Source: Fabrea salina (lineage: Eukaryota; Ciliophora; Heterotrichea; Heterotrichida; Fabreidae). From it: a stretch of DNA of 57,799 bases. The translations under genes were made by a program, and so were the position numbers. Within the stretch, counting starts at the first letter, position 1. Each line of letters begins with the position of its first letter. The stretch spans positions 1-57,799 of the forward strand of contig JALIHJ010000080.1 in NCBI GenBank assembly GCA_022984795.1, read 5' to 3'. Below are positions 1 through 57,799 of the stretch, piece by piece. The notes beneath the pieces were generated by a model. It ran no database searches. It was not told the DNA's origin and was given only the letters and a program-made list of their open reading frames with translations.

Positions 1-745
1 ACACCTAACACTACCTAACACCTAACACCCTAACACCCTAACACCCTAACACCCCTAACACCCCTAACACCCTAACACCCTAACACCCCTAACACCCCTA
101 ACACCCTAACACCTAACACCCTAACACTAACACCTAACACCCTAACACCCCTAACACCTAACACCTAACACTAACACTAACACCCTAACACCCCCTAACA
201 CCCTAACACCTAACACCCTAACCTAACACCTAACACCTAACACCCTAACACTAACACCTAACACCCTAACACCTAACACCCTAACACCTAACACTAACAC
301 CCTAACACCTAACACCTAACACCCTAACACCCTAACACCCTAACACCTAACACCCCTAACACCTAACACCCTAACACCCTAACACTAACACCCTAACACC
401 TAACACCCTAACACCTAACACCCCTAACACCCTAACACCCTAACACCCTAACACCCTAACACCCTAACACCCTAACACCTAACACCCCTAACACCCTAAC
501 ACCTAACACCCCTAACACCCTAACACCCTAACACTAACACTAACACCCCTAACACCCCTAACACCTAACACCTAACACCTAACACCCTAACACCTAACAC
601 CCTAACACCCTAACACCCTAACACCCCTAACACCCCTAACACCCTAACACCCTAACACCCTAACACCCCTAACACCCTAACACCCTAACACCCCTAACAC
701 TAACACCCCTAACACCCTAACACCCTAACACCCCTAACACCCTAA
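1..745. repeat. Left telomere, CCCTAACA array
   Basis: A continuous C-strand telomere array with basic unit CCCTAACA. Many units vary only in the length of the C run (CTAACA, CCTAACA, CCCCTAACA), and the array stops at position 745, where unique DNA starts. The reverse complement, TTAGGGTG, is the unit at the other end, so this is a true chromosome end. The unit is known from heterotrich ciliates. The irregular C runs contrast with the almost perfect right array and may be long-read homopolymer error or real telomerase slippage. Confidence 0.97.
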
Positions 746-752
746 TTGAGTG

Positions 753-1229
753 TTATGAACTCTTAATGAGCTTTTTGATAAGGTAAGCAGCTCCTCCTTC
801 TTCCAAAGCAACGCTATTCTCGAAAACACAGTTATCAATTGTTACATTTGAAGATTCCATCTTAATAGTGCCTCCAAATCCTCCAATTTGGTTCTTGAAC
901 TTAGACTTGTGAATAGATAAAGAGGACTCCCCAACTACAATAGGAGTAGTTACTGTGCTTGAATAGCTTTCGTAGAACTCAGTCTCAGTTTGTTCGTGCT
1001 TAAGAAGTTCTGTGTCATAGACAGTAAAATTAGAATTCTGTTCTATCAAAGCTGAACTCCCTGAGAAACTCTTTACCTTGAGGTTTCTAGCTGTTAGTTC
1101 TATGTTTTCCAGGCGGATTCCAGAATTGAAGTTTGATGCTGAGCAAGAGTCAAGTACTGCGGAAACACCTGGAACCCAAGACTTCAAGTGAATCAACTGC
1201 TTGTCACAGCTGCCACTGTAGAACTCAAG
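753..1229 (-). pseudogene. Frame-shifted 3' part of the beta-helix surface protein gene, cut off by the telomere
   Basis: An open frame runs from just after an in-frame TAA (1230-1232) to a TAA at 753-755, giving about 158 residues. It continues the low-complexity beta-helix style of the upstream gene, with short Asn/Ser-rich strands and a final GGAAYL motif typical of Pmp-like repeats. It lies in a different frame from the upstream 1253-residue frame. A third frame in the 13 nt between them reads SITN, so at least two indels within about 20 nt appear to separate the parts. No GT...AG intron fits the gap. The stop is only 8 nt from the telomere. I read this as the decayed or truncated end of the gene; assembly error is the alternative. 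Confidence 0.6.
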
Positions 1230-1239
1230 TTAGTGATGC

Positions 1240-4200
1240 TTAGAGTTCCCCTTGAATGCTGTAATCTCCATAAAGAGCACAGTAATAACCACTTGAGCCA
1301 GAAATAGTTGAATTGGTTATTTCTAGCTTTCCCAAACTGTGGTAATCATTAATTGGAGCTCCTATGCTGGTGTGAGCATTTGTGATAGTAACTCCACTTA
1401 ATACACCAGAGCTGAAAGAAACTGTTCCTGCTATGTAAAGTGCTGCTCCTCTCGATGCTTCTGGGCTCATAAACTTAGTGCTTTTTATCAATAGCTCTAC
1501 TGAATCAGCTTGTGACCTACTGCTTATATAAACACCTCCTCCTAGCTTAGCTTTTGAGGACTCAAAAACAGAGTCCTGGATTGACAGCTTAGTTTTAAGT
1601 TTTTCACTTGAATAAGGGGTGTAGTAAATGCTCCCTCCATTTCCGTTTTTGGTCTGGCAATAATAAAAGTCTAGTTTGCTTGTTTCTAAGCTCACAACTT
1701 CTCCAAAGAGCACGCCCCTTATTTCTCCAGTGCAATTAGTGACTTTCACGTTATCAAGAAATAAGGATTCCACCTTTCTAAACTCAAGTACTGAGTCTTT
1801 GCGGTTCTGAATGTTTTGGAAAGTAGTCCTTGAAATTGTGAATGCTCCTACTGAAGAGCCCCTTATAGCGTACCCTACGTTTGAAACTGAGTTCATATTC
1901 GAGAACTTAGAGTCTGTTATGGAAACATTTTTGACAGACTGAATGTCAAACACAGGTGATGCTAAATTAGATTCTTGCTGGCAAGGAGAACCGTTGACAC
2001 TTACTGACTTGAGTTGAGTTTGAGTTTGAATATTGGAGACTTGGATTAAGCTAGAGCATTCCTGATTCTGGTTATTAGCTTCAATGTTCAGGTTGTTGAG
2101 AGTTAAGCTTTGTGAGTCTTTGAATGATAAGAGCACGCCTTCGAAAGAAACATTTTTGAGTCTGAGTTCTTGAATTGATATTTCTCCTGTATTTCTGAGC
2201 TCAATGAGCCCTACATCACCACAGGTCAAGTTATTGACACTCACTGACTTCAGTTGAGTCTGAGTTTGGATATCTGAGACTTGAATTAGGCCATATAAGT
2301 ATGAGTTTTTGCTATTGAATTCGATTCTTACTTTGTTGAAATCTAAGCTTTTTGAGTCTTTGAATGATAAGAGTATCCCTCCAAAGGAAACATCAGTGAG
2401 TGTGAGTCCTTGAATTGATATGTCTCCTGCGTTTACGAGGCTGATGAATCCTACGTCAGAACTGGATGGCGTTGCTTCTAAGCCATTGATACTCACCCAC
2501 TTCAGTTGAGTTTGGGCCTGAATATTGGAGGCCTGCATCAATCCATTCAAGTATGAGTTTTGATTGGTACCATTAACACTCAGAGTGTCTAAAGTTAAGC
2601 TTTGTGAATCTTTGAATGATAAGAGCACACCTCCAAAGGAAACATCAGTAAGTTTGAGTCCTTGAATTGATATTTCTCCTGAGGCCCAGATAAGCCCAGA
2701 GAATTTTTGGTTCTGATTGTTAACATCAATGTTCAGGGTGTACAGAGTTAAGCTTTGTGAGTTTGTGAATGATAAGAGCGCACCTCCAAAGGAAACATCA
2801 GTGAGTCTGAGTTCTTCAATTGATATGTCTCCTGCATGTATAAACTCAATGAGTCCTGTATCAGAGTTGGGTGGTGTTGCTTCTAAACTATTCACACTCA
2901 GCGATTTGAGTTGAGTTTGGGCTTGGATATTGGAGACTTGGATTAAGCTAGAGCATTCCTGATTCTGGTTATTAGCTTCAATGTTCAGGTTGTTGAGAGT
3001 TAAGCTTTGTGAGTCTTTGAATGATAAGAGCACGCCTTCGAAAGAAACATTTTTGAGTCTGAGTTCTTGAATTGATATGCTTCCTGCATTTGTGAAGTCA
3101 ATCAACCCTGTATTGGAAGTTAAGCCATTAACACTCACTGACTTGAGTTGAGTCTGAGTTTGGATATTCGAGACTTGGATTAAGCTAGAGTAGTCCTGAT
3201 TCTGGTTTTTAACATCAATACTTAGGTTTTCAATAGTTAAGTTTTTTGAGTCTTTGAATGATAAGGGTACCCCTCCGAAGGAAACATTTTGGAGTGTAAG
3301 TTGTCCAATAAATATGTCTCCTGCATTTCTGAAGTCAACCAACCCTGTATTGGAAGTTAAGTCATTAACGCTCACTGACTTCAGTTGAGTCTGAGTTTGG
3401 ATATTCGAGACCTGAATCAAGTCATAGAAGTATGAGCTGCGGTTATTAGCTTCAATGCTTAGGTTTTCGAGAGTTAAGTTTTTTGAGTCCTTGAATGATA
3501 AGAGCACACCTCCAAAGGAAACATCAGTGAGTGCAAGTTTTTCAATTGATATGTCTCCTGCATTTATGAACTCAGCAAATATTGCATCAGAGATAGGCGT
3601 TGCTTCTAATCCATTGACACTCACTGACTTCAGTTGAGTCTGAGTTTGGATATTAGAGACTTGGATCAAGCCATGAAAGTATGAGTTCTGGTTATTAGCT
3701 TCAATGTTCAGGTTGTTGAGAGTTAAGTTTTTTGAGTCTTTGAATGATAAGAGCACACCTCCAAAGGAAACATCAGTGAGTGCAAGTTTTTCAATTGATA
3801 TGTCTCCTGCATTTATGAACTCAACGAGTCCTTCATCAGAGGTTAAGCTATTGACAATCACTGATTTCAGTAGAATATTAGGTATATTCGAGACCTGAAT
3901 CAAGTCATAGAAGTATGAGCTGCGGTTATTAGCTTCAATGCTTAGGTTTTCGAGAGTTAAGTTTTTTGAGTCTTTGAATGATAAGAGCACACCTCCAAAG
4001 GAAACATCAGTGAGTGTAAGCTGCTCAATCAATATGTCTCCTGAGATTTGGATCAAGCCATGAAAGTATGAGTTCTGGTTATTAGCTTCAATGTTCAGGC
4101 TGTTGAGAGTTAAGCTTTGTGAGTCCCTGAATGATAATAGTGGCCCTCCGAAGGAAACATCAGTGAGTGTAAGTTCTTCAATTGATATGTCTCCTGCATG

Positions 4201-5001
4201 TATAAACTCAATCAACGCTCCATCAGAGGTAGTTAAATCTCCTTCAAATGATCTAATCTCTATCTTTGTAGAACTGATGTGGTATTCAAAGCTTATGAAA
4301 CTCCTAAATCTAGATTCTAAAATTTTTGAATTAGAAATCTCAAAATTAGACTCTAAAATTAGGAAAACAGCTCCCCCTATTTTTGTCCCTTTGATTGCTA
4401 AACCTGATACATTTACTGAACCGGGCAGGAAGAAAAACGTAGAACTACAGTCAACGTTCTCTAAAAAGACATTCTTAAATACTGAGTTTTTATCAGGATA
4501 AACCACCATAGATTCTGATCGAAAGTCTTGGAATTTAACATCTTTTAGCCATATTCCTTCTTCTTCAAAGGTGAAAATTAAACTGTCTCTTAGAGAGGTA
4601 CCATCTTCACACTTTATAGTCAAACCCTCTATTACTAACCTTTTTTTGGGTTTATATCCTATTTGAAAGTCACTCCCGAGCACTAGACTAGTAGAATTCA
4701 TACCCTTCCCTTTTATGTGCAAAAGAGAGGCTGAGAAGTTTGGGTTTTTATCAAGGGGTCCTTTGGGATAAAAAAATAAATCTCCTGAGGAATCATTGGA
4801 TTTAATCTTTATGTCTCCTTCCGGAAGTTCAATCAAGATTCCTTCCTTGTCAGTGGTGAAATCTTCAGTTTCGAGGTAGCAGTAAAAGTCCTTTTCACCA
4901 GAATAAGTGAACTTTTCAACAGTGTCGCAGTAGTCCAGGTCGTCAATACTTGTATAACAGGCATACGAGGTCCACAGAAAAGCCAGCTTGAAAAAAAGCA
5001 T
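1240..5001 (-). CDS. Secreted right-handed beta-helix (Pmp-like) repeat protein
   Basis: 1253 residues from ATG at 5001 to TAA at 1240. A hydrophobic N-terminus (MLFFKLAFLWTSYACYTS) looks like a signal peptide. The rest is made of short beta-strand-like segments rich in Ser, Asn, Leu and Ile, the pattern of pectin-lyase-type beta-helices and polymorphic outer-membrane-protein repeats. The middle holds ten copies of a repeat with the core LLSFKDS followed by SLTL..LNIEANN and, in most copies, LIQVSNIQTQTQLKSVSVN. Ciliates have large families of such surface proteins, often with a Cys-rich and multi-TM tail. That tail is missing here because the frame breaks at 1240 and the chromosome ends 500 bp later. 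The function is unknown; adhesion or surface coat is inference. Confidence 0.8.
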   Translation of the reverse strand: MLFFKLAFLWTSYACYTSIDDLDYCDTVEKFTYSGEKDFYCYLETEDFTTDKEGILIELPEGDIKIKSNDSSGDLFFYPKGPLDKNPNFSASLLHIKGKGMNSTSLVLGSDFQIGYKPKKRLVIEGLTIKCEDGTSLRDSLIFTFEEEGIWLKDVKFQDFRSESMVVYPDKNSVFKNVFLENVDCSSTFFFLPGSVNVSGLAIKGTKIGGAVFLILESNFEISNSKILESRFRSFISFEYHISSTKIEIRSFEGDLTTSDGALIEFIHAGDISIEELTLTDVSFGGPLLSFRDSQSLTLNSLNIEANNQNSYFHGLIQISGDILIEQLTLTDVSFGGVLLSFKDSKNLTLENLSIEANNRSSYFYDLIQVSNIPNILLKSVIVNSLTSDEGLVEFINAGDISIEKLALTDVSFGGVLLSFKDSKNLTLNNLNIEANNQNSYFHGLIQVSNIQTQTQLKSVSVNGLEATPISDAIFAEFINAGDISIEKLALTDVSFGGVLLSFKDSKNLTLENLSIEANNRSSYFYDLIQVSNIQTQTQLKSVSVNDLTSNTGLVDFRNAGDIFIGQLTLQNVSFGGVPLSFKDSKNLTIENLSIDVKNQNQDYSSLIQVSNIQTQTQLKSVSVNGLTSNTGLIDFTNAGSISIQELRLKNVSFEGVLLSFKDSQSLTLNNLNIEANNQNQECSSLIQVSNIQAQTQLKSLSVNSLEATPPNSDTGLIEFIHAGDISIEELRLTDVSFGGALLSFTNSQSLTLYTLNIDVNNQNQKFSGLIWASGEISIQGLKLTDVSFGGVLLSFKDSQSLTLDTLSVNGTNQNSYLNGLMQASNIQAQTQLKWVSINGLEATPSSSDVGFISLVNAGDISIQGLTLTDVSFGGILLSFKDSKSLDFNKVRIEFNSKNSYLYGLIQVSDIQTQTQLKSVSVNNLTCGDVGLIELRNTGEISIQELRLKNVSFEGVLLSFKDSQSLTLNNLNIEANNQNQECSSLIQVSNIQTQTQLKSVSVNGSPCQQESNLASPVFDIQSVKNVSITDSKFSNMNSVSNVGYAIRGSSVGAFTISRTTFQNIQNRKDSVLEFRKVESLFLDNVKVTNCTGEIRGVLFGEVVSLETSKLDFYYCQTKNGNGGSIYYTPYSSEKLKTKLSIQDSVFESSKAKLGGGVYISSRSQADSVELLIKSTKFMSPEASRGAALYIAGTVSFSSGVLSGVTITNAHTSIGAPINDYHSLGKLEITNSTISGSSGYYCALYGDYSIQGEL
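2086..4140 (-). repeat. Coding tandem repeat, ten units of about 150-260 bp
   Basis: The block encoding LLSFKDS (or LSFRDS, LSFTNS) recurs near 2119, 2348, 2608, 2765, 3015, 3247, 3481, 3730, 3965 and 4117. Spacing is mostly 230-260 bp with two shorter steps of about 155 bp. Neighbouring units differ by a few bases and some distant units are almost identical, for example those near 2119 and 3015. This suggests continuing unequal exchange or gene conversion inside the gene. Confidence 0.85.
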
Positions 5002-5854
5002 TATAATTAAAGGTTAAACGATGTACTTAAATGTTTATTTGTAGCTAACTATGTGGATTTGGTATAAGGTGTCTTTGGTTTGTGTCAAAAAGCCCAAATC
5101 AATTTCTTCATCACCCACCAAAAGCAGACTAAAAATAAAAAACCTACTAAGCTAGTGATTTTTAGCACTAGAATCCGTAGATTTTCTCCAGCACTCGCAA
5201 AAGAGATTCGATTAATAGGCTTGTTGAAGAAATTAAGCCTTTGGATAAGCATTAAAAGCGATACCAAATTTCCTTCGTGCTTGGATTTAAAAGATGGGTA
5301 GAATTAGTTGAGCCGAGACTAATCTTATTGTTTCAAAGGATAAAATTGATTCTAAAGTCAAAAAATCGAGTTGTTGAAGAAATTCAAAAGGTCGATTTTT
5401 TTTTCGACTTTCGGAAAAGGGAATTTGCCTCTAAAATTCATCCCGGAGAATGGTCTTTTGCCTATTAGTGCTTTAAAAGGCCAGTCCAACGCCTAAAGTA
5501 GTGTTTTTAGAAAGAAGGAATCTGGTTGAAATCAAGCAGACACAAAGAAACACTACCTTTAGTTCAGTGAATCAAACCAATAAAAAGTGCTTTAGATTCA
5601 ACCAGGAGCCTCTAAGTAAGAATGATTTAAACTAAGCCTTTTATAAACAAACAGTCACGAAAGCTTACCTATTTGGGTGACTTCTTACTTTCAAAAAGTT
5701 AAACAAATTTAATGATAATTCTGGGAATGAATACATAGAATTACCGAGATGGCCCAAATAGCTTCTTATGTTTAAACAAGGAACATTAGGTATACTTGGT
5801 TTCAACTGAGTTTAAAGCGAGACTTTCAGACATAAGCCAAATTAAACCTAACTT
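5002..5854. other. Intergenic, no supported gene
   Basis: About 850 bp upstream of the beta-helix gene and downstream of the dickkopf-type gene. Short open frames here have no recognisable content. Two copies of the dispersed motif TTGTTGAAGAAATT lie at 5221 and 5371, the second inside a weak inverted pair (AAAAAATCGA...TCGATTTTTT). No RNA gene was seen. Confidence 0.6.
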
Positions 5855-6934
5855 TTAGTTAAAGTATAGGATAGCTAAGGACCCTAGAAGTAGTGATCCA
5901 GTTTCGTAGTCACTATGCCTGTAACTGGGATCAAAGAGCCCCAAATCCTTCGAGCAACCATCAATAGCTCCGCTATAGTAGAGGTTCCACATGTAGGCTT
6001 GCACTGTAATATTCGTGTAGTAGTAGTAGAAGTCATCTGATACCGCTCCACACTCGTGCATATCTGATATGGAGTCATCGTAAACTTCGGATCCGTAACA
6101 TTTATGATCCTGGTTGAATTCTAGGTTTTCGTAGACCCTTGCGAAATCTCCAGAAGCGAAATAGTTGTAGCCTAAACCTTGTACGTCTTGGAAGTGTCCC
6201 TTGTCGCCTGAAAGTCCAGAACACAAACACTCTCCCGTAGTAAAGGGTTCTTCATAACCTTCAAATCTGTACTCGCAAGTTTCTCCCAAAGTGCATTCAT
6301 AGGGTGGGCTTATTTCCTGGTCTTCTTTGTAGACCTTAATTCCAACACACTTGCTGCCTCCCTCAAGGACAGTCTTGCAGAACATTCCATCGCTCGCAGA
6401 CCCGTCAACATCAATGCTAAAGAGTTTGGTGCAAGTTCCTGAGTTACACCCATAACCTGTCACACACTCGTAGTGTTCAATGCAGGAAGCTCCTTCTTGT
6501 TTGGCAGCAGTGCATTTGCCGTCTCCACAGTAGTGATTAATGTTGCACTGCCTAAAAGAGTTACACTCTCCTCCTTCCTCTACAAAGGCACATTCATTAT
6601 TTGTGCATTTTCCACTGTAGCAATCTTCATCTTCACAGCAGTAATCTCCAGCATTCAATTGGGTAGAGGTGGGACAACCAGGGCTAGAACTGGAGCTAGC
6701 TTGCTCTCTGCAGCTTCCCTCGCTGTAAGAAGACTCAATCCGGAATTGGTCTAAGTCGCCTCCGCACTCCAAACCATCAGAGCAAGGACTCATTGTTAAG
6801 GTTCTGCTATCGGAGTCTACTGTTATGCATTTGTCGCTTGTTTCCTGGCCGCACTGAATAGTGTAGCATTCAGTTTTACCCAAGGACCTTGCTAGGTGAA
6901 CTAAAGCGGCTGTAAGGATGACTCTCCTCCACAT
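5855..6934 (-). CDS. Secreted dickkopf-type cysteine-rich protein, probably GPI-anchored
   Basis: 359 residues starting at ATG 6934. It has an N-terminal hydrophobic segment (MWRRVILTAALVHLARS), then a cysteine-rich central part with closely spaced motifs such as CNINHYCGDGKC and CVTGYGCNSGTC. This spacing resembles the dickkopf N-terminal Cys-rich domain, which is abundant in ciliate secreted proteins. The last residues (TGSLLLGSLAILYFN) form a short hydrophobic tail that fits a GPI-attachment signal or a tail anchor. No enzymatic motif is visible, and a cell-surface role is inference. The stop is TAA. Confidence 0.75.
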   Translation of the reverse strand: MWRRVILTAALVHLARSLGKTECYTIQCGQETSDKCITVDSDSRTLTMSPCSDGLECGGDLDQFRIESSYSEGSCREQASSSSSPGCPTSTQLNAGDYCCEDEDCYSGKCTNNECAFVEEGGECNSFRQCNINHYCGDGKCTAAKQEGASCIEHYECVTGYGCNSGTCTKLFSIDVDGSASDGMFCKTVLEGGSKCVGIKVYKEDQEISPPYECTLGETCEYRFEGYEEPFTTGECLCSGLSGDKGHFQDVQGLGYNYFASGDFARVYENLEFNQDHKCYGSEVYDDSISDMHECGAVSDDFYYYYTNITVQAYMWNLYYSGAIDGCSKDLGLFDPSYRHSDYETGSLLLGSLAILYFN

Positions 6935-8117
6935 TTATAAATTTGGTACTCATAAAAAGCCCTCAAGTGAAGAACATTCAACAAAAAATCTAAGATTAGA
7001 GCTTTAATTGACTTGTGCAAAGTCATATGTATGAATAAACTTGTTATCTAGAATTTTGGGTTTTGACTATAAATCCTTAAGTTAAAAAACCAATTTAGAA
7101 GTGAGTCACTCACACACACTGAGTAAGCATAGTTGCTAGTTTTAGTCAGAATATTAATTTAAGACGATTAATTTATAGCAACTAAACCCTATACTTAGTC
7201 TAATTATTAGCAATATTTAGTTATGTAAGCTAGAGCTAAAAATAAGGGTTACTTGTTGATCATTAAGCTTCTACCTAGTAAGCTGCCTAAGTAGACTAAA
7301 CAGTTACTCTAGCAAAGACAAAGAGTATCAAAGTTCTTCTAGAGAGCTTGTTGTGGTTCCTAGCGCCAGAATTCATACCTCATATTGGAGGGTGTAAAAC
7401 AGCCTTACAAACAGGGTTGTTGAAGAAATTCAAATAGAGGAAGAGTTAGGGATCAGTTGCGGCCATCTATTCGTCTTATTTGTAAAGTACAATTGGCTGA
7501 TTGCTCTGGTTCATCAAAATTTAGTCCAACTAGTCAAAAGCACAAAACAAAGACTTTCGGTCAACAAACCAATTCGGAAGCAGTAGAAGTAATCCAAAAA
7601 CCAAGAAGGGACCCTATATTATTCTTCAGAGAGCCATTAGTAGCATCTGGAAATTGTTGAAGAAATATGGAGTTATCCAGGTAGGTTGTAAGCATCTGGC
7701 GAACAATTGCTAGCTTGCTTTGGTTCAAATAAATAATTCAGACTTAAGTTTTAATTCTATCTCTTTAACCCTAATTCTACTGCTTATATGATAAATACAC
7801 TAATTGTTATTGTTAGTTACTGAGTCTATGGCCTCCAAGGCACAAAAAAGAAAAGGTCTTCTGGTTTGCGTTTTTGCTTGCGTGCCTTTTCTAGTAGATT
7901 CAGTCTAAGATTCTTGACTGCGTTTTTTATTGCTTCATTTAGTTTCCTGCTTCTGTGAACTTAAAGAATTTAAGGTTTAGCTAGCAATGTGACTCAATAC
8001 TGACGCTGAGTTAATCAATAGAAGAAGTAGGTGCTTTTATAAGTATCTACTTTGCTTCTTTGTCCAATTCAAAAGTCTTAACTTTTTATTCAACATTCAA
8101 ATTAGCGGTCGAAAATA
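6935..8117. other. Long intergenic region between divergent genes
   Basis: About 1.18 kb of AT-rich DNA between two divergently transcribed genes. It holds two copies of the dispersed motif (7417, 7654) and a 67-codon open frame at 7457-7660 that starts from a non-ATG codon and is not convincing as a gene. A possible transposase remnant is listed separately. No tRNA or other RNA gene was recognised. Confidence 0.6.
7411..7700 (+). mobile_element. Possible Tc1/mariner-like transposase remnant
   Basis: Short peptides in different frames resemble the N-terminal DNA-binding part of Tc1/mariner or IS630-type transposases. LLKKFK (7417) is followed after a frame change by RGRVRDQLRP, like the usual KKF..TG.V.DRPR stretch, and later there is SSIWKLLKKYGVIQ (about 7640). 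The frames do not connect, no DDE residues or terminal inverted repeats were found, and the match is by eye only, so this is a weak call. Confidence 0.2.
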
Positions 8118-8834
8118 ATGGATAAATCATCGGATCCTAACGCCCAAAATGTAACTCGAACCACCCAAGGAAACGAAGTTCCAGTCTCTGAGACTAAAAC
8201 TGAGCAAAAGAAAGCTTACTTGTACCTCCATTTGATAGTTAGTATCATCTTGGTGTTACTAATCATCATAACCATGTTCCTTCCTTGGTTTGATTACTGT
8301 CTTCACTCATTCTTACCTGGAGGTGCCAACATTGAAGAGGATTTTTCTACTAATGAAGGTGTGTACTCAGACGGATTCGCAAGTTACTCCGACTGGAAAG
8401 ACAAGTATTGCGCCGAATCCTCTGATAAACTTTTTGAGCCTTACTGTCCTGGATTCTGCGACAATATTCCAAGCATCAATGGAGGAATGACTGGTATGAT
8501 CATTCTTGCTGTGCTTGCAATACTTGCGAACTTGATGCTCTGCATCTTATCATGCTGTGCAATTGGAAAAAAGGGAATAAAAATGGTATTCCCTATTGCT
8601 TTTTTGGTACTTCCTTTTGGGTTCTACCTTTTAGCAATCATCATTTTAGCTGCGGTCGGCGGAATGAATGGCTTCGACTCAACTGAATCCGTTGAAGGTT
8701 TTGACATTAAAGACTACACTTTGGGAGGAGGCTTCATCTTTGCTATCATAATAGTAATATTTGAAGCTGCTTACAGTGCGTTCGGAGTATTTTTGATCAG
8801 GAACGCCTTCAGCGGAAAGGTTGAATTTAAGTAA
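8118..8834 (+). CDS. Four-transmembrane protein of unknown function
   Basis: 238 residues from ATG 8118 to TAA. A hydrophilic N-terminus of about 35 residues is followed by a long TM segment (LIVSIILVLLIIITMFL), a loop of about 75 residues with several cysteines, then three further TM helices around residues 125-150, 157-180 and 200-225. The topology is tetraspan or claudin-like, with a large first loop and cysteines that could pair. No family signature such as CCG was found. Neighbours are cell-surface proteins, so a membrane or cortex role is plausible but unproven. Confidence 0.75.
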   Translation: MDKSSDPNAQNVTRTTQGNEVPVSETKTEQKKAYLYLHLIVSIILVLLIIITMFLPWFDYCLHSFLPGGANIEEDFSTNEGVYSDGFASYSDWKDKYCAESSDKLFEPYCPGFCDNIPSINGGMTGMIILAVLAILANLMLCILSCCAIGKKGIKMVFPIAFLVLPFGFYLLAIIILAAVGGMNGFDSTESVEGFDIKDYTLGGGFIFAIIIVIFEAAYSAFGVFLIRNAFSGKVEFK

Positions 8835-9930
8835 TCTCAGTTTACCTTAATTTTTGAGCTTGTTTTAGGAAGCTGCTTCCTTCATGAATTATTTGATTCT
8901 TTATTGAAAACTTTAAAACATGTACAGACAAACAATGCTGTTCCGTCAAGAGAGGAAGCTTGGAGTTTTGTACTGTTTCTAGTTTTTGTTTATGAGTCGA
9001 TTTATTTGTCTGCTTGAGGTGAGTTTAGCAGTCTTTACCAGAAAGTCCATTGCGGTTGACTAATAATTTTTACTAACTAGTTTCAAAGATACTTTGTAGG
9101 TACTTTATTTCGTCATTTGTTTTTATGTAGTGTTTCCAGGCTTTTGATAGATTTAGTTTTTGTCTTTCTGTATATTTTCGAGCTTATTAGAAGCTTTGTG
9201 GCTTTTGCCTTAAATTGGATGTTTTTTAATTGCCTTGTTTGCTTTTCAGTTAAGTAAACGGCAGCTTCTAGGCATCAAATTAACTTATTTTATTTATTTG
9301 AGCTAGTTCAAGCCGCTTAGGCCTCTACTGGGTGGATTTTGGGGTGTTTTTTGGTTGGTCTTCTGGTCTTTTTCGTATTTCTTCTAGCATCAAATTAGCT
9401 TATAATTGCCTTAGTTAGGGTGTTGAAGAAATTCGAAAATGGCCTTATAGTGCAAATGGGTTAGAAATGAATTTAAACCACTCCTGTTGGTGTGACTAAG
9501 TAATAAAATGTCAATTGTCGAGCAGTTCCTAGAACACCAAGTAGTACTTACTGATGATAACTCTAGCAATATAAATCAAAAGCTAGCAACCTCTAGCTAC
9601 AGCCTCTAAGCAGCTAGATAGCACTTACAGATAAAACTCGTTCTATTGAACTCATAACTGACCTCAAGCACCCAGAACTATTGAATTTCCCAGTCACTTC
9701 AGCTTCGTAAACCCAGCCTTGTTCCAGGGACTTATTAGCAACCAACTGAGTGAACAACCAAAAGTTGCTAGAAGACACCTAACTCCACCCTAAACTTAGT
9801 AACTCTTTGTTTATCAAACTTAGAATTATGCAGAGTTGAGCTCTAAAACCAATTCTGAGTGGTATTTGGCTTCGGTTTAAATAGCAGAAGTAAGTAACTA
9901 AGTAAAAGTAAGGTAGAAGTGATAATAAAT
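8835..9930. other. T-rich intergenic region with a short imperfect repeat
   Basis: About 1.1 kb between two genes on the same strand. TCTAGGCATCAAATTAACTTAT (about 9268) recurs as TCTAGCATCAAATTAGCTTAT (about 9383). A telomere-like TTAGGGTGTTG at 9415-9425 joins directly onto a copy of the dispersed GTTGAAGAAATT motif. No gene or RNA was recognised. Confidence 0.55.
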
Positions 9931-12900
9931 ATGATTGTGTTGATTCTAGAATTGTGCCGAGCTGTGAGCGTAGATGAAATAGCCACTCCAAATAAGGGAA
10001 CTACTAATCCTCAATACTTCTGTGGGCTGAGTAGCCTATACTTGCTTGGGGACTTTCAAGATGACTTAAAACCTAGCAATTACGAAGTAAGGATAGCTGG
10101 TAGGCAGTGCCAAATACTTTCTGTTAAGACAGAAGAAATTGAATGCCTTATTCCTCCCTGGAGTTATGATAGAAATTACCGTGACTTAGAATTACTCCAC
10201 AACTCTAATAGAGTATATTTAGGGAGTAATCAATTTAATTGGCTTTGGCCTTTTCCTATAATGAGCTTAATTCCAAGTGAAGGAGCTGCTGGGGATACCA
10301 TTGGGTTCCATTCTCTTCGTGGTGAAAATGCTAGAAATAACATTATCAATTACCCTAAGCTTGAAGAAGAAGAAATCTTATTTGAGAATAAATTTGTTGG
10401 AAATCTAAGACCTCATATCCTGAACGGTAAGATAGGTGCAAATGTGCATGGAGACCAGCATTTAGATTATGGAGTATTTGATAGAAAAAGTGGACTCCAC
10501 TGGACAGGAGGGTACACGCCAGAGGGAGAACAGTACTGGTTTAGAACTCTGGCTGCTATAGAAACTGTGTCAGCTAACTCAGAAGATCAAATACAAGTTA
10601 TAGTCACTGGCAAATCTTTCCCCAATGACATTTCTAGAATTCAAGTAGAAGTGGATGGATCACAATTCCAAGTCACTGAAGCAAGTTTCAGCACCATTAA
10701 GTGCAACAGTCAATCCTACTTCAACTTAGAGAACAGAGACTACTACCAAGGAAGTGCAGGACTAGTGAGAGAGACCTACACTTCGGGCAATATTGGAGTC
10801 GAGAATGAATTAATTGAGAGAACAGTCATTCCTTCAGCAACTATTCTGGCAACTATGGACAACTACGACTCCCTTATCTATGGACTCTTCAAAGCCCCCA
10901 AGACTGGAGACTACATATTCTACACTTCTTTCAGAGGAAGTGTTAGAGTATACCTAAGTACTGACTCTAACCCACTCAATAAGCAAGAAATTATCAACTC
11001 AAGTCAGGAGTCAGATGAGCATGTGTACTTTCTGGAAGAGAACCAGTCTAACTCTATAGCATTGACAGCAGGAGAATCCTACTACTTAGAAGTAGAACAT
11101 TATAGTTCTGGGACAAGGAACTCCTTTTCTCTGGGAGTAGAGACACCTGGCAATGGGCAGAGAAATGGATTCCCTCTGATCAAAAGGTTGGATTTAAACT
11201 CTAATCCTATTGACGCCAACAACTATCCTTTTATTTACAGAGGAGAAAACAAGGAAATAGATTACGGATTCACCCTTGCTAGTTGTGCTTCAAAGAACTA
11301 CTATAATCAAATTATAATAAGTGCAACTTACTTCAACTTGTACGTCTACTGCCACAGTAACTACCTCTACGCTCTCCTTCCAAGCTACATGAATCCCAAA
11401 CCCTCTGACTTAAAATTCAAACTCAACAATGGCACTGAAGTAGAGGGAGAAACTGTAAGGGAAGCTTCTAAAAACTCCCAATTTTGGTTTGTGATCCCTT
11501 CTGACTTCTTAAGGACCTATAAAACTAAGCCTCAGCTCAGGGTCTGGATTGATGATAGACTCACCATGTGCAGAGGAAACTGTTCCTTCACTGATCAATA
11601 CTTGCCTGTAATCAAAGGCTTCTCTGAGAGTTCAGGGCTAGTAACCATTACTGGAGAGAACCTTCCAACTGATATTTCTAAACTGGAAGTCAAACTAGGC
11701 TCTAATATATGCAGAATCTTGTCTGCTTCAGCTTCTTCAATACAGTGCCAACTAGACTCTTATACTGAAGGGGATTACCAACCCCAGATAACTTACCAAG
11801 GCACTTACACTGTGCCTATGGATCCAAGTATTGACTACAACATTTCTCTGACCTGCCCTGATAACTGCTTTAGGTGTTTTCTTGACCAGTGTTTACAATG
11901 TAATTTTGGCTACAACCTGTTTGAAGGGAGCTGCATTTTTTGTGCTGAAGGAACCTACTTTGAGTCTGGGAGTTGCCTAACTTGCTCTGAACTCTGCATA
12001 GCCTGTAAGTTGGCAGAATTCTGCACTAGTTGTCCCATGGGAACCTACCTAGATTCTGGCAGTTGCTTAGCTTGTCCTAAGCTTTGCTTAACTTGTGAGT
12101 CATTCCAAGTATGCACTAGTTGCGTTGAAAACGCTTCTTTGGACACTTGTGAGTGTAATCAAGGCTACATTGAAGACCAAGGGTTCTGCAACAGAGTAAC
12201 ATTCTCTGCTAGCCTCAGCAACGAAGATAACACCCTGACACTGGAATTCTCAGAGAATCTCAGCCAAACCCTAAAACTGAGTGATTTCGACCTTTACACT
12301 CAGAACAAGTCCATTGGGTTTGAGTTTACTATGGAGACTCTCAACATTGCTAAGTATGAACTCAACCTAGACTTTAACTCCTACGTGACGGAGGGAGAAG
12401 TCATACTTATGGAGTTTAGGTCCCAGCTACTGAGTGAGTCTAACTTCCTACTTGAGTCTCAAACTCTGCAAACTCAACTCAGTTTCTTTAACCCGGATGA
12501 AGAGCTCACTAAACAGGCACGTGCAATTGGAGAGACTTCAACTTACATTGCAGTGGGGGTTTCAGGAGTAGCAGCAGCACTTAATCTGGATCCCTCAGGA
12601 ATTTGGCAAGTACTCAACACTATTCAAATCCTTACCTACATTCCTATCAGCAGCAATCCACTGACTCCTACTCTTAAAGGCTACTTCAAAGGACTTAACC
12701 TTTTCCAAGTGGTTTCTGAGCCAATAAGCTACTCTTCAGACACCACTAACACTCACTACTACTCCAGAGAATATGGATTTAGTTCAAACTTGTTTTTAGC
12801 AAACGCAAGTTCAAACATAGCTATTCTATTACTCGTTCTGTTAGTATGGCCTGTAATTTGGCTTATTTCTAAAATTAGTTGTTTAAAAAAACCATGCACC

Positions 12901-13692
12901 CACCTGCTTAGTCAGTACAGGTTCAACGTGTTCATTAGGTATTTGATTCAGTCTTACCTAGATCTTGCAATAGTGTGCTTGATACAGTTCACTTCAGAAC
13001 CTCTCATTAAAATAGAGGTAGTCTCAAGTTTCTTGCTTGGGTGCTTTTTCTTTGCTTTGGTGTTATCTGCACCCTTATTTCTGTTTATACTCTGCAAAAT
13101 CAAGAAAGACCAAATACAATCAAACAACACTGAGTTCTATAAAACCTGGGGAAGTCTTTTCGAGGAGTTTAGTCCAACCTCAAAAGCTGCTTTGACTTAC
13201 CCAGTGTTTGTTCTCAAAAGACTACTGTTTGCAGGGAGTTTGATACTTTTAAGTGAGTTACCCTACTTGCAGGGGGTCTTTAACTGCTTACTCATGCTGG
13301 GGTTCTCAGTTTTCATGGTAGCAGTTAGGCCTTACAAAGATAAAGTCACCCAAGTAACTCTGTGTGTAGTGGAAGTGGGGATAACTCTGGTGTTTGGGTT
13401 GGTGATTTACTACTTGCAAGAAGAAAGAACAAGTGGAGTGGAGACTGCAATACTTTACTTGTCAAATGGGCTAGTAGGAGTTCAGTGCTTAGGAGCAGTA
13501 GTAAAAGTAGCTCTGAAATTATACAACTGTTGCAAGAACAAGAGAATTAAGTCAAACAGTGTGATTAACTTAAGCGAACAGAACAGTGGGTTGAGTTTTA
13601 AACCAGAAGAAGGAGGGTTTCAAGTTTGCAACTACGAAGCAGAGTACAATAGCCCAAGTTTCTTAGGTGGTTCTGATTTCCGTAAAGAATAA
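9931..13692 (+). CDS. Large cysteine-rich multi-pass membrane protein with TIG and PA14 domains
   Basis: 1253 residues from ATG 9931; the frame is open a little upstream but only from a GTG. The N-terminus is hydrophobic. The ectodomain has IPT/TIG-like stretches (near residues 220-260 and 560-600, with the IQC/IKC pattern), a PA14-like block (about residues 300-400; KTGDYIFYTS and GESYYLEVEH), and a furin/growth-factor-receptor type Cys-rich region (about 640-750, repeated CxxC with GTYLDSGSCL). The C-terminal third has about seven TM helices, including VRPYKD after one helix, then a cytoplasmic tail. Ciliates carry many such receptors. Ligand and role are unknown. Confidence 0.8.
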   Translation: MIVLILELCRAVSVDEIATPNKGTTNPQYFCGLSSLYLLGDFQDDLKPSNYEVRIAGRQCQILSVKTEEIECLIPPWSYDRNYRDLELLHNSNRVYLGSNQFNWLWPFPIMSLIPSEGAAGDTIGFHSLRGENARNNIINYPKLEEEEILFENKFVGNLRPHILNGKIGANVHGDQHLDYGVFDRKSGLHWTGGYTPEGEQYWFRTLAAIETVSANSEDQIQVIVTGKSFPNDISRIQVEVDGSQFQVTEASFSTIKCNSQSYFNLENRDYYQGSAGLVRETYTSGNIGVENELIERTVIPSATILATMDNYDSLIYGLFKAPKTGDYIFYTSFRGSVRVYLSTDSNPLNKQEIINSSQESDEHVYFLEENQSNSIALTAGESYYLEVEHYSSGTRNSFSLGVETPGNGQRNGFPLIKRLDLNSNPIDANNYPFIYRGENKEIDYGFTLASCASKNYYNQIIISATYFNLYVYCHSNYLYALLPSYMNPKPSDLKFKLNNGTEVEGETVREASKNSQFWFVIPSDFLRTYKTKPQLRVWIDDRLTMCRGNCSFTDQYLPVIKGFSESSGLVTITGENLPTDISKLEVKLGSNICRILSASASSIQCQLDSYTEGDYQPQITYQGTYTVPMDPSIDYNISLTCPDNCFRCFLDQCLQCNFGYNLFEGSCIFCAEGTYFESGSCLTCSELCIACKLAEFCTSCPMGTYLDSGSCLACPKLCLTCESFQVCTSCVENASLDTCECNQGYIEDQGFCNRVTFSASLSNEDNTLTLEFSENLSQTLKLSDFDLYTQNKSIGFEFTMETLNIAKYELNLDFNSYVTEGEVILMEFRSQLLSESNFLLESQTLQTQLSFFNPDEELTKQARAIGETSTYIAVGVSGVAAALNLDPSGIWQVLNTIQILTYIPISSNPLTPTLKGYFKGLNLFQVVSEPISYSSDTTNTHYYSREYGFSSNLFLANASSNIAILLLVLLVWPVIWLISKISCLKKPCTHLLSQYRFNVFIRYLIQSYLDLAIVCLIQFTSEPLIKIEVVSSFLLGCFFFALVLSAPLFLFILCKIKKDQIQSNNTEFYKTWGSLFEEFSPTSKAALTYPVFVLKRLLFAGSLILLSELPYLQGVFNCLLMLGFSVFMVAVRPYKDKVTQVTLCVVEVGITLVFGLVIYYLQEERTSGVETAILYLSNGLVGVQCLGAVVKVALKLYNCCKNKRIKSNSVINLSEQNSGLSFKPEEGGFQVCNYEAEYNSPSFLGGSDFRKE

Positions 13693-14058
13693 TAGCCTAA
13701 AGCCTTTTAAACTATCTTTTAGTTAGAATGGTATCATCGTTAGGAGAAGTATCTATAAGTCTTATGAGTTTAAACAAGAATAATTTCGAAACTTTCCCGG
13801 CCAAGACGTGAGTTTCTTATCTTTTGGCACCACTTTGTAGATAGATTTCTTCATCTTCTGATAATTCGATGCTTTTGTCAAGCAGTTTATCATTTGATGA
13901 CACAAAAGGTTCATGTTGTCGTCAAGTATGCACTCTTTAGCTGGGTCTTCCGCACCATGTCCCTAGATTCTATATTTAAAGTAAGAATTTTAAGTACAGA
14001 ATCAAGAAGATGTAAAGATGCATCAAGAACTACCAATTAATTAAGAATTCAATCATAA
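13693..14058. other. Intergenic between convergent genes
   Basis: About 366 bp. On the minus strand 66 codons are open between a TAG at 13963-13965 and TAA at 13762, with a plausible composition (KSIYKVVPKDKKLTSWPGK) but an ATG only part of the way in. It may be a small gene fragment or chance. Nothing else was recognised. Confidence 0.4.
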
Positions 14059-15114
14059 TTAAATTAAGTTAACTGACCACACTTTATCAGTATGGTCTTT
14101 TAATTCTTGAGTCAGTCGACCTGTAGAGAGGTCCCAAACTCTCACTGAGTAGTCTCCACTAAAGAGCACGAAACAGTTACCTTCTCCAGATACTAAGTAC
14201 TTATCGTCACTTGATAGGCTGACTGAAAGTACTGCTCCAATGTGTCCTTCTAGAACTCTAGTAGTTACTCCAGAAGTGAGACTCCACACTCTAATGGTTT
14301 TGTCTCTACTTCCTGAGACTACAAACTGCTCGTCACTTGAAATAGCCACTGAGTAGACCCATCCGCCATGTCCTTGAAGGACTCTAATCAAGTCTCCAGA
14401 AATAAAGCTCCACACTCTAATACTGCAGTCATCACTCCCGGAGACAATGTATTGGTCAGTCCCAGAAATGGCTACTGAGTGGATGCCACCACTATGGCCT
14501 TCAAGGACTCTAATCACTTCTCCAGTAGTTAGACTCCACACCCTAAGTGTTTTGTCCCAACTACCAGAGACAATGTATTGGTCAGTCCTAGAAATGGCCA
14601 CTGACCTAACACAATTACTATGGCCTTCAAGTACCTGAGTGGTTAGCCCAGAAGCTAGACTCCACACTCTAAGTGTTTTGTCATCACTCCCCGACACAAC
14701 ACACTCCCCATCAGTACAAATGGCCACAGACAATACCCAACCACTATGCCCCTTGAGTACTTGGGTTACTTGCTCAGTAGCTAGACTCCACACTCGAATG
14801 GTGCAATCATCACCAGCAGACACTAGTATCCCTTTCTTCTGAGACACAGCAACTGAGAAAACAGACCCAGTATGACCATGCAGGACTCTGGCTTGTACGA
14901 ACCTGGGTTTCATTATTTCAGAGCGAAAAGAAGCTTCATAGAATTGCTTGTTGACTCTTGCAATTCTAATCACCTCTTCAGGGCCCAGAAACTTGAATAC
15001 TTCTAGAATAGGTCTCAAATTACCTACTCCTCTAAAGGTAAACAGTTTCTTTGGTTCCTTCCAAAGTCTGATAGTACTATCAGCACTTCCACTCACAATC
15101 ATCCTAGGTTCCAT
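14059..15114 (-). CDS. F-box-like WD40 repeat protein with split seventh blade
   Basis: 351 residues from ATG 15114 to TAA. It opens with half a WD repeat (IVSGSADSTIRLW), followed by a helical stretch (about residues 30-70, ILEVFKFLGPEEVIRIARV) resembling an F-box. Six WD40 repeats follow, each with VLxGHxxxVxSVAIS...SGSxDxTxRVWSL, and the protein ends with the first half of another repeat (ELKDHTDKVWSVNLI). The terminal halves could close a seven-blade propeller, with the F-box-like helices inserted in one blade. The last full repeat has an extra stretch of about nine residues (GNCFVLFSG). A ubiquitin-ligase adaptor role is inference. Confidence 0.85.
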   Translation of the reverse strand: MEPRMIVSGSADSTIRLWKEPKKLFTFRGVGNLRPILEVFKFLGPEEVIRIARVNKQFYEASFRSEIMKPRFVQARVLHGHTGSVFSVAVSQKKGILVSAGDDCTIRVWSLATEQVTQVLKGHSGWVLSVAICTDGECVVSGSDDKTLRVWSLASGLTTQVLEGHSNCVRSVAISRTDQYIVSGSWDKTLRVWSLTTGEVIRVLEGHSGGIHSVAISGTDQYIVSGSDDCSIRVWSFISGDLIRVLQGHGGWVYSVAISSDEQFVVSGSRDKTIRVWSLTSGVTTRVLEGHIGAVLSVSLSSDDKYLVSGEGNCFVLFSGDYSVRVWDLSTGRLTQELKDHTDKVWSVNLI

Positions 15115-15337
15115 TTATAACAGAGAAATAATTGTTAATACTTCTAAGCGATGAAAGTTAGGGTGTTGATTAATAAAGATTGTGAGAAGTCTACAGACTA
15201 AATTATAAAGCTAAAAGAAGGAGTTTGGAAAACTATGGACCACAGCGATGAAAGAATTACTTTCTGGACTGGCAAAAGACAGTCTCAATCATATAATTAC
15301 TGCAACTTTAGATTAAGTAATTCATATTTTTGCTATC

Positions 15338-16149
15338 ATGGAAGCTTGTTGCCCAGTCATTTCTGAATGTAGTTGTGGAAGTTGCTTGTGCCAGCACCAA
15401 GTTAATGAGCACATCATGCAAGGTCACACTGTGAGTCCTATGGCTTTTTCAAAGAGCTTAATTCTATTAAAGAACTTTTGGGGAAGGTTTATGAGTTGAT
15501 CCAGAAATACAAGTCATTAGCTAAGCAGGTTGAGGAGGTTTTTTCAGACCAGATGACTCAACTTAAAATTTTAGAAAGTAAGATCTATAGACTTCTTTCC
15601 AACCTTCCAGAAATAGTTCCAGAATGGACGCAACAAGTCACTGAAGAGTTAAAGGCTATTCAGAACTCTGAGGTGATTTCTTGGCTTACTGTGGATGACC
15701 TTTCTGGAACTAGCAATGTGCTTGAGTTTTCGAAGGAATTAGTTGTAGGAACTTCTGGGTTCCCAAAAGAACTAATTGAAGTCACTCAAGACTAAGAAAA
15801 GTTTTACATTGAATAGTGATCAATTACTGCAGAAAGACAAGGTCATTCTACACAAAGGAGAAGTAGTAAAACTTTTCCTGTCAATAGACATAGGAATGCC
15901 TTAGAAATGGAACAAACTACGACCCTTTGAAATACTTTGGAGATTCTACTAAGAATTACACTGAAAAGTCAGAAGAACAGAAAAACTATAATCTCTGGAA
16001 AATTCCCCAAAAAGTCAACTTAAAACTGAGGAATACAATAAGAGAACCTGCTCCAAAGGACAGTCCAACCCAATTCCTCCTTGTGTTAACTGTGGAACAA
16101 AAATCACTCAAAAATACAAAAAACTATCCTACCTGTAGAAAGAATTTTT
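15338..16149 (+). pseudogene. Decayed B-box-like zinc-finger and coiled-coil gene
   Basis: ATG 15338 starts a Cys/His-rich peptide (MEACCPVISECSCGSC...CQH..NEH....H) like a B-box. The frame is lost after about 40 codons near the T5 run at 15442-15446. Another frame then gives a helical stretch of about 105 residues (KVYELIQKYKSLAKQVEEVF...) ending in TAA at 15793-15795. Further on, pieces such as CVNCGTKITQKYKK suggest a zinc ribbon. No GT...AG intron of 15-17 nt restores the frame. The truncated LINE begins right after it. I read it as a dying member of a gene family; a homopolymer error could explain the first break. Confidence 0.5.
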
Positions 16150-16859
16150 TATTTATTTATTGGAATTGTTGTAAGCTTAGCTCTGTTCGTGTCTTGGGAA
16201 GTTTTTGGTTGGGTTGTCATTTCTTCTGCCGTTCTTTTCCTCTTGAGTCCGTTCGTGTTTCTTCGTGTTTTGGGAGCGTCATTGTTCCGTTTTCTAGCTC
16301 TGTTCGTGTCTTGGGTAGTTTTTGGTTGGGTTGTCATTTTTTGCCGTTCTTTTCCTCTTGAGTTCCGGTCGTGTTCTTCGTGTATTGGGAGGTCGTTGTC
16401 CTCTTCCTGCTTTGTTTCTTCGTGTAGAATCTTTCTGGTTTTAATGATTGTGTTTACGTAGTTCTAATTTCTGTGTCTAGTTTTGTTTTGTTTCGTCGTG
16501 AGTGGTTCCTTTCGTCTTCTAGTTTGTCCGACTCTAGTGTTAGGTGGTAGATGAGTGATTCCCTTGGTTTGAAGAGTTTTCTTGCGATTTTCCTGAGTTT
16601 TCCCTTGGAATGCTGTTTTTGGGCAGTGTTCTAGGATGTGTTCGACTGTTTCCTCTCGTCTGACCATGTGAGTTGGGGTCTGGTCCATGTGTCTGATGAA
16701 GCTGTGCTCTTGCGTCGCTATGTCCTGCTCTCCATCTGTGGATCGCCGCGATTTCGTCTAGCCTGTGGTGTTGAATTGGACGTAGTCCTTCGCTTTGACC
16801 TCACCGTGGAATGAGTGATTCAGGAAGTCTTCAATGTCTTCTTCTCTAGTGCATGTTTG
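16150..16859 (-). mobile_element. 5'-truncated non-LTR retrotransposon (LINE), 3' end only
   Basis: A 710-bp insert bounded by a 19-bp direct repeat. On the minus strand it encodes the C-terminal end typical of LINE ORF2 proteins, with an IHRWRAGH stretch in one frame and REETVEHILEHCPK (the C-terminal zinc-knuckle region) in another. Its minus-strand 3' end is an A-rich tail, AATAAATAAATAAAAAA. No reverse transcriptase or endonuclease domain is present, so it is a dead-on-arrival 5' truncation of a longer element. At least one frame change separates the two peptides. The intact duplication suggests a fairly recent insertion. Confidence 0.75.
16179..16412 (-). repeat. Two 117-bp tandem copies in the LINE 3' region
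   Basis: The segment beginning AGCTCTGTTCGTGTCTTGGG at 16179 recurs at 16296 with the same following text (GTTTTTGGTTGGGTTGTCAT) and small indels. The period is 117 bp. It lies between the coding remnant and the A-rich tail, so it is a duplicated 3' UTR segment. Confidence 0.75.
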
Positions 16860-16878
16860 ACCTGTAGAAAGAATTTTT

Positions 16879-17508
16879 GGAAGAAATAAAGTAATAATCT
16901 TACCTTAATTTAACTGAACTAGTTAGATTCTCAAACATGAATAAAGGGATTTATAAGCATCATTTAGTTAATCGTTCTTGATAAGAGCTTTCAAAGACTG
17001 AGAAACCAAGAGTGAAGGAAACTCCACACTGCGCAGAACTCTAAGCATAAGTACCACTTAGCAAGCAAGCTAAGTCGAATGCTGTTATGAGTAACTGGAA
17101 GACACCAAACTAACTCTAAACTTACTGAACTCCGTGTTTAATCATAACCAAAACCGCTCTATGGTTTCTTCTTTACTTCCGCTACAATCAGTCTTGTTGG
17201 TTTTCTTTTAGCATAACACCAATTCTTTGAGTCAATAGCTGGCAAACTTGGTATTACTCTCAAAAGAATATTCTAGCTGACTTCTGTTCCCTCAGTAGTT
17301 GAATATACTGACCTGTCTTAAGGTCCAACTCATAGAAAAGGTAGTGGAGCCATGTTTCTGTTCAAAAAACTCAACAAATTCATAAAGCTACAAAGTTACC
17401 ATCTATGCCTTTAAAATTCCCGATATGGCTAAACAAGTAAGCCCTAGAAATCTAGTTATTTAAATTAAAATTCTTTTTCGGAACAAGCTAAGTGCTTATA
17501 GTCTAAAA
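16879..17508. other. Intergenic upstream of the GTPase gene
   Basis: About 630 bp of AT-rich DNA. A stretch at 17092-17140 (GGAAGACACC, then CTAAACTTACTGAACTC and TGTTTA) loosely resembles one at 9768-9816, hinting at an old dispersed repeat. No gene was recognised. Confidence 0.5.
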
Positions 17509-18795
17509 ATGGTTGAACCAAATCAACCCAAGAAACTAATCAAGGTTGGTCAAGGTTTCAAAGCCTTGTACGAAGGCAAGTCTCTGATTCATCCAGACTT
17601 ACTAGCATCAGTTGTTTCTGTGATCGGAGCCATGTCATCCGGTAAGTCAACCCTCATGAACAGCCTTATAGGGCAGAATATTTTCCATGTAGAAGAGCAA
17701 GAGTCTGGAGCAGTCCAAAACACCACCGAAGGAATAGACATCTTTAGGTCAGATGACCAGATATACCTAGACTGCGAAGGAGCTTTCAAAAAGGAAGAAA
17801 GCAAAGTAGAAACTATGCAAATGGCTGCTTTCGTGTCTGTCTTTTCTGACACCATCTTGATTCTTGTAAGCAAAAGAGAATGCCACTCAGATGTTTCTAC
17901 ATATGACAAGTTTGTGATGCCGCTTTTCTTCAATAGACTACTGAGGACGAGTACCCAGAAAAACAACATTATAGTTGTAGTGAAGGACCTTAAGAAAAAG
18001 ACTCTTAATAACCAAGATGAACTTGACAAGATACGAGAGGATGTCAGGAATAGACTCAAAGATGAGTGGGTACGGGCTATGAAAATTCGAGAGTCAGACT
18101 TTCAAGAGTGGACTGGAAGGAGTCTAGACAGTGAGTTCAATATCCATGTTGAGTTTGTTAAGTTCAACGAAGACGAAGATAAGTACGAAAGAACTGAAGG
18201 GATTACCCAGATCATAAGAAGCGACCCCAAGTCCCAAGTGTTCGAAAGACTTCAAGAGTCTATTGATTATGCAAAGACTAACGTTCTTGGAGACGTTGAA
18301 GGAGCCAAAAGAGAACTAGATGACAAGAAACAAGAATTTGAATCCAGAGTAAGAGATTTTGTTATTAGCAACTTAGTGAAAACTGAATTCAACAAAGAAG
18401 AATTAGAGCAAGGAATTGATAAAGTTTATGAAGAAATAAAAACTCCAGTATGCAATCTGTTTAGTGATCGTTTCCAAAGAGTCAAAGCGGATTACTTCCA
18501 AATGGCGATTAGATTCAGGTTGAACTACGTGAAACTAGACATTCAGTATTTCTACTTTAAGTTGGAATTGTGCAGGTTACTGAAAACTTGGTTTGATAAG
18601 TTTTATGATAGAAAGTTAAAAAGGGTAAAGAGGAAATTCAAGAAAGAATTGAACAAAATGATCGGAAGCTTTTATCTGCCAGAAGAACTCAAAGCAGACA
18701 TCAGAAACAAGATAAACAGAAAAAGACGTATGTTCTTACTGGTTTTCCATGAAAAGCTTACTAAAAAAAAATTTTCGAATAATTTTTGCTTTTAG
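17509..18795 (+). CDS. Dynamin-superfamily GTPase, GBP/RHD3-like, frame broken at the 3' end
   Basis: 428 residues from ATG 17509. The N-terminal G domain has a P-loop at residues 40-49 (GAMSSGKSTL, the SSGKS form seen in GBP, atlastin and RHD3/Sey1 families), a G2 Thr region (NTTEGID), a G3-like LDCEG and a G4-like VVKD in place of NKxD. A long helical, charged C-terminal half follows, as in this superfamily. The frame ends in TAG just after an A9 run (about 18766-18774), and coding-like sequence goes on in another frame to 19013, so the true protein is probably about 75 residues longer, or this copy is a pseudogene. No intron of usual size bridges the break. Membrane remodelling is the family role; a specific one is not inferable. 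Confidence 0.75.
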   Translation: MVEPNQPKKLIKVGQGFKALYEGKSLIHPDLLASVVSVIGAMSSGKSTLMNSLIGQNIFHVEEQESGAVQNTTEGIDIFRSDDQIYLDCEGAFKKEESKVETMQMAAFVSVFSDTILILVSKRECHSDVSTYDKFVMPLFFNRLLRTSTQKNNIIVVVKDLKKKTLNNQDELDKIREDVRNRLKDEWVRAMKIRESDFQEWTGRSLDSEFNIHVEFVKFNEDEDKYERTEGITQIIRSDPKSQVFERLQESIDYAKTNVLGDVEGAKRELDDKKQEFESRVRDFVISNLVKTEFNKEELEQGIDKVYEEIKTPVCNLFSDRFQRVKADYFQMAIRFRLNYVKLDIQYFYFKLELCRLLKTWFDKFYDRKLKRVKRKFKKELNKMIGSFYLPEELKADIRNKINRKRRMFLLVFHEKLTKKKFSNNFCF

Positions 18796-19013
18796 AAAAC
18801 CCGAGAAAAAAGTTTGGAAGTGCATTTTCTGACACTAATTCGAGATTAGATACTAGACTCCCGGATGAACTAAAAGAACTAAGAAAAGAAATCAGAAAAC
18901 TCATAGAAGACATCAAGAAATCAAAAGGCTCAAAATTGGTCTTTGAAATTGACAATAAATTCAGGCAAGACTTTTCACCCTTGGACCTTGAAAATATGCT
19001 AACTGGATCTTAG
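18783..19013 (+). pseudogene. Out-of-frame C-terminal part of the GTPase gene
   Basis: An open frame from after TAA 18780-18782 to TAG 19013. It has Lys/Glu-rich helical content (ELRKEIRKLIEDIKKSKGSK, then FEIDNKFRQDFSPLDLENM) that fits the preceding helical domain. It has no credible start of its own. The break lies within 18765-18790, next to A9 and T-rich runs, so an assembly indel, a real mutation or programmed shifting are all possible. Confidence 0.5.
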
Positions 19014-19583
19014 TAATTAATAATTTAGGATGGTGCTTTATTAATTGCTAAATATATTAGGGTGTTAGTTCTTGAGTTAGTAAACTCCATTTACGAGACT
19101 AGTTAATTATCTAAAAGTGCAAGCTAACACCCTTTTTTGGAGAGGTGCGAAATAATGTCAATCCAGTTCCAGCCTCTAACGTACTTGTACTGCTTTCTTT
19201 TTTGGGCTTTTGTGAGGAGCTGTGTTTTAGGTGCAGATATTTGTTTCTGGGGCTCCGTTTCGGTTTTCAAAAGTTCTTCCAGCACTCCTCAGTCTTCAAG
19301 GTTTTCCTTGACTGAGTCGTACACCAGGTAAGTAGTGCGTCCCGTTGTCTTAAGCTACTTGTGAAGCGTGGGTTTCTATTTGTCTTTTAAGGGCTTCTGG
19401 TACTCTGGTTCTTGGGGGTAGTTCTCAGGCCAGATGACTTGGAAACTAAGTGGAACTCAGGCAAAGGAATGCAGAGTTCAAGTATGTTTGCTTCTTGACT
19501 GAGGAGTTCTCCTTCCAAAAACAAGTACTGCAGAGCTTCTAGTTCTTTTGTTGGTCTTCATTCATCTTTGATACTTAGTTATA
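19014..19583. other. Intergenic with facing telomere-like motifs
   Basis: TTAGGGTGTTAG at 19057-19068 (G strand, as at a right chromosome end) faces CTAACACCCT at 19124-19133 (C strand, as at a left end), 55 bp apart. The remaining 450 bp have no convincing gene; a 64-codon open frame at 19137-19331 starts from TTG and lacks any family feature. The repeat-rich left arm ends and the gene-dense core begins here. Confidence 0.6.
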
Positions 19584-19874
19584 TTAAGCTTGGGCGTTAG
19601 GGTTATGTTTAAGCAAGTAGTAAGCAAAAAATTCTACAGGGTTCTCAGGTCTGACTTGGTCTAAGTCGTGGAGTGCCTTCATAACTAGTTCTGAAACCTC
19701 TGAGTCAAGGTACTCCCGGGTAGGAAGCACCTTAGGGTTAAGTTTGTTGTTGAGGCGAAGGGCAATTTCTTCAGCACGAAGGCCTTCTTGGGGGTCGTCG
19801 TAGCCACTTTCTGGGTCGAGAGCCCTTAGAGTTGTAGTTTTGGTTTTAGTAACTACCTCGGCTTGATCTTCCAT
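19584..19874 (-). CDS. Dpy-30 motif protein
   Basis: 96 residues from ATG 19874 to TAA. The C-terminal half carries the Dpy-30 helix pair (YLDSEVSELVMKALHDLDQ, then RPENPVEFFAYYLLKHNP, close to the consensus RPxxPxxFLAxYLLKNNP). This domain forms a dimer that binds amphipathic helices, in COMPASS/MLL methyltransferase complexes or in axonemal radial spokes. Which applies cannot be told from the sequence; in a heavily ciliated cell the axonemal role is plausible. It shares a 10-nt gap with the divergent carbonic anhydrase gene. Confidence 0.85.
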   Translation of the reverse strand: MEDQAEVVTKTKTTTLRALDPESGYDDPQEGLRAEEIALRLNNKLNPKVLPTREYLDSEVSELVMKALHDLDQVRPENPVEFFAYYLLKHNPNAQA

Positions 19875-19884
19875 TTATACCAAT
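19875..19884. promoter_or_regulatory. 10-nt gap between divergent start codons
   Basis: The whole space between the ATG of the Dpy-30 gene (minus) and the ATG of the carbonic anhydrase gene (plus) is TTATACCAAT. Both proteins have family-consistent N-termini, so neither start is easily moved. Promoter elements or transcription starts must lie inside this segment or in the partner's coding region. Confidence 0.6.
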
Positions 19885-20754
19885 ATGCTTTCCAGAGGCA
19901 TCAGAAGTTTGGCTTCGAAAGTCCCTGCTAGATTCAAAAGCAACCTGCTTAAAAGGGAAAGCTTCAAAACAGAAGAAGACTTTAAAAAAGTCCAGGAACT
20001 CCTGAACTACCCCTCTGACTTCCAAACTAAGGTCAAGCAGTTAATTCCAGACTCAGAATGGGACTACAAAAACCAAGGAAAAGACTGGGGCGACTTGTGC
20101 CCCATAGGCAACGAACAGTCCCCCACCAGCTTGCACTGCCAAGAAGCTTTTAAGAGCTCCCAAATATTCAACTACCAGTACTACCCGCTTAAGTTCAACT
20201 ACTCACCCACACTGGTAAAGGGAGAATTCACAAAAAGTGTTTACATAGTTCGTGGCGAGTTTGGAACCATGGAAGTCACTACTGAGGCACAGGCCAAAAG
20301 GAACTTTGAGGCAGTGCAGTTCCACTTCCACGCACCTGCAGAGCACGAATTAGACGGCAACCTGCACGACTTAGAACTGCACCTTGTCCACAGAGACCCC
20401 CAAGAAAAAGACATCAGTACAGTCGTAGGGTTTATGTTTAAGCTTTCCCAAGAAGAAAACCCCTTCATCGAGCAGTCTATCAACTGCCACACTGAAACCA
20501 AACCTGTCGACCTCAACCTTCTGTTTGGAACAAACCCTGAAGTACTTATGTATAAAGGAAGCTTAACTACTCCTCCCTGCACTGAAGGAATTTTGTGGTT
20601 CCTTTCAAGTAAAATCTTGCCGATAAACAAAGCCCAGTTGAAGTTCTTCACTGAAAAGTGGGCAGAGAACCCAGCCTTTGCAGGCGGAAAAGGAAACAAC
20701 AGAGAAGTTCTGCCACTCAACAACCGCCCAGTAATACACTTCGATAAGTTTTAA
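19885..20754 (+). CDS. Alpha-type carbonic anhydrase
   Basis: 289 residues. Zinc ligands are visible in the FHFHAPAEHELDG block (HxH) and in LELHLVHRD. The conserved LTTPPCTEG substrate-pocket loop and the N-terminal GNEQSPTSL match alpha-carbonic anhydrases (CO2 + water to bicarbonate + proton). The first 30 residues (MLSRGIRSLASKVPARFKS) are basic, Ser/Arg-rich and free of acids, which suggests a mitochondrial presequence rather than a secretory signal. The stop codon overlaps the stop of the convergent TVP38-like gene in TTAA (20751-20754). Confidence 0.95.
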   Translation: MLSRGIRSLASKVPARFKSNLLKRESFKTEEDFKKVQELLNYPSDFQTKVKQLIPDSEWDYKNQGKDWGDLCPIGNEQSPTSLHCQEAFKSSQIFNYQYYPLKFNYSPTLVKGEFTKSVYIVRGEFGTMEVTTEAQAKRNFEAVQFHFHAPAEHELDGNLHDLELHLVHRDPQEKDISTVVGFMFKLSQEENPFIEQSINCHTETKPVDLNLLFGTNPEVLMYKGSLTTPPCTEGILWFLSSKILPINKAQLKFFTEKWAENPAFAGGKGNNREVLPLNNRPVIHFDKF

Positions 20755-21542
20755 GAATTTTCCCTTAAACCTGTTTCTAGCATTTCGTCGATTTTCTTCT
20801 TAGCTTCATAAGAAATGTACCCAAACACCAAAACTATCAGAAAAAACCCTCCTAAAAAGAAGAACTGGTTTTGCTTGCCGTGCTTCCAGTTGCCTTCAAA
20901 AGCGTCCGAAAGGGAAGAAATAGTGCTTCCAAAGTACACTTCAGCAACTACTCCAGGCACCATCCCAACCGAAGCCAAAGCGTAGTCTCTGAAACTTATA
21001 GAAGTCACTCCCATAAAGTAGTTAAAAATGCTGAAAGGCATGAAAGGAGGCAGTCGCCACAGCATCACTAGTTTAAAACCTTTGTGCTTAATCACTTCTT
21101 CAAGCATCAAAAACTTCTCGTAAGTTTTGGCTTTCTGCACAATGTAGTTCCTAAACACGTACCTTCCTAAAGGCATGCTAACTAAACTTCCCACAAGTGA
21201 ACCCAAAAACACCAGCAAAGAACCTATACCTACTCCTTTCAAAGGCCCCCAAATCTCTGAATAAATGAACCCAGCTCCTAGCGACAAAAACACTATGGGC
21301 ATAAAAAGAATGGCTGCTGCTGTGTAGATAAGCACGAAAGTCCCCATTCCTCTGAGCCCAGAGTCCCTTACCCACTCCAGAAATGCTTTGAGCCAAACTT
21401 TTAAATCTGAAGTCTTCAACAAAATCAAAAGAACACTAAGTCCAATAAAACTCAAAAACCCTATAACTTTCCACTTGGAGTACCTCCTACTTCTTCTAGA
21501 ACTAGAAGCTTGGTCAGACTCTGTTTGGTGGTTCAGTTGCAT
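20751..21542 (-). CDS. TVP38/TMEM64 family (VTT domain) membrane protein
   Basis: 263 residues from ATG 21542 to TAA. A basic cytoplasmic N-terminus (RRSRRYSKWK) precedes about six hydrophobic segments. The SNARE-associated/VTT (DedA-like) core is clear: AGFIYSEIWGPLKG, a GS..GS..S.PLGRYVFR block, and LPPFMPFSIFNYFMGVTSIS. Family members act in Golgi or ER membranes as lipid scramblase-like proteins; that role here is by family. It ends inside the stop codon of the carbonic anhydrase gene. Confidence 0.88.
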   Translation of the reverse strand: MQLNHQTESDQASSSRRSRRYSKWKVIGFLSFIGLSVLLILLKTSDLKVWLKAFLEWVRDSGLRGMGTFVLIYTAAAILFMPIVFLSLGAGFIYSEIWGPLKGVGIGSLLVFLGSLVGSLVSMPLGRYVFRNYIVQKAKTYEKFLMLEEVIKHKGFKLVMLWRLPPFMPFSIFNYFMGVTSISFRDYALASVGMVPGVVAEVYFGSTISSLSDAFEGNWKHGKQNQFFFLGGFFLIVLVFGYISYEAKKKIDEMLETGLRENS

Positions 21543-21576
21543 TTACTTAAATGGCAACACTTAAGTTCTTTATTAA

Positions 21577-22268
21577 CTATAAAAGATCGCAATTAAACAC
21601 AGACTGGGAAGGGTGGAAGGATTTGGGCAGGTTTTTGTACTCAGAGGGTTCTCTGTAAAAGGCACTGCTAGAAATCAACTTCGAAATGTAGTCAACTTGG
21701 TAAGCAGAGGGCTGGGCTTTGTAACAAACTACTTTTCCCAACTGGCCCAAAATGCCTATGGTAGGTTGGTCTCCGTGTTCAGCCAACTCGTAAATCTCTG
21801 AAGAAACCAAAGCTCCTTCAGGAGGGTCTTCTTGGACGTTACTGATCATCACAAGTACTCTTCCTTGGGTCTTTTTATAAGCACTTGCTAAGAAGTCGTT
21901 GTAAAACCCGTTTCTGTCAGTCAGAAACAGTCTTCCCTCTGCTTTGTGGTGGAGCACACAAAGGTCACAGTCTTTTCCGAACACGAACCCCCTCAACTGA
22001 CTTTTGTACAAAACTTGAATCTGAGTTTTAAGTTCAAATTCAAGAGGCAACTGGCTGAAAAAGTCTAGGAGTTTAGAGAGTTCGTTTTGCTTGAGTGAGT
22101 GGATAGCAACAGTAGCTTGGTCGAGGTCTTTGAGCAGAAGTGTATCCTTTTTCAGGTGCCACTGTAAGTTCCTGAGTAAAAACATTACCACTCGGGTTCC
22201 AAGTTGACGAAGGCAATTGGCGCACTGGACTTTTTCTTGGTGAAGGTTTGTGTTGGAGCTAGGTGCAT
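21577..22268 (-). CDS. Unknown conserved-looking protein with one 17-nt intron
   Basis: Two exons: 22189-22268 and 21577-22171, joined across an intron at 22172-22188. Splicing gives a 224-residue protein starting MHLAPTQTFTKKKSSAPIAF and running through EPEWNLQWHLKK into the longer exon; stop TAG. There is no signal peptide or TM segment. The protein is hydrophobic/charged mixed and globular-looking, with several aromatic and Cys residues (GKDCDLCVLHH). I do not recognise the family. Without splicing the frame would begin only at an internal ATG at 22185, inside the intron, so the two-exon model is preferred. Confidence 0.7.
22172..22188 (-). other. 17-nt spliceosomal intron
   Basis: GTAATGTTTTTACTCAG on the minus strand. 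Removal turns an in-frame TAA into continuous coding (GAG TG|G AAC). It starts GTAA and ends CAG like the three 15-nt introns in this window but is two bases longer. Confidence 0.7.
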
Positions 22269-22389
22269 CTTACACTACTGAAAATACGTAGAGGGGTTCC
22301 CAGTGGAGTAGATAGTTTTCGGAGCTTATCATTACTTTGCACGCTTTGCACAAAAAAGGCCTGCTTGGCTGCATTTTTTACATTAGTCA

Positions 22390-24291
22390 TTACTTTACAG
22401 ACTTTTTCCTCAAGTCAAACTTGACAGTGGGTAGGTTTTTGGACTTGGCTGAAGCTGTTCTTTTAGGACGCACTGCAGGAGGTCCAATCATCATGGCAGC
22501 TACAGGGTTGCCGTATCCTAAACTACCTGCACTGTTAATGCTTTCTTGGCTTATAACTGAGGTTTTGGGTCTGTCAGAGTCCATAGGGGCTTGCTTAATG
22601 CGTTCTTCAGCCTTAGAAAGGAAGTCAAGAGGGTTTTCGAAGTTGAGTTGCTGGAGTCCTAAAGACTGTTTGGGGTGGGGTTTAGGAGGCAGTTGTGGAG
22701 AAGGAGCATGTCCTTTTAGTTGGTATATTTCAGAAGCTTGTTGGGGTTTTTTGTAGGGTTTGGTTTTTTTGAAGCAAGAGTTGCCAGAGTTCCTGGTTTT
22801 AAACTGGTAGCCTCTAGAGGTGTTGCACGAAGTGTTAACTAAACTTTCGTAGCTTTGACAAGTGGGCTGGTTGAGTTCGTATTCCCCAAAGTTCTGAAGA
22901 GGCTTGAAACTCTTTGGTTTGAATTTGTTAGAAGCAAAAGGACTGTCTTGGTAAATTTTAGTGACTGAGTTAGGCCGGGTTCTGGGTTTACTGTTGGGGC
23001 GTGTGCGGACTGGAGTGGGTGTTTTGGAGGTGTCTTTGGAAGAAGGCATCGACTTGTCTTGAGCAGGAGAGAAGGGCAAGTTGTGTTCTCGGTCAGTGAC
23101 AGGTCGGACATCCATGTAACGCTCATTGGTTTGTTCTAAACTTGTTTTTTTAAAAGGCAAGTCGTTAATTGGGCTTTTAACTGGCTTCTGGGAGAAAGCA
23201 AGAGTTTCCAACTTGAAGCACTGGGCCTGGTCCAAACTAGAGTCAAACTGGGAAACTTTGGGAAGCAAGACCTTTATGGTTTCTGAGTAGTTTTTTCGAG
23301 TGCACAAAGGGTTTCCTTTAAGACTGACTGATTTAAGTCTGGAAATTACTGACAGAGTTGCAATGTCCTCGAAGTTTTCGATCTGGTTGTAAGTCAAGTC
23401 CAAAGTGCTGAGTTTGAGCAAAGCACACAAGTTCTGTGCAGAAGAAATGCAGTTGCTGCCCAAAAAAAGCTCTTTAAGGTTCCTGACGTGGAGTATACTG
23501 AACTTTTTGATCTGGTTTTGGGTTAAGTTTAAAAATTCAAGGTTAGGACACTTGCTTTTCAGAGAGAACTCTGATATGCAGTTGTCTGAGGCATTCAACA
23601 GAACTAGTGTTTCTGGAATGAAGAACTCAATGCACTTCAAGTTGTTTCCAGCAATGTTTAAGTAAAGCAGTCCTTCGAAGCAATTGAACTGCGGAGCATT
23701 GCATTGGAAACTAAGGTCCAAAGAGTTAGCTGGATTTGGTTGGTCTCTGTGTAAGGTACCTAAAGTGATGCTGGTTCTGTTGAAGTGTTCCTCTGGCTTT
23801 TCAGAACTTTTTTCGTTAGAAAAACTACTTTTGGCAGTGGTTTGGTCAAGTATAGTGCTGAGTTGTTCAATGCTGTATGAAGTAACTTCAAGCATGGGGT
23901 CTTTTTTGGCTTTAGTTTTCAAGGGAAGTTCGCAACTCGCTTGGACTTGGGAGTTCTGTGACTTCTTTTTCGAGACACTTAATTGGATCAAAGCGTCAAT
24001 AACTTTGTCCCAGACTAAGTAGGTTTCGGGTATCTCTGAAATCTGGCTTAAAACTTCCTTTAAAGAAAAAACCATAACTGGGCTTTTAGCAAGGTGCTTC
24101 GAAGGCTCCTGAAGTTCTAATTTATGCGCCCTTTCCTTAATCCCTTGTATCAAGACTGACTTCTGTATTTGGTCAGGAAAGGTTTTTGAAGAGCTGTGCT
24201 CACATGAGCCAAGTTTATTGAACATCCTTCTGAGGTCTCTAAACCACTCCATCCTCCCCATTACAGCATTAGTGTCTACTGTGGTTTTCAT
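22390..24291 (-). CDS. Leucine-rich-repeat protein with disordered tail
   Basis: 633 residues from ATG 24291 to TAA. Residues 1-200 are charged and helical. From about 205 to 350 lie SDS22-like LRRs: LLYLNIAGNNL, LVLLNASDNCI, LEFLNLTQNQI, LKELFLGSNCI, LSTLDLTYNQI and a cap with LKSVSLKGNPLC, ending like an LRR-cap motif. The C-terminal half is Ser/Pro/Lys-rich and likely disordered. LRR proteins of this kind occur in ciliary and centrosomal complexes in protists, but a specific role cannot be assigned. It shares a 43-nt gap with the divergent gene at 24335. Confidence 0.8.
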   Translation of the reverse strand: MKTTVDTNAVMGRMEWFRDLRRMFNKLGSCEHSSSKTFPDQIQKSVLIQGIKERAHKLELQEPSKHLAKSPVMVFSLKEVLSQISEIPETYLVWDKVIDALIQLSVSKKKSQNSQVQASCELPLKTKAKKDPMLEVTSYSIEQLSTILDQTTAKSSFSNEKSSEKPEEHFNRTSITLGTLHRDQPNPANSLDLSFQCNAPQFNCFEGLLYLNIAGNNLKCIEFFIPETLVLLNASDNCISEFSLKSKCPNLEFLNLTQNQIKKFSILHVRNLKELFLGSNCISSAQNLCALLKLSTLDLTYNQIENFEDIATLSVISRLKSVSLKGNPLCTRKNYSETIKVLLPKVSQFDSSLDQAQCFKLETLAFSQKPVKSPINDLPFKKTSLEQTNERYMDVRPVTDREHNLPFSPAQDKSMPSSKDTSKTPTPVRTRPNSKPRTRPNSVTKIYQDSPFASNKFKPKSFKPLQNFGEYELNQPTCQSYESLVNTSCNTSRGYQFKTRNSGNSCFKKTKPYKKPQQASEIYQLKGHAPSPQLPPKPHPKQSLGLQQLNFENPLDFLSKAEERIKQAPMDSDRPKTSVISQESINSAGSLGYGNPVAAMMIGPPAVRPKRTASAKSKNLPTVKFDLRKKSVK

Positions 24292-24334
24292 TATTTGTTA
24301 GGAATTTAAACGACTTAATTAAGCATATACAACT

Positions 24335-24925
24335 ATGGAAAGCTTAAACTATAGAAAGCCCCCGGTTAAGTTGCCTATGAGTATTTCGCCCAGTAAAAAC
24401 TCCTTCTCCACAAAGTACTTTAAAACGTTTGAAACCCAACCAATAGTGTCCACCAACTCAGAGTGCACTCAGAACCTTGAAACTCACAAGTCTCTGGACA
24501 TCAACCTTCTGCCTGTGAACTTTTACTTTCCCAAGTCAAAATCCAAAAAGAACAACAAAGCAACAGAAATCGAACCTCAAAAAGCAATAACCACCAAAAA
24601 GTCCAAAGTCTCCAAGTATAATATAAGGATTCCCAATGCTTCCAGAGAAAACCAACTGTTCAAGCCAACAGAAACCAAAGGTAAACTCTCAGAAAAGGCC
24701 CATAAAAAAAGGTTCGAACTAACTCTTAAACCTGAAAAACCAATTTACAACACTTATTCCAGCCACAACACTTCATCCCAGCATCAAATCCGCATGAAAG
24801 GCAAAAGACAAGAAGAAAAAGTAACAGAATCCACTAAACAAGTATTTAGAATCACACGCAAGTCACGTGCAGAAAGACTCTGGACCTGGAAAGGCGCTTA
24901 TGGAGTAATCAATAACCCTTTGTAA
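24335..24925 (+). CDS. Basic, probably disordered protein, unknown
   Basis: 196 residues, ATG 24335 to TAA. Rich in Lys, Ser, Thr and Asn with no TM segment or recognisable domain; the C-terminus (AERLWTWKGAYGVINNPL) is the only compact aromatic part. Composition resembles ciliate cytoskeleton-associated proteins. Coding is supported by the clean open frame tightly fitted between neighbours (43 nt upstream, 11 nt downstream) and by codon use like the rest of the core. Confidence 0.7.
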   Translation: MESLNYRKPPVKLPMSISPSKNSFSTKYFKTFETQPIVSTNSECTQNLETHKSLDINLLPVNFYFPKSKSKKNNKATEIEPQKAITTKKSKVSKYNIRIPNASRENQLFKPTETKGKLSEKAHKKRFELTLKPEKPIYNTYSSHNTSSQHQIRMKGKRQEEKVTESTKQVFRITRKSRAERLWTWKGAYGVINNPL

Positions 24926-24936
24926 GAAGTAATAAT

Positions 24937-26349
24937 ATGGTGACTTTTTTCTTGCTGTTGCTGACAGAAATTTGTCAAGGACGTTTGTCCCCTGATAAGC
25001 CTCCGCGTAAATTCGAAGCGGACGGGGACTACGAAGTTCTTTACTTTGAAGAAAGAGTGGATCACATCAACAGAGACCCTGGCTACTTCAACGTCAAAGT
25101 TCTTTTGAGGAGAGGCGACATTAATGCCCCTCTTTTTGTTTACACTGGCAATGAAGGCCCTATTGAAGAGTTCTTTAAAATGACTGGGTGGCTCGTCAAC
25201 GAACTGGGCCCCAAGTACAACGCTACTGTTGCCTTTATCGAGCACAGGTACTACGGAGAAAGTCAAATCGTTCCTTTCACTTGGAAGTACCTAAGTTCCA
25301 GCCAGGCTCTTTGGGACTTTGCTGACATCACTCAGCAACTCAAACTCACTGAACAAACCCCTGTAATTGCCTTTGGTGGTTCTTACGGAGGCATGCTAAG
25401 TGCTTTCTTCAGACTTAAGTACCCTCATATTGTTGACGGGGCCATTGCTAGTTCTGCACCCGTCCTTATGGCTTTCAACAGTGGAAAAGGCTACGCTAAT
25501 ATCACTACTCAGGACTACTACGACGTAACTCCAGACTGTGTTTCGAATATCACTTCAGGTTTCGAAATCATTGAGAACTTAATGCAGCGCCCTAGCACTT
25601 ACAGCATCCTTACTTCTAAATTCCGCACTTGCCAGCAGATCTCACAACCAGCCCAGGTAAGAGAACTCGAAGACTGGCTAACTGACGCTTTGATGACTAT
25701 GGCCCAGTTCGACTACCCTTACCCTGCAGACGTTGCTGGAAACCTGCCTGCAAACCCAGTGAATGTGGCTTGCTCAATCATGGCAGAATACAGTAGACCT
25801 CCTTTTAGCTTTCCAAATATACTTGAGGGTCTCTACAAGGTAGCTAACTTGTACTATAACTCAACAGGGGATGTCCAGTGCTTTGACATATACTCAGCAG
25901 GAAAAAGTGTAGGCCAAACCTGGGAGTACCAAACCTGCACTGAGTTTTTGATGCCCATTGGCCAGTACGGACTACCCAACGATATGTTCCCCAAGAGGCC
26001 ATGGAACGAAGAAATGTGGTCAAACATATGCATGGCTAAGTACGGAGTGAAACCTAGGAACTCTTGGGAAAGGATTACTTACGGAATGACCCAAGACATT
26101 AGGGAAAGTCTCAAGTATGCTTCCAACATTGTGTTTTCTTATGGAACTTTGGACCCCTGGAAAACAGGGTGCATCCAAGAAGACATTAATGACGAAACGC
26201 TAGTGATTGGGATCAAGGGAGGAGCTCACCACTTGGACCTTAGAACTCCTAACCCTTACGACCCCCAGTCTGTGAGGTTTGTGAGGAGCCGTGAAGAGTC
26301 AGAAATCAACAAGTGGATCACCCAAAAAGCTGCTAAGTACAGCAATTAA
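24937..26349 (+). CDS. Serine carboxypeptidase family S28 (Pro-X carboxypeptidase/DPP2-like)
   Basis: 470 residues. A signal peptide (MVTFFLLLLTEICQG) precedes the S28 fold. Family landmarks are YFEERVDHIN near the start, FVYTGNEGPIEEF, EHRYYGES, the nucleophile Ser149 in GGSYGGML, Asp in YGTLDPW and His in GGAHHLDLR. Several NxS/T sites suggest glycosylation. Such enzymes cleave after proline in lysosomes or food vacuoles, so a digestive role is likely. It begins 11 nt after the preceding stop and its own stop is TAA. Confidence 0.93.
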   Translation: MVTFFLLLLTEICQGRLSPDKPPRKFEADGDYEVLYFEERVDHINRDPGYFNVKVLLRRGDINAPLFVYTGNEGPIEEFFKMTGWLVNELGPKYNATVAFIEHRYYGESQIVPFTWKYLSSSQALWDFADITQQLKLTEQTPVIAFGGSYGGMLSAFFRLKYPHIVDGAIASSAPVLMAFNSGKGYANITTQDYYDVTPDCVSNITSGFEIIENLMQRPSTYSILTSKFRTCQQISQPAQVRELEDWLTDALMTMAQFDYPYPADVAGNLPANPVNVACSIMAEYSRPPFSFPNILEGLYKVANLYYNSTGDVQCFDIYSAGKSVGQTWEYQTCTEFLMPIGQYGLPNDMFPKRPWNEEMWSNICMAKYGVKPRNSWERITYGMTQDIRESLKYASNIVFSYGTLDPWKTGCIQEDINDETLVIGIKGGAHHLDLRTPNPYDPQSVRFVRSREESEINKWITQKAAKYSN

Positions 26350-26383
26350 CTTAAATTGGTTTAGACAATTTGTTGAACTAATA

Positions 26384-27436
26384 ATGGCAACAGACTCAGG
26401 GTCTTTTCTGGAATCCCCCAAAGGAGATCAGTCACTCACAGCAGACTTTGAGTTTCCGAAGAATCGCAACCAGTGGAAACAAGACAAAAACTGCATTGTG
26501 TGCTACACAGCATGTGGGTCACTTGGAATTACTAACGCTAAGAAGTACAGGTGTAAGTTTTGTTTCAGAGGAGTATGCTCGAAGTGCTCCACAAGGACAG
26601 CTTGGCAGCCAGAGTTGCAAGAATACAAAAGGATCTGCAGGAACTGCTACCAAAAAACTCTAGAAAAGCACTACATGCAGGGGTACTCTGAAGAACTAAA
26701 AGAAGCTAAGTCTGCAAACGAAGACTACAAAATAAGGATTGACCAAGAAATCCAAGAGAAGAAAGTCATTATTGACGAACGAGTTAAAATCGAAGAACAA
26801 ATTGAGGAACTCAGAAAAGAACACCGCAAGAAAAAAGAAGAACTCCTGAAAACAATCGAAGCTCTGGAAAACGAAAAAACTGACTTAGACACCAAAACAG
26901 ACACCATCGAAACTCAGCTTTACGAAGTCAAAAACGAAGTTGACGGGAAGAACCAACAAATCTATAAACTAGAAACAGCAATTAAAAAGATCAAAGACAA
27001 AAACGACAAAGACAAAGACGAAATCGGAGAACTACGGGAAAAACTAGCTGAAGCCCAGGACGAAAACGTAAGTTTGCTTAGGAAGATCGAAGCCAAAAGG
27101 TCTTTGGCACCCGCAGAAAACAAAAAAGAAAAAAAACAAAAAGAAAGAGAAATGAAACTCATGGAAACTCTAGACCAACTCAACGACAAGTACAGAGACC
27201 TCGAAACCAAGAACCAACAAATTGAAGAAGAAATCAAAAAGACCGAAGAAGACATTGAAGAAAGGGACGAACAAATCAAAGAAATCAAAGAACAACTCAG
27301 TGAACAAGTCACCAAACCCACCATTAACTACGATGAAGAAGAACAAGTCAAAGAACTCAGAACCAAAGTCCAGGAACAACAAAACGAAATCGTCAGACTC
27401 AAGTCACAACTTTCCAAAAAGAAAAAGAAACCTTAA
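26384..27436 (+). CDS. FYVE-like zinc-finger coiled-coil protein
   Basis: 350 residues from ATG 26384. The frame is open upstream into the peptidase gene, but the first ATG after that stop is 26384, 34 nt downstream. Residues about 35-95 form a double zinc finger with CIVCYTAC, CKFCFRGVCSKC and CRNC, spaced as in FYVE or FYVE-related fingers; the basic RKHHCR core is replaced by KKYRCKFC, so PI3P binding is uncertain. The rest is a continuous coiled coil rich in Glu and Lys. A tethering or trafficking role is inference. Only 5 nt separate its stop from the convergent CDP-DAG synthase stop. Confidence 0.8.
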   Translation: MATDSGSFLESPKGDQSLTADFEFPKNRNQWKQDKNCIVCYTACGSLGITNAKKYRCKFCFRGVCSKCSTRTAWQPELQEYKRICRNCYQKTLEKHYMQGYSEELKEAKSANEDYKIRIDQEIQEKKVIIDERVKIEEQIEELRKEHRKKKEELLKTIEALENEKTDLDTKTDTIETQLYEVKNEVDGKNQQIYKLETAIKKIKDKNDKDKDEIGELREKLAEAQDENVSLLRKIEAKRSLAPAENKKEKKQKEREMKLMETLDQLNDKYRDLETKNQQIEEEIKKTEEDIEERDEQIKEIKEQLSEQVTKPTINYDEEEQVKELRTKVQEQQNEIVRLKSQLSKKKKKP

Positions 27437-27441
27437 TTGCT

Positions 27442-28407
27442 CTATAGTTTAATTAAAAAGAAACTGAAATAGTAGTAAATCACTGGAGCCGATAGAACAA
27501 TCGAGTCAATTCTGTCCAGTATTCCTCCGTGGCCTGGAATTAAGTTTCCTGAGTCTTTAACTAAAGCAACCCTTTTGAAAAAGCTTTCTCCTAAGTCCCC
27601 TATAGTGGCAGTAGTTGACACCAACAATGTAAGTGCAACTATGTCCACTGCTCGGAGTTTTGGGAACAACCAGATCCCTGCAAAGGGGCATATTGCTACC
27701 AACGACAAAAAGTTCAGCAAGTAACCCCCTATGAACCCTTCGAACTTTTTGTTGGGTGAAATGAACGCAGCAAAAGGAGTCTTGCCAAAAGCCTTTCCAA
27801 AAGCCAAGCCTCCGTTGTCTGTTTGGTAACAACTGAAAAGCCACAGGAATATAAGCCTGGGAGCTTCTTGTGTGTTGAAGATAAGCGCTGCATAGCTAAA
27901 AGGGAAATTCAGACAAACCAAAAACAATAAGTCTCCTAAAAGCAGGTTGAAAACCAATGAAGAAAGTCTTTGTGTTTGGTAAATAACTCTTTGAATAATC
28001 CTAAGTAACCCTTACTCTTCACTGGTAGAAGTTATTTTTGACCTAGGAATGCTTTTTGCGTACTTAGAGAACTGAAACACTCTGTAAGAAAACACCAAAA
28101 CCATAGCCAGAACAAGCCCCATGCAAAGAGACCCAGGCCCCTTTTCTACTTCTAAAAAAGCAAACGAAGAAGGCAACAGCATCACCAAGTAAGGAACAAT
28201 GCTAGAACTGAGTCCCACCAAGTAGTTCTCCTCTTCGTTTCCCAGTTGTTTGCGACAGATTTCCATGTAAATTACTTTGAACTCTTTGTACGCCAGCATA
28301 AGCACAACTGTGTAAGCCATAAAAGACAACCTGTAGTCCATAGTGCACAAGTACAGCCCACAACAAGCCAGAATTCCGCTTGCAAACCTAGTTTTATAGC
28401 TCCCCAT
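27442..28407 (-). CDS. Phosphatidate cytidylyltransferase (CDP-diacylglycerol synthase)
   Basis: Two exons, 28016-28407 and 27442-28000, with a 15-nt intron at 28001-28015; spliced length 316 residues, stop TAG. Multiple TM helices run from residue 5 on. The family signature is complete near the C-terminus: SFFKRVALVKDSGNLIPGHG followed by GILDRID. The enzyme makes CDP-DAG from phosphatidate and CTP at the ER, feeding phosphatidylinositol and cardiolipin synthesis. The start codon is 8 nt from that of the divergent ankyrin-HDAC gene. Confidence 0.95.
28001..28015 (-). other. 15-nt spliceosomal intron
   Basis: GTAAGGGTTACTTAG on the minus strand. Removing it joins GAAGA to GATTATTC and gives an uninterrupted CDP-DAG synthase. 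The 15-nt size and GTAAG...TAG pattern are typical of heterotrich introns. Confidence 0.93.
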
Positions 28408-28415
28408 CTATCAAT
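28408..28415. promoter_or_regulatory. 8-nt gap between divergent start codons
   Basis: CTATCAAT is all that separates the ATGs of the CDP-DAG synthase (minus) and ankyrin-HDAC (plus) genes. Like the 10-nt gap at 19875 it ends in CAAT before the plus-strand ATG. The shared promoter must overlap coding sequence. Confidence 0.6.
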
Positions 28416-30686
28416 ATGTCTAGCAACGGCATAGAACACCAAGACATCCACGATATTTGCAAAGAGGGCGACGAAGAGTCCCTGAAACAACTTTTGTCAA
28501 ACCAAGAAGAAGCACTGTCCTTAGTCACCCAACACAACATAGAAGGAATGCTTCCCCTACACATTGCAGTTCTCAATGCCAAAGCAGGGTGCACTGCTGT
28601 TCTGCTTGAAAAAGGAGCTACCCAGGACCTCCCTTTTGAAGGACTTCTGCCTATCCACTTAGTTTTTTCACTTGCTCCTTTTGAAGCTTTCCGTCAAGAA
28701 GCAACAGCCACACTGCAGGTACTCCTCACTCACCAAGCCAACATAAACGCTAGGGACAGACTCGGACGCACTGCACTCCACCTTGCTGCTGCCTGCAACG
28801 CCAAAGAAGCTATTTCACTACTAATTGCTGCTAACATTGATGCAAACCTTCCAGATTTCACAGGACGCTACGCAATCCACCACGCAATTGAACACAGAAA
28901 CGCTGAGTGTTTGCGCCTTATGATCAGCGAACTAGGAAGCGACATGCTTTTGTTGTCAGATTCAAACGGAGACCAACCCATACATTTAGCTGTGAGGAGA
29001 GGTGCTTGGGAGTGCTTTGGAGTGCTTTTGGAGCTAGGAACAGAGGCTCTTCTTAACTTAAACAACGAAAGAGAACAAACTCCAGAAGAACTAGCTGAAA
29101 TTTGTGGGTTCAGAGAAGAATACGACAAAGCCAAGCAAGGCATTGAAGTGCCAACCCACGCGAAGGGACAAACAATAGTAGTGACTCATGAACTCTGCAA
29201 AGAACACGCTTCACTTCCTCCTTCTTTGAGGGAACTCCAAAAATACGTCTTTGCCCAAAGAAAGTACCAAGCCGAAAACCCCTACAGAATCTACGTACTT
29301 CAAGAACAACACATTGCTTCTCTGCTCATAGACGAGTTTGCAGACAACTTGCTATGGGTCAAAGAACCTCCCCTAGCCAACATTGCAGATGTTCTGCGTG
29401 TGCACGAGTACTCTTACTACTCAACTCTCAAAAACAGAATCAAAAACGCCAAAGAAGAAGGACCTGAACACATTGACCGAGACACTATGATCAGCAAGGA
29501 GTCACTAGACTCTGCACTTGCAGCTGCTGGAAGTGTAATTTGTGCCATAGACGAAGTAGTTACTGGCCGCTGCAAAAACGCTTTTTGTTCAGTGAGGCCG
29601 CCAGGGCACCACGTAGGTCCTTACGGAGCAGTGTCTTCAGAAGAGGATCCTGGCATCACTTCTAACGGGTTTTGCTTGCTGAACAACGTTGCAATTGGAG
29701 CTGGGTACGCTAGGTACAACTACAAAGGAACTATAAACAGAATTGCTATAATAGACTTTGACGTGCACCATGGCAACGGAACAGAAATGATTGTTAGGAA
29801 CTTGGAGCCTTCAACTGTTTCAGCAGACCTGAACTCAATCTTTGTGAAGGGCAAAATCACTGCTGAGAGTTACAAACCTTGGCTTTCTGAAGACGACCAC
29901 GAAAACGTGCTTTTTGTGTCTAGTCACGCTTACGGAGAAGACATAGGGGGAAAGTTTTACCCAGCTTCAGGGCTTTACGAAAGTCCTCCAGAAATGTACC
30001 CTGCAGGAATTCTTAACATCCCACTAGAGTACGGAACTGACTCTGCCAAGTTCAGAAACGGTAACTTCTAAGCAGCTTACAGAGAAAAGGTCTTCAAAAG
30101 ACTCATAGACTTCCAGCCTGACTTAATAATGATATCTGCAGGCTTTGACGGGCATGGGTTAGACAACATCAACCACGGATTTATGGACATTGACGAAGAC
30201 GACTTTTACTGGGTGACTGAAAACCTAATAAAAGTAGCAAACACTACTTGCGAAGGCAGGGTAGTTTCGGTGCTGGAAGGAGGTTATAGGATTAAAGGAG
30301 GCATCATTTCAGCTTTAGCCCAGTCAGTTGCTTTTCATGTTTTTGCACTTATGAACGCGACTTCGGAACACTTCACTCCGCACGACTCTTCCCACATAAG
30401 CAGAGACCTCAGCAAAATGGAACTCAAAAGAAGTCTTTCACACAAGAAACACCAAATGAACCTGAGGAAGAAAAGGAAAATCAACCCAGAGTTGCTAGAA
30501 ATGATGATGGAAAGTGAGGAAAGCGACGAAGAACCCCTTCAAGAAGCCCCAGAAGAACCCTTTCAAGAGGTCCAGGAAGAGACTCCTCAAGAAGCCCCAG
30601 AAGAACCCTTTCAAGATGTCGAAGAAGAGACTCCTCAAGAATCCAACCAACAGGATAAAGGTAATTTGGGTCTAGGTGAACAATAA
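28416..30686 (+). CDS. Ankyrin-repeat class II histone deacetylase
   Basis: Two exons, 28416-30060 and 30076-30686; 751 residues after splicing, stop TAA. Residues about 35-235 are ankyrin repeats (MLPLHIAVLNAKAG, GRTALHLAAACNAKEAISLL, GDQPIHLAVRRGAWECFGVL). From about 265 to 650 is an HDAC6/HDAC10-type deacetylase with all catalytic landmarks: VRPPGHHVG (paired His), DFDVHHGNGTE (zinc Asp/His), ISAGFDGH (zinc Asp) and LEGGYR (catalytic Tyr). An acidic tail with a 16-residue duplicated unit follows. It probably removes acetyl groups from histones or tubulin, with the ankyrins for targeting; substrate is unknown. Confidence 0.93.
30061..30075 (+). other. 15-nt spliceosomal intron
   Basis: GTAACTTCTAAGCAG. 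Removal joins AAACG to CTTACAGAG and restores the conserved deacetylase sequence FRNAYREKVFKRLIDFQPDL. Unspliced reading stops inside it, so a retained intron would cut off the Asp and Tyr of the active site. Confidence 0.95.
30540..30640 (+). repeat. 48-bp tandem duplication in the HDAC tail
   Basis: The unit beginning CAAGAAGCCCCAGAAGAACC at 30540 repeats at 30588 and starts a third time at 30636. It encodes an acidic Glu/Pro/Gln-rich segment. The proline-glutamate style echoes the PQEP minisatellite in the gene at 31629. Confidence 0.8.
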
Positions 30687-30761
30687 TCAAGAACTAGTTA
30701 TAAGTTAAGAATATGGGTTAAACTGTTTAGAAAGTATGTATGAGTATAATAACATAATCAA

Positions 30762-31547
30762 ATGCAAGAAAAAAGAAAACTCTTCGTTGGAGGACTAGCT
30801 CCCCACACAACTAGAGAGTCTCTTGCCGAACACTTTTCCAAGTACGGAGAAGTTCAAGACTGTGTGCTGATGATAGACCGCGTCACAGGACGAAGCAGAT
30901 GCTTCGGGTTCGTAACGATGCGAGAAGCCGAAAGCCTAGACCAAATACTTAGCCAAGAACAAACTGTGGACGGCAAAAAAGTAGACTGCAAACCTGCCGT
31001 TCCGAGGGATCCTACTCCGAGTGCACAATCTGAACCACCACAATCCTTCCGCACGAAAAAGATGTTCGTAGGGGGTCTTCCACCAGACATTACTGAAGAA
31101 GCGTTCAGTGGGTTTTTCTCACAGTTCGGGTCTTTGGAAGACACGGTAGTTATGTACGACAGAGACACTGGAAGACCTAGGGGCTTTGGCTTCATTACTT
31201 TTGCTAGTGAAGACAGTGTGGAGCGCGTCCTCGAAAACTACGAAAGCAACTACATTAGTGGGAAGTGGGTTGAGTGCAAAAAAGCACTTCCCAAGCACAT
31301 GCAGTACGGAGAAACACCTAACCCTTTCGGGTACATGCCTTATATGATGTATCAGCCTCCCGTGAGTTACGCTGAGTTCATGCAGCCTTACGATATGTAC
31401 GGTTACCAAGAACAGTCTTTTGTTCCTGCCAACCCTGAGCCTGCCCCTCCTGCTTTTAATGACGAAACAAGGGATCACATGATCCAACAAAGACTCATTG
31501 AAGACCTTCTAGGTGAAGATAAGGAAGAACCTACGAATTTAGGGTAA
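30762..31547 (+). CDS. Two-RRM RNA-binding protein, Musashi/DAZAP1-like
   Basis: 261 residues, ATG 30762 to TAA. RRM1 (about 5-80) has RNP2 KLFVGGLA and RNP1 RCFGFVTM. RRM2 (about 100-175) has RNP2 KMFVGGLP and RNP1 RGFGFITF. The C-terminus is rich in Pro, Tyr and Met. Tandem RRMs with this spacing and the FVGGL motif are typical of Musashi, DAZAP1 and hnRNP A/B proteins, which control mRNA translation, splicing or stability. It lies 75 nt after the HDAC gene. Confidence 0.92.
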   Translation: MQEKRKLFVGGLAPHTTRESLAEHFSKYGEVQDCVLMIDRVTGRSRCFGFVTMREAESLDQILSQEQTVDGKKVDCKPAVPRDPTPSAQSEPPQSFRTKKMFVGGLPPDITEEAFSGFFSQFGSLEDTVVMYDRDTGRPRGFGFITFASEDSVERVLENYESNYISGKWVECKKALPKHMQYGETPNPFGYMPYMMYQPPVSYAEFMQPYDMYGYQEQSFVPANPEPAPPAFNDETRDHMIQQRLIEDLLGEDKEEPTNLG

Positions 31548-31628
31548 TCTTTATGTAGTAATCAAGAAGGCGGCAAAATGTTCGATTAAGTTTAGGTAAA
31601 AAATGGAACTTAATTAAGTTTAGGATAA

Positions 31629-32423
31629 TTAAATATTAGCTTTAGATTTCAAGAAGTGCTGTTGCATTTTTTTAAAAGCTTTGTAAGTGTTACTGGGGTT
31701 GAACTGTGCTTTGTATTCGCTTTTGTTAAACTGTGTTTCTACTGGAAAGTACTTTTCAATGGGGTTCTTTTTTGGTTCTTGAGGTGATTCTTGAGGTGAT
31801 TCTTGAGGTGGTTCTTGAAGTGGTTCTTGAGGTGGTTCTTGAGGTGGTTCTTGAGGTGGTTCTTGAGGTGGTTCTTGAGGTGGTTCTTGAAGTGGTTCCT
31901 GGACTTCACTTTTATTGTCCAAAATATCGTCAATAATAGCCTCTAGACTTTCATCTTTTACAGAAACATTCTTTGAAATATGACTCAAATTCCGGGGCTT
32001 GAGTGTTTTTTTAAGTTCTAGAGCATTGCGACTCAGAGGTATCTTTTTGCACCTGTTTTCGGACCTAAAATGAGTTTCCGGTTTTGCATTTTGAAAAAGC
32101 CAGTTCGATCGTTCAGCTAGGTTACTTGGTGAGTCCCATGAAAGAACTGCAAGTTGGTCCCTAGAAAGTGCGGGTTTCATTTTCTGGCGGGAAGACCTAG
32201 GTTTGGGAGTTGAAGGTTTGGGAGCTTGTGGAGCTTCAAGTATGCAAAGAGGCCTTGTGCTCATTTGGTCTTTGGGCTTGTAGAGAACCAAAGGGTTGGG
32301 GTCGAAACTCGGGGACTTGTATCTGCGCTGTTTTTTAAACGTTTTGACGGCTTCGAAGCGAGGTTTGATGCTGTGAGTAGAAATTGAAGAGTAGTCTCTG
32401 TAGTTAACGATGAGGGGTTTCAT
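31629..32423 (-). CDS. Basic disordered protein with PQEP repeat, unknown
   Basis: 264 residues from ATG 32423 to TAA. Mostly Lys/Ser/Pro-rich and likely disordered. Residues about 175-220 are a QEPP repeat encoded by a 12-bp minisatellite. No domain, TM segment or signal peptide was recognised. Coding is supported by a clean frame, the ATG immediately following a short intergenic spacer, and core-like codon use. Confidence 0.7.
   Translation of the reverse strand: MKPLIVNYRDYSSISTHSIKPRFEAVKTFKKQRRYKSPSFDPNPLVLYKPKDQMSTRPLCILEAPQAPKPSTPKPRSSRQKMKPALSRDQLAVLSWDSPSNLAERSNWLFQNAKPETHFRSENRCKKIPLSRNALELKKTLKPRNLSHISKNVSVKDESLEAIIDDILDNKSEVQEPLQEPPQEPPQEPPQEPPQEPPQEPLQEPPQESPQESPQEPKKNPIEKYFPVETQFNKSEYKAQFNPSNTYKAFKKMQQHFLKSKANI
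31774..31899 (-). repeat. 12-bp minisatellite encoding QEPP
   Basis: About ten and a half copies of GGTTCTTGAGGT (plus strand) with single-base variants (GGTGATTCTTGA, TTCTTGAAGTGG). All are in phase with the minus-strand reading frame, so copy-number change would keep the frame open. Confidence 0.9.
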
Positions 32424-32442
32424 CTTAATTATAAACAGGTTA

Positions 32443-32865
32443 TTACTGGATGCTGGGGTTTTTATGCTTAGGATCCTCGGACTTTTCTTTCAGAAGTAAA
32501 GAAATGCTTAAGCACATCTCTTCTGACTCGTCCAAAAGTTTCCTTAAGCTTGTTTCTTCGTAACTAAGCACTCTGTAAGGTTTCCTTTTAAAATTCTGGA
32601 TTTGACTTACAGTGAACTTAACTCTTAAAGGCTTCAACTGTCTTTTGTACTGGGCATAAGCTTCCACAAACTTACTTTCATTCAGTTTGAAGTTGGTCCT
32701 TGAACAGTTTTTCAAGACTTGCTGGATTTGCTTGGCCAGACAAGGGTCTAATGTACTTACGGCTCCTTGGATGTCACTTAAGTCCACCTCTCCAAAAAAG
32801 TCCTTCTTTAGCACTGCAAAGATACTCTGGGCTTTTTGCCTCAACCTGGCAGAAAGACTTGCCAT
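32443..32865 (-). CDS. Small helical protein, possibly EF-hand-like
   Basis: 140 residues starting at ATG 32865 (MASLSARLRQKAQSIFAVL). The frame is open further upstream over the divergent gene, but this ATG abuts it and the upstream part has no ATG-started, protein-like sequence. The protein is helical, and the pattern FAVLKKDFFGEVDLSDIQGA then FKLNESKFVEAYAQY resembles a degenerate EF-hand pair, without clear calcium ligands. The role is unknown. Confidence 0.65.
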   Translation of the reverse strand: MASLSARLRQKAQSIFAVLKKDFFGEVDLSDIQGAVSTLDPCLAKQIQQVLKNCSRTNFKLNESKFVEAYAQYKRQLKPLRVKFTVSQIQNFKRKPYRVLSYEETSLRKLLDESEEMCLSISLLLKEKSEDPKHKNPSIQ

Positions 32866-32870
32866 AAAAA
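32866..32870. promoter_or_regulatory. 5-nt gap between divergent start codons
   Basis: Only AAAAA separates the two start codons (CAT AAAAA ATG). It is the shortest gap in the window. If both starts are right, each gene's 5' control region is the other's coding sequence. Confidence 0.55.
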
Positions 32871-33341
32871 ATGGATTCCACTTCTTGGAGTAGAGGCGAA
32901 GAGTCCTTTCAAGCTTCCAGCGAGATCCCTCCTCTTCCCACCCGCGAACAGGAACTTCAGTACCTAGATGAACTCGAACGAGAACTGCGCGAAAGACCTT
33001 TCCTTGAACGCAATTTAGTTCCGGACCCCAGTCGTCACTCAAAAGCCAGACTTAAATCAGAAACCATTAAGTACAAGACTGATTACTGGCACAAGTTTGC
33101 GCTGGGAGGAATTCTGTTATCGCCCCTGGCAATGGGTTTAACCAAGCTTTCTCCAGCAAAAACTAGCCCCATAGGGATTCCTTACAGAGCTTATGGTTCC
33201 CAGTATAAAATCCGTTTTTGGAGCTTTTTTATACTTTACGATGCCTTTCTAGCTTACACCTTTGCGTCTATCTTTAGAGACAACCGCAAACTCAAGTCTC
33301 ACCTTTACCCGTTATACCAAACAAGAGAACGCAAACTTTAA
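32871..33341 (+). CDS. Small protein with two transmembrane segments, unknown
   Basis: 156 residues, ATG 32871 to TAA. The N-terminal half is charged (REQELQYLDELERELRERPF). Two hydrophobic segments follow, FALGGILLSPLAMGL (about residues 77-91) and FWSFFILYDAFLAYTFASI (about 121-140), separated by a short loop, with a basic C-terminus. This hairpin topology fits an organelle inner-membrane or ER protein. The family is not recognised. Confidence 0.7.
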   Translation: MDSTSWSRGEESFQASSEIPPLPTREQELQYLDELERELRERPFLERNLVPDPSRHSKARLKSETIKYKTDYWHKFALGGILLSPLAMGLTKLSPAKTSPIGIPYRAYGSQYKIRFWSFFILYDAFLAYTFASIFRDNRKLKSHLYPLYQTRERKL

Positions 33342-33367
33342 TCGGGTAACTAAGCTTATATTTAAAA

Positions 33368-36300
33368 ATGGACTTGGCAGAACGCCGCTTTCAGAGTAAG
33401 TTCTAGCTAGGTTTAAAAAAGCGATTGGACGCCTTGCACTACTGCCACCCACTTAGTTTCCAAAGTGCCAATTTAGTAGATGCTATTCTCAGCGATATGC
33501 TCAAAGCCACTGAAAAAGCAGAGAAACTTACCAAAGAAAACTCCAGTTTAAAAACCCTAGAAAAACAAGCCAAAGCCAACTTAGAGCCTTTTCGAAGAGA
33601 AGTAGAAAGACTAGGACGTGAAAACAACGAACTCCACCTAGAACTCATGCGACTCAAAGAAGATCACCGAAGTAAAGAAGAAAAATGGCGCGTGGCACTA
33701 AACAAACTTGAAGCTGAAAACACAGACCTTAAGTTTTTAGTTGACCAAAGCAAAGCCACTGCAAAACAACTTGAACAAGAAAAACAAAAACTCAAGTTAA
33801 AACTAGACGAAGTGCTTTCAAATGCTTACTTGCCCAGTGCTGAAAGAGGAATCAGAACTAGTGACCTTCCTGTCCACCAAAGAAACATTGTTGGGAGGAA
33901 GCAATACTTTGAGTCCTACAGTTTGTTGGGGGGTTGCCAAGTCAAAGACGAAACTGGCAGGTCCTCCGAAGACTGGATTGAAGAACTAAGGAACTCAGAC
34001 GAAAGACTTAAGAAGTGCCAAGAAGACCTTGAAGAAGCCTGCAAAGCTCACAGAGTACTTAAAGAAGAACTGGAAAGAACCCAGTACCTACTCTCTAACA
34101 GAGACTCTGAGATCGAAAGACTCAGTGAAGCTGTGAACAAAGGAGAACACCTAGAAACCCTGCCTGGGAGGTTTTTGCAGTCTGAGTCCAAAAAGTCCTT
34201 TAAAGTGCTAAACGAAAGGCTGGACTTTTTGAACTCTGAAAACAAAAAGCTCGAAGAACAACTCCAAGAAACCAAAACTAAGCTCAAGGGAGTCAGTGAC
34301 GTGTACGAGCAAAGGGACTCCCAACTAGTCACCATTGCTAACTTGAAAGACAAAAACAAAGTACTTAAGCAGACACTACAGCAACTCCAAGAAACTAGTC
34401 CTGAAGACCACGGGGAACTCAGAAACTCCAAACTGAAACAAGAAGAACTAGAAAACCAACTAGACACTCTGAAACAAGAACTTGAGTACTATAAACAAGA
34501 ATGCGGTAGAGTGTATAATCTGCAAGCTGCTTATAATTCAGATAAAAAAGTGTACAATGACGCTTTGGAAAAGCTAAGTCAAGAAAAGGCTGACACGTAC
34601 CTTAAACTCAAAGAAGCACTGCAAGAAAAAGACAGGTTCCGTTCAGAAGCCAAAACTCTAAAGGAACACCTAGACTACTCAGAAGTGCAACTGCACAACT
34701 TAAAACGAGAATTAGAAATGCAGCAAAAGAACCTTAGCCGAGTTGCCCAGGAGTCCTCCTCCACTACTCAAGAGTTCTACGACCTAAGAAGCCAAAAAAG
34801 CTCACTAGAGTCCCAGAACTCTTTGCTCGAGAACGAACTTAAGAACCTTAAATACGAACTAGAAAGAATGCAGAAGCTGAAACAGGCCTCCGAACAAGAA
34901 CTAGAAACTCTCAGAAACCAAGGAATGAAAACTAAGGACCAACTAGAGTCCACTAGTTCTGCCCAACAAAGACTCCAACTCCAACTAGACTCCCTTATCA
35001 AGGAAAACGAAGCCCTCAGAGCAGACATTCAGAACCTGCACTTTCTGCGCGAAAAAGACAAAGTTGGCTCTTTGGACGCTGAAAATCGAGTAAGGGACCT
35101 TCAGTCTCACATAAACTCTGCCCAAGAAAACCTACGCAGTGCTCAAAGGGAAAACCAAGAACTTTCCAACCAACTAAGCGAAAAGGTAGAAGAAATTAGA
35201 AGACTTGAAACCAATCGCTTGGGTCTTGAAAAAGACCTAGCTGACATGAGACCAGTTAAAAGGAAGTACGAAGAGGTTTCTTACGAACTCAACAAACTCA
35301 AAGAGAACGTAAGCACTAGCGAGTTCGAGTCTTACAGAGTCAGGAAGGAACTAGATGAAACTAAGGAGCAACTTAACTTCAAAGACTCAGAAGTCAGGGA
35401 ACTCAAGTCTTACCTAGAACAAGTTAGGAAGGAACGTGAGGAGATCCGCAGGGACTATCAAGAACTGCAAAACCAAACAGAAAGTTACTCAGCAAGCATC
35501 AGGAAAGCCCAGTACCTCGAAGAAGAACTAGGGCTTCTGAAGCAACAAGCCCAAGACTCCCGGTCACACGAAAGAAAACTCTACCAAGAAATAGAAACTC
35601 TGAGGGCTAGCCTTTCACGCTCTGAAGACAAACTCTACACTGCTGAAAAACAAGCTGAAAGAACCAAGTCTTCACAGTCACAGTTGGAGTCTGAAGTCCA
35701 CAAACTCCAAAAAGCCCTTAGTGAGTCCCAAAACTCTGGAGAAAGGAAAAACTCAGAAATATACCAACTGGAACAAAAAATCAAACAACTCCACTTAGAA
35801 GTTGGAGAAACCAAGCAGTCCCTTGCTAATGAAGAGTCAGAAAAGTACTCTGTCCAAAAAGAAGCTAAAGAAAACTACGATAAGTACCTAGCTGAGCAAT
35901 CCTATGTGCAGAAACTCACAGATCAAAACAGCCACTTAAAGAACTTAATGAACTCACTAGAACAAGCCAAAGAAGATTTGAACAACAAAGTCGAAAGCCT
36001 CCAACTGCAACTCCAGGAAAAAGAAAACTACACTTTCAACTACCAAGAAGAAATTGAGTTCCTTAAAAAGCAACTAAGTGCTAAAGACCACGAAAAAGAC
36101 AAGTACTACGAAGAAAGGGAAAACTTGTACTACCAAGTCGACAACTTAAGGAACCAACTAAACAAAAAGCAAGACGAAGTAGAAAGTTTCAAGTCTTCTA
36201 TGAAGAACCAACAACAGTCCTACGAAGAACTCAAAAACACAATTAAGCTTTTGAGGGAGTCAGAAAACTACTACAAGTACAAACTCGAAGAAAAAGACAA

Positions 36301-37267
36301 AGAGTGCCAGCACTTACAGGACAAACTTAAAACTGCCCAGGACCAATTCCAAGAAGCCCAAAGCAGTTCTTCAAAGTACCAAAGCCAAATCAGAGACCTC
36401 AACTCCCACATAAAGTCCTTAAACCAAGAACAAACTAAACTCGAAGACAAAATAAGACACCTATACTCCCAAAGAGACCAACTCTACGAACAACAAGAAA
36501 AGCACACTAAAATTGAAGAAAACTTACAAAACAAACTGGACCAAACACAGCAAGAGAAGCAAAGACTGCAGAAAGACTACTCAGCTCTGCAAAAAGACTA
36601 CGACAAAATCAACAGAGCCTACGAACACATAAGAGAAGAGAACTCCAAGTTGTCTTCCCAAGTAGATGAACTCAAAAATTCATTTGGCAGAACCCAAGAA
36701 GAAATTAACCACTACAAAACCCAAGAAGAAGACTACACCCACGAAGTCAGACTCCTTGAAAAAGAACTCTCAAACTACAAGTGGAAACTCGAAACTGCAG
36801 AACAAAGGTACATTGAAGCAGAAAACTCGAAAGCAAAACTAAAAGAAGAACTTTCGTCCAAGTATGAAGTTTCAAGCAACCTCCAAAGTGCCTGTGCAGA
36901 ACTCCAACGCAAACTAGACACAGTCCAGAACGAAAAAGCTCTAGTTGAGTCACGTCTGCGTTCAGCTGAAAAAAAACTGCACTCTGTCAAAGCAGAACTA
37001 GACTACGAAAAACAGAAGTACGTTGACTTAGAAGCAGTGCTTTTGCGGGAGAGAGAAAGAGTCAGGGGACTCCAGGAAGAACTGCGCAGTGCAGACAACG
37101 AAAAGGTGTTTTCAGGGTCCTACAGCGACTTGCAGACGAAAGTTGAAGACTTCAAAACAGAAAACATTAAACTCGAAATGGAACAAATGCGACTTAAAGA
37201 CGAACTAACTAAGACGAAACGCCAACTTCACGAAGTCGAAAACAAGCTTAAGGAGTCGACCTCTTAA
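33368..37267 (+). CDS. Giant coiled-coil protein with a 15-nt intron near the start
   Basis: Exon 1 33368-33395 encodes MDLAERRFQ; after the intron (33396-33410) exon 2 runs to TAA 37267. The spliced protein has 1294 residues. From about residue 30 to the end it is an almost unbroken coiled coil rich in Glu, Gln, Lys and Leu, with conserved-looking non-coil insertions only near residues 145-190 (NIVGRKQYFESYSLLGG). Proteins of this form build basal-body rootlets, centrosomal or cortical fibres in ciliates. The exact family is not recognised. The stop is 2 nt from the stop of the convergent RPS11 gene. Confidence 0.85.
33396..33410 (+). other. 15-nt spliceosomal intron
   Basis: GTAAGTTCTAGCTAG, after the first 28 coding bases. 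Removing it links the only suitable ATG (33368) in frame to the long coiled-coil exon, giving CAGA|GTTTAAAA. Without it the long frame would have no ATG near its beginning. Confidence 0.88.
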
Positions 37268-37269
37268 TC

Positions 37270-37749
37270 TTAGAATAAAACGAATTGTTTACGGGCACTG
37301 CCGAAAATCTGGTTTGACTGGACCTTGAGGACATTGAAGCGGACAGTCTTGGAAAGAGGACGGCATTGGCCCAAAGTCACAATGTCTCCTTCCTTGATAT
37401 TGTCGAAACAGGGCGAGCAGTGAGCTGCAATGTTTGTGTGGCGCTTTTCGTATCTGTTGTACTTTTTGATGTAGTGCAAGTAGTTGCGCCTAACTATTAT
37501 AGTGCGCTTCATTTTAGTCGAAACAACCATGCCCTTGAGAATGCGTCCGCGGATAGAGACATTTCCTGTGAATGGGCACTTTTTGTCGACGTAGTCCATA
37601 TCAATGGCTTCTTTTGGAGTTTTGAAACCCAGTCCTACGTTTTTCCAGTAACGAACGCCCTTTTCAGTTTTGGTAGCCAAAAACTTGCGGCTTTTGAGGG
37701 AAACTCCTTCTTGCTTTTGGAAAGCCTTCTCTGTTTGTATGTCGGCCAT
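37270..37749 (-). CDS. RPS11: 40S ribosomal protein S11 (uS17)
   Basis: 159 residues when started at ATG 37749, giving [13 protein letters not shown], which matches the canonical eukaryotic start; an in-frame ATG 21 nt upstream (37770) would add MEGHNQT. Family blocks are clear: [52 protein letters not shown] and [15 protein letters not shown]. It binds 18S rRNA in the small subunit. The stop TAA lies 2 nt from that of the convergent coiled-coil gene. Confidence 0.97.
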
Positions 37750-37797
37750 TGTTTGATTATGGCCTTCCATATTCGTGATTAAACATCTAGTCGATAA

Positions 37798-39021
37798 CTA
37801 AGGGTAATTTTGCTTATATAATTTCATTACTTCAGAAAACAGCCGAGGTGCAAGTCTAGAGTCTCTAATTTCCAACTCAGCTACAGCAAGAATTAACTTT
37901 TCAAGCGATTCTATGCTTTCCGTAGAAGCTTCGCAGTTGGCAACTGCAGTCTCCAGTATCGTCAAGAACGAAGGCTCCCGGCAAGGAAGCCAGGAAATAG
38001 AGTCCTCCTCCGGCACCCCAACTGTAGTTCTTACACTGTTGCTTGAACTTGCGTTGCTTGAGTTCTTCCGATGCGAACACTTGAACTTTGTTGATCCTGA
38101 ACTATGGGAGTGTCGATGAGTTGTTTCGGACAGTTTGAGCACAGTGTCTACGGGTTCTTGTGTTGAGTAAGACCGGAAGTGCTCTCTTTTAAGTATTGTT
38201 GAGGAGTCTAAAAGGTCAGTTAAGTAATATGTCTTTTTAGCAGACTTAATGAACTTGTGCCCTAACAAAGCCTCTGCGTCAGGTCTCATCGAAGGGTCTT
38301 TTTGCAGACACAAGGAAACGAACTCCCGAAAAGCAACTGAAAACGAAGCATCTAGTTGTGGAGGAGGGCCTGTTTGGATCCTGAACAAAGCGTTGATAGG
38401 TTGCAAATCGTTGTGGGGAGGACAGGCATAAGCTAACTCGTACGCAGTGATGCCTATTGACCAAATGTCGGCTTTGGTGTCATACAAAGACTGGGAGATG
38501 ACTTCTGGGGCCATCCAGTAAGGAGTTCCCACAAAAGAGTTCCTTTTGCTAACAGACTCAGTGATTTTGGCAGCAACGCCAAAGTCAGCAAGTTTCACTT
38601 CTCCTTCCATGGAGAGCAAAATGTTAGCTGCTTTGATGTCTCTGTGGATTTTGTGGTTGGCGTGCAAGAAACTAGTAGCCTTCAGAAGTTCTCGCAGAAG
38701 TATTGGAATGTAAATCTCCTGGATGGGGCCTCGACTCCTTATAATGTCCTTGATGGAGCCCCCTGCCACGTACTCCATAACAATGTAGAGTCTGGAGTTG
38801 TGCTTGAAGGACTCATGGAAGTTTGTGATCAAGGGGTTGCAGCATTCCTTTAGTACTTGGATTTCTTGGTTTACCTCATCCAGCAACTCCTCTCCTTCGC
38901 TCAAGTCAACTATTTTTATTGCTACTATTTCGCCAGTTTCTTTAGCAAATGCTTTATAAACTTCTCCAAAAGAACCTTTACCAATTTTTTCAAGTAGTTC
39001 GTATTGGGTTACTCTTTCCAT
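37798..39021 (-). CDS. Ste20/GCK-family serine-threonine kinase (MST/STK24-like)
   Basis: 407 residues from ATG 39021 to TAG. Complete kinase domain at residues about 7-260: GKGSFGEVYKA glycine loop, VAIKIVD with the active Lys, IHRDIKAANILL catalytic loop, ADFGV (DFG), and the Ste20-type GTPYWMAPEVI activation segment. The C-terminal tail is Ser-rich then helical, as in GCK-III kinases, which act with MOB/CCM3-type scaffolds in polarity and Golgi control. That role here is by family only. Confidence 0.94.
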   Translation of the reverse strand: MERVTQYELLEKIGKGSFGEVYKAFAKETGEIVAIKIVDLSEGEELLDEVNQEIQVLKECCNPLITNFHESFKHNSRLYIVMEYVAGGSIKDIIRSRGPIQEIYIPILLRELLKATSFLHANHKIHRDIKAANILLSMEGEVKLADFGVAAKITESVSKRNSFVGTPYWMAPEVISQSLYDTKADIWSIGITAYELAYACPPHNDLQPINALFRIQTGPPPQLDASFSVAFREFVSLCLQKDPSMRPDAEALLGHKFIKSAKKTYYLTDLLDSSTILKREHFRSYSTQEPVDTVLKLSETTHRHSHSSGSTKFKCSHRKNSSNASSSNSVRTTVGVPEEDSISWLPCREPSFLTILETAVANCEASTESIESLEKLILAVAELEIRDSRLAPRLFSEVMKLYKQNYP

Positions 39022-39063
39022 TTATTGTTAGAATATTAAACTTAAATAAGTCGCTACTCAGAA

Positions 39064-39558
39064 TTATTTAGATCACTTGAAGACTTCTTGATACTCAACC
39101 TCTGACAAATTGTTAGTTGTATCTACTCTAATCCTCCCCCCCGAAGTCACTTCTATTTTCCCAAACTTATCCACGTTTAGGCGCATGAATTTGTTGTCCT
39201 TCATCTTGATGAACCCGTTCCTCACCACTGCTGCGCAGCCAACTCTTGCTCTCTTAGCAATCTCTGGATCTATGGTTCCCAGAACTATGCTTCCTGTCTC
39301 GTCTCCTATTAGGATCTCCCAAATGTTTATTTGTTTTCCGTCCGCAAAAGTCCGCGAATGCACGTTCCTAGCTTCTTCCACCACTTCACAAGAAACATTA
39401 ATCCCAGTCATTTCAGGACAGAGGTCCTTCACTTTGTAAAAAAGAGGCTTTGACACTTGCACGTAGGTCCTGTGGGGAGCTCTTCCTGGGCCAAGTCTGC
39501 CCCTTCTGGGCCCGCGTCCTCTAAACCCCCTCCCGCGAGATCTTCCTCTGCGCTCCAT
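39064..39558 (-). CDS. SOSS-B/hSSB1-like OB-fold protein with RGG N-terminus
   Basis: ATG at 39558. An Arg/Gly-rich N-terminus (GRSRGRGFRGRGPRRGR) precedes an OB fold (about residues 35-140: VKDLCPEMTGINVSCEVVE, IWEILIGDETGSIVLG and IKMKDNKFMRLNVDKFGKIE), close to the ssDNA/RNA-binding SOSS complex subunit B family. The frame meets TGA at 39073-39075 and then TAA at 39064-39066. If UGA codes for Trp the protein ends VFKWSK (164 residues); with a standard code it ends VFK (161). No other gene here ends in TGA, so I give the longer form. Confidence 0.85.
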
Positions 39559-39565
39559 TTGTATA
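39559..39565. promoter_or_regulatory. 7-nt gap between divergent start codons
   Basis: TTGTATA lies between the ATGs of the OB-fold gene (minus) and the small membrane protein gene (plus). It contains a TATA-like string but has no room for a normal promoter plus leader in either direction. Confidence 0.55.
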
Positions 39566-39955
39566 ATGGAGTTAGAAGGAATAGTGCCCAAAGTTTTCTT
39601 GGTTTGTGCAGGACTAGCTACTCTTTCGTGCCTTGCGAGGCCAGACTTTAACTTGCCACTTTTTGTGTTTGCTTGGCTTATTTGGACGGAGCCCGAAAAA
39701 GAAATCCGGGTAAAGTTTTGGGGACTCATGGTAGTGACGTTCTTGGTGGACTTCATTTGGCTGTGTTACTGGGGCTCTGCCTGGACAGGCGAGTCAGGTT
39801 CTTGGGAAAGCGGAATCCACCATTTCGTGCTTGCTATGAGTATCATAAACTTCCTGGTTAAGCTTGGCGCTATTGTTTTGGTTTTCATGACAGAAAAGGA
39901 CACCATCAAAGGAAACATCCCCGACAACTTAGCCAGAATGATGCCCTCACAGTAA
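39566..39955 (+). CDS. Small four-TM protein, possibly AGTRAP-like
   Basis: 129 residues, ATG 39566 to TAA. Four hydrophobic segments are visible (KVFLVCAGLATLSCL, LFVFAWLIW, GLMVVTFLVDFIWLCYW, FVLAMSIINFLVKLGAIVLV). Length, topology and the pattern of a helix with an Asp (FLVDFIW) followed by a loop and LAMSIINFLVK resemble the angiotensin-receptor-associated protein (ATRAP) family, which sits in ER/Golgi membranes. This assignment is tentative. Confidence 0.7.
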   Translation: MELEGIVPKVFLVCAGLATLSCLARPDFNLPLFVFAWLIWTEPEKEIRVKFWGLMVVTFLVDFIWLCYWGSAWTGESGSWESGIHHFVLAMSIINFLVKLGAIVLVFMTEKDTIKGNIPDNLARMMPSQ

Positions 39956-40001
39956 TAACTAATACTTATACCTCTACTTACGTAACTCAAGTTTAATAAA
40001 A

Positions 40002-41414
40002 ATGCATAGGCTTCTGAAAAACCTTAAACAAAGCTTTTCTTCAGTGCGCAGCAAGTCCACACTAGCCGCCCCAGCTAACTTCAAAAAAAACATCTACCCA
40101 ATTGAACTGGGCGAAATCCCCGAAGCCCTTAAGTACGACCACCAGTACCAAGAAACCAAACTCAACAACGGAATCAGAGTAGCCACAGAGCACTACGACG
40201 CCCCCCTGTCCACAGTGGGCATCATGATTGATGCTGGGTCGCGCAATGAAACCATGGCCAATACAGGCACTGCTCACTTCCTAGAGCATCTGCACTTCAA
40301 AGGAACTAACAGGCGCACTAGAGTTATGCTTGAAAGAGGCATTGAAAACATGGGAGGCAACCTCAACGCTTACACTTCAAGAGAAACTACTTTGTACCAA
40401 ATGCAGGTTTTCAAACAAGACGTTGGTGAAGCAGTAGACATCATGGCTGACATGATCCTTAACTCCAAGTACGACCCAACTAACGTTGAGATTGAAAAAG
40501 AAGTTATTCTCAGAGAAGCTGACGAAGTAGATGCAGACACCCGTGAAATGATTCTAGAAAACATTCACTTCACTTCTTACAGAGACCACATCATGGGCCA
40601 ACCTATTCTTGGAAACAGAGACTCCATACGCAAAATCACCAACGAAGACCTTAAGAAGTTCGTGTACACCCACTACATAGGACCCCGTCTTGTGGTGGTG
40701 GGGGCAGGTCCAGTTGAGCACAACCGACTTGTTGAGATCTCAGAAAGCATCCTAGGAAATCTGCGTACTTCAACTGAAATACCGATAGTAGGCGAAGACA
40801 AGCCAACTTTCACAGGTTCAACTATTCACTCAAGGGACGACTGCATCGACCAAGTGCACTTAGGCTTGTTTTACCCAGCTCCTTCGTGGGCAGATCCTGA
40901 CTACTGGGCGTTTTTGCTGCTACAAAGGATAATAGCAGAAACTGACCCAGAGCAGTCCAACATTTTGTCAGTGCCCAACTTGCTTTTAGGGAGTAAAAAA
41001 ATAGCTTCTCAAGAAGAGTGTCTTTACATTCCTTACAAGGATGTGGGGATGATTGGGTACTACGCTTCGGTTGCAGAAGACAAAGTGCAGGACTTAACTA
41101 AGCAGTACTTGGAAGTGTTTGAAAAAGTGACTCAGGAAGTACCTGAAGAAGAACTTGTGAAGGGCAAAAACAAAATATTCCACGAACTCCTCCAGCTAGA
41201 AGTAGGTGCTGAGGTCATTCAGACTCTAGGAAGTCAACTTATTTATATGAACAGAAGAGTTCCCAAGAGCGAAATTGCTAAGCGAGTGGCAGCTTTGGAC
41301 TCGAACTACCTGAAGTCAGTCTTCCAGAGGTGGTTCAAAGGACAAGCCCCTTCCTTAGCTTTTCACGGGAAGCTTGACCAAGTTGAGAAGATGTACCATG
41401 TTTACAATTTCTAA
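40002..41414 (+). CDS. PMPCB: Mitochondrial processing peptidase beta subunit
   Basis: 470 residues. The N-terminus (MHRLLKNLKQSFSSVRSKS) is a mitochondrial presequence. The M16 metal site HxxEH is intact at residues 92-96 (AHFLEHLHFKG), with the downstream Glu region EKEVILREADEVD. GNLNAYTSRETTLYQ and RLVVVGAGPVEHN are also typical of MPP-beta and core protein 1. Because the full HxxEH motif is present it is likely the active peptidase that removes matrix-targeting presequences; in some lineages the same protein also serves in complex III. Its stop overlaps that of the convergent gene by 4 nt. Confidence 0.95.
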   Translation: MHRLLKNLKQSFSSVRSKSTLAAPANFKKNIYPIELGEIPEALKYDHQYQETKLNNGIRVATEHYDAPLSTVGIMIDAGSRNETMANTGTAHFLEHLHFKGTNRRTRVMLERGIENMGGNLNAYTSRETTLYQMQVFKQDVGEAVDIMADMILNSKYDPTNVEIEKEVILREADEVDADTREMILENIHFTSYRDHIMGQPILGNRDSIRKITNEDLKKFVYTHYIGPRLVVVGAGPVEHNRLVEISESILGNLRTSTEIPIVGEDKPTFTGSTIHSRDDCIDQVHLGLFYPAPSWADPDYWAFLLLQRIIAETDPEQSNILSVPNLLLGSKKIASQEECLYIPYKDVGMIGYYASVAEDKVQDLTKQYLEVFEKVTQEVPEEELVKGKNKIFHELLQLEVGAEVIQTLGSQLIYMNRRVPKSEIAKRVAALDSNYLKSVFQRWFKGQAPSLAFHGKLDQVEKMYHVYNF

Positions 41415-42637
41415 GTGTTAAGAGACTTGTTTAGCCTGTGGAAAGAACCTATGGCTTCCAGAGTAGAGCAACTGCCTGTTTCGATTTCTTTGATCAAAAG
41501 TCTTCTTTTTATTCTTTGGATTTTTAAAGTTGAGGAGTAATCTTGTTTAGTGCTGCTTTGCTGCAGAGCTTCTGCTACCCCCATAACTAAGTTCTTCAAA
41601 AGACTTTTGGAGAACACCTTCAAAAACTCGCTAAAGGTCAGGTGGCTTTTGTAAAGTTGGTGGTGCTTCAGAATAGACTTTGCTTCTGAAATGTTGTATG
41701 CCACTGAAAGTTCAAGCAAGATGTGAATTACTTGTTTGCACGAAAGTCCTTTGAGTTGGGAGTCATACTTTTTCCAGTGAGCACTAAGGATGCTGTAGAG
41801 TTCGTCAATGTTCCTAGACGTCTCTATGAATCTGCCTTTTCTTTTTTCTCTGAGCAAAGCCAGTCCCATCTTCTTGATACTTTTGACCCGCAAAGACTCT
41901 GTTTTAGGAATCGAGCCTTCAGTGTGTTTTTCAATGTAAAGACAGTTCAGTTTCTTGAGAATGCTGCAGTTAGGGTCACAGCAAGAAACTATGTCTTCCA
42001 AATTGAAGGTTTGTTTTCCAAGGAACTCCAAACACAATCCAAGGACCTCCAAAACTACTTGGGGTTCCCTACTCAAAGCTAGACTCACAATGAGTTCCAC
42101 TACTTGGTTTGCTTGGATTTCCTCAGTCTTGTTCGTTAAGCACTTGAATATTGCTTCTGCCCCTAGTTTTATGTGTTTTCCTTCCTGGGATTCCTTTTTG
42201 GTTTGGAAAAAGTTATTTGAAGGACTTGCTTTTTTGATCTTAACTATTTTTTGAATAATTGACTTCGAAACTCCTTCCAAGCTGTGGTCAGTGGTTCTTT
42301 TTTTCTTTAAGTCACCAAGTTCCTCTTTTTTTGAGTAGTTTAAGCTAGATTTTATACTGGGCAAGTGACTTATTTGGGTGTTGGTTCTGTTTTTTGAGTA
42401 GATATGTTTAGGTTGGTGTTTGCCAATAGATTCCAAAATAGGCACTTTAAGAAAGTTAGGGGTTAAACTTGCAGACTGCCTTCTAGCCTTGAGTGCTTTG
42501 TTTTTGAAGCTTTCGGACCTGTAAACATACCCTTCGTTTTTGGTGTCTAGGTTGAGTTTGGTGTGGTTAAGCAAGCTTTCAACTATTCTTTTTTTGCGAG
42601 TAGCTTTTTTGTTTTTGAGATCCAAAAAAGGACCCAT
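41411..42637 (-). CDS. Unknown helical protein
   Basis: 408 residues from ATG 42637 to TAG. The first 150 residues are Lys/Ser-rich and likely disordered. The rest is helical, with a Leu-rich segment (VVELIVSLALSREPQVVLEV) and a later stretch (HILLELSVAYNISEAKSIL, then LTFSEFLKVFSKSLLK) resembling EF-hand or armadillo-like helices. A similar helical block occurs in the gene at 44167. No catalytic motif. TAG at 41411-41413 overlaps the MPP stop in CTAA. Confidence 0.7.
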   Translation of the reverse strand: MGPFLDLKNKKATRKKRIVESLLNHTKLNLDTKNEGYVYRSESFKNKALKARRQSASLTPNFLKVPILESIGKHQPKHIYSKNRTNTQISHLPSIKSSLNYSKKEELGDLKKKRTTDHSLEGVSKSIIQKIVKIKKASPSNNFFQTKKESQEGKHIKLGAEAIFKCLTNKTEEIQANQVVELIVSLALSREPQVVLEVLGLCLEFLGKQTFNLEDIVSCCDPNCSILKKLNCLYIEKHTEGSIPKTESLRVKSIKKMGLALLREKRKGRFIETSRNIDELYSILSAHWKKYDSQLKGLSCKQVIHILLELSVAYNISEAKSILKHHQLYKSHLTFSEFLKVFSKSLLKNLVMGVAEALQQSSTKQDYSSTLKIQRIKRRLLIKEIETGSCSTLEAIGSFHRLNKSLNT

Positions 42638-42657
42638 TTATGTATTAATCCAAGAGT

Positions 42658-42966
42658 TTAATTATAAGTATTGTTTTCAATGACTTCTGCGTGACTACCT
42701 CTGTCTGAGTTTCGGAACGACGCAAGAAATGCGGCTTCTATGTCTCCAAACTGAAATGAAATTCCAGTTGAAAGGTTCCCAGGCGAAGCTTTTACCGGGA
42801 GAGCTTTGTTTTCTGGACTGTTGTTCTCCAGATCCTTCGATACTATTGAAATGTCAAAAAACTCACTGTTCCTACTTCTGCAGGGTTCAGTGATCGAACT
42901 AGATGTTTTGTACCGCAGCAAGTTTAAATTGCCCTGTTCCATGAACTGAACTTTGCAGCAACCCAT
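42658..42966 (-). CDS. Small putative N-myristoylated protein
   Basis: 102 residues, ATG 42966 to TAA. The start MGCCKVQF is a strong candidate for N-myristoylation at Gly2 with palmitoylation at Cys3/Cys4, so membrane attachment is likely. The remainder is Ser/Asn-rich with no domain. It fits tightly 20 nt upstream of its neighbour on the same strand. Ciliates use such acylated small proteins in ciliary membrane and cortex; the role here is unknown. Confidence 0.65.
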   Translation of the reverse strand: MGCCKVQFMEQGNLNLLRYKTSSSITEPCRSRNSEFFDISIVSKDLENNSPENKALPVKASPGNLSTGISFQFGDIEAAFLASFRNSDRGSHAEVIENNTYN

Positions 42967-43108
42967 TTATTTTTATTCACAGCCGCCCTTTAACTTCAGT
43001 ATTCCACAGAATGAAACTTTATTTAGTCAAGTTTAAGAAAGAGTATGGATGTTCAATTCAAAATGAAATCAACTAGTAAACAATTAAATTGACACGTGGG
43101 TTATAAAT

Positions 43109-43348
43109 ATGTCAGATAAATCTAACCCAATTTCAAGCAGCATATCAAGTGTGAAGGATTTCTACAAAGACAGCAAAAGACTGATGACCAGATGCAGCAA
43201 ACCTGACAAAAAAGGTAAAACTTACGTAGAGTACACCAAAATAGTTACAGCCTGTGCAATTGGGTTTGCTATCATGGGTTTGATAGGGTTTTTCGTGAAA
43301 CTAGTTTTCATTCCAATCAACAACATTCTGCTGACGAACCCTTCATAA
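43109..43348 (+). CDS. SEC61G: SEC61 translocon gamma subunit
   Basis: 79 residues, ATG 43109 to TAA. The SecE/SEC61-gamma pattern is clear: [20 protein letters not shown] amphipathic helix, then [20 protein letters not shown] and [14 protein letters not shown] single TM helix. The usual length of this family is about 68 residues; this one has a slightly longer N-terminus. It is part of the ER protein-conducting channel. It lies 24 nt before DCP2. Confidence 0.95.
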
Positions 43349-43372
43349 TAAGTTAAGGCTTTATATTAAAGG

Positions 43373-44170
43373 ATGGATTTGGCACTAGAAGAGTGCTACT
43401 ACAGGTTCCTCCACAGCCTGCCCTTAGAAGAACACGAACCCGAACGACTAATGGTGAATTTGGAACAAGCCCATTGGTTCTACGAAGACGAACTGCTCCA
43501 CGAACTCCAAGTCCCTTCCCTCAAGTTTGCTCCCTTCGTCAAGAAGATGAAGGAAACCTTTGACTTGTTTCCTGAGTACTCCACTAAGGACTTGTTAGAA
43601 ATCTACGAAGAGTACAAGGCACACATCCCCGTCAGAGGCGCCATTCTGCTGAATGACAAAATGGACCACTGCCTGATGGTGAGCAGCTACAACGGCAAGA
43701 TACTTGGCTTCCCGAAAGGAAAAATCAACCAAGGCGAAAACTCAGTGGACTGTGCTATCCGCGAAGTTAACGAAGAAGTTGGCTTCGACATTTCGAAAAT
43801 GATAGACTCTGAGTGCTTCATAGAGTCAGAAGAAGGCCGACTTAGACTTTACATTGTCCCAAACGTACCTATGGACTTTGAATTCTACACCCACACCAAA
43901 GGAGAAATAGGGGCTATTTTGTGGGTCAAACTGGATGACATTCCTTCTAAAAAGAACAACCGAGCAGAGCCTTACAGCCAGTACAGGTTCAACAAAGTCC
44001 ACAACTTTTTAGGCGAACTCAGAAAGTGGATCAAGAAGAACAAAAAGCAAGAAGTCCCCTGTGTACAGCCCAAACTTCCAAGAAACCTTAAGTTCGTGTC
44101 TTTTCCAGAGTTTACTTTCAAGAAAAACCGCATCTACGCTTTGCTAGACCACTTTTTGCCGATTGCTTAA
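43373..44170 (+). CDS. DCP2: mRNA-decapping enzyme subunit 2
   Basis: 265 residues. An N-terminal helical regulatory domain (box A-like, residues 1-95; QAHWFYEDEL) is followed by a Nudix domain with IPVRGAILLN and a complete Nudix box (GKINQGENSVDCAI then REVNEEVGF, fitting GX5EX7REUXEEXGU). Box B-like residues follow (FLGELRKWIKK). DCP2 hydrolyses the m7G cap during mRNA decay. The long C-terminal tail of yeast or animals is absent. Stop TAA overlaps the convergent gene's stop in TTAA. Confidence 0.95.
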   Translation: MDLALEECYYRFLHSLPLEEHEPERLMVNLEQAHWFYEDELLHELQVPSLKFAPFVKKMKETFDLFPEYSTKDLLEIYEEYKAHIPVRGAILLNDKMDHCLMVSSYNGKILGFPKGKINQGENSVDCAIREVNEEVGFDISKMIDSECFIESEEGRLRLYIVPNVPMDFEFYTHTKGEIGAILWVKLDDIPSKKNNRAEPYSQYRFNKVHNFLGELRKWIKKNKKQEVPCVQPKLPRNLKFVSFPEFTFKKNRIYALLDHFLPIA

Positions 44171-45762
44171 CTATGCTTTAAGTTGTGTGCAGCTATTAGT
44201 TCTTGTAAAATTAACTCTGAGTCTTCAAGTGGTTCTTTTGGTGGTTCTTGCTTGACTTGGCTGTTGAGCGTAGTGCCTCTTTCCTTCATAGCTTGAGTTG
44301 ACAGTTGGTCTTGTCTGGCCTTCCGCATTCTTTCAACGGCCTCTTTGACTCCTCTGGGGTCTTTGGTTTTAGGGTACTTAGGGACCTTTTTGTCTATTTG
44401 GGGGGAAAAAGTGCACTCAGCTTTGATTTTGGCTTCAAGGTTTTCTTGAGCACTTTTTGCAAGGCTTTGCTTGAATTCTTTTTCTTTTTTGTGGAGGTTG
44501 TACAAAGCTTCGGTTCGGGGGTTTGTTTTGTAGAGGTCTAGGAGTTTGTTGTACTCGTAAGTGGGGGTTTCTTTGTTGGAGATTGAACTTGACCTTTTGG
44601 GGAGTGGAGTGGTATATACACTAGGTCTGAAGGTGCAGGCTTCTTTTTCTTTTTCTAAGTAGTTAGCTTTGATTTTGTCTTTCTTTTCAGAGAGTTTTTG
44701 GTACTGACTGTACAAAAAGTCCTGGTGGGTTTTGTACTCAGAACTTTTGTTTTTTTCTGCGATTTTGAGACTTTCTTGGTTTATGCTCGGTTTGAAAGAA
44801 CACTCTTGGTGTGGCTTCTGTGCTTTATTTACACTCAAAAAACTGCTTCGGTTTTGGCTTAAGGTGAAAAACTTAGCTCTTAACTTTTTGTGACACAGAG
44901 TTTTGTTTTGCGTTTCAAACCCCATTATTGCCAGTAAACACTCCAAAACTACTTGGTTGTCTGGGTTCTCTCCCAAAAGGGTCCAGAGTTCATTTACAAG
45001 TTGGGACTCTTCTTCCGAAGCAATGAAATGCATTGAATGAAGTAGTTTGTAAAACCCAGTTAGTTCCAAAGCAGTGTTTGGAAGGGCTGCTTGGAATTCC
45101 TTTGTAAACTTAGAAACCAAAAGTTGTTCTGAACTTGTGTTGACAAGTTTAGTTGCAGTTTTAGGAGCAGCTTCCTTCTGTTTCCTGCGCTCAATGGCGT
45201 CTTGGTAGAGGTGGTCGTTGATTGGCTTGTCTCTAGTGATGCTTTGGGACTTGGGGTTGATTGAAGGAGTGAAGGAAGGAGTAGGTTCTTCCCTTTCGGT
45301 CTTTTTTGTTTTGTAGAGTTTGTCGAACACTGACTCTTTGTCTTTTTTGCCGTAAATTTCTGCTGACTTTTCACATACACTTGGCCGGAAGGAAAACTCA
45401 GCAGGTTCAGCTTGTTTGGCTAGTTTTTCCCGCATGACTTGGAGTTTTTCCTTTTTCTTGGCTTCGTAGGAATTCATTTGTTCTATGAACTCAGAAACAC
45501 TTCTTTTGCCGCCAGAAGAATTTATTCTAGGCGAAAAGGTGTAGAGTTTCTTTTCTTCATTTGCAAACTTTTCAACTAGTTGTTTCATTTTCTGTTTTTT
45601 GGAGTCTGTTTCTTTGTAGAGTCTCTCAGTCACATCAGACTTCCCTGGACTTTCGGAGCCTCTAAGTCCTGTTTCTGAGGTAACTCCTTCAAGTCCAGTC
45701 TGCTCTTCAAGTGACTCTTCAGAGAAAAAGTCACTTCCAGAGTCTGGTTCACTACTGGACAT
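44167..45762 (-). CDS. FxPxI-repeat, lysine-rich protein of cytoskeletal type
   Basis: 531 residues from ATG 45762 to TAA. Short motifs recur through the protein: YTFSPRIN, FSFRPSV, SFTPSIN, CSFKPSIN, CTFRPSVY and CTFSPQID, each after a charged helical segment. This F[ST/R]PxI/V repeat style is widespread in ciliate and other flagellate proteins of axonemes and basal bodies. A non-repeat helical domain lies at about residues 215-310. The exact role is unknown. Confidence 0.75.
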   Translation of the reverse strand: MSSSEPDSGSDFFSEESLEEQTGLEGVTSETGLRGSESPGKSDVTERLYKETDSKKQKMKQLVEKFANEEKKLYTFSPRINSSGGKRSVSEFIEQMNSYEAKKKEKLQVMREKLAKQAEPAEFSFRPSVCEKSAEIYGKKDKESVFDKLYKTKKTEREEPTPSFTPSINPKSQSITRDKPINDHLYQDAIERRKQKEAAPKTATKLVNTSSEQLLVSKFTKEFQAALPNTALELTGFYKLLHSMHFIASEEESQLVNELWTLLGENPDNQVVLECLLAIMGFETQNKTLCHKKLRAKFFTLSQNRSSFLSVNKAQKPHQECSFKPSINQESLKIAEKNKSSEYKTHQDFLYSQYQKLSEKKDKIKANYLEKEKEACTFRPSVYTTPLPKRSSSISNKETPTYEYNKLLDLYKTNPRTEALYNLHKKEKEFKQSLAKSAQENLEAKIKAECTFSPQIDKKVPKYPKTKDPRGVKEAVERMRKARQDQLSTQAMKERGTTLNSQVKQEPPKEPLEDSELILQELIAAHNLKHS

Positions 45763-45786
45763 TTAATTTTGTAACTGTTATTAGAG

Positions 45787-46587
45787 TTATTGGCCTTTCT
45801 TATTAAAAGCTAAAGCTTTGACCATGCTTGTAAGGTTTGTTCTGATGCTTGGCTTTAAAGCGTTGAATTTATTTACAACAGACTCTAGTTCAGGGTCTCT
45901 CCGGGCTTTGTGGGTGTGGATTCCAGCTTCTAAGTGTTCTACAGTGACTCTGCGTCTGTCTTGTATTTCCTTCGAGCTCTGTTGTCTTATGAGCTCAAGG
46001 GGCATTTGTGGATTGTCTTGCTTCAGTCTGTCGGAAATTTCCACAAACTCCCTTAGAACAGTTTTGAACAGATCCTTGTCAGAAATCACAGTAGGAACTT
46101 GAGTGTACTCTATGTTCAACAGGAGTTCACTAGCTTCTAACTCACGCAAGCGCCTGTCCACTTCTTCTTCATTGTACCCCTTTTCTTTGGACAGTCTTTT
46201 CTTGGCCTCTTGCACAATTGCTTCAGTTTTGGCTATGTAGTCGTGGTAGTGCCGGAGAGTTTCTTGTGTTACTTCTTTTTTGTGGATCTTTTCTAGTTGT
46301 TCTTGGTACTCTTGTTCAAGTTTTTCTAGTTCTGGACTGCAGGACTCCCTTACACTGTGGCAAAAAGCTGCCATGTCGAACTCAGCCTTTTGGGACTCTT
46401 CTACTTCCTGACTGTACTTCTTTTTAATTCTGGAGGCAAAGTGCTCAGCAATGTCTTTCGTGCCTACTTTTTTTTCTGAAGTTTTGAAGAACTGGCTGAA
46501 GGCATAAGAACCTATGCCTACACAAGCACTAACTCCAAACGCTGCAACTAAAAGCTTCTTGTAGTTTTCCTGTACCCAAGAATTCAT
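45787..46587 (-). CDS. N-terminally anchored helical protein (peroxin-3-like?)
   Basis: 266 residues from ATG 46587 to TAA. One N-terminal TM helix (LLVAAFGVSACVGIGSYAF) is followed by a long soluble helical region with charged heptads. The layout (short N-terminus, single TM, helical cytosolic domain) is shared with peroxin 3, which anchors PEX19 at peroxisomes, but I could not see the conserved PEX3 motifs, so that is only a suggestion. Located 10 nt downstream of the next gene on the same strand. Confidence 0.65.
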   Translation of the reverse strand: MNSWVQENYKKLLVAAFGVSACVGIGSYAFSQFFKTSEKKVGTKDIAEHFASRIKKKYSQEVEESQKAEFDMAAFCHSVRESCSPELEKLEQEYQEQLEKIHKKEVTQETLRHYHDYIAKTEAIVQEAKKRLSKEKGYNEEEVDRRLRELEASELLLNIEYTQVPTVISDKDLFKTVLREFVEISDRLKQDNPQMPLELIRQQSSKEIQDRRRVTVEHLEAGIHTHKARRDPELESVVNKFNALKPSIRTNLTSMVKALAFNKKGQ

Positions 46588-46597
46588 TTATTAGTAC

Positions 46598-48475
46598 TTA
46601 AAGTAAGGCATTCTTTTGTCTTAGTTTGTTTTTGACGTTCGCAATGTTAGTAGTCAGAATCGAAAGTTCAGTCTCCACTTCTTGTCTGCGACGCCTTACT
46701 GCAATCTTTTTGGCGTGTTCAGGCAACTTAGCAAACTCGTCTTCTAGTTTTTTCTTTTCAATTTGCAGCTGCAACAAAGTGTTTTCCAGGTTCTTCACTG
46801 AGTAGTCTTGGTACTCCTTTGCTGGAGCATTTGGCCTCGGAGGGGGCTCAGGTGCTTCTTCCCAAGCAAGTGCACTTCCTACTGACGTTGAGTTGTTAGC
46901 TGCTACTTTTGCACGGAACTTAGAACTCGGGTCTTGATAACTATTTTCCCTCAAACTCCGGGAGTCAGGTGTAGTGGGCTGCACTGCAGGCAATTCTTCC
47001 TTTTGGTAAGTTCGCTCTGTTTTAGGTGGAGTTTCTTCTCTTAACCAGAAATCGTCTGAGTCTTTCCTCAGGTCTAGTTTTTCGAACTTGTTTCCTCTGG
47101 GCGGAGAACTTCCCCTTGAGTCTTCTCTCCTTGAAAAGCTTCTTTCTTCCCGTGGGTAGTTCCTTTTACGGTAGCTGCGGTCGAAGTACTGCTCCTCTTC
47201 GTAGTAAGTTTTTCGACTGCTGGAGCGAAAGTTCCTTTCTTGGTCCAGCCTTTCCATTTCGCTGTACAAAGTAGAAATTTGTTTGCGAAGACTGTCAGTT
47301 TCCCTGTGTTGTTGTCTGTGTTGGTAGTTCAGTTGTTCTTTTGAGTCTTCTAGTTCCCTTTCAAGTCTGTGGATCTTTTCTTCAGACCTTTCAACTTCAT
47401 CCTTCAAACTGTAGTTTTTGTCTTGGGACTTCAAAAGTTTCCTTTCTAAGTCCATTTGCTTGTCTTTTTCCCTCAGAACTTGTCTTTCCAAGTCTTCAGC
47501 TTTTTCCCTGGCTTTCTTCACTTCCCTTTCTAAGTCGTCAATCTTGTCCTTGGCTTTTCTTTCTGAGTCGTCAGCCAAACTCCTAATTGACTCTAGGTCA
47601 TCTTTGGAGTGCTCTAGTTGCTTCCTCAAGTACTCGTTTTCGTCTTCAAGACTCCTGACTTTCCTTTCTAGGTTTTCGTTTTCGTAACGAAGGTTACTGA
47701 ACCTTCTTTCAATATCTTCGCTGTTCCTTAACTTGTCTTCTAGTTCCATATAGTCGTACTTTGCATTTTGCAGTTGTCTATTTAACTTCCGGACCTCTTC
47801 TTCCTTTTCTTGGATAGTACTTTCGTACTCCTGCTTGATTGCCTCAATGTCTTGTTTGGCTTTAGGAGGTTCGGGGCTCCGCATCATCATCGGGTCTGGA
47901 GGCATGTACATAGGGTAGTAACCCATGTAAGGGGGAATTCCCATTTGGTGCATTCCTATAGGAATCTGGGGTATGCTGGTGGGCTGGATGTTGGGGGCTT
48001 CGTTTGGAATATTTTGGATGTCCTCGTTTTCCTTGTATTCTTCGTCAAACTCGTCTGGATCGTCGTAGTAGGCATAAGACTGGCCTGGCTGCAAGTGTTC
48101 AGAAAACCCTTTAAGTTCCACATCGTTGTACTGGGGACTTTCTTCGCTTTGGAAGTCCAGAGACTCAGGAGTTTTTTCATTCGACTTAATGGGACTAATT
48201 TCGCGTTGGGAAACAATACTATTGTTCTGGGACCACTTAGGACTGGGCTGCTGGTCTTCGGGGCTAGACCACTTCTCAGGCATCTCTTCTTCCTTTTTAG
48301 GTGGCTGCACTACAGGGGGTTTTTTCAAATTAATTCCTTCATGTCTCAAGAATTTTTGGAACAACTTAGAGTTCATGTGCTTTTCAAGTTCGGCAGTATT
48401 TCCAATTTCTGAGGTTTCAGAGGTGATGCTTTCTCTGTGAGGTCTAGAATTTTGTTGCTTTCTATACTCTCCCAT
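46598..48475 (-). CDS. Coiled-coil protein with C-terminal enkurin-like segment
   Basis: 625 residues from ATG 48475 to TAA. The N-terminal 160 residues are disordered and acidic, then comes a Pro/Met/Tyr-rich stretch (IPPYMGYYPMYMPPDPMMM), a long coiled coil (about 215-410), a Ser/Arg/Glu-rich linker, and a final 70-residue helical block (LQIEKKKLEDEFAKLPEHAK then VRRRRQEVETELSIL). The final block loosely resembles the enkurin-type C-terminal domain of ciliary proteins. A ciliary or basal-body role is plausible; family not established. Confidence 0.72.
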   Translation of the reverse strand: MGEYRKQQNSRPHRESITSETSEIGNTAELEKHMNSKLFQKFLRHEGINLKKPPVVQPPKKEEEMPEKWSSPEDQQPSPKWSQNNSIVSQREISPIKSNEKTPESLDFQSEESPQYNDVELKGFSEHLQPGQSYAYYDDPDEFDEEYKENEDIQNIPNEAPNIQPTSIPQIPIGMHQMGIPPYMGYYPMYMPPDPMMMRSPEPPKAKQDIEAIKQEYESTIQEKEEEVRKLNRQLQNAKYDYMELEDKLRNSEDIERRFSNLRYENENLERKVRSLEDENEYLRKQLEHSKDDLESIRSLADDSERKAKDKIDDLEREVKKAREKAEDLERQVLREKDKQMDLERKLLKSQDKNYSLKDEVERSEEKIHRLERELEDSKEQLNYQHRQQHRETDSLRKQISTLYSEMERLDQERNFRSSSRKTYYEEEQYFDRSYRKRNYPREERSFSRREDSRGSSPPRGNKFEKLDLRKDSDDFWLREETPPKTERTYQKEELPAVQPTTPDSRSLRENSYQDPSSKFRAKVAANNSTSVGSALAWEEAPEPPPRPNAPAKEYQDYSVKNLENTLLQLQIEKKKLEDEFAKLPEHAKKIAVRRRRQEVETELSILTTNIANVKNKLRQKNALL

Positions 48476-48586
48476 ATTCTTAATTATTCAAACTTTTGAG
48501 TGCTAACTGCACTGAGTCTCAGAACACCCAGCAAAAATTAATTGATTAATTAATGGTAGTGGCTTGTGAGAGTCCGCGTTCTGACC

Positions 48587-48757
48587 CTGAAAGTTGGGCT
48601 TGAAAGTTGGGCTTGAAAGTTGAGCTCCGAAAGTTGGGCAATTAGACATGGGCATCTGAAATCTAACTGCAGCAGTTTATTTTCAGATGCCCAAAAAGTT
48701 CACAGCCAAAACGCACCAGTTTCTAGTGCCTAGAAAGTTGGCTGTCAGAACTTTTGC
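48587..48757. ncRNA. Candidate structured RNA: tandem words plus two hairpins
   Basis: Four copies of GAAAGTTG(G/A)GC lie at 48588-48639 with a fifth inside the second hairpin. Hairpin 1: GGGCATCTGAAA (48650-48661) pairs perfectly with TTTCAGATGCCC (48681-48692), loop 19 nt. Hairpin 2: AAAAGTTCACAGCCAA (48694-48709) pairs with TTGGCTGTCAGAACTTTT (48738-48755) with a 2-nt bulge, and inside it TTTCTAG TGC CTAGAAA makes a terminal stem. It matches no snRNA, snoRNA or tRNA I know. It could also be a small inverted-repeat element or a transcription boundary. Confidence 0.35.
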
Positions 48758-48811
48758 TTGTCTCACCTCGCCATTTACCAAATTATAAGTATCCAATATT
48801 GGACACTCAAT

Positions 48812-49008
48812 ATGGCAATGTAACTAGTATAATTAATCCCTAAAGTCACGACAGTTTCCAGTGGGACAAAGACCTAGATGAAATCTTTGACCCAGAAACA
48901 GAAACAACAAGGAAAAGCACGAGAAAGAAAAAAGCAGCAAACACCCTAAGAACGAAACTTCCAAGCGAAAGCGACGACCCACTAATTCAACTCAGCTCGA
49001 ATAAATAA
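48812..49008 (+). CDS. Possible small protein or C-terminal gene fragment
   Basis: From 48844 to TAA 49006-49008 the frame is open and protein-like: SHDSFQWDKDLDEIFDPE, then a basic patch (TRKSTRKKKAANTLRTK) and an acidic end (ESDDPLIQLSSNK). There is no ATG in this frame. ATG 48812 could be joined through a 26-nt GT...AG segment (48820-48845) to give 56 residues starting MAIHDSFQWDK, but 26 nt is longer than other introns here. It may instead be the tail of a lost gene. The next gene starts 4 nt after its stop. Confidence 0.3.
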
Positions 49009-49012
49009 ATTA

Positions 49013-51760
49013 ATGTTTAAAGTTTTAGCACTTGCATTGTTGGCTGAAGCAACTAAACTTTTCATAGTGCCTCACTCCCACACTGACTTAGGGTGGCTCA
49101 AAACAGTTGAAGAGTACTACAACGCCAAGGTGAGGGATGTTTTAAACAACTACTTGATTCTTTTGGACGAAATTCCTGACCTTAAGTTCAGCTGGTCTGA
49201 AACCGGGTTTTTGAAGATGTGGATGGAAGAACAACCCGAAAACCAGCAAATCAAAATGAAAAAGTACATCCAAGAAGGCAGAATCGAAATTGTGGGTGGG
49301 GGTTTTGTGCAAAACGACGAAGCAAACTCTGACTGGGAGAATGTTTTGAGGCAAATGGAGTTGGGAAGAAGGTACATGAAAGAACAGTTTGGAGTGGAGT
49401 CAATCAAAGTAGGCTGGCAATTAGACCCTTTTGGGTACTCTGCTTTGACTCCTTCGCTTTGGGCACAAATGGGCTACGAGTACTTGGTGATCAACAGAAT
49501 TGACTACAACCTTAAAAAGTCCCTGAGAACAACAGGCAAACTTGAATTTGTGTGGGAAGGAACTAACTTTGGAGAGAACTACCAAATGTTCACTCACGTT
49601 CTGTACGAGCACTACTCCAGTCCCAAAATTCTGCATCCCTTTGAAAGTTCTTGCTTCGGAAATGTTTTTCCTAACTACAAAAGCCAAGAAATTATTACTC
49701 GATGTCAAAAAAGTTTAGTGGACTTGATGGAAACAAGAAGTAAAGGCTACAGAACTGAAAATATCATGGTGCTTTTTGGAGATGACTTTTGGTTTAGCGA
49801 CCTAGACAAGTCCCGAGCATGGCTTAGATCACTTAACGCAGTGGTCGAGCATATGAACAAGCAAGGTTACTCTGTCAAAATAGCTACTCCTTCAGAGTAC
49901 TTTGAAGCTGTAAAGGCTTCCCAAGTTGAATTTCCTATTTACAAAGGAGACTTTTTTCCCTATATGAGTGATGGAAACAACTACTGGACAGGTTACTACA
50001 CAACTCGTCCGGGACTCAAAAAAAGCATTTACTCAGGACACAAGATTGCCCGAGAAGCAGAAATAGCAGGGGGTTTAGTGCTTAAGACCCAGTTCAACGC
50101 AGAAGCAGCAAGTATAGGGATGCATCACGATGCCGTAACAGGAACCTGCAGACCACACGTAGCACAAGACTATAGGTCTAAACTTAACAAAGAGTATCAA
50201 ATGGCACTGGAAGTAATTCAGTCGTCTTACAACTCTTTGCTGAGAGAAACAGGTGAGTCTGTTCAAGCTTCGAAAGTAGGAGTGGTCTTTAACTCCTTGA
50301 GTTGGGAAGTAGAAAGTTTAGAGCACTTCACCAGTGAGACTGAAAAAGTCCAAGTAAGGAACTACTTTGGAGAACCTCTGGAGTCCCAAGCAGTTCCTTT
50401 TGAAGGCAAGTTTTTGATTTACTTCAAAATAAAAGTCCCTCCGCTGTCTTTTTCTAACTTTTTTGTAAACAGTTGTGACAACCACTGTGCTGGGCCCTCC
50501 GTTGAAACATCCAAAAAGTTACTTGCAGAAAACGAAGTACTTAGAATAAACTTTGACCAAAAGGGCTTCATAAAAAGCATACAGGAGCCATCAAAGACAA
50601 TACAATTAAACAGCAAGTTTTGGGAATACAAAGCTTCCAAAGGAGGAGCTTATAAGTTTCACCCAGACAACCTAGGCAAAGAAAAGCAACTCAAAACAGA
50701 CTTGTTCAACATTTACTCAGGAAACTTGGTTGATTTAGCCTTCACTAAGTGGACAGAGGGGCTAAGGACTATGCACCAAAAAATAGTTCTTCCTAAGAAC
50801 TCAGACACCTTCACTTGGCAAATAGGTGTTAACTCCAAGGAAGACGAAGAACTTTTTCTGAGAATGCAGGACAACTCCATAACTGAGCCTAACTGGTTCT
50901 ATACCTTTAACTCAGGAGACGTTAGACTACGCACTTACACCCATAAGACTAACCCCGAAGTTGTGGGCAAGAACTACTACCCTATTTCAGGAGGTTTAAT
51001 AGTCAACTCAAAACTCCAAATATTCCCTAGCTTTCCACTAGGAGCAGGCTTGGTCAATAACAGCACCTTTGAACTTCACTTGCACAGAAACCCCAAAGCT
51101 GACGACAAGTTCGGGTTGGAAAAGCCAATTCAAGACACTGAGTTTATAAACCATGAGTTCCATGTACGTGTTGGCAATTTCAACTGGGAATCACTCCAGC
51201 AAGCCTACTTAGGTAATAAAAACAAACCTTTAGTTATGTTCACAAAAGGCACAGAGCCAGTAGAGTTCGTAGAAAGCTACCAAGACGGCCAGAGTTACGA
51301 TGAATGGCCTTACTACTCTTCTTACTTGATTGCAGAAACTGAACCTGAATTATACCTTTCAACAGTGTATGTTATTGAAGGGGATGTGTTCTACAGACTT
51401 TTCAACCACAAAAACAAAACCGCACCCTTTGAAGACTACTTAAAACTCAACATGCAAAGTTCTCTGAGTCAAACTAATTGGAAGGTCTTAGGAGAAATTG
51501 AGTTTGCTGGGCTTCCTTACGAGTTCCCAGTTCTTTACAAGGATTCCTTAGAAACCAAAAGAACTATGCCAGGAGAAATCATCATCAAGAAGGTTTCTAA
51601 TTCTACAGAGTTCGTGGCAAAACAGTTCCTAAGTTTAGTGGCCCCTCACTTTGAGGTTCCTGAGAGCACTGGAAGCTCCTTACTGACCATATTTTTATTG
51701 CCAGGAGTTTTCATACTCTTCTTTTTAGTTTACATTAATCTGAGGAAGAGAGGTAACTAA
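49013..51760 (+). CDS. Lysosomal-type alpha-mannosidase, GH38, with C-terminal TM
   Basis: 915 residues. A short signal peptide (MFKVLALALLAEATK) leads straight into the GH38 catalytic domain: FIVPHSHTDLGW (zinc His and Asp), GGGFVQNDEANSDW, the nucleophile Asp in VGWQLDPFGYS, and MHHDAVTGT. The middle and C-terminal beta domains follow. The last 25 residues contain a TM helix (LLTIFLLPGVFILFFLVY) and a short basic tail, so the enzyme is probably membrane-anchored, unlike typical soluble lysosomal mannosidases. It trims or degrades mannose-rich glycans, probably in lysosomes or food vacuoles. Confidence 0.94.
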   Translation: MFKVLALALLAEATKLFIVPHSHTDLGWLKTVEEYYNAKVRDVLNNYLILLDEIPDLKFSWSETGFLKMWMEEQPENQQIKMKKYIQEGRIEIVGGGFVQNDEANSDWENVLRQMELGRRYMKEQFGVESIKVGWQLDPFGYSALTPSLWAQMGYEYLVINRIDYNLKKSLRTTGKLEFVWEGTNFGENYQMFTHVLYEHYSSPKILHPFESSCFGNVFPNYKSQEIITRCQKSLVDLMETRSKGYRTENIMVLFGDDFWFSDLDKSRAWLRSLNAVVEHMNKQGYSVKIATPSEYFEAVKASQVEFPIYKGDFFPYMSDGNNYWTGYYTTRPGLKKSIYSGHKIAREAEIAGGLVLKTQFNAEAASIGMHHDAVTGTCRPHVAQDYRSKLNKEYQMALEVIQSSYNSLLRETGESVQASKVGVVFNSLSWEVESLEHFTSETEKVQVRNYFGEPLESQAVPFEGKFLIYFKIKVPPLSFSNFFVNSCDNHCAGPSVETSKKLLAENEVLRINFDQKGFIKSIQEPSKTIQLNSKFWEYKASKGGAYKFHPDNLGKEKQLKTDLFNIYSGNLVDLAFTKWTEGLRTMHQKIVLPKNSDTFTWQIGVNSKEDEELFLRMQDNSITEPNWFYTFNSGDVRLRTYTHKTNPEVVGKNYYPISGGLIVNSKLQIFPSFPLGAGLVNNSTFELHLHRNPKADDKFGLEKPIQDTEFINHEFHVRVGNFNWESLQQAYLGNKNKPLVMFTKGTEPVEFVESYQDGQSYDEWPYYSSYLIAETEPELYLSTVYVIEGDVFYRLFNHKNKTAPFEDYLKLNMQSSLSQTNWKVLGEIEFAGLPYEFPVLYKDSLETKRTMPGEIIIKKVSNSTEFVAKQFLSLVAPHFEVPESTGSSLLTIFLLPGVFILFFLVYINLRKRGN

Positions 51761-51974
51761 TAAATTAATTTAGACAGAAGACTCATGGATGAGTCAAGCA
51801 TAAAACCATCTTTTGGACTAAGTAGGCATTTCGTCTAGCATCACTAAACTTTGGAAAAGTGTGGTAGTTCTGTAAATAATAACTCATAAACTTGTATTGT
51901 TAAGTCCAAGCACTGACTGATTGTTTAAATAATTCAAAGCACTAAGTAAAACCCCAGCAGAGATAGAAGAGGGG

Positions 51975-52309
51975 GGACAAATCGAAGGAAGGAGGATGAA
52001 TCTCAGTAGATCGTAAGACAAGCTTACTCTCATACTTACAATCCCTCGTTCCATTTAAGTGGTCTGCAAAAGATTTGTCTCAGCCGTAGTTTGGTGGTTT
52101 GGAAAGTCCAATGTGGAATTGAGTTACTTGTTCCATTTACAGCTGAAGGACGTCGCTTTCCAGCATTGATTCTGGCTTAGAGGCGTTCAGCCATAATCAA
52201 GCAGATGATAGCATCGCAACACTTCCTTGTCAAGAAATTGCATGAACCAGTGATCTGACCTAACGGTTCCTCTCGTACTGAGTTAGATTACTGTAGCGAC
52301 ATCAGTCAT

Positions 52310-52364
<55 letters not shown>

Positions 52365-52960
52365 ATTAGCGGGTGAACAATCCGACACTTGGCGAATTCT
52401 GCTTCGCAATGATAGGAAGAGCCGACATCGAAGAATCAAAAAGCAACGTCGCTATGAACGCTTGGCTGCCACAAGCCAGTTATCCCTGTGGTAATTTTTC
52501 TGACACCTCTGGTTTAAGACTTTTAAAAAGCAAAGGATCGATAGGCCATGCTTTCACAGTTTGTATTCGTACTGAGAATCAAAATCAAGCAAGCTTTTCC
52601 CCTTTTGGTCTACAAGAGATTTCTGTTCTCTTTGAGCTTGCCTTAGGACACCTGTGTTATTGTTTAACAGATGTGCCGCCCCAGCCAAACTCCCTACCTG
52701 ACTATGTCTCCATCCTAGCGGATAAAGCCAGAAAGCTGCTACTTCAATGGATAAGTAAAGTGACATCAAGAGTAGTGGTTTTTCAAGATCGCAGGGCTCC
52801 CACTTAGACTACACCTCCTACGCCACTTCACAAAGTCAGACTAGAGTCAAACTCAACAGGGTCTTCTTGCCCCGCTGATTACGCCAAGCCCGTTCCCTTG
52901 GCTGTGGGTTCGCTAGATAGTAGATAGGGACAGTAGGAATCTCGTTAATCCATTCATGCA

Positions 52961-53034
<74 letters not shown>

Positions 53035-53065
53035 AGTTGAATTTCTTCACGTTGACATTCAGAGC
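51975..53065 (-). rRNA. 3' fragment of the large-subunit (28S) rRNA gene
   Basis: Minus-strand sequence from 53065 down to about 51975 follows the eukaryotic LSU rRNA 3' part in order: AATGTCAACGTGAAGAAATT, the GGGTAAACGGCGGGAGTAAC segment, ACTCTCTTAAGGTAGCC, the peptidyl-transferase region (GGATAACTGGCTTGTGGC), the sarcin/ricin region (ACTCAGTACGAGAGGAACCG) and the terminal GATCTACTGAGATTCA. About 1.09 kb, roughly the last third of LSU; the match begins abruptly at 53065. Universally conserved segments look intact. There is no 5' LSU, SSU or 5.8S, so this is a displaced fragment, functional or not. Confidence 0.93.
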
Positions 53066-53623
53066 GATTAATTCACAAACAATAGCTACTTGAGAACTAA
53101 AGTTCCAAGTAACCAAAGCAAGAGTAGCCAATAAACTACTTAAATTTAACCTTATTAAGAACTAATTCTAGTTTCCTTAAAGTTTTACCTCAGACCTTTT
53201 CTGGTACTGCCTGATAAATGGAGCCTAGGCTGATTGTTAGTGGGAGTGAGGATAATACTGTTGTCTGAGTTTCTGCAATGCTATAAGTCAGTTTTGAATT
53301 ATCTTCGTTGGTTACTTGCTTTGCTTGCACTTCTCAAAGCCTAATCTTTTCTTCGCATTGTGATTGCTAGCTTAGTGTACAATTTGATGAGGTTCTGGTT
53401 AGTTGTTCACAGTCCTTACTGCTATGCCTTAAGTTCTGGCTTCTCTCCGGTAGTATGTCACCATCTGACCATTTCCCGCTCATACTCTATTGCTACTCCC
53501 GTACTATCACCTATAACCTTAGCTTTCCAAGTTTACTTACCTTCAGCCTTTTGTGTGCTGTTCAAGGTTAGATCTAGCCCCCTAGACTTCTTAACTCAGT
53601 CAAGCTCATATCCCCCTAATTCA
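53066..53623. other. Spacer between the rRNA fragment and the ATPase gene
   Basis: 558 bp that no longer match LSU rRNA. It contains the WD40-like fragment at 53218. The long open frame of the downstream ATPase extends into it to 53360, but the peptide there lacks protein-like character, so the true start is placed at 53624. No tRNA or 5S gene was seen. Confidence 0.55.
53218..53268 (+). pseudogene. 5' fragment of a WD40 gene paralogue
   Basis: ATG at 53218 encodes MEPRLIVSGSEDNTVV and then TGA. The first 15 codons match the start of the WD40 gene at 14059-15114 (MEPRMIVSGSADSTI) at about 80% of bases, and both ATGs are preceded by ATAA or a very similar string. Similarity stops soon after. 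The TGA falls one codon before the place of the WD-repeat Trp, so it is suggestive but not proof of UGA coding for Trp. It is a short remnant of a duplicated gene. Confidence 0.5.
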
Positions 53624-55024
53624 ATGGCTAATAAAATGTTCACTCGAGTCGTCCGCAACTTTGCCAAAATCAGAGTTCCTCAAGGGTTATCGGGAGATTT
53701 GAAGCTCTACAAGGGCAATTGGCAGCTAGTCAGCAAAGGCGAGCCAATTGCCCTCATCGGAAACCAAACTCTAAGAGCCGAATCTTCTGGGCTCATAGTC
53801 AGCCAACTTTCCCAAGAAGGTTCCCCGGCAACCGAAGGGACTCAAATCTACCGGTTCTTCGACTTCATGTCTTGGGCCAAAATGCTCCTCTACATTTCCT
53901 CGCCTTTAGTTACGCTGTACCTAGTTCAAACAGAACTAGAACTCAGGCACCCTAGAAGCACTTCTAGAAAAATCAAAAAGACCCTGACTCAGCCCAAGCC
54001 AGGACCCAAAGTAGAAGGTCCCTTGATTGAAAACCTTGAACTCACTCAAAAGTGGATCAACCACCTTGAAAAGCCTATCCGAAGGGGGGTTGACGTGGTC
54101 TACGGACCCAAAGGCATAGGCAAGTCTACCTTTATGGAGAGACTTTGCCATGTGCTGAGCAAACCTGACATGCTCAAGAAGTACTCAGACACTAAGACCC
54201 AGTTTGTTTCTGTGTACCTAGACTTGAGAGAACAAGAAGGGAAACTATGGCTCAACCTTTACTCAAAATTAGGAGCCCAGGGCTACTCAATAAATAACAA
54301 AATTATCCTCGAAGACTGCCTGGAAGACTTGATTGAGGAAGGAAAGAAGCCGGTCCTCATTTTTGACAATGTCCAAGACATCCTAAAAGGCGACTACAAA
54401 TCTTCAGAAGGGGCTTCCTTTATCAAAGACCTGATACTCGATTTCACTGCAAAGGGATTAGCCAAAGTGATTCTGGTCAGTAGCGATCAACACCTTCCAG
54501 CACGAATTAAATCCCTCAGCATAATTGATCAAAGATCTGATGTCAAGAGTTTCCCATTCAGTTATCAAGAAGGAGAAGAAGCCATCAACTGGATGAAGCA
54601 AGTAGCAGAAATGGATAGCAGGTCGGTGACAGATGAAGACCTGCAGTTGTACCTGAAGTGCCATGGCTCACTGAGAGACTTCAAGGACTTCTGCTCTAAC
54701 TACAAAGACATGAGTTTGAGGGAATACTTAAAAGCAACCATCGAAGAATACTTGAAACTACTAAGGACTCGAATCAGAGATTTAAAAGTTGATGAGTCCG
54801 AACTAAAGGAAGTGCTTGAGCCTCTTTTCAAAGAATCAGCGATGAAGTTCCCTTTTGAGATGAAAAGTTTTTTTCTAGGGCTGATTGAAGACAATTTAAT
54901 CAGAAGACTCGATATAGAATGCATAACATTCAACTCAAGAATCTCTGAATCAGCTATGAGAGTTTACTTTGGAGAGCATGGTGACTCGGAGTTCTTAAAA
55001 GAATTAATTAACGAATCAAAGTAA
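53624..55024 (+). CDS. Mitochondrial-type P-loop ATPase (STAND/AAA-like)
   Basis: 466 residues from ATG 53624, chosen because MANKMFTRVVRNFAKIRVPQ is a good mitochondrial presequence and upstream sequence is not protein-like. A hydrophobic segment at about residues 90-105 (MLLYISSPLVTLYLVQ) may anchor it. A nucleotide-binding domain follows with Walker A YGPKGIGKSTFM (about 165-176), Walker B KPVLIFDNVQD and a sensor-like VILVSSD, then helical regions resembling winged-helix ATPases of the archaeal ATPase/STAND group. The target is unknown. Stop TAA. Confidence 0.8.
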   Translation: MANKMFTRVVRNFAKIRVPQGLSGDLKLYKGNWQLVSKGEPIALIGNQTLRAESSGLIVSQLSQEGSPATEGTQIYRFFDFMSWAKMLLYISSPLVTLYLVQTELELRHPRSTSRKIKKTLTQPKPGPKVEGPLIENLELTQKWINHLEKPIRRGVDVVYGPKGIGKSTFMERLCHVLSKPDMLKKYSDTKTQFVSVYLDLREQEGKLWLNLYSKLGAQGYSINNKIILEDCLEDLIEEGKKPVLIFDNVQDILKGDYKSSEGASFIKDLILDFTAKGLAKVILVSSDQHLPARIKSLSIIDQRSDVKSFPFSYQEGEEAINWMKQVAEMDSRSVTDEDLQLYLKCHGSLRDFKDFCSNYKDMSLREYLKATIEEYLKLLRTRIRDLKVDESELKEVLEPLFKESAMKFPFEMKSFFLGLIEDNLIRRLDIECITFNSRISESAMRVYFGEHGDSEFLKELINESK

Positions 55025-56121
55025 CTAATCTTACTAATTATCCAATTATTGATTAACTTGTTTGGTTGCTGGTTCTTGATGCATAATGATTTAGGATATT
55101 CAGCAATAACTACTTGGGTCAATTTAATTTAATACTAAACTAACATTACTATAACAAGTGTTTGACTCTGCAGTCTTTAAGTAGCATATCACACCCTGAG
55201 TTCTTTAAGCTAGCCGCTAAGTTGTATTGAGTGTTCTTTTTCAGTTACTTCTGGGTCCTTGTTTGTTAAACTCAACAACTTCTTTGTCATGCTTTGATTT
55301 TGAGTTCTCCTATGGATGCTACACCCAGTTTATCTCTAAGGAGTTCAGATTATCCAAAACTGAAATTGCATTTAAAGTCTTCATTTACCTACCCTTAATA
55401 ATACACCAGAAGTCTGTGATGGTGTGCTTTGTTCAGTACCAGTTTCTATCCTAGCTTCAGAAGTACTTGTTTGGAGCATCTAAAATTAGAAAACCTAGTA
55501 AGTACTTATGGAGTCTATTATTGACTGTACCTGGGTCTTGTCTTTTAGAAGACTCAGATAATTTTAGGTTGCATTGTTACTTAATACTTCCTTTGAAATT
55601 CACTCTAAGATCAAGGACATTTAGATCTACCAAACTTCTCTAACTTGGAATTCCTTTAGTGTGTGTTCTGTTTCTAGTTACCAATTAGGACATTACACAC
55701 TATGTAGTTTTTGTTCTTGTCTACCTATAAGTCTAGTACCAATGCATTCATTACACAACTCAAAGGACAGAATGCAGATAACTAGATGCTTTACTACTTG
55801 TTTATGGTAGTTACTTCTTCAGTCTCTTTGATTTTGAGTTCTTCTTCAGGATCATGATCTTTGTTGCCAGAGTTTCTGAGCCTAAAAGTACTAAGATCTA
55901 TAGTGTGCAGAAAATATGTTAGTCTAAACTTTAACTGAATACTTTCGTTTTTGAAGGTGCATAACGTTTAAAGGTACTCACAGTCTTAACTTTTGTTCTC
56001 TAGAAAACCCTTGAAGAGTACTTAATCAAACAACCCAATGCAGTCTTTTGAAGTGTTTGAATACTTTCTTTCAATACTCAGAACAACTGAAGAGACTTTG
56101 AATTAACTTCATTGAACATTG

Positions 56122-56286
56122 ATGGCAACTAAAGACTTAGACCAAAGAACACTAATCCTGGAGAAGTACTTGACTGCTGAGAGAAGTGCATTGTCAAAGC
56201 AATCAACCAACAAGACTCTAAAGAACTCTTTGGAGGTATTTAATAGAGTCAAGTTTGAAGTGAGTGCTTTGAAGGTTGTTACTTAG
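56122..56286 (+). CDS. Possible 54-residue protein or gene fragment
   Basis: ATG 56122 to TAG 56286 gives a lysine- and leucine-rich helical peptide (MATKDLDQRTLILEKYLTAE then RSALSKQSTNKTLKNSLEVF). It starts with ATG, and its base use and composition differ from the surrounding TACTTA-rich DNA, so it may be a real small gene or the 5' end of a broken one. No family recognised. Confidence 0.3.
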   Translation: MATKDLDQRTLILEKYLTAERSALSKQSTNKTLKNSLEVFNRVKFEVSALKVVT

Positions 56287-56372
56287 TAGTCATTGACTAA
56301 TTGATTCCTTTTGTAAGTCTCTAAACTGCTCATATTCATGAGAAGGAACTATGTTGAGTGACTAAGTATTCA

Positions 56373-56388
56373 AGGGTGTTAGGGTTTA
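56373..56388 (+). repeat. Interstitial telomere motif
   Basis: AGGGTGTTAGGGTTTA, two telomere units in right-end orientation, about 780 bp inside the right telomere. It could be a former telomere addition site. Confidence 0.6.
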
Positions 56389-57080
56389 GACTTGTTGTCA
56401 CTACTCAATTTAATCCTACTTCAATTAAACACTCAATCACCAATTATTCTTGATGACTAGAGTGTCTTCTACTGAGTAACATTCAGAACTCACCATCTAA
56501 TAGACACTGCCTTAGTTATCTCTTAGTGATCTACTAAGTAACTACTTAACAACTCATTACTTAAGACTCCAGTGCTTGCTTTAGTTCACAGACATACCAA
56601 TACTCTTATTTAGTGACCAGTTTATTCTGAGTGATGAGCAACCTTGTATCTACCTTTCTGTTACTTGTGCATTCTACTTAGTCTTGTAGACTGTATTCAG
56701 ACATTCTAGTTTACTCACAGACTATTGAATGCTTTAAGTCATTCATATTCCATGTACTTATTCATTGCTTAGTTCCAACACTGTTGTTTACTCTAAGTAC
56801 TCAGAAATTACTTCATTTACTTTACTGATTTAAACTATGTCTCATACTTGATCTATAAACTAACTTACAATACTCCATTACTATTTAGTTAACTTATTCA
56901 CTGTATGTATTAGCACCTTCTTCACTAAGTACTTACTAACTTGTGTGATTAACTCCTAGTTGTTCTTTATCTTCTATAACTAACTCTTTTAGATACTTAT
57001 TACTTACTCTTTAGCACTTTATATTACTGTTTACTTCTATCTATATTGCATACTCTTCATTATTAACTAGTTTCTTCTTT

Positions 57081-57100
57081 AGGGTGTTAGGGTGTTAGGG
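57081..57100 (+). repeat. Interstitial telomere repeats next to the right telomere
   Basis: Two and a half TTAGGGTG units, then about 50 bp of unique DNA, then the terminal array. The order repeat, unique, repeat suggests that a telomere was once added at 57081 or that the site is used as an alternative end. Confidence 0.7.
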
Positions 57101-57151
57101 TTTATACACTGTTACTCTTAGTTCTGTTGGTGTTTGTTTTCTGTGTCTCCT

Positions 57152-57799
57152 GGTGTTAGGGTGTTAGGGTGTTAGGGTGTTAGGGTGTTAGGGTGTTAGG
57201 GTGTTAGGGTGTTAGGGTGTTAGGGTGTTAGGGTGTTAGGGTGTTAGGGTGTTAGGGTGTTAGGGTGTTAGGGTGTTAGGGTGTTAGGGTGTTAGAGGGT
57301 GTTAGGGTGTTAGGGTGTTAGGGTGTTAGGGTGTTAGGGTGTTAGGGGGTGTTAGGGTGTTAGGGTGTTAGGGTGTTAGGGTGTTAGGGTGTTAGGGTGT
57401 TAGGGTGGTGTTAGGGTGTTAGGGTGTTAGGGTGTTAGGGTGTTAGGGTGTTAGGGTGTTAGGGTGTTAGGGTGTTAGGGTGTTAGGGTGTTAGGGTGTT
57501 AGGGTGTTAGGGTGTTAGGGTGTTAGGGTGTTAGGGTGTTAGGGTGTTAGGGTGTTAGGGTGTTAGGGTGTTAGGGTGTTAGGGTGTTAGGGTGTTAGGG
57601 TGTTAGGGTGTTAGGGTGTTAGGGTGTTAGGGTGTTAGGGTGTTAGGGTGTTAGGGTGTTAGGGTGTTAGGGTGTTAGGGTGTTAGGGTGTTAGGGTGTT
57701 AGGGTGTTAGGGTGTTAGGGTGTTAGGGTGTTAGGGTGTTAGGGTGTTAGGGTGTTAGGGTGTTAGGGTGTTAGGGGTGTTAGGGTGTTAGGGTGTTAG
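57152..57799. repeat. Right telomere, TTAGGGTG array
   Basis: About eighty near-perfect TTAGGGTG units running to the end of the window, with a few units carrying extra bases (57294, 57346, 57407 and 57775 regions). It complements the left CCCTAACA array and shows that the window is a whole chromosome. Confidence 0.98.

Follow-up and report, generated by a model that had tools for sequence, protein, structure and literature searches.

We report here that a spacing of 4-10 nt between divergent start codons, occupied by one shared A/T box, is found in about a quarter of the divergent gene pairs sampled from the heterotrich ciliate Fabrea salina. The window analysed is the whole 57,799-nt stretch of macronuclear contig JALIHJ010000080.1 (GC 41.1%; assembly size 18.33 Mb). 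A first-pass annotation had listed ATG-to-ATG gaps of 10, 8, 5 and 7 nt at four places in the window, and these were borne out from the sequence. The four pairs are as follows:

19875..19884: pair 1 spacer TTATACCAAT between divergent ATGs, 10 nt, G/C at 2 of 10 positions (layout CAT-TTATACCAAT-ATG)
19584..19874, minus strand: Dpy-30 motif protein, 96 aa (PF05186, E 1.1e-10; box score 3.5)
19885..20754, plus strand: carbonic anhydrase, 289 aa (PF00194, E 1.8e-26; box score -1.49, poor)
28408..28415: pair 2 spacer CTATCAAT between divergent ATGs, 8 nt (layout CAT-CTATCAAT-ATG)
27442..28407, minus strand: CDP-DAG synthase-like cytidylyltransferase (PF01148, E 1.2e-38, residues 25-312 of the spliced protein)
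28416..30686, plus strand: ankyrin-repeat histone deacetylase, HDAC (PF00850, E 5.3e-41, plus ankyrin models; box score 0.85)
32866..32870: pair 3 spacer AAAAA between divergent ATGs, 5 nt (layout CAT-AAAAA-ATG)
32443..32865, minus strand: open reading frame for a protein of 140 aa, with no Pfam family above its cut-off
32871..33341, plus strand: conserved protein, 156 aa (no Pfam match at E 0.01; box score 5.73)
39559..39565: pair 4 spacer TTGTATA between divergent ATGs, 7 nt (layout CAT-TTGTATA-ATG)
39073..39558, minus strand: Ssb-like OB-fold protein with an RG-rich N-terminus (PF21473, E 3e-11; box score 4.24; start uncertain)
39566..39955, plus strand: open reading frame for a small hydrophobic protein, 129 aa (no Pfam match at E 0.01; box score 2.74)

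The N-terminus of the carbonic anhydrase looks like a putative mitochondrial presequence. The CDP-DAG synthase-like and HDAC genes each have a predicted 15-nt intron (28001-28015 and 30061-30075, respectively); in the 32443..32865 gene one model excises a 15-nt intron at 32596 and another keeps it. Among 30 predicted 15-nt introns, 26 begin with GTAA, 28 have A at position 10 and 29 end in YAG, where the intron finder accepted GT..AG only and gave preference to GTA and YAG, with none for GTAA or for A at position 10. The AAAAA spacer of pair 3 recurs in one further pair (L001).

Divergent gaps were collected over 254.6 kb (the window and 23 other stretches), which contained 47 divergent pairs. 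The gene finder used is blind to divergent overlaps except CATG and to convergent overlaps except the 4-nt form; earlier versions, which over-called short genes and 16-nt introns, were replaced. With pair 4 corrected by hand, 13 of the 47 gaps measured 4-10 nt, none measured 0-3 nt or 11-14 nt, and four measured 15-17 nt, which is about the length of two boxes. ATG-to-ATG distances show an excess at 4-10 nt in this sample: with an even spread over 0-59 nt as the null, 13 of 32 gaps fell into this range (p = 3e-5, including the window, which was chosen for this feature), and 9 of 27 did so when the window was left aside (p = 0.0026). The arrangement recurs beyond the window, in 9 of 38 divergent pairs.

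Assembly-wide pattern counts were also considered as proof and were dropped, as their controls were non-neutral and the pattern is only weakly specific. CAT-W5-ATG occurs at 312 places, the reversed pattern at 118 and ATG-W5-CAT at 122, and the corresponding counts for CAT-Wn-ATG and its control were 276 vs 249 (n=3), 422 vs 91 (n=4), 209 vs 50 (n=6) and 155 vs 27 (n=7); yet the reverse of the control ATG-W5-CAT itself occurs at 225 places. Normalised per ATG, CAT-W5-ATG scored 624 and permuted triplets 391, 541 and 450, an excess of 1.35-fold. At 20 such places (the first 22 listed minus two already in the sample), the gene finder put a start on both sides in 7 cases, on one side in 10 and on neither in 3; the counts are inflated because single starts have CAT before them by chance. 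As a rough estimate, true pairs with an all-A/T gap of 5 nt number about 80-110. Extrapolation from the 9 close pairs in the 196.8 kb beyond the window yields, again roughly, about 840 pairs at 4-10 nt, a figure that the pattern counts suggest is too high.

The close spacing coincides with a feature of starts in general. The spacers of the 13 close pairs contain 6 G/C in 83 nt (composition was taken from these local pairs because 7 pairs of the larger close sets, i.e., the 19 pairs without pair 4 used for box scoring and the 20 pairs used for word and antisense-ATG profiles, had been chosen by pattern). Upstream of 180 starts, G+C was 8-21% at positions -1 to -7, 26% at -8 and 28-33% at -9 to -12. 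An unbroken A/T run of at least 4 nt lies ahead of the ATG in 67% of the tandem starts (n=92) and 60% of the distant-divergent ones (n=68). Roughly one start in three has no such run, so the box is not a universal feature. By box score (which was trained on these same starts), 73% of 160 starts exceeded the 95th percentile of 1154 internal ATGs. Starts thus generally have an A/T-rich box, located at about -1 to -8, and close divergent genes have one in common. TATAA in 162 starts had a frequency of 22.4 per mille at -12 to -5, 6.2 at -20 to -13 and 0.8-3.1 at -60 to -21 (8-nt bins); it peaked only beside the ATG, and no TATA-like motif of the Halteria type was found about 30-45 nt before it. 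An AT-rich element adjoining the start codon, as in a Giardia-type initiator, was present (180 starts; 13 close-pair spacers). A floating TAATA initiator was rejected: TAATAA was enriched at several offsets, mostly from tandem genes with an upstream TAA stop in or beside the box.

The best explanation, to which we give an even chance, is that a short A/T box suffices at starts and that close divergent pairs have one box in common. An A/T-rich box immediately ahead of the ATG, about 4-8 nt long, would then usually be nearly all that a gene start requires, and in many divergent pairs two boxes would have merged into a single one that makes up the entire intergenic region. RNA polymerase II would start in the box or within about 10 nt of it on both strands, ribosomes would tolerate such short leaders, and a separate promoter motif in the neighbour's coding DNA would be unnecessary.

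Leader length bears directly on this explanation. Leaders are probably very short, judging from sequence, because there are no upstream ATGs at -8 to -4 and few out to about -14: the counts ahead of 162 non-close starts were 0 at -8 to -4 (6.8 expected), 7 at -14 to -9 (11.8 expected) and 9 at -20 to -15 (10.3 expected), with values near expectation further out. A normal upstream-ATG frequency could, alternatively, reflect leaky scanning. Divergent starts (n=84) had a single upstream ATG at -14 to -9, where 6.8 were expected (tandem starts, 6 against 6.0), which favours slightly longer leaders, and close pairs had 0 against 3.6 at -20 to -9. The leaders of divergent genes may therefore extend into the first codons of the partner. 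Both deficits are consistent with a different reading, which we rate as quite possible, if short of an even chance, namely that transcription begins within the coding sequence of the partner, about 10-40 nt upstream, that the mRNA 5' ends overlap in antisense, and that the A/T box is a translation context. Instead of acting as an initiator, the box may indeed provide a translation context; the A-rich sequence ahead of the ATG suits a translation signal. Such leaders would also resemble those of other ciliates, as given in the available portions of three sources: 5' UTRs measured at 8-44 nt in Nyctotherus (PMC2633312), of about 18 nt (elsewhere in the same source about 10) in Halteria (PMC7858049), and assumed by the authors to be short and tightly distributed, "like other ciliates", in Loxodes (PMC11441545). 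On the other hand, out-of-frame upstream ATGs in non-close genes were at normal frequency from -15 outwards (7 against 6.8 expected at -20 to -15), and antisense ATGs in the first codons of close partners were no rarer than in other genes. Avoidance of antisense ATGs was accordingly rejected as a signal specific to close pairs; it is in tandem genes that CAT is scarcest among the first codons. Ten words were profiled by position ahead of 162 other starts, and nothing but the A/T box itself peaked there; words enriched at -70 to -9 relative to -220 to -90 were A/T-rich, as expected of intergenic DNA. Nor were the first codons of 40 close-pair starts AT-rich.

The first-pass annotation had proposed a genome-wide bidirectional mode of initiation with dual-use DNA. 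Recurrence outside the window and probably very short leaders agree with this, but dual-use DNA, in the sense of promoters demonstrably within a partner's coding sequence, is unsupported in the form proposed, since no promoter-like signal turned up there. The close pairs appear to be less a special mode than an aspect of general compaction: among 91 tandem gaps, 22 are at most 12 nt long, and 7 of 42 convergent pairs have a 4-nt overlap at their stop codons. Under the shared-box explanation, the same streamlining would have run tandem TAA stops into the next start box and made convergent stops overlap.

It is very improbable that one start per pair is misplaced, with the true start downstream and a larger real gap. 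We searched from -30 to +50 codons for other open in-frame ATGs and found none in 5 of the 8 genes (Dpy-30, carbonic anhydrase, 32865-, 32871+ and 39566+); the next one lies at codon 44 in the HDAC gene and codon 49 in the OB gene. For the CDP-DAG synthase, codons 22, 29, 36 and 47 offer alternative starts; its CTP_transf_1 match, however, aligns residue 25 of the spliced protein with profile position 21, so the domain would begin at about residue 4. The 32871+ protein is 45% identical over its full length to its homologue P0140, and both begin Met-Asp. Start-context scores exceeded the 95th percentile of internal ATGs (1.39) at 6 of the 8 starts, the exceptions being HDAC (0.85) and carbonic anhydrase (-1.49), whose poor box speaks for misplacement. 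The in-frame coding score of codons 2-8 was 0.150±0.037 at 26 close-pair starts and 0.210±0.017 at 162 others (off-frames negative), and over codons 2-15 the signal was roughly equal. Both sides of close pairs thus appear coding right from the ATG. Pair 4 is the weakest of the four, and the ambiguity of its OB start also counts towards misplacement, though upstream rather than downstream: its open reading frame stays open as far as 39756, where the first gene-finder run placed the start, leaving the 39566+ gene uncalled, and later runs gave 39729 and 39728 as the starts of the two genes. The gap of -2 nt from the gene finder at this pair is an artefact. In the gap list the starts were set by hand to 39558 and 39566, the former because its box score is 4.24 as against -2.6 at 39756. 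Equally improbable is spliced-leader trans-splicing, in which 5' ends are joined from elsewhere and no promoter is needed per gene: the tandem gaps of 0-12 nt are compatible with polycistronic units, but no acceptor AG consensus was found upstream of the ATG (G is depleted at -1 to -8 in 180 starts, and TAG, the only acceptor-like word counted, stands at 0.56-0.83 of expectation at -20 to -4), and divergent pairs would still require promoters.

The F. salina macronuclear genome is reportedly called extremely streamlined in the title of Zhang et al. 2022. PMC13166879 describes it as the smallest of the ciliate genomes known and the highest in GC. The protein encoded at 40002-41414 has its best taxon-named matches in the heterotrich Stentor coeruleus (44% and 43% identity), with ten matches ranking higher. 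The macronuclear genome of Blepharisma, also a heterotrich, is similarly gene-dense, with short intergenic and untranslated regions and introns of 15-16 bp, and the available part of that account says nothing of how far apart divergent start codons lie or of any shared start box (PMC9942806). In Halteria grandinella, another ciliate, UTRs are likewise extremely short and there is an A/T-rich motif for initiation, but this motif is placed 13-25 bp ahead of the start site, with leaders averaging about 18 bp, on gene-sized chromosomes (PMC7858049, in part), whereas the F. salina TATAA peak sits directly at the ATG. The closest likeness is to the AT-rich initiation sites of Giardia, which has a compact genome and short leaders; the consensus there is AT-rich, somewhat symmetrical and contains the start site, and some adjacent gene pairs start at one common nucleotide on both strands (PMC3792122, available portion). 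The same text doubts that symmetry implies bidirectionality and suggests that many cases are two nearby unidirectional starts (PMC3792122). Start sites were mapped in Giardia, whereas those proposed for F. salina are predictions from sequence, and in about a quarter of the F. salina divergent pairs sampled the box makes up all of the 4-10 nt between the two genes. The F. salina TATA-binding protein (TBP) has two repeats above the family cut-off, while that of Giardia is described as highly divergent in the abstract of PMC12209930.

Gene finders that presume promoters or bar overlaps can be expected to misplace gene ends in such genomes. A stronger version of the shared-box explanation, which we regard as doubtful, is that one A/T box of 4-8 bp, and no other sequence-specific element, serves several hundred gene pairs of this free-living ciliate as a complete bidirectional core promoter and both leaders. 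If so, these would be among the shortest eukaryotic intergenic promoters, and the nuclear mRNAs would be nearly leaderless. If start sites do lie in the shared box, F. salina would set a lower bound on the DNA needed for a eukaryotic promoter and leader in an organism with an ordinary-looking TBP, and would offer a simple system for studying how RNA polymerase II chooses direction and how ribosomes initiate on near-leaderless mRNAs.

Re-reading the sequence at the junctions bore out all four spacers reported between divergent start codons, namely TTATACCAAT (19875-19884), CTATCAAT (28408-28415), AAAAA (32866-32870) and TTGTATA (39559-39565). The window is an entire contig (57,799 nt, 41.1% GC) of an assembly of 18,328,466 nt in 103 contigs; the Fabrea salina genome is 18.35 Mb. 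We take the organism to be a heterotrich, most likely Fabrea salina, a species described as combining the smallest ciliate genome known with the highest GC of any ciliate (PMC13166879). Pfam searches supported Dpy-30, carbonic anhydrase, cytidylyltransferase (CDP-DAG synthase), ankyrin-HDAC and an Ssb-like OB fold among the eight genes, and found no family above cut-off for the proteins starting at 32865 (−), 32871 (+) and 39566 (+). Two predicted 15-nt introns, one in the HDAC gene and one in that for CDP-DAG synthase, restore the reading frame (judged by eye). For five of the eight genes, no alternative in-frame ATG is open between codons −30 and +50, the start at 32871 is common to a homologue of 45% identity, and start scores exceed the 95th percentile of internal ATGs in all genes except HDAC and carbonic anhydrase. 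The least certain start is that of the OB gene in the fourth pair: its reading frame is open as far as 39756, a 98%-identical database copy (protein entry P0001) is predicted with an upstream start, and our gene finder picked different starts at this pair. Position 39558 is favoured by the start-box score (i.e., start context relative to internal ATGs), and the pair was therefore kept in the counts with its reported starts.

To ask whether such spacing exceeds chance, we applied a purpose-written gene finder (a codon model with 15-nt introns) to the window and 23 further loci (5 from a PF00156 search, 18 chosen by place), together 254,569 nt. Among the 204 genes that it called, neighbouring pairs were divergent in 47 cases, convergent in 42 and tandem in 91. 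Of 30 predicted 15-nt introns, 26 carry GTAA, 28 have A at position 10 and 29 end in YAG. Divergent gaps, including the fourth pair corrected by hand, were 4, 5 (five times), 6, 6, 7, 7, 8, 10, 10, 15, 16, 17 and 17 nt, then at least 26 nt. Close head-to-head pairs thus recur beyond the window, as the first-pass annotation had proposed: gaps of 4-10 nt occurred in 13 of 47 divergent pairs, and in 9 of 38 without the window. Relative to an even spread over 0-59 nt, p was 3e-5 for the full set and 0.0026 once the window was left out, the latter being the fair figure because the window was picked for this feature. Genome-wide pattern counts pointed in the same direction, but single starts supply much of that excess.

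We take the predicted N-termini at both ends of close pairs to be real. In-frame coding scores at 26 close-pair starts were 0.150±0.037 (codons 2-8) and 0.175±0.024 (codons 9-15), compared with 0.210±0.017 and 0.171±0.021 at 162 other starts, and the remaining two frames of close-pair starts scored negative; the test is not fully independent because the gene finder itself selects for coding. Misplaced starts should depress the first-codon scores further than observed.

Upstream of 180 starts, G+C rose with distance from the ATG, from 8-21% at −1 to −7 through 26% at −8 to 28-33% at −9 to −12. Tandem starts and divergent starts separated by more than 10 nt both have this A/T-rich start box, although an unbroken run of four A/T is missing from about a third in each class. 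In the 13 sampled close pairs only 6 of 83 spacer nucleotides are G or C, and the spacer is the start box of both genes. The four gaps of 15-17 nt, small in number, would fit two back-to-back boxes. Searches of the literature, available in part and without the F. salina genome report, turned up no shared start box described for a heterotrich, and we therefore claim no priority. In the available text on Giardia, start sites have an AT-rich consensus and some neighbouring genes share one start nucleotide on both strands, the authors suspecting two unidirectional sites behind many apparently bidirectional ones (PMC3792122).

The probable positions of transcription starts were inferred from the sequence alone. 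At the 162 non-close starts, upstream ATGs were absent at −8 to −4 (0 observed, 6.8 expected), somewhat low at −14 to −9 (7 vs. 11.8) and about normal beyond (9 vs. 10.3, 22 vs. 23.0 and 39 vs. 36.2). Most leaders would be about 10-14 nt or less, provided that ribosomes initiate at the first AUG; short leaders are known in ciliates (PMC7858049, PMC2633312). At −14 to −9, divergent starts alone had 1 upstream ATG against 6.8 expected and tandem starts 6 against 6.0, while close pairs had 0 against 3.6 at −20 to −9. Given this scarcity, the leaders of divergent genes may extend by a few codons into the neighbouring gene. The idea that the partner's coding DNA doubles as promoter found no support as stated: first codons of close pairs are neither AT-rich nor specifically short of antisense ATGs. 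In the word profile a TATAA peak adjoins the ATG only, with none at 30-45 nt upstream; a TBP gene is present, both repeats above the family cut-off. Our preferred reading, given an even chance, has transcription starting no more than about 10 nt from the ATG. Starts some 10-40 nt inside the partner would agree with the leaders measured in other ciliates, and we rank them second, as a serious if somewhat less probable possibility.

Several other features of the window were observed. Acidic proline-rich repeats (QEPPQEPP- and EEPFQE-type) occur in the HDAC C-terminus and the nearby protein starting at 32423 (−) (~30515-30686, 31629-32423). For the protein at 40002-41414, the top taxon-named relatives were from Stentor coeruleus. 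Predicted genes are sparse at ~6900-10300 and 15100-17500, in contrast to the dense 19-51 kb. A eukaryotic LSU rRNA match at 51979-53074 (−) covers the 3' third only (model positions 2193-3399 of 3401); past 53074 none of the remainder was detected, and a 554-aa ORF occupies the opposite strand there. The match is possibly a fragment or rearranged rDNA.

Compaction extends to other gene orientations. Tandem gaps of 0-12 nt occurred in 22 of 91 pairs (loci L003, L014, L018, L021, L022 and L025 among others), the upstream stop being TAA in all 22; in the tightest, the stop merges into the next gene's start box (e.g., TAAAATG, TAAATAATG). Convergent stop codons overlapped by exactly 4 nt, the sole overlap permitted by the gene finder, in 7 of 42 pairs, three of them in the window:

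20751-20754, both strands, convergent 4-nt stop overlap, TTAA
41411-41414, both strands, convergent 4-nt stop overlap, CTAA
44167-44170, both strands, convergent 4-nt stop overlap, TTAA

Any 3' UTRs of such genes would enter the opposite gene. Given these short tandem gaps and stop overlaps, the head-to-head pairs are one aspect of genome streamlining.
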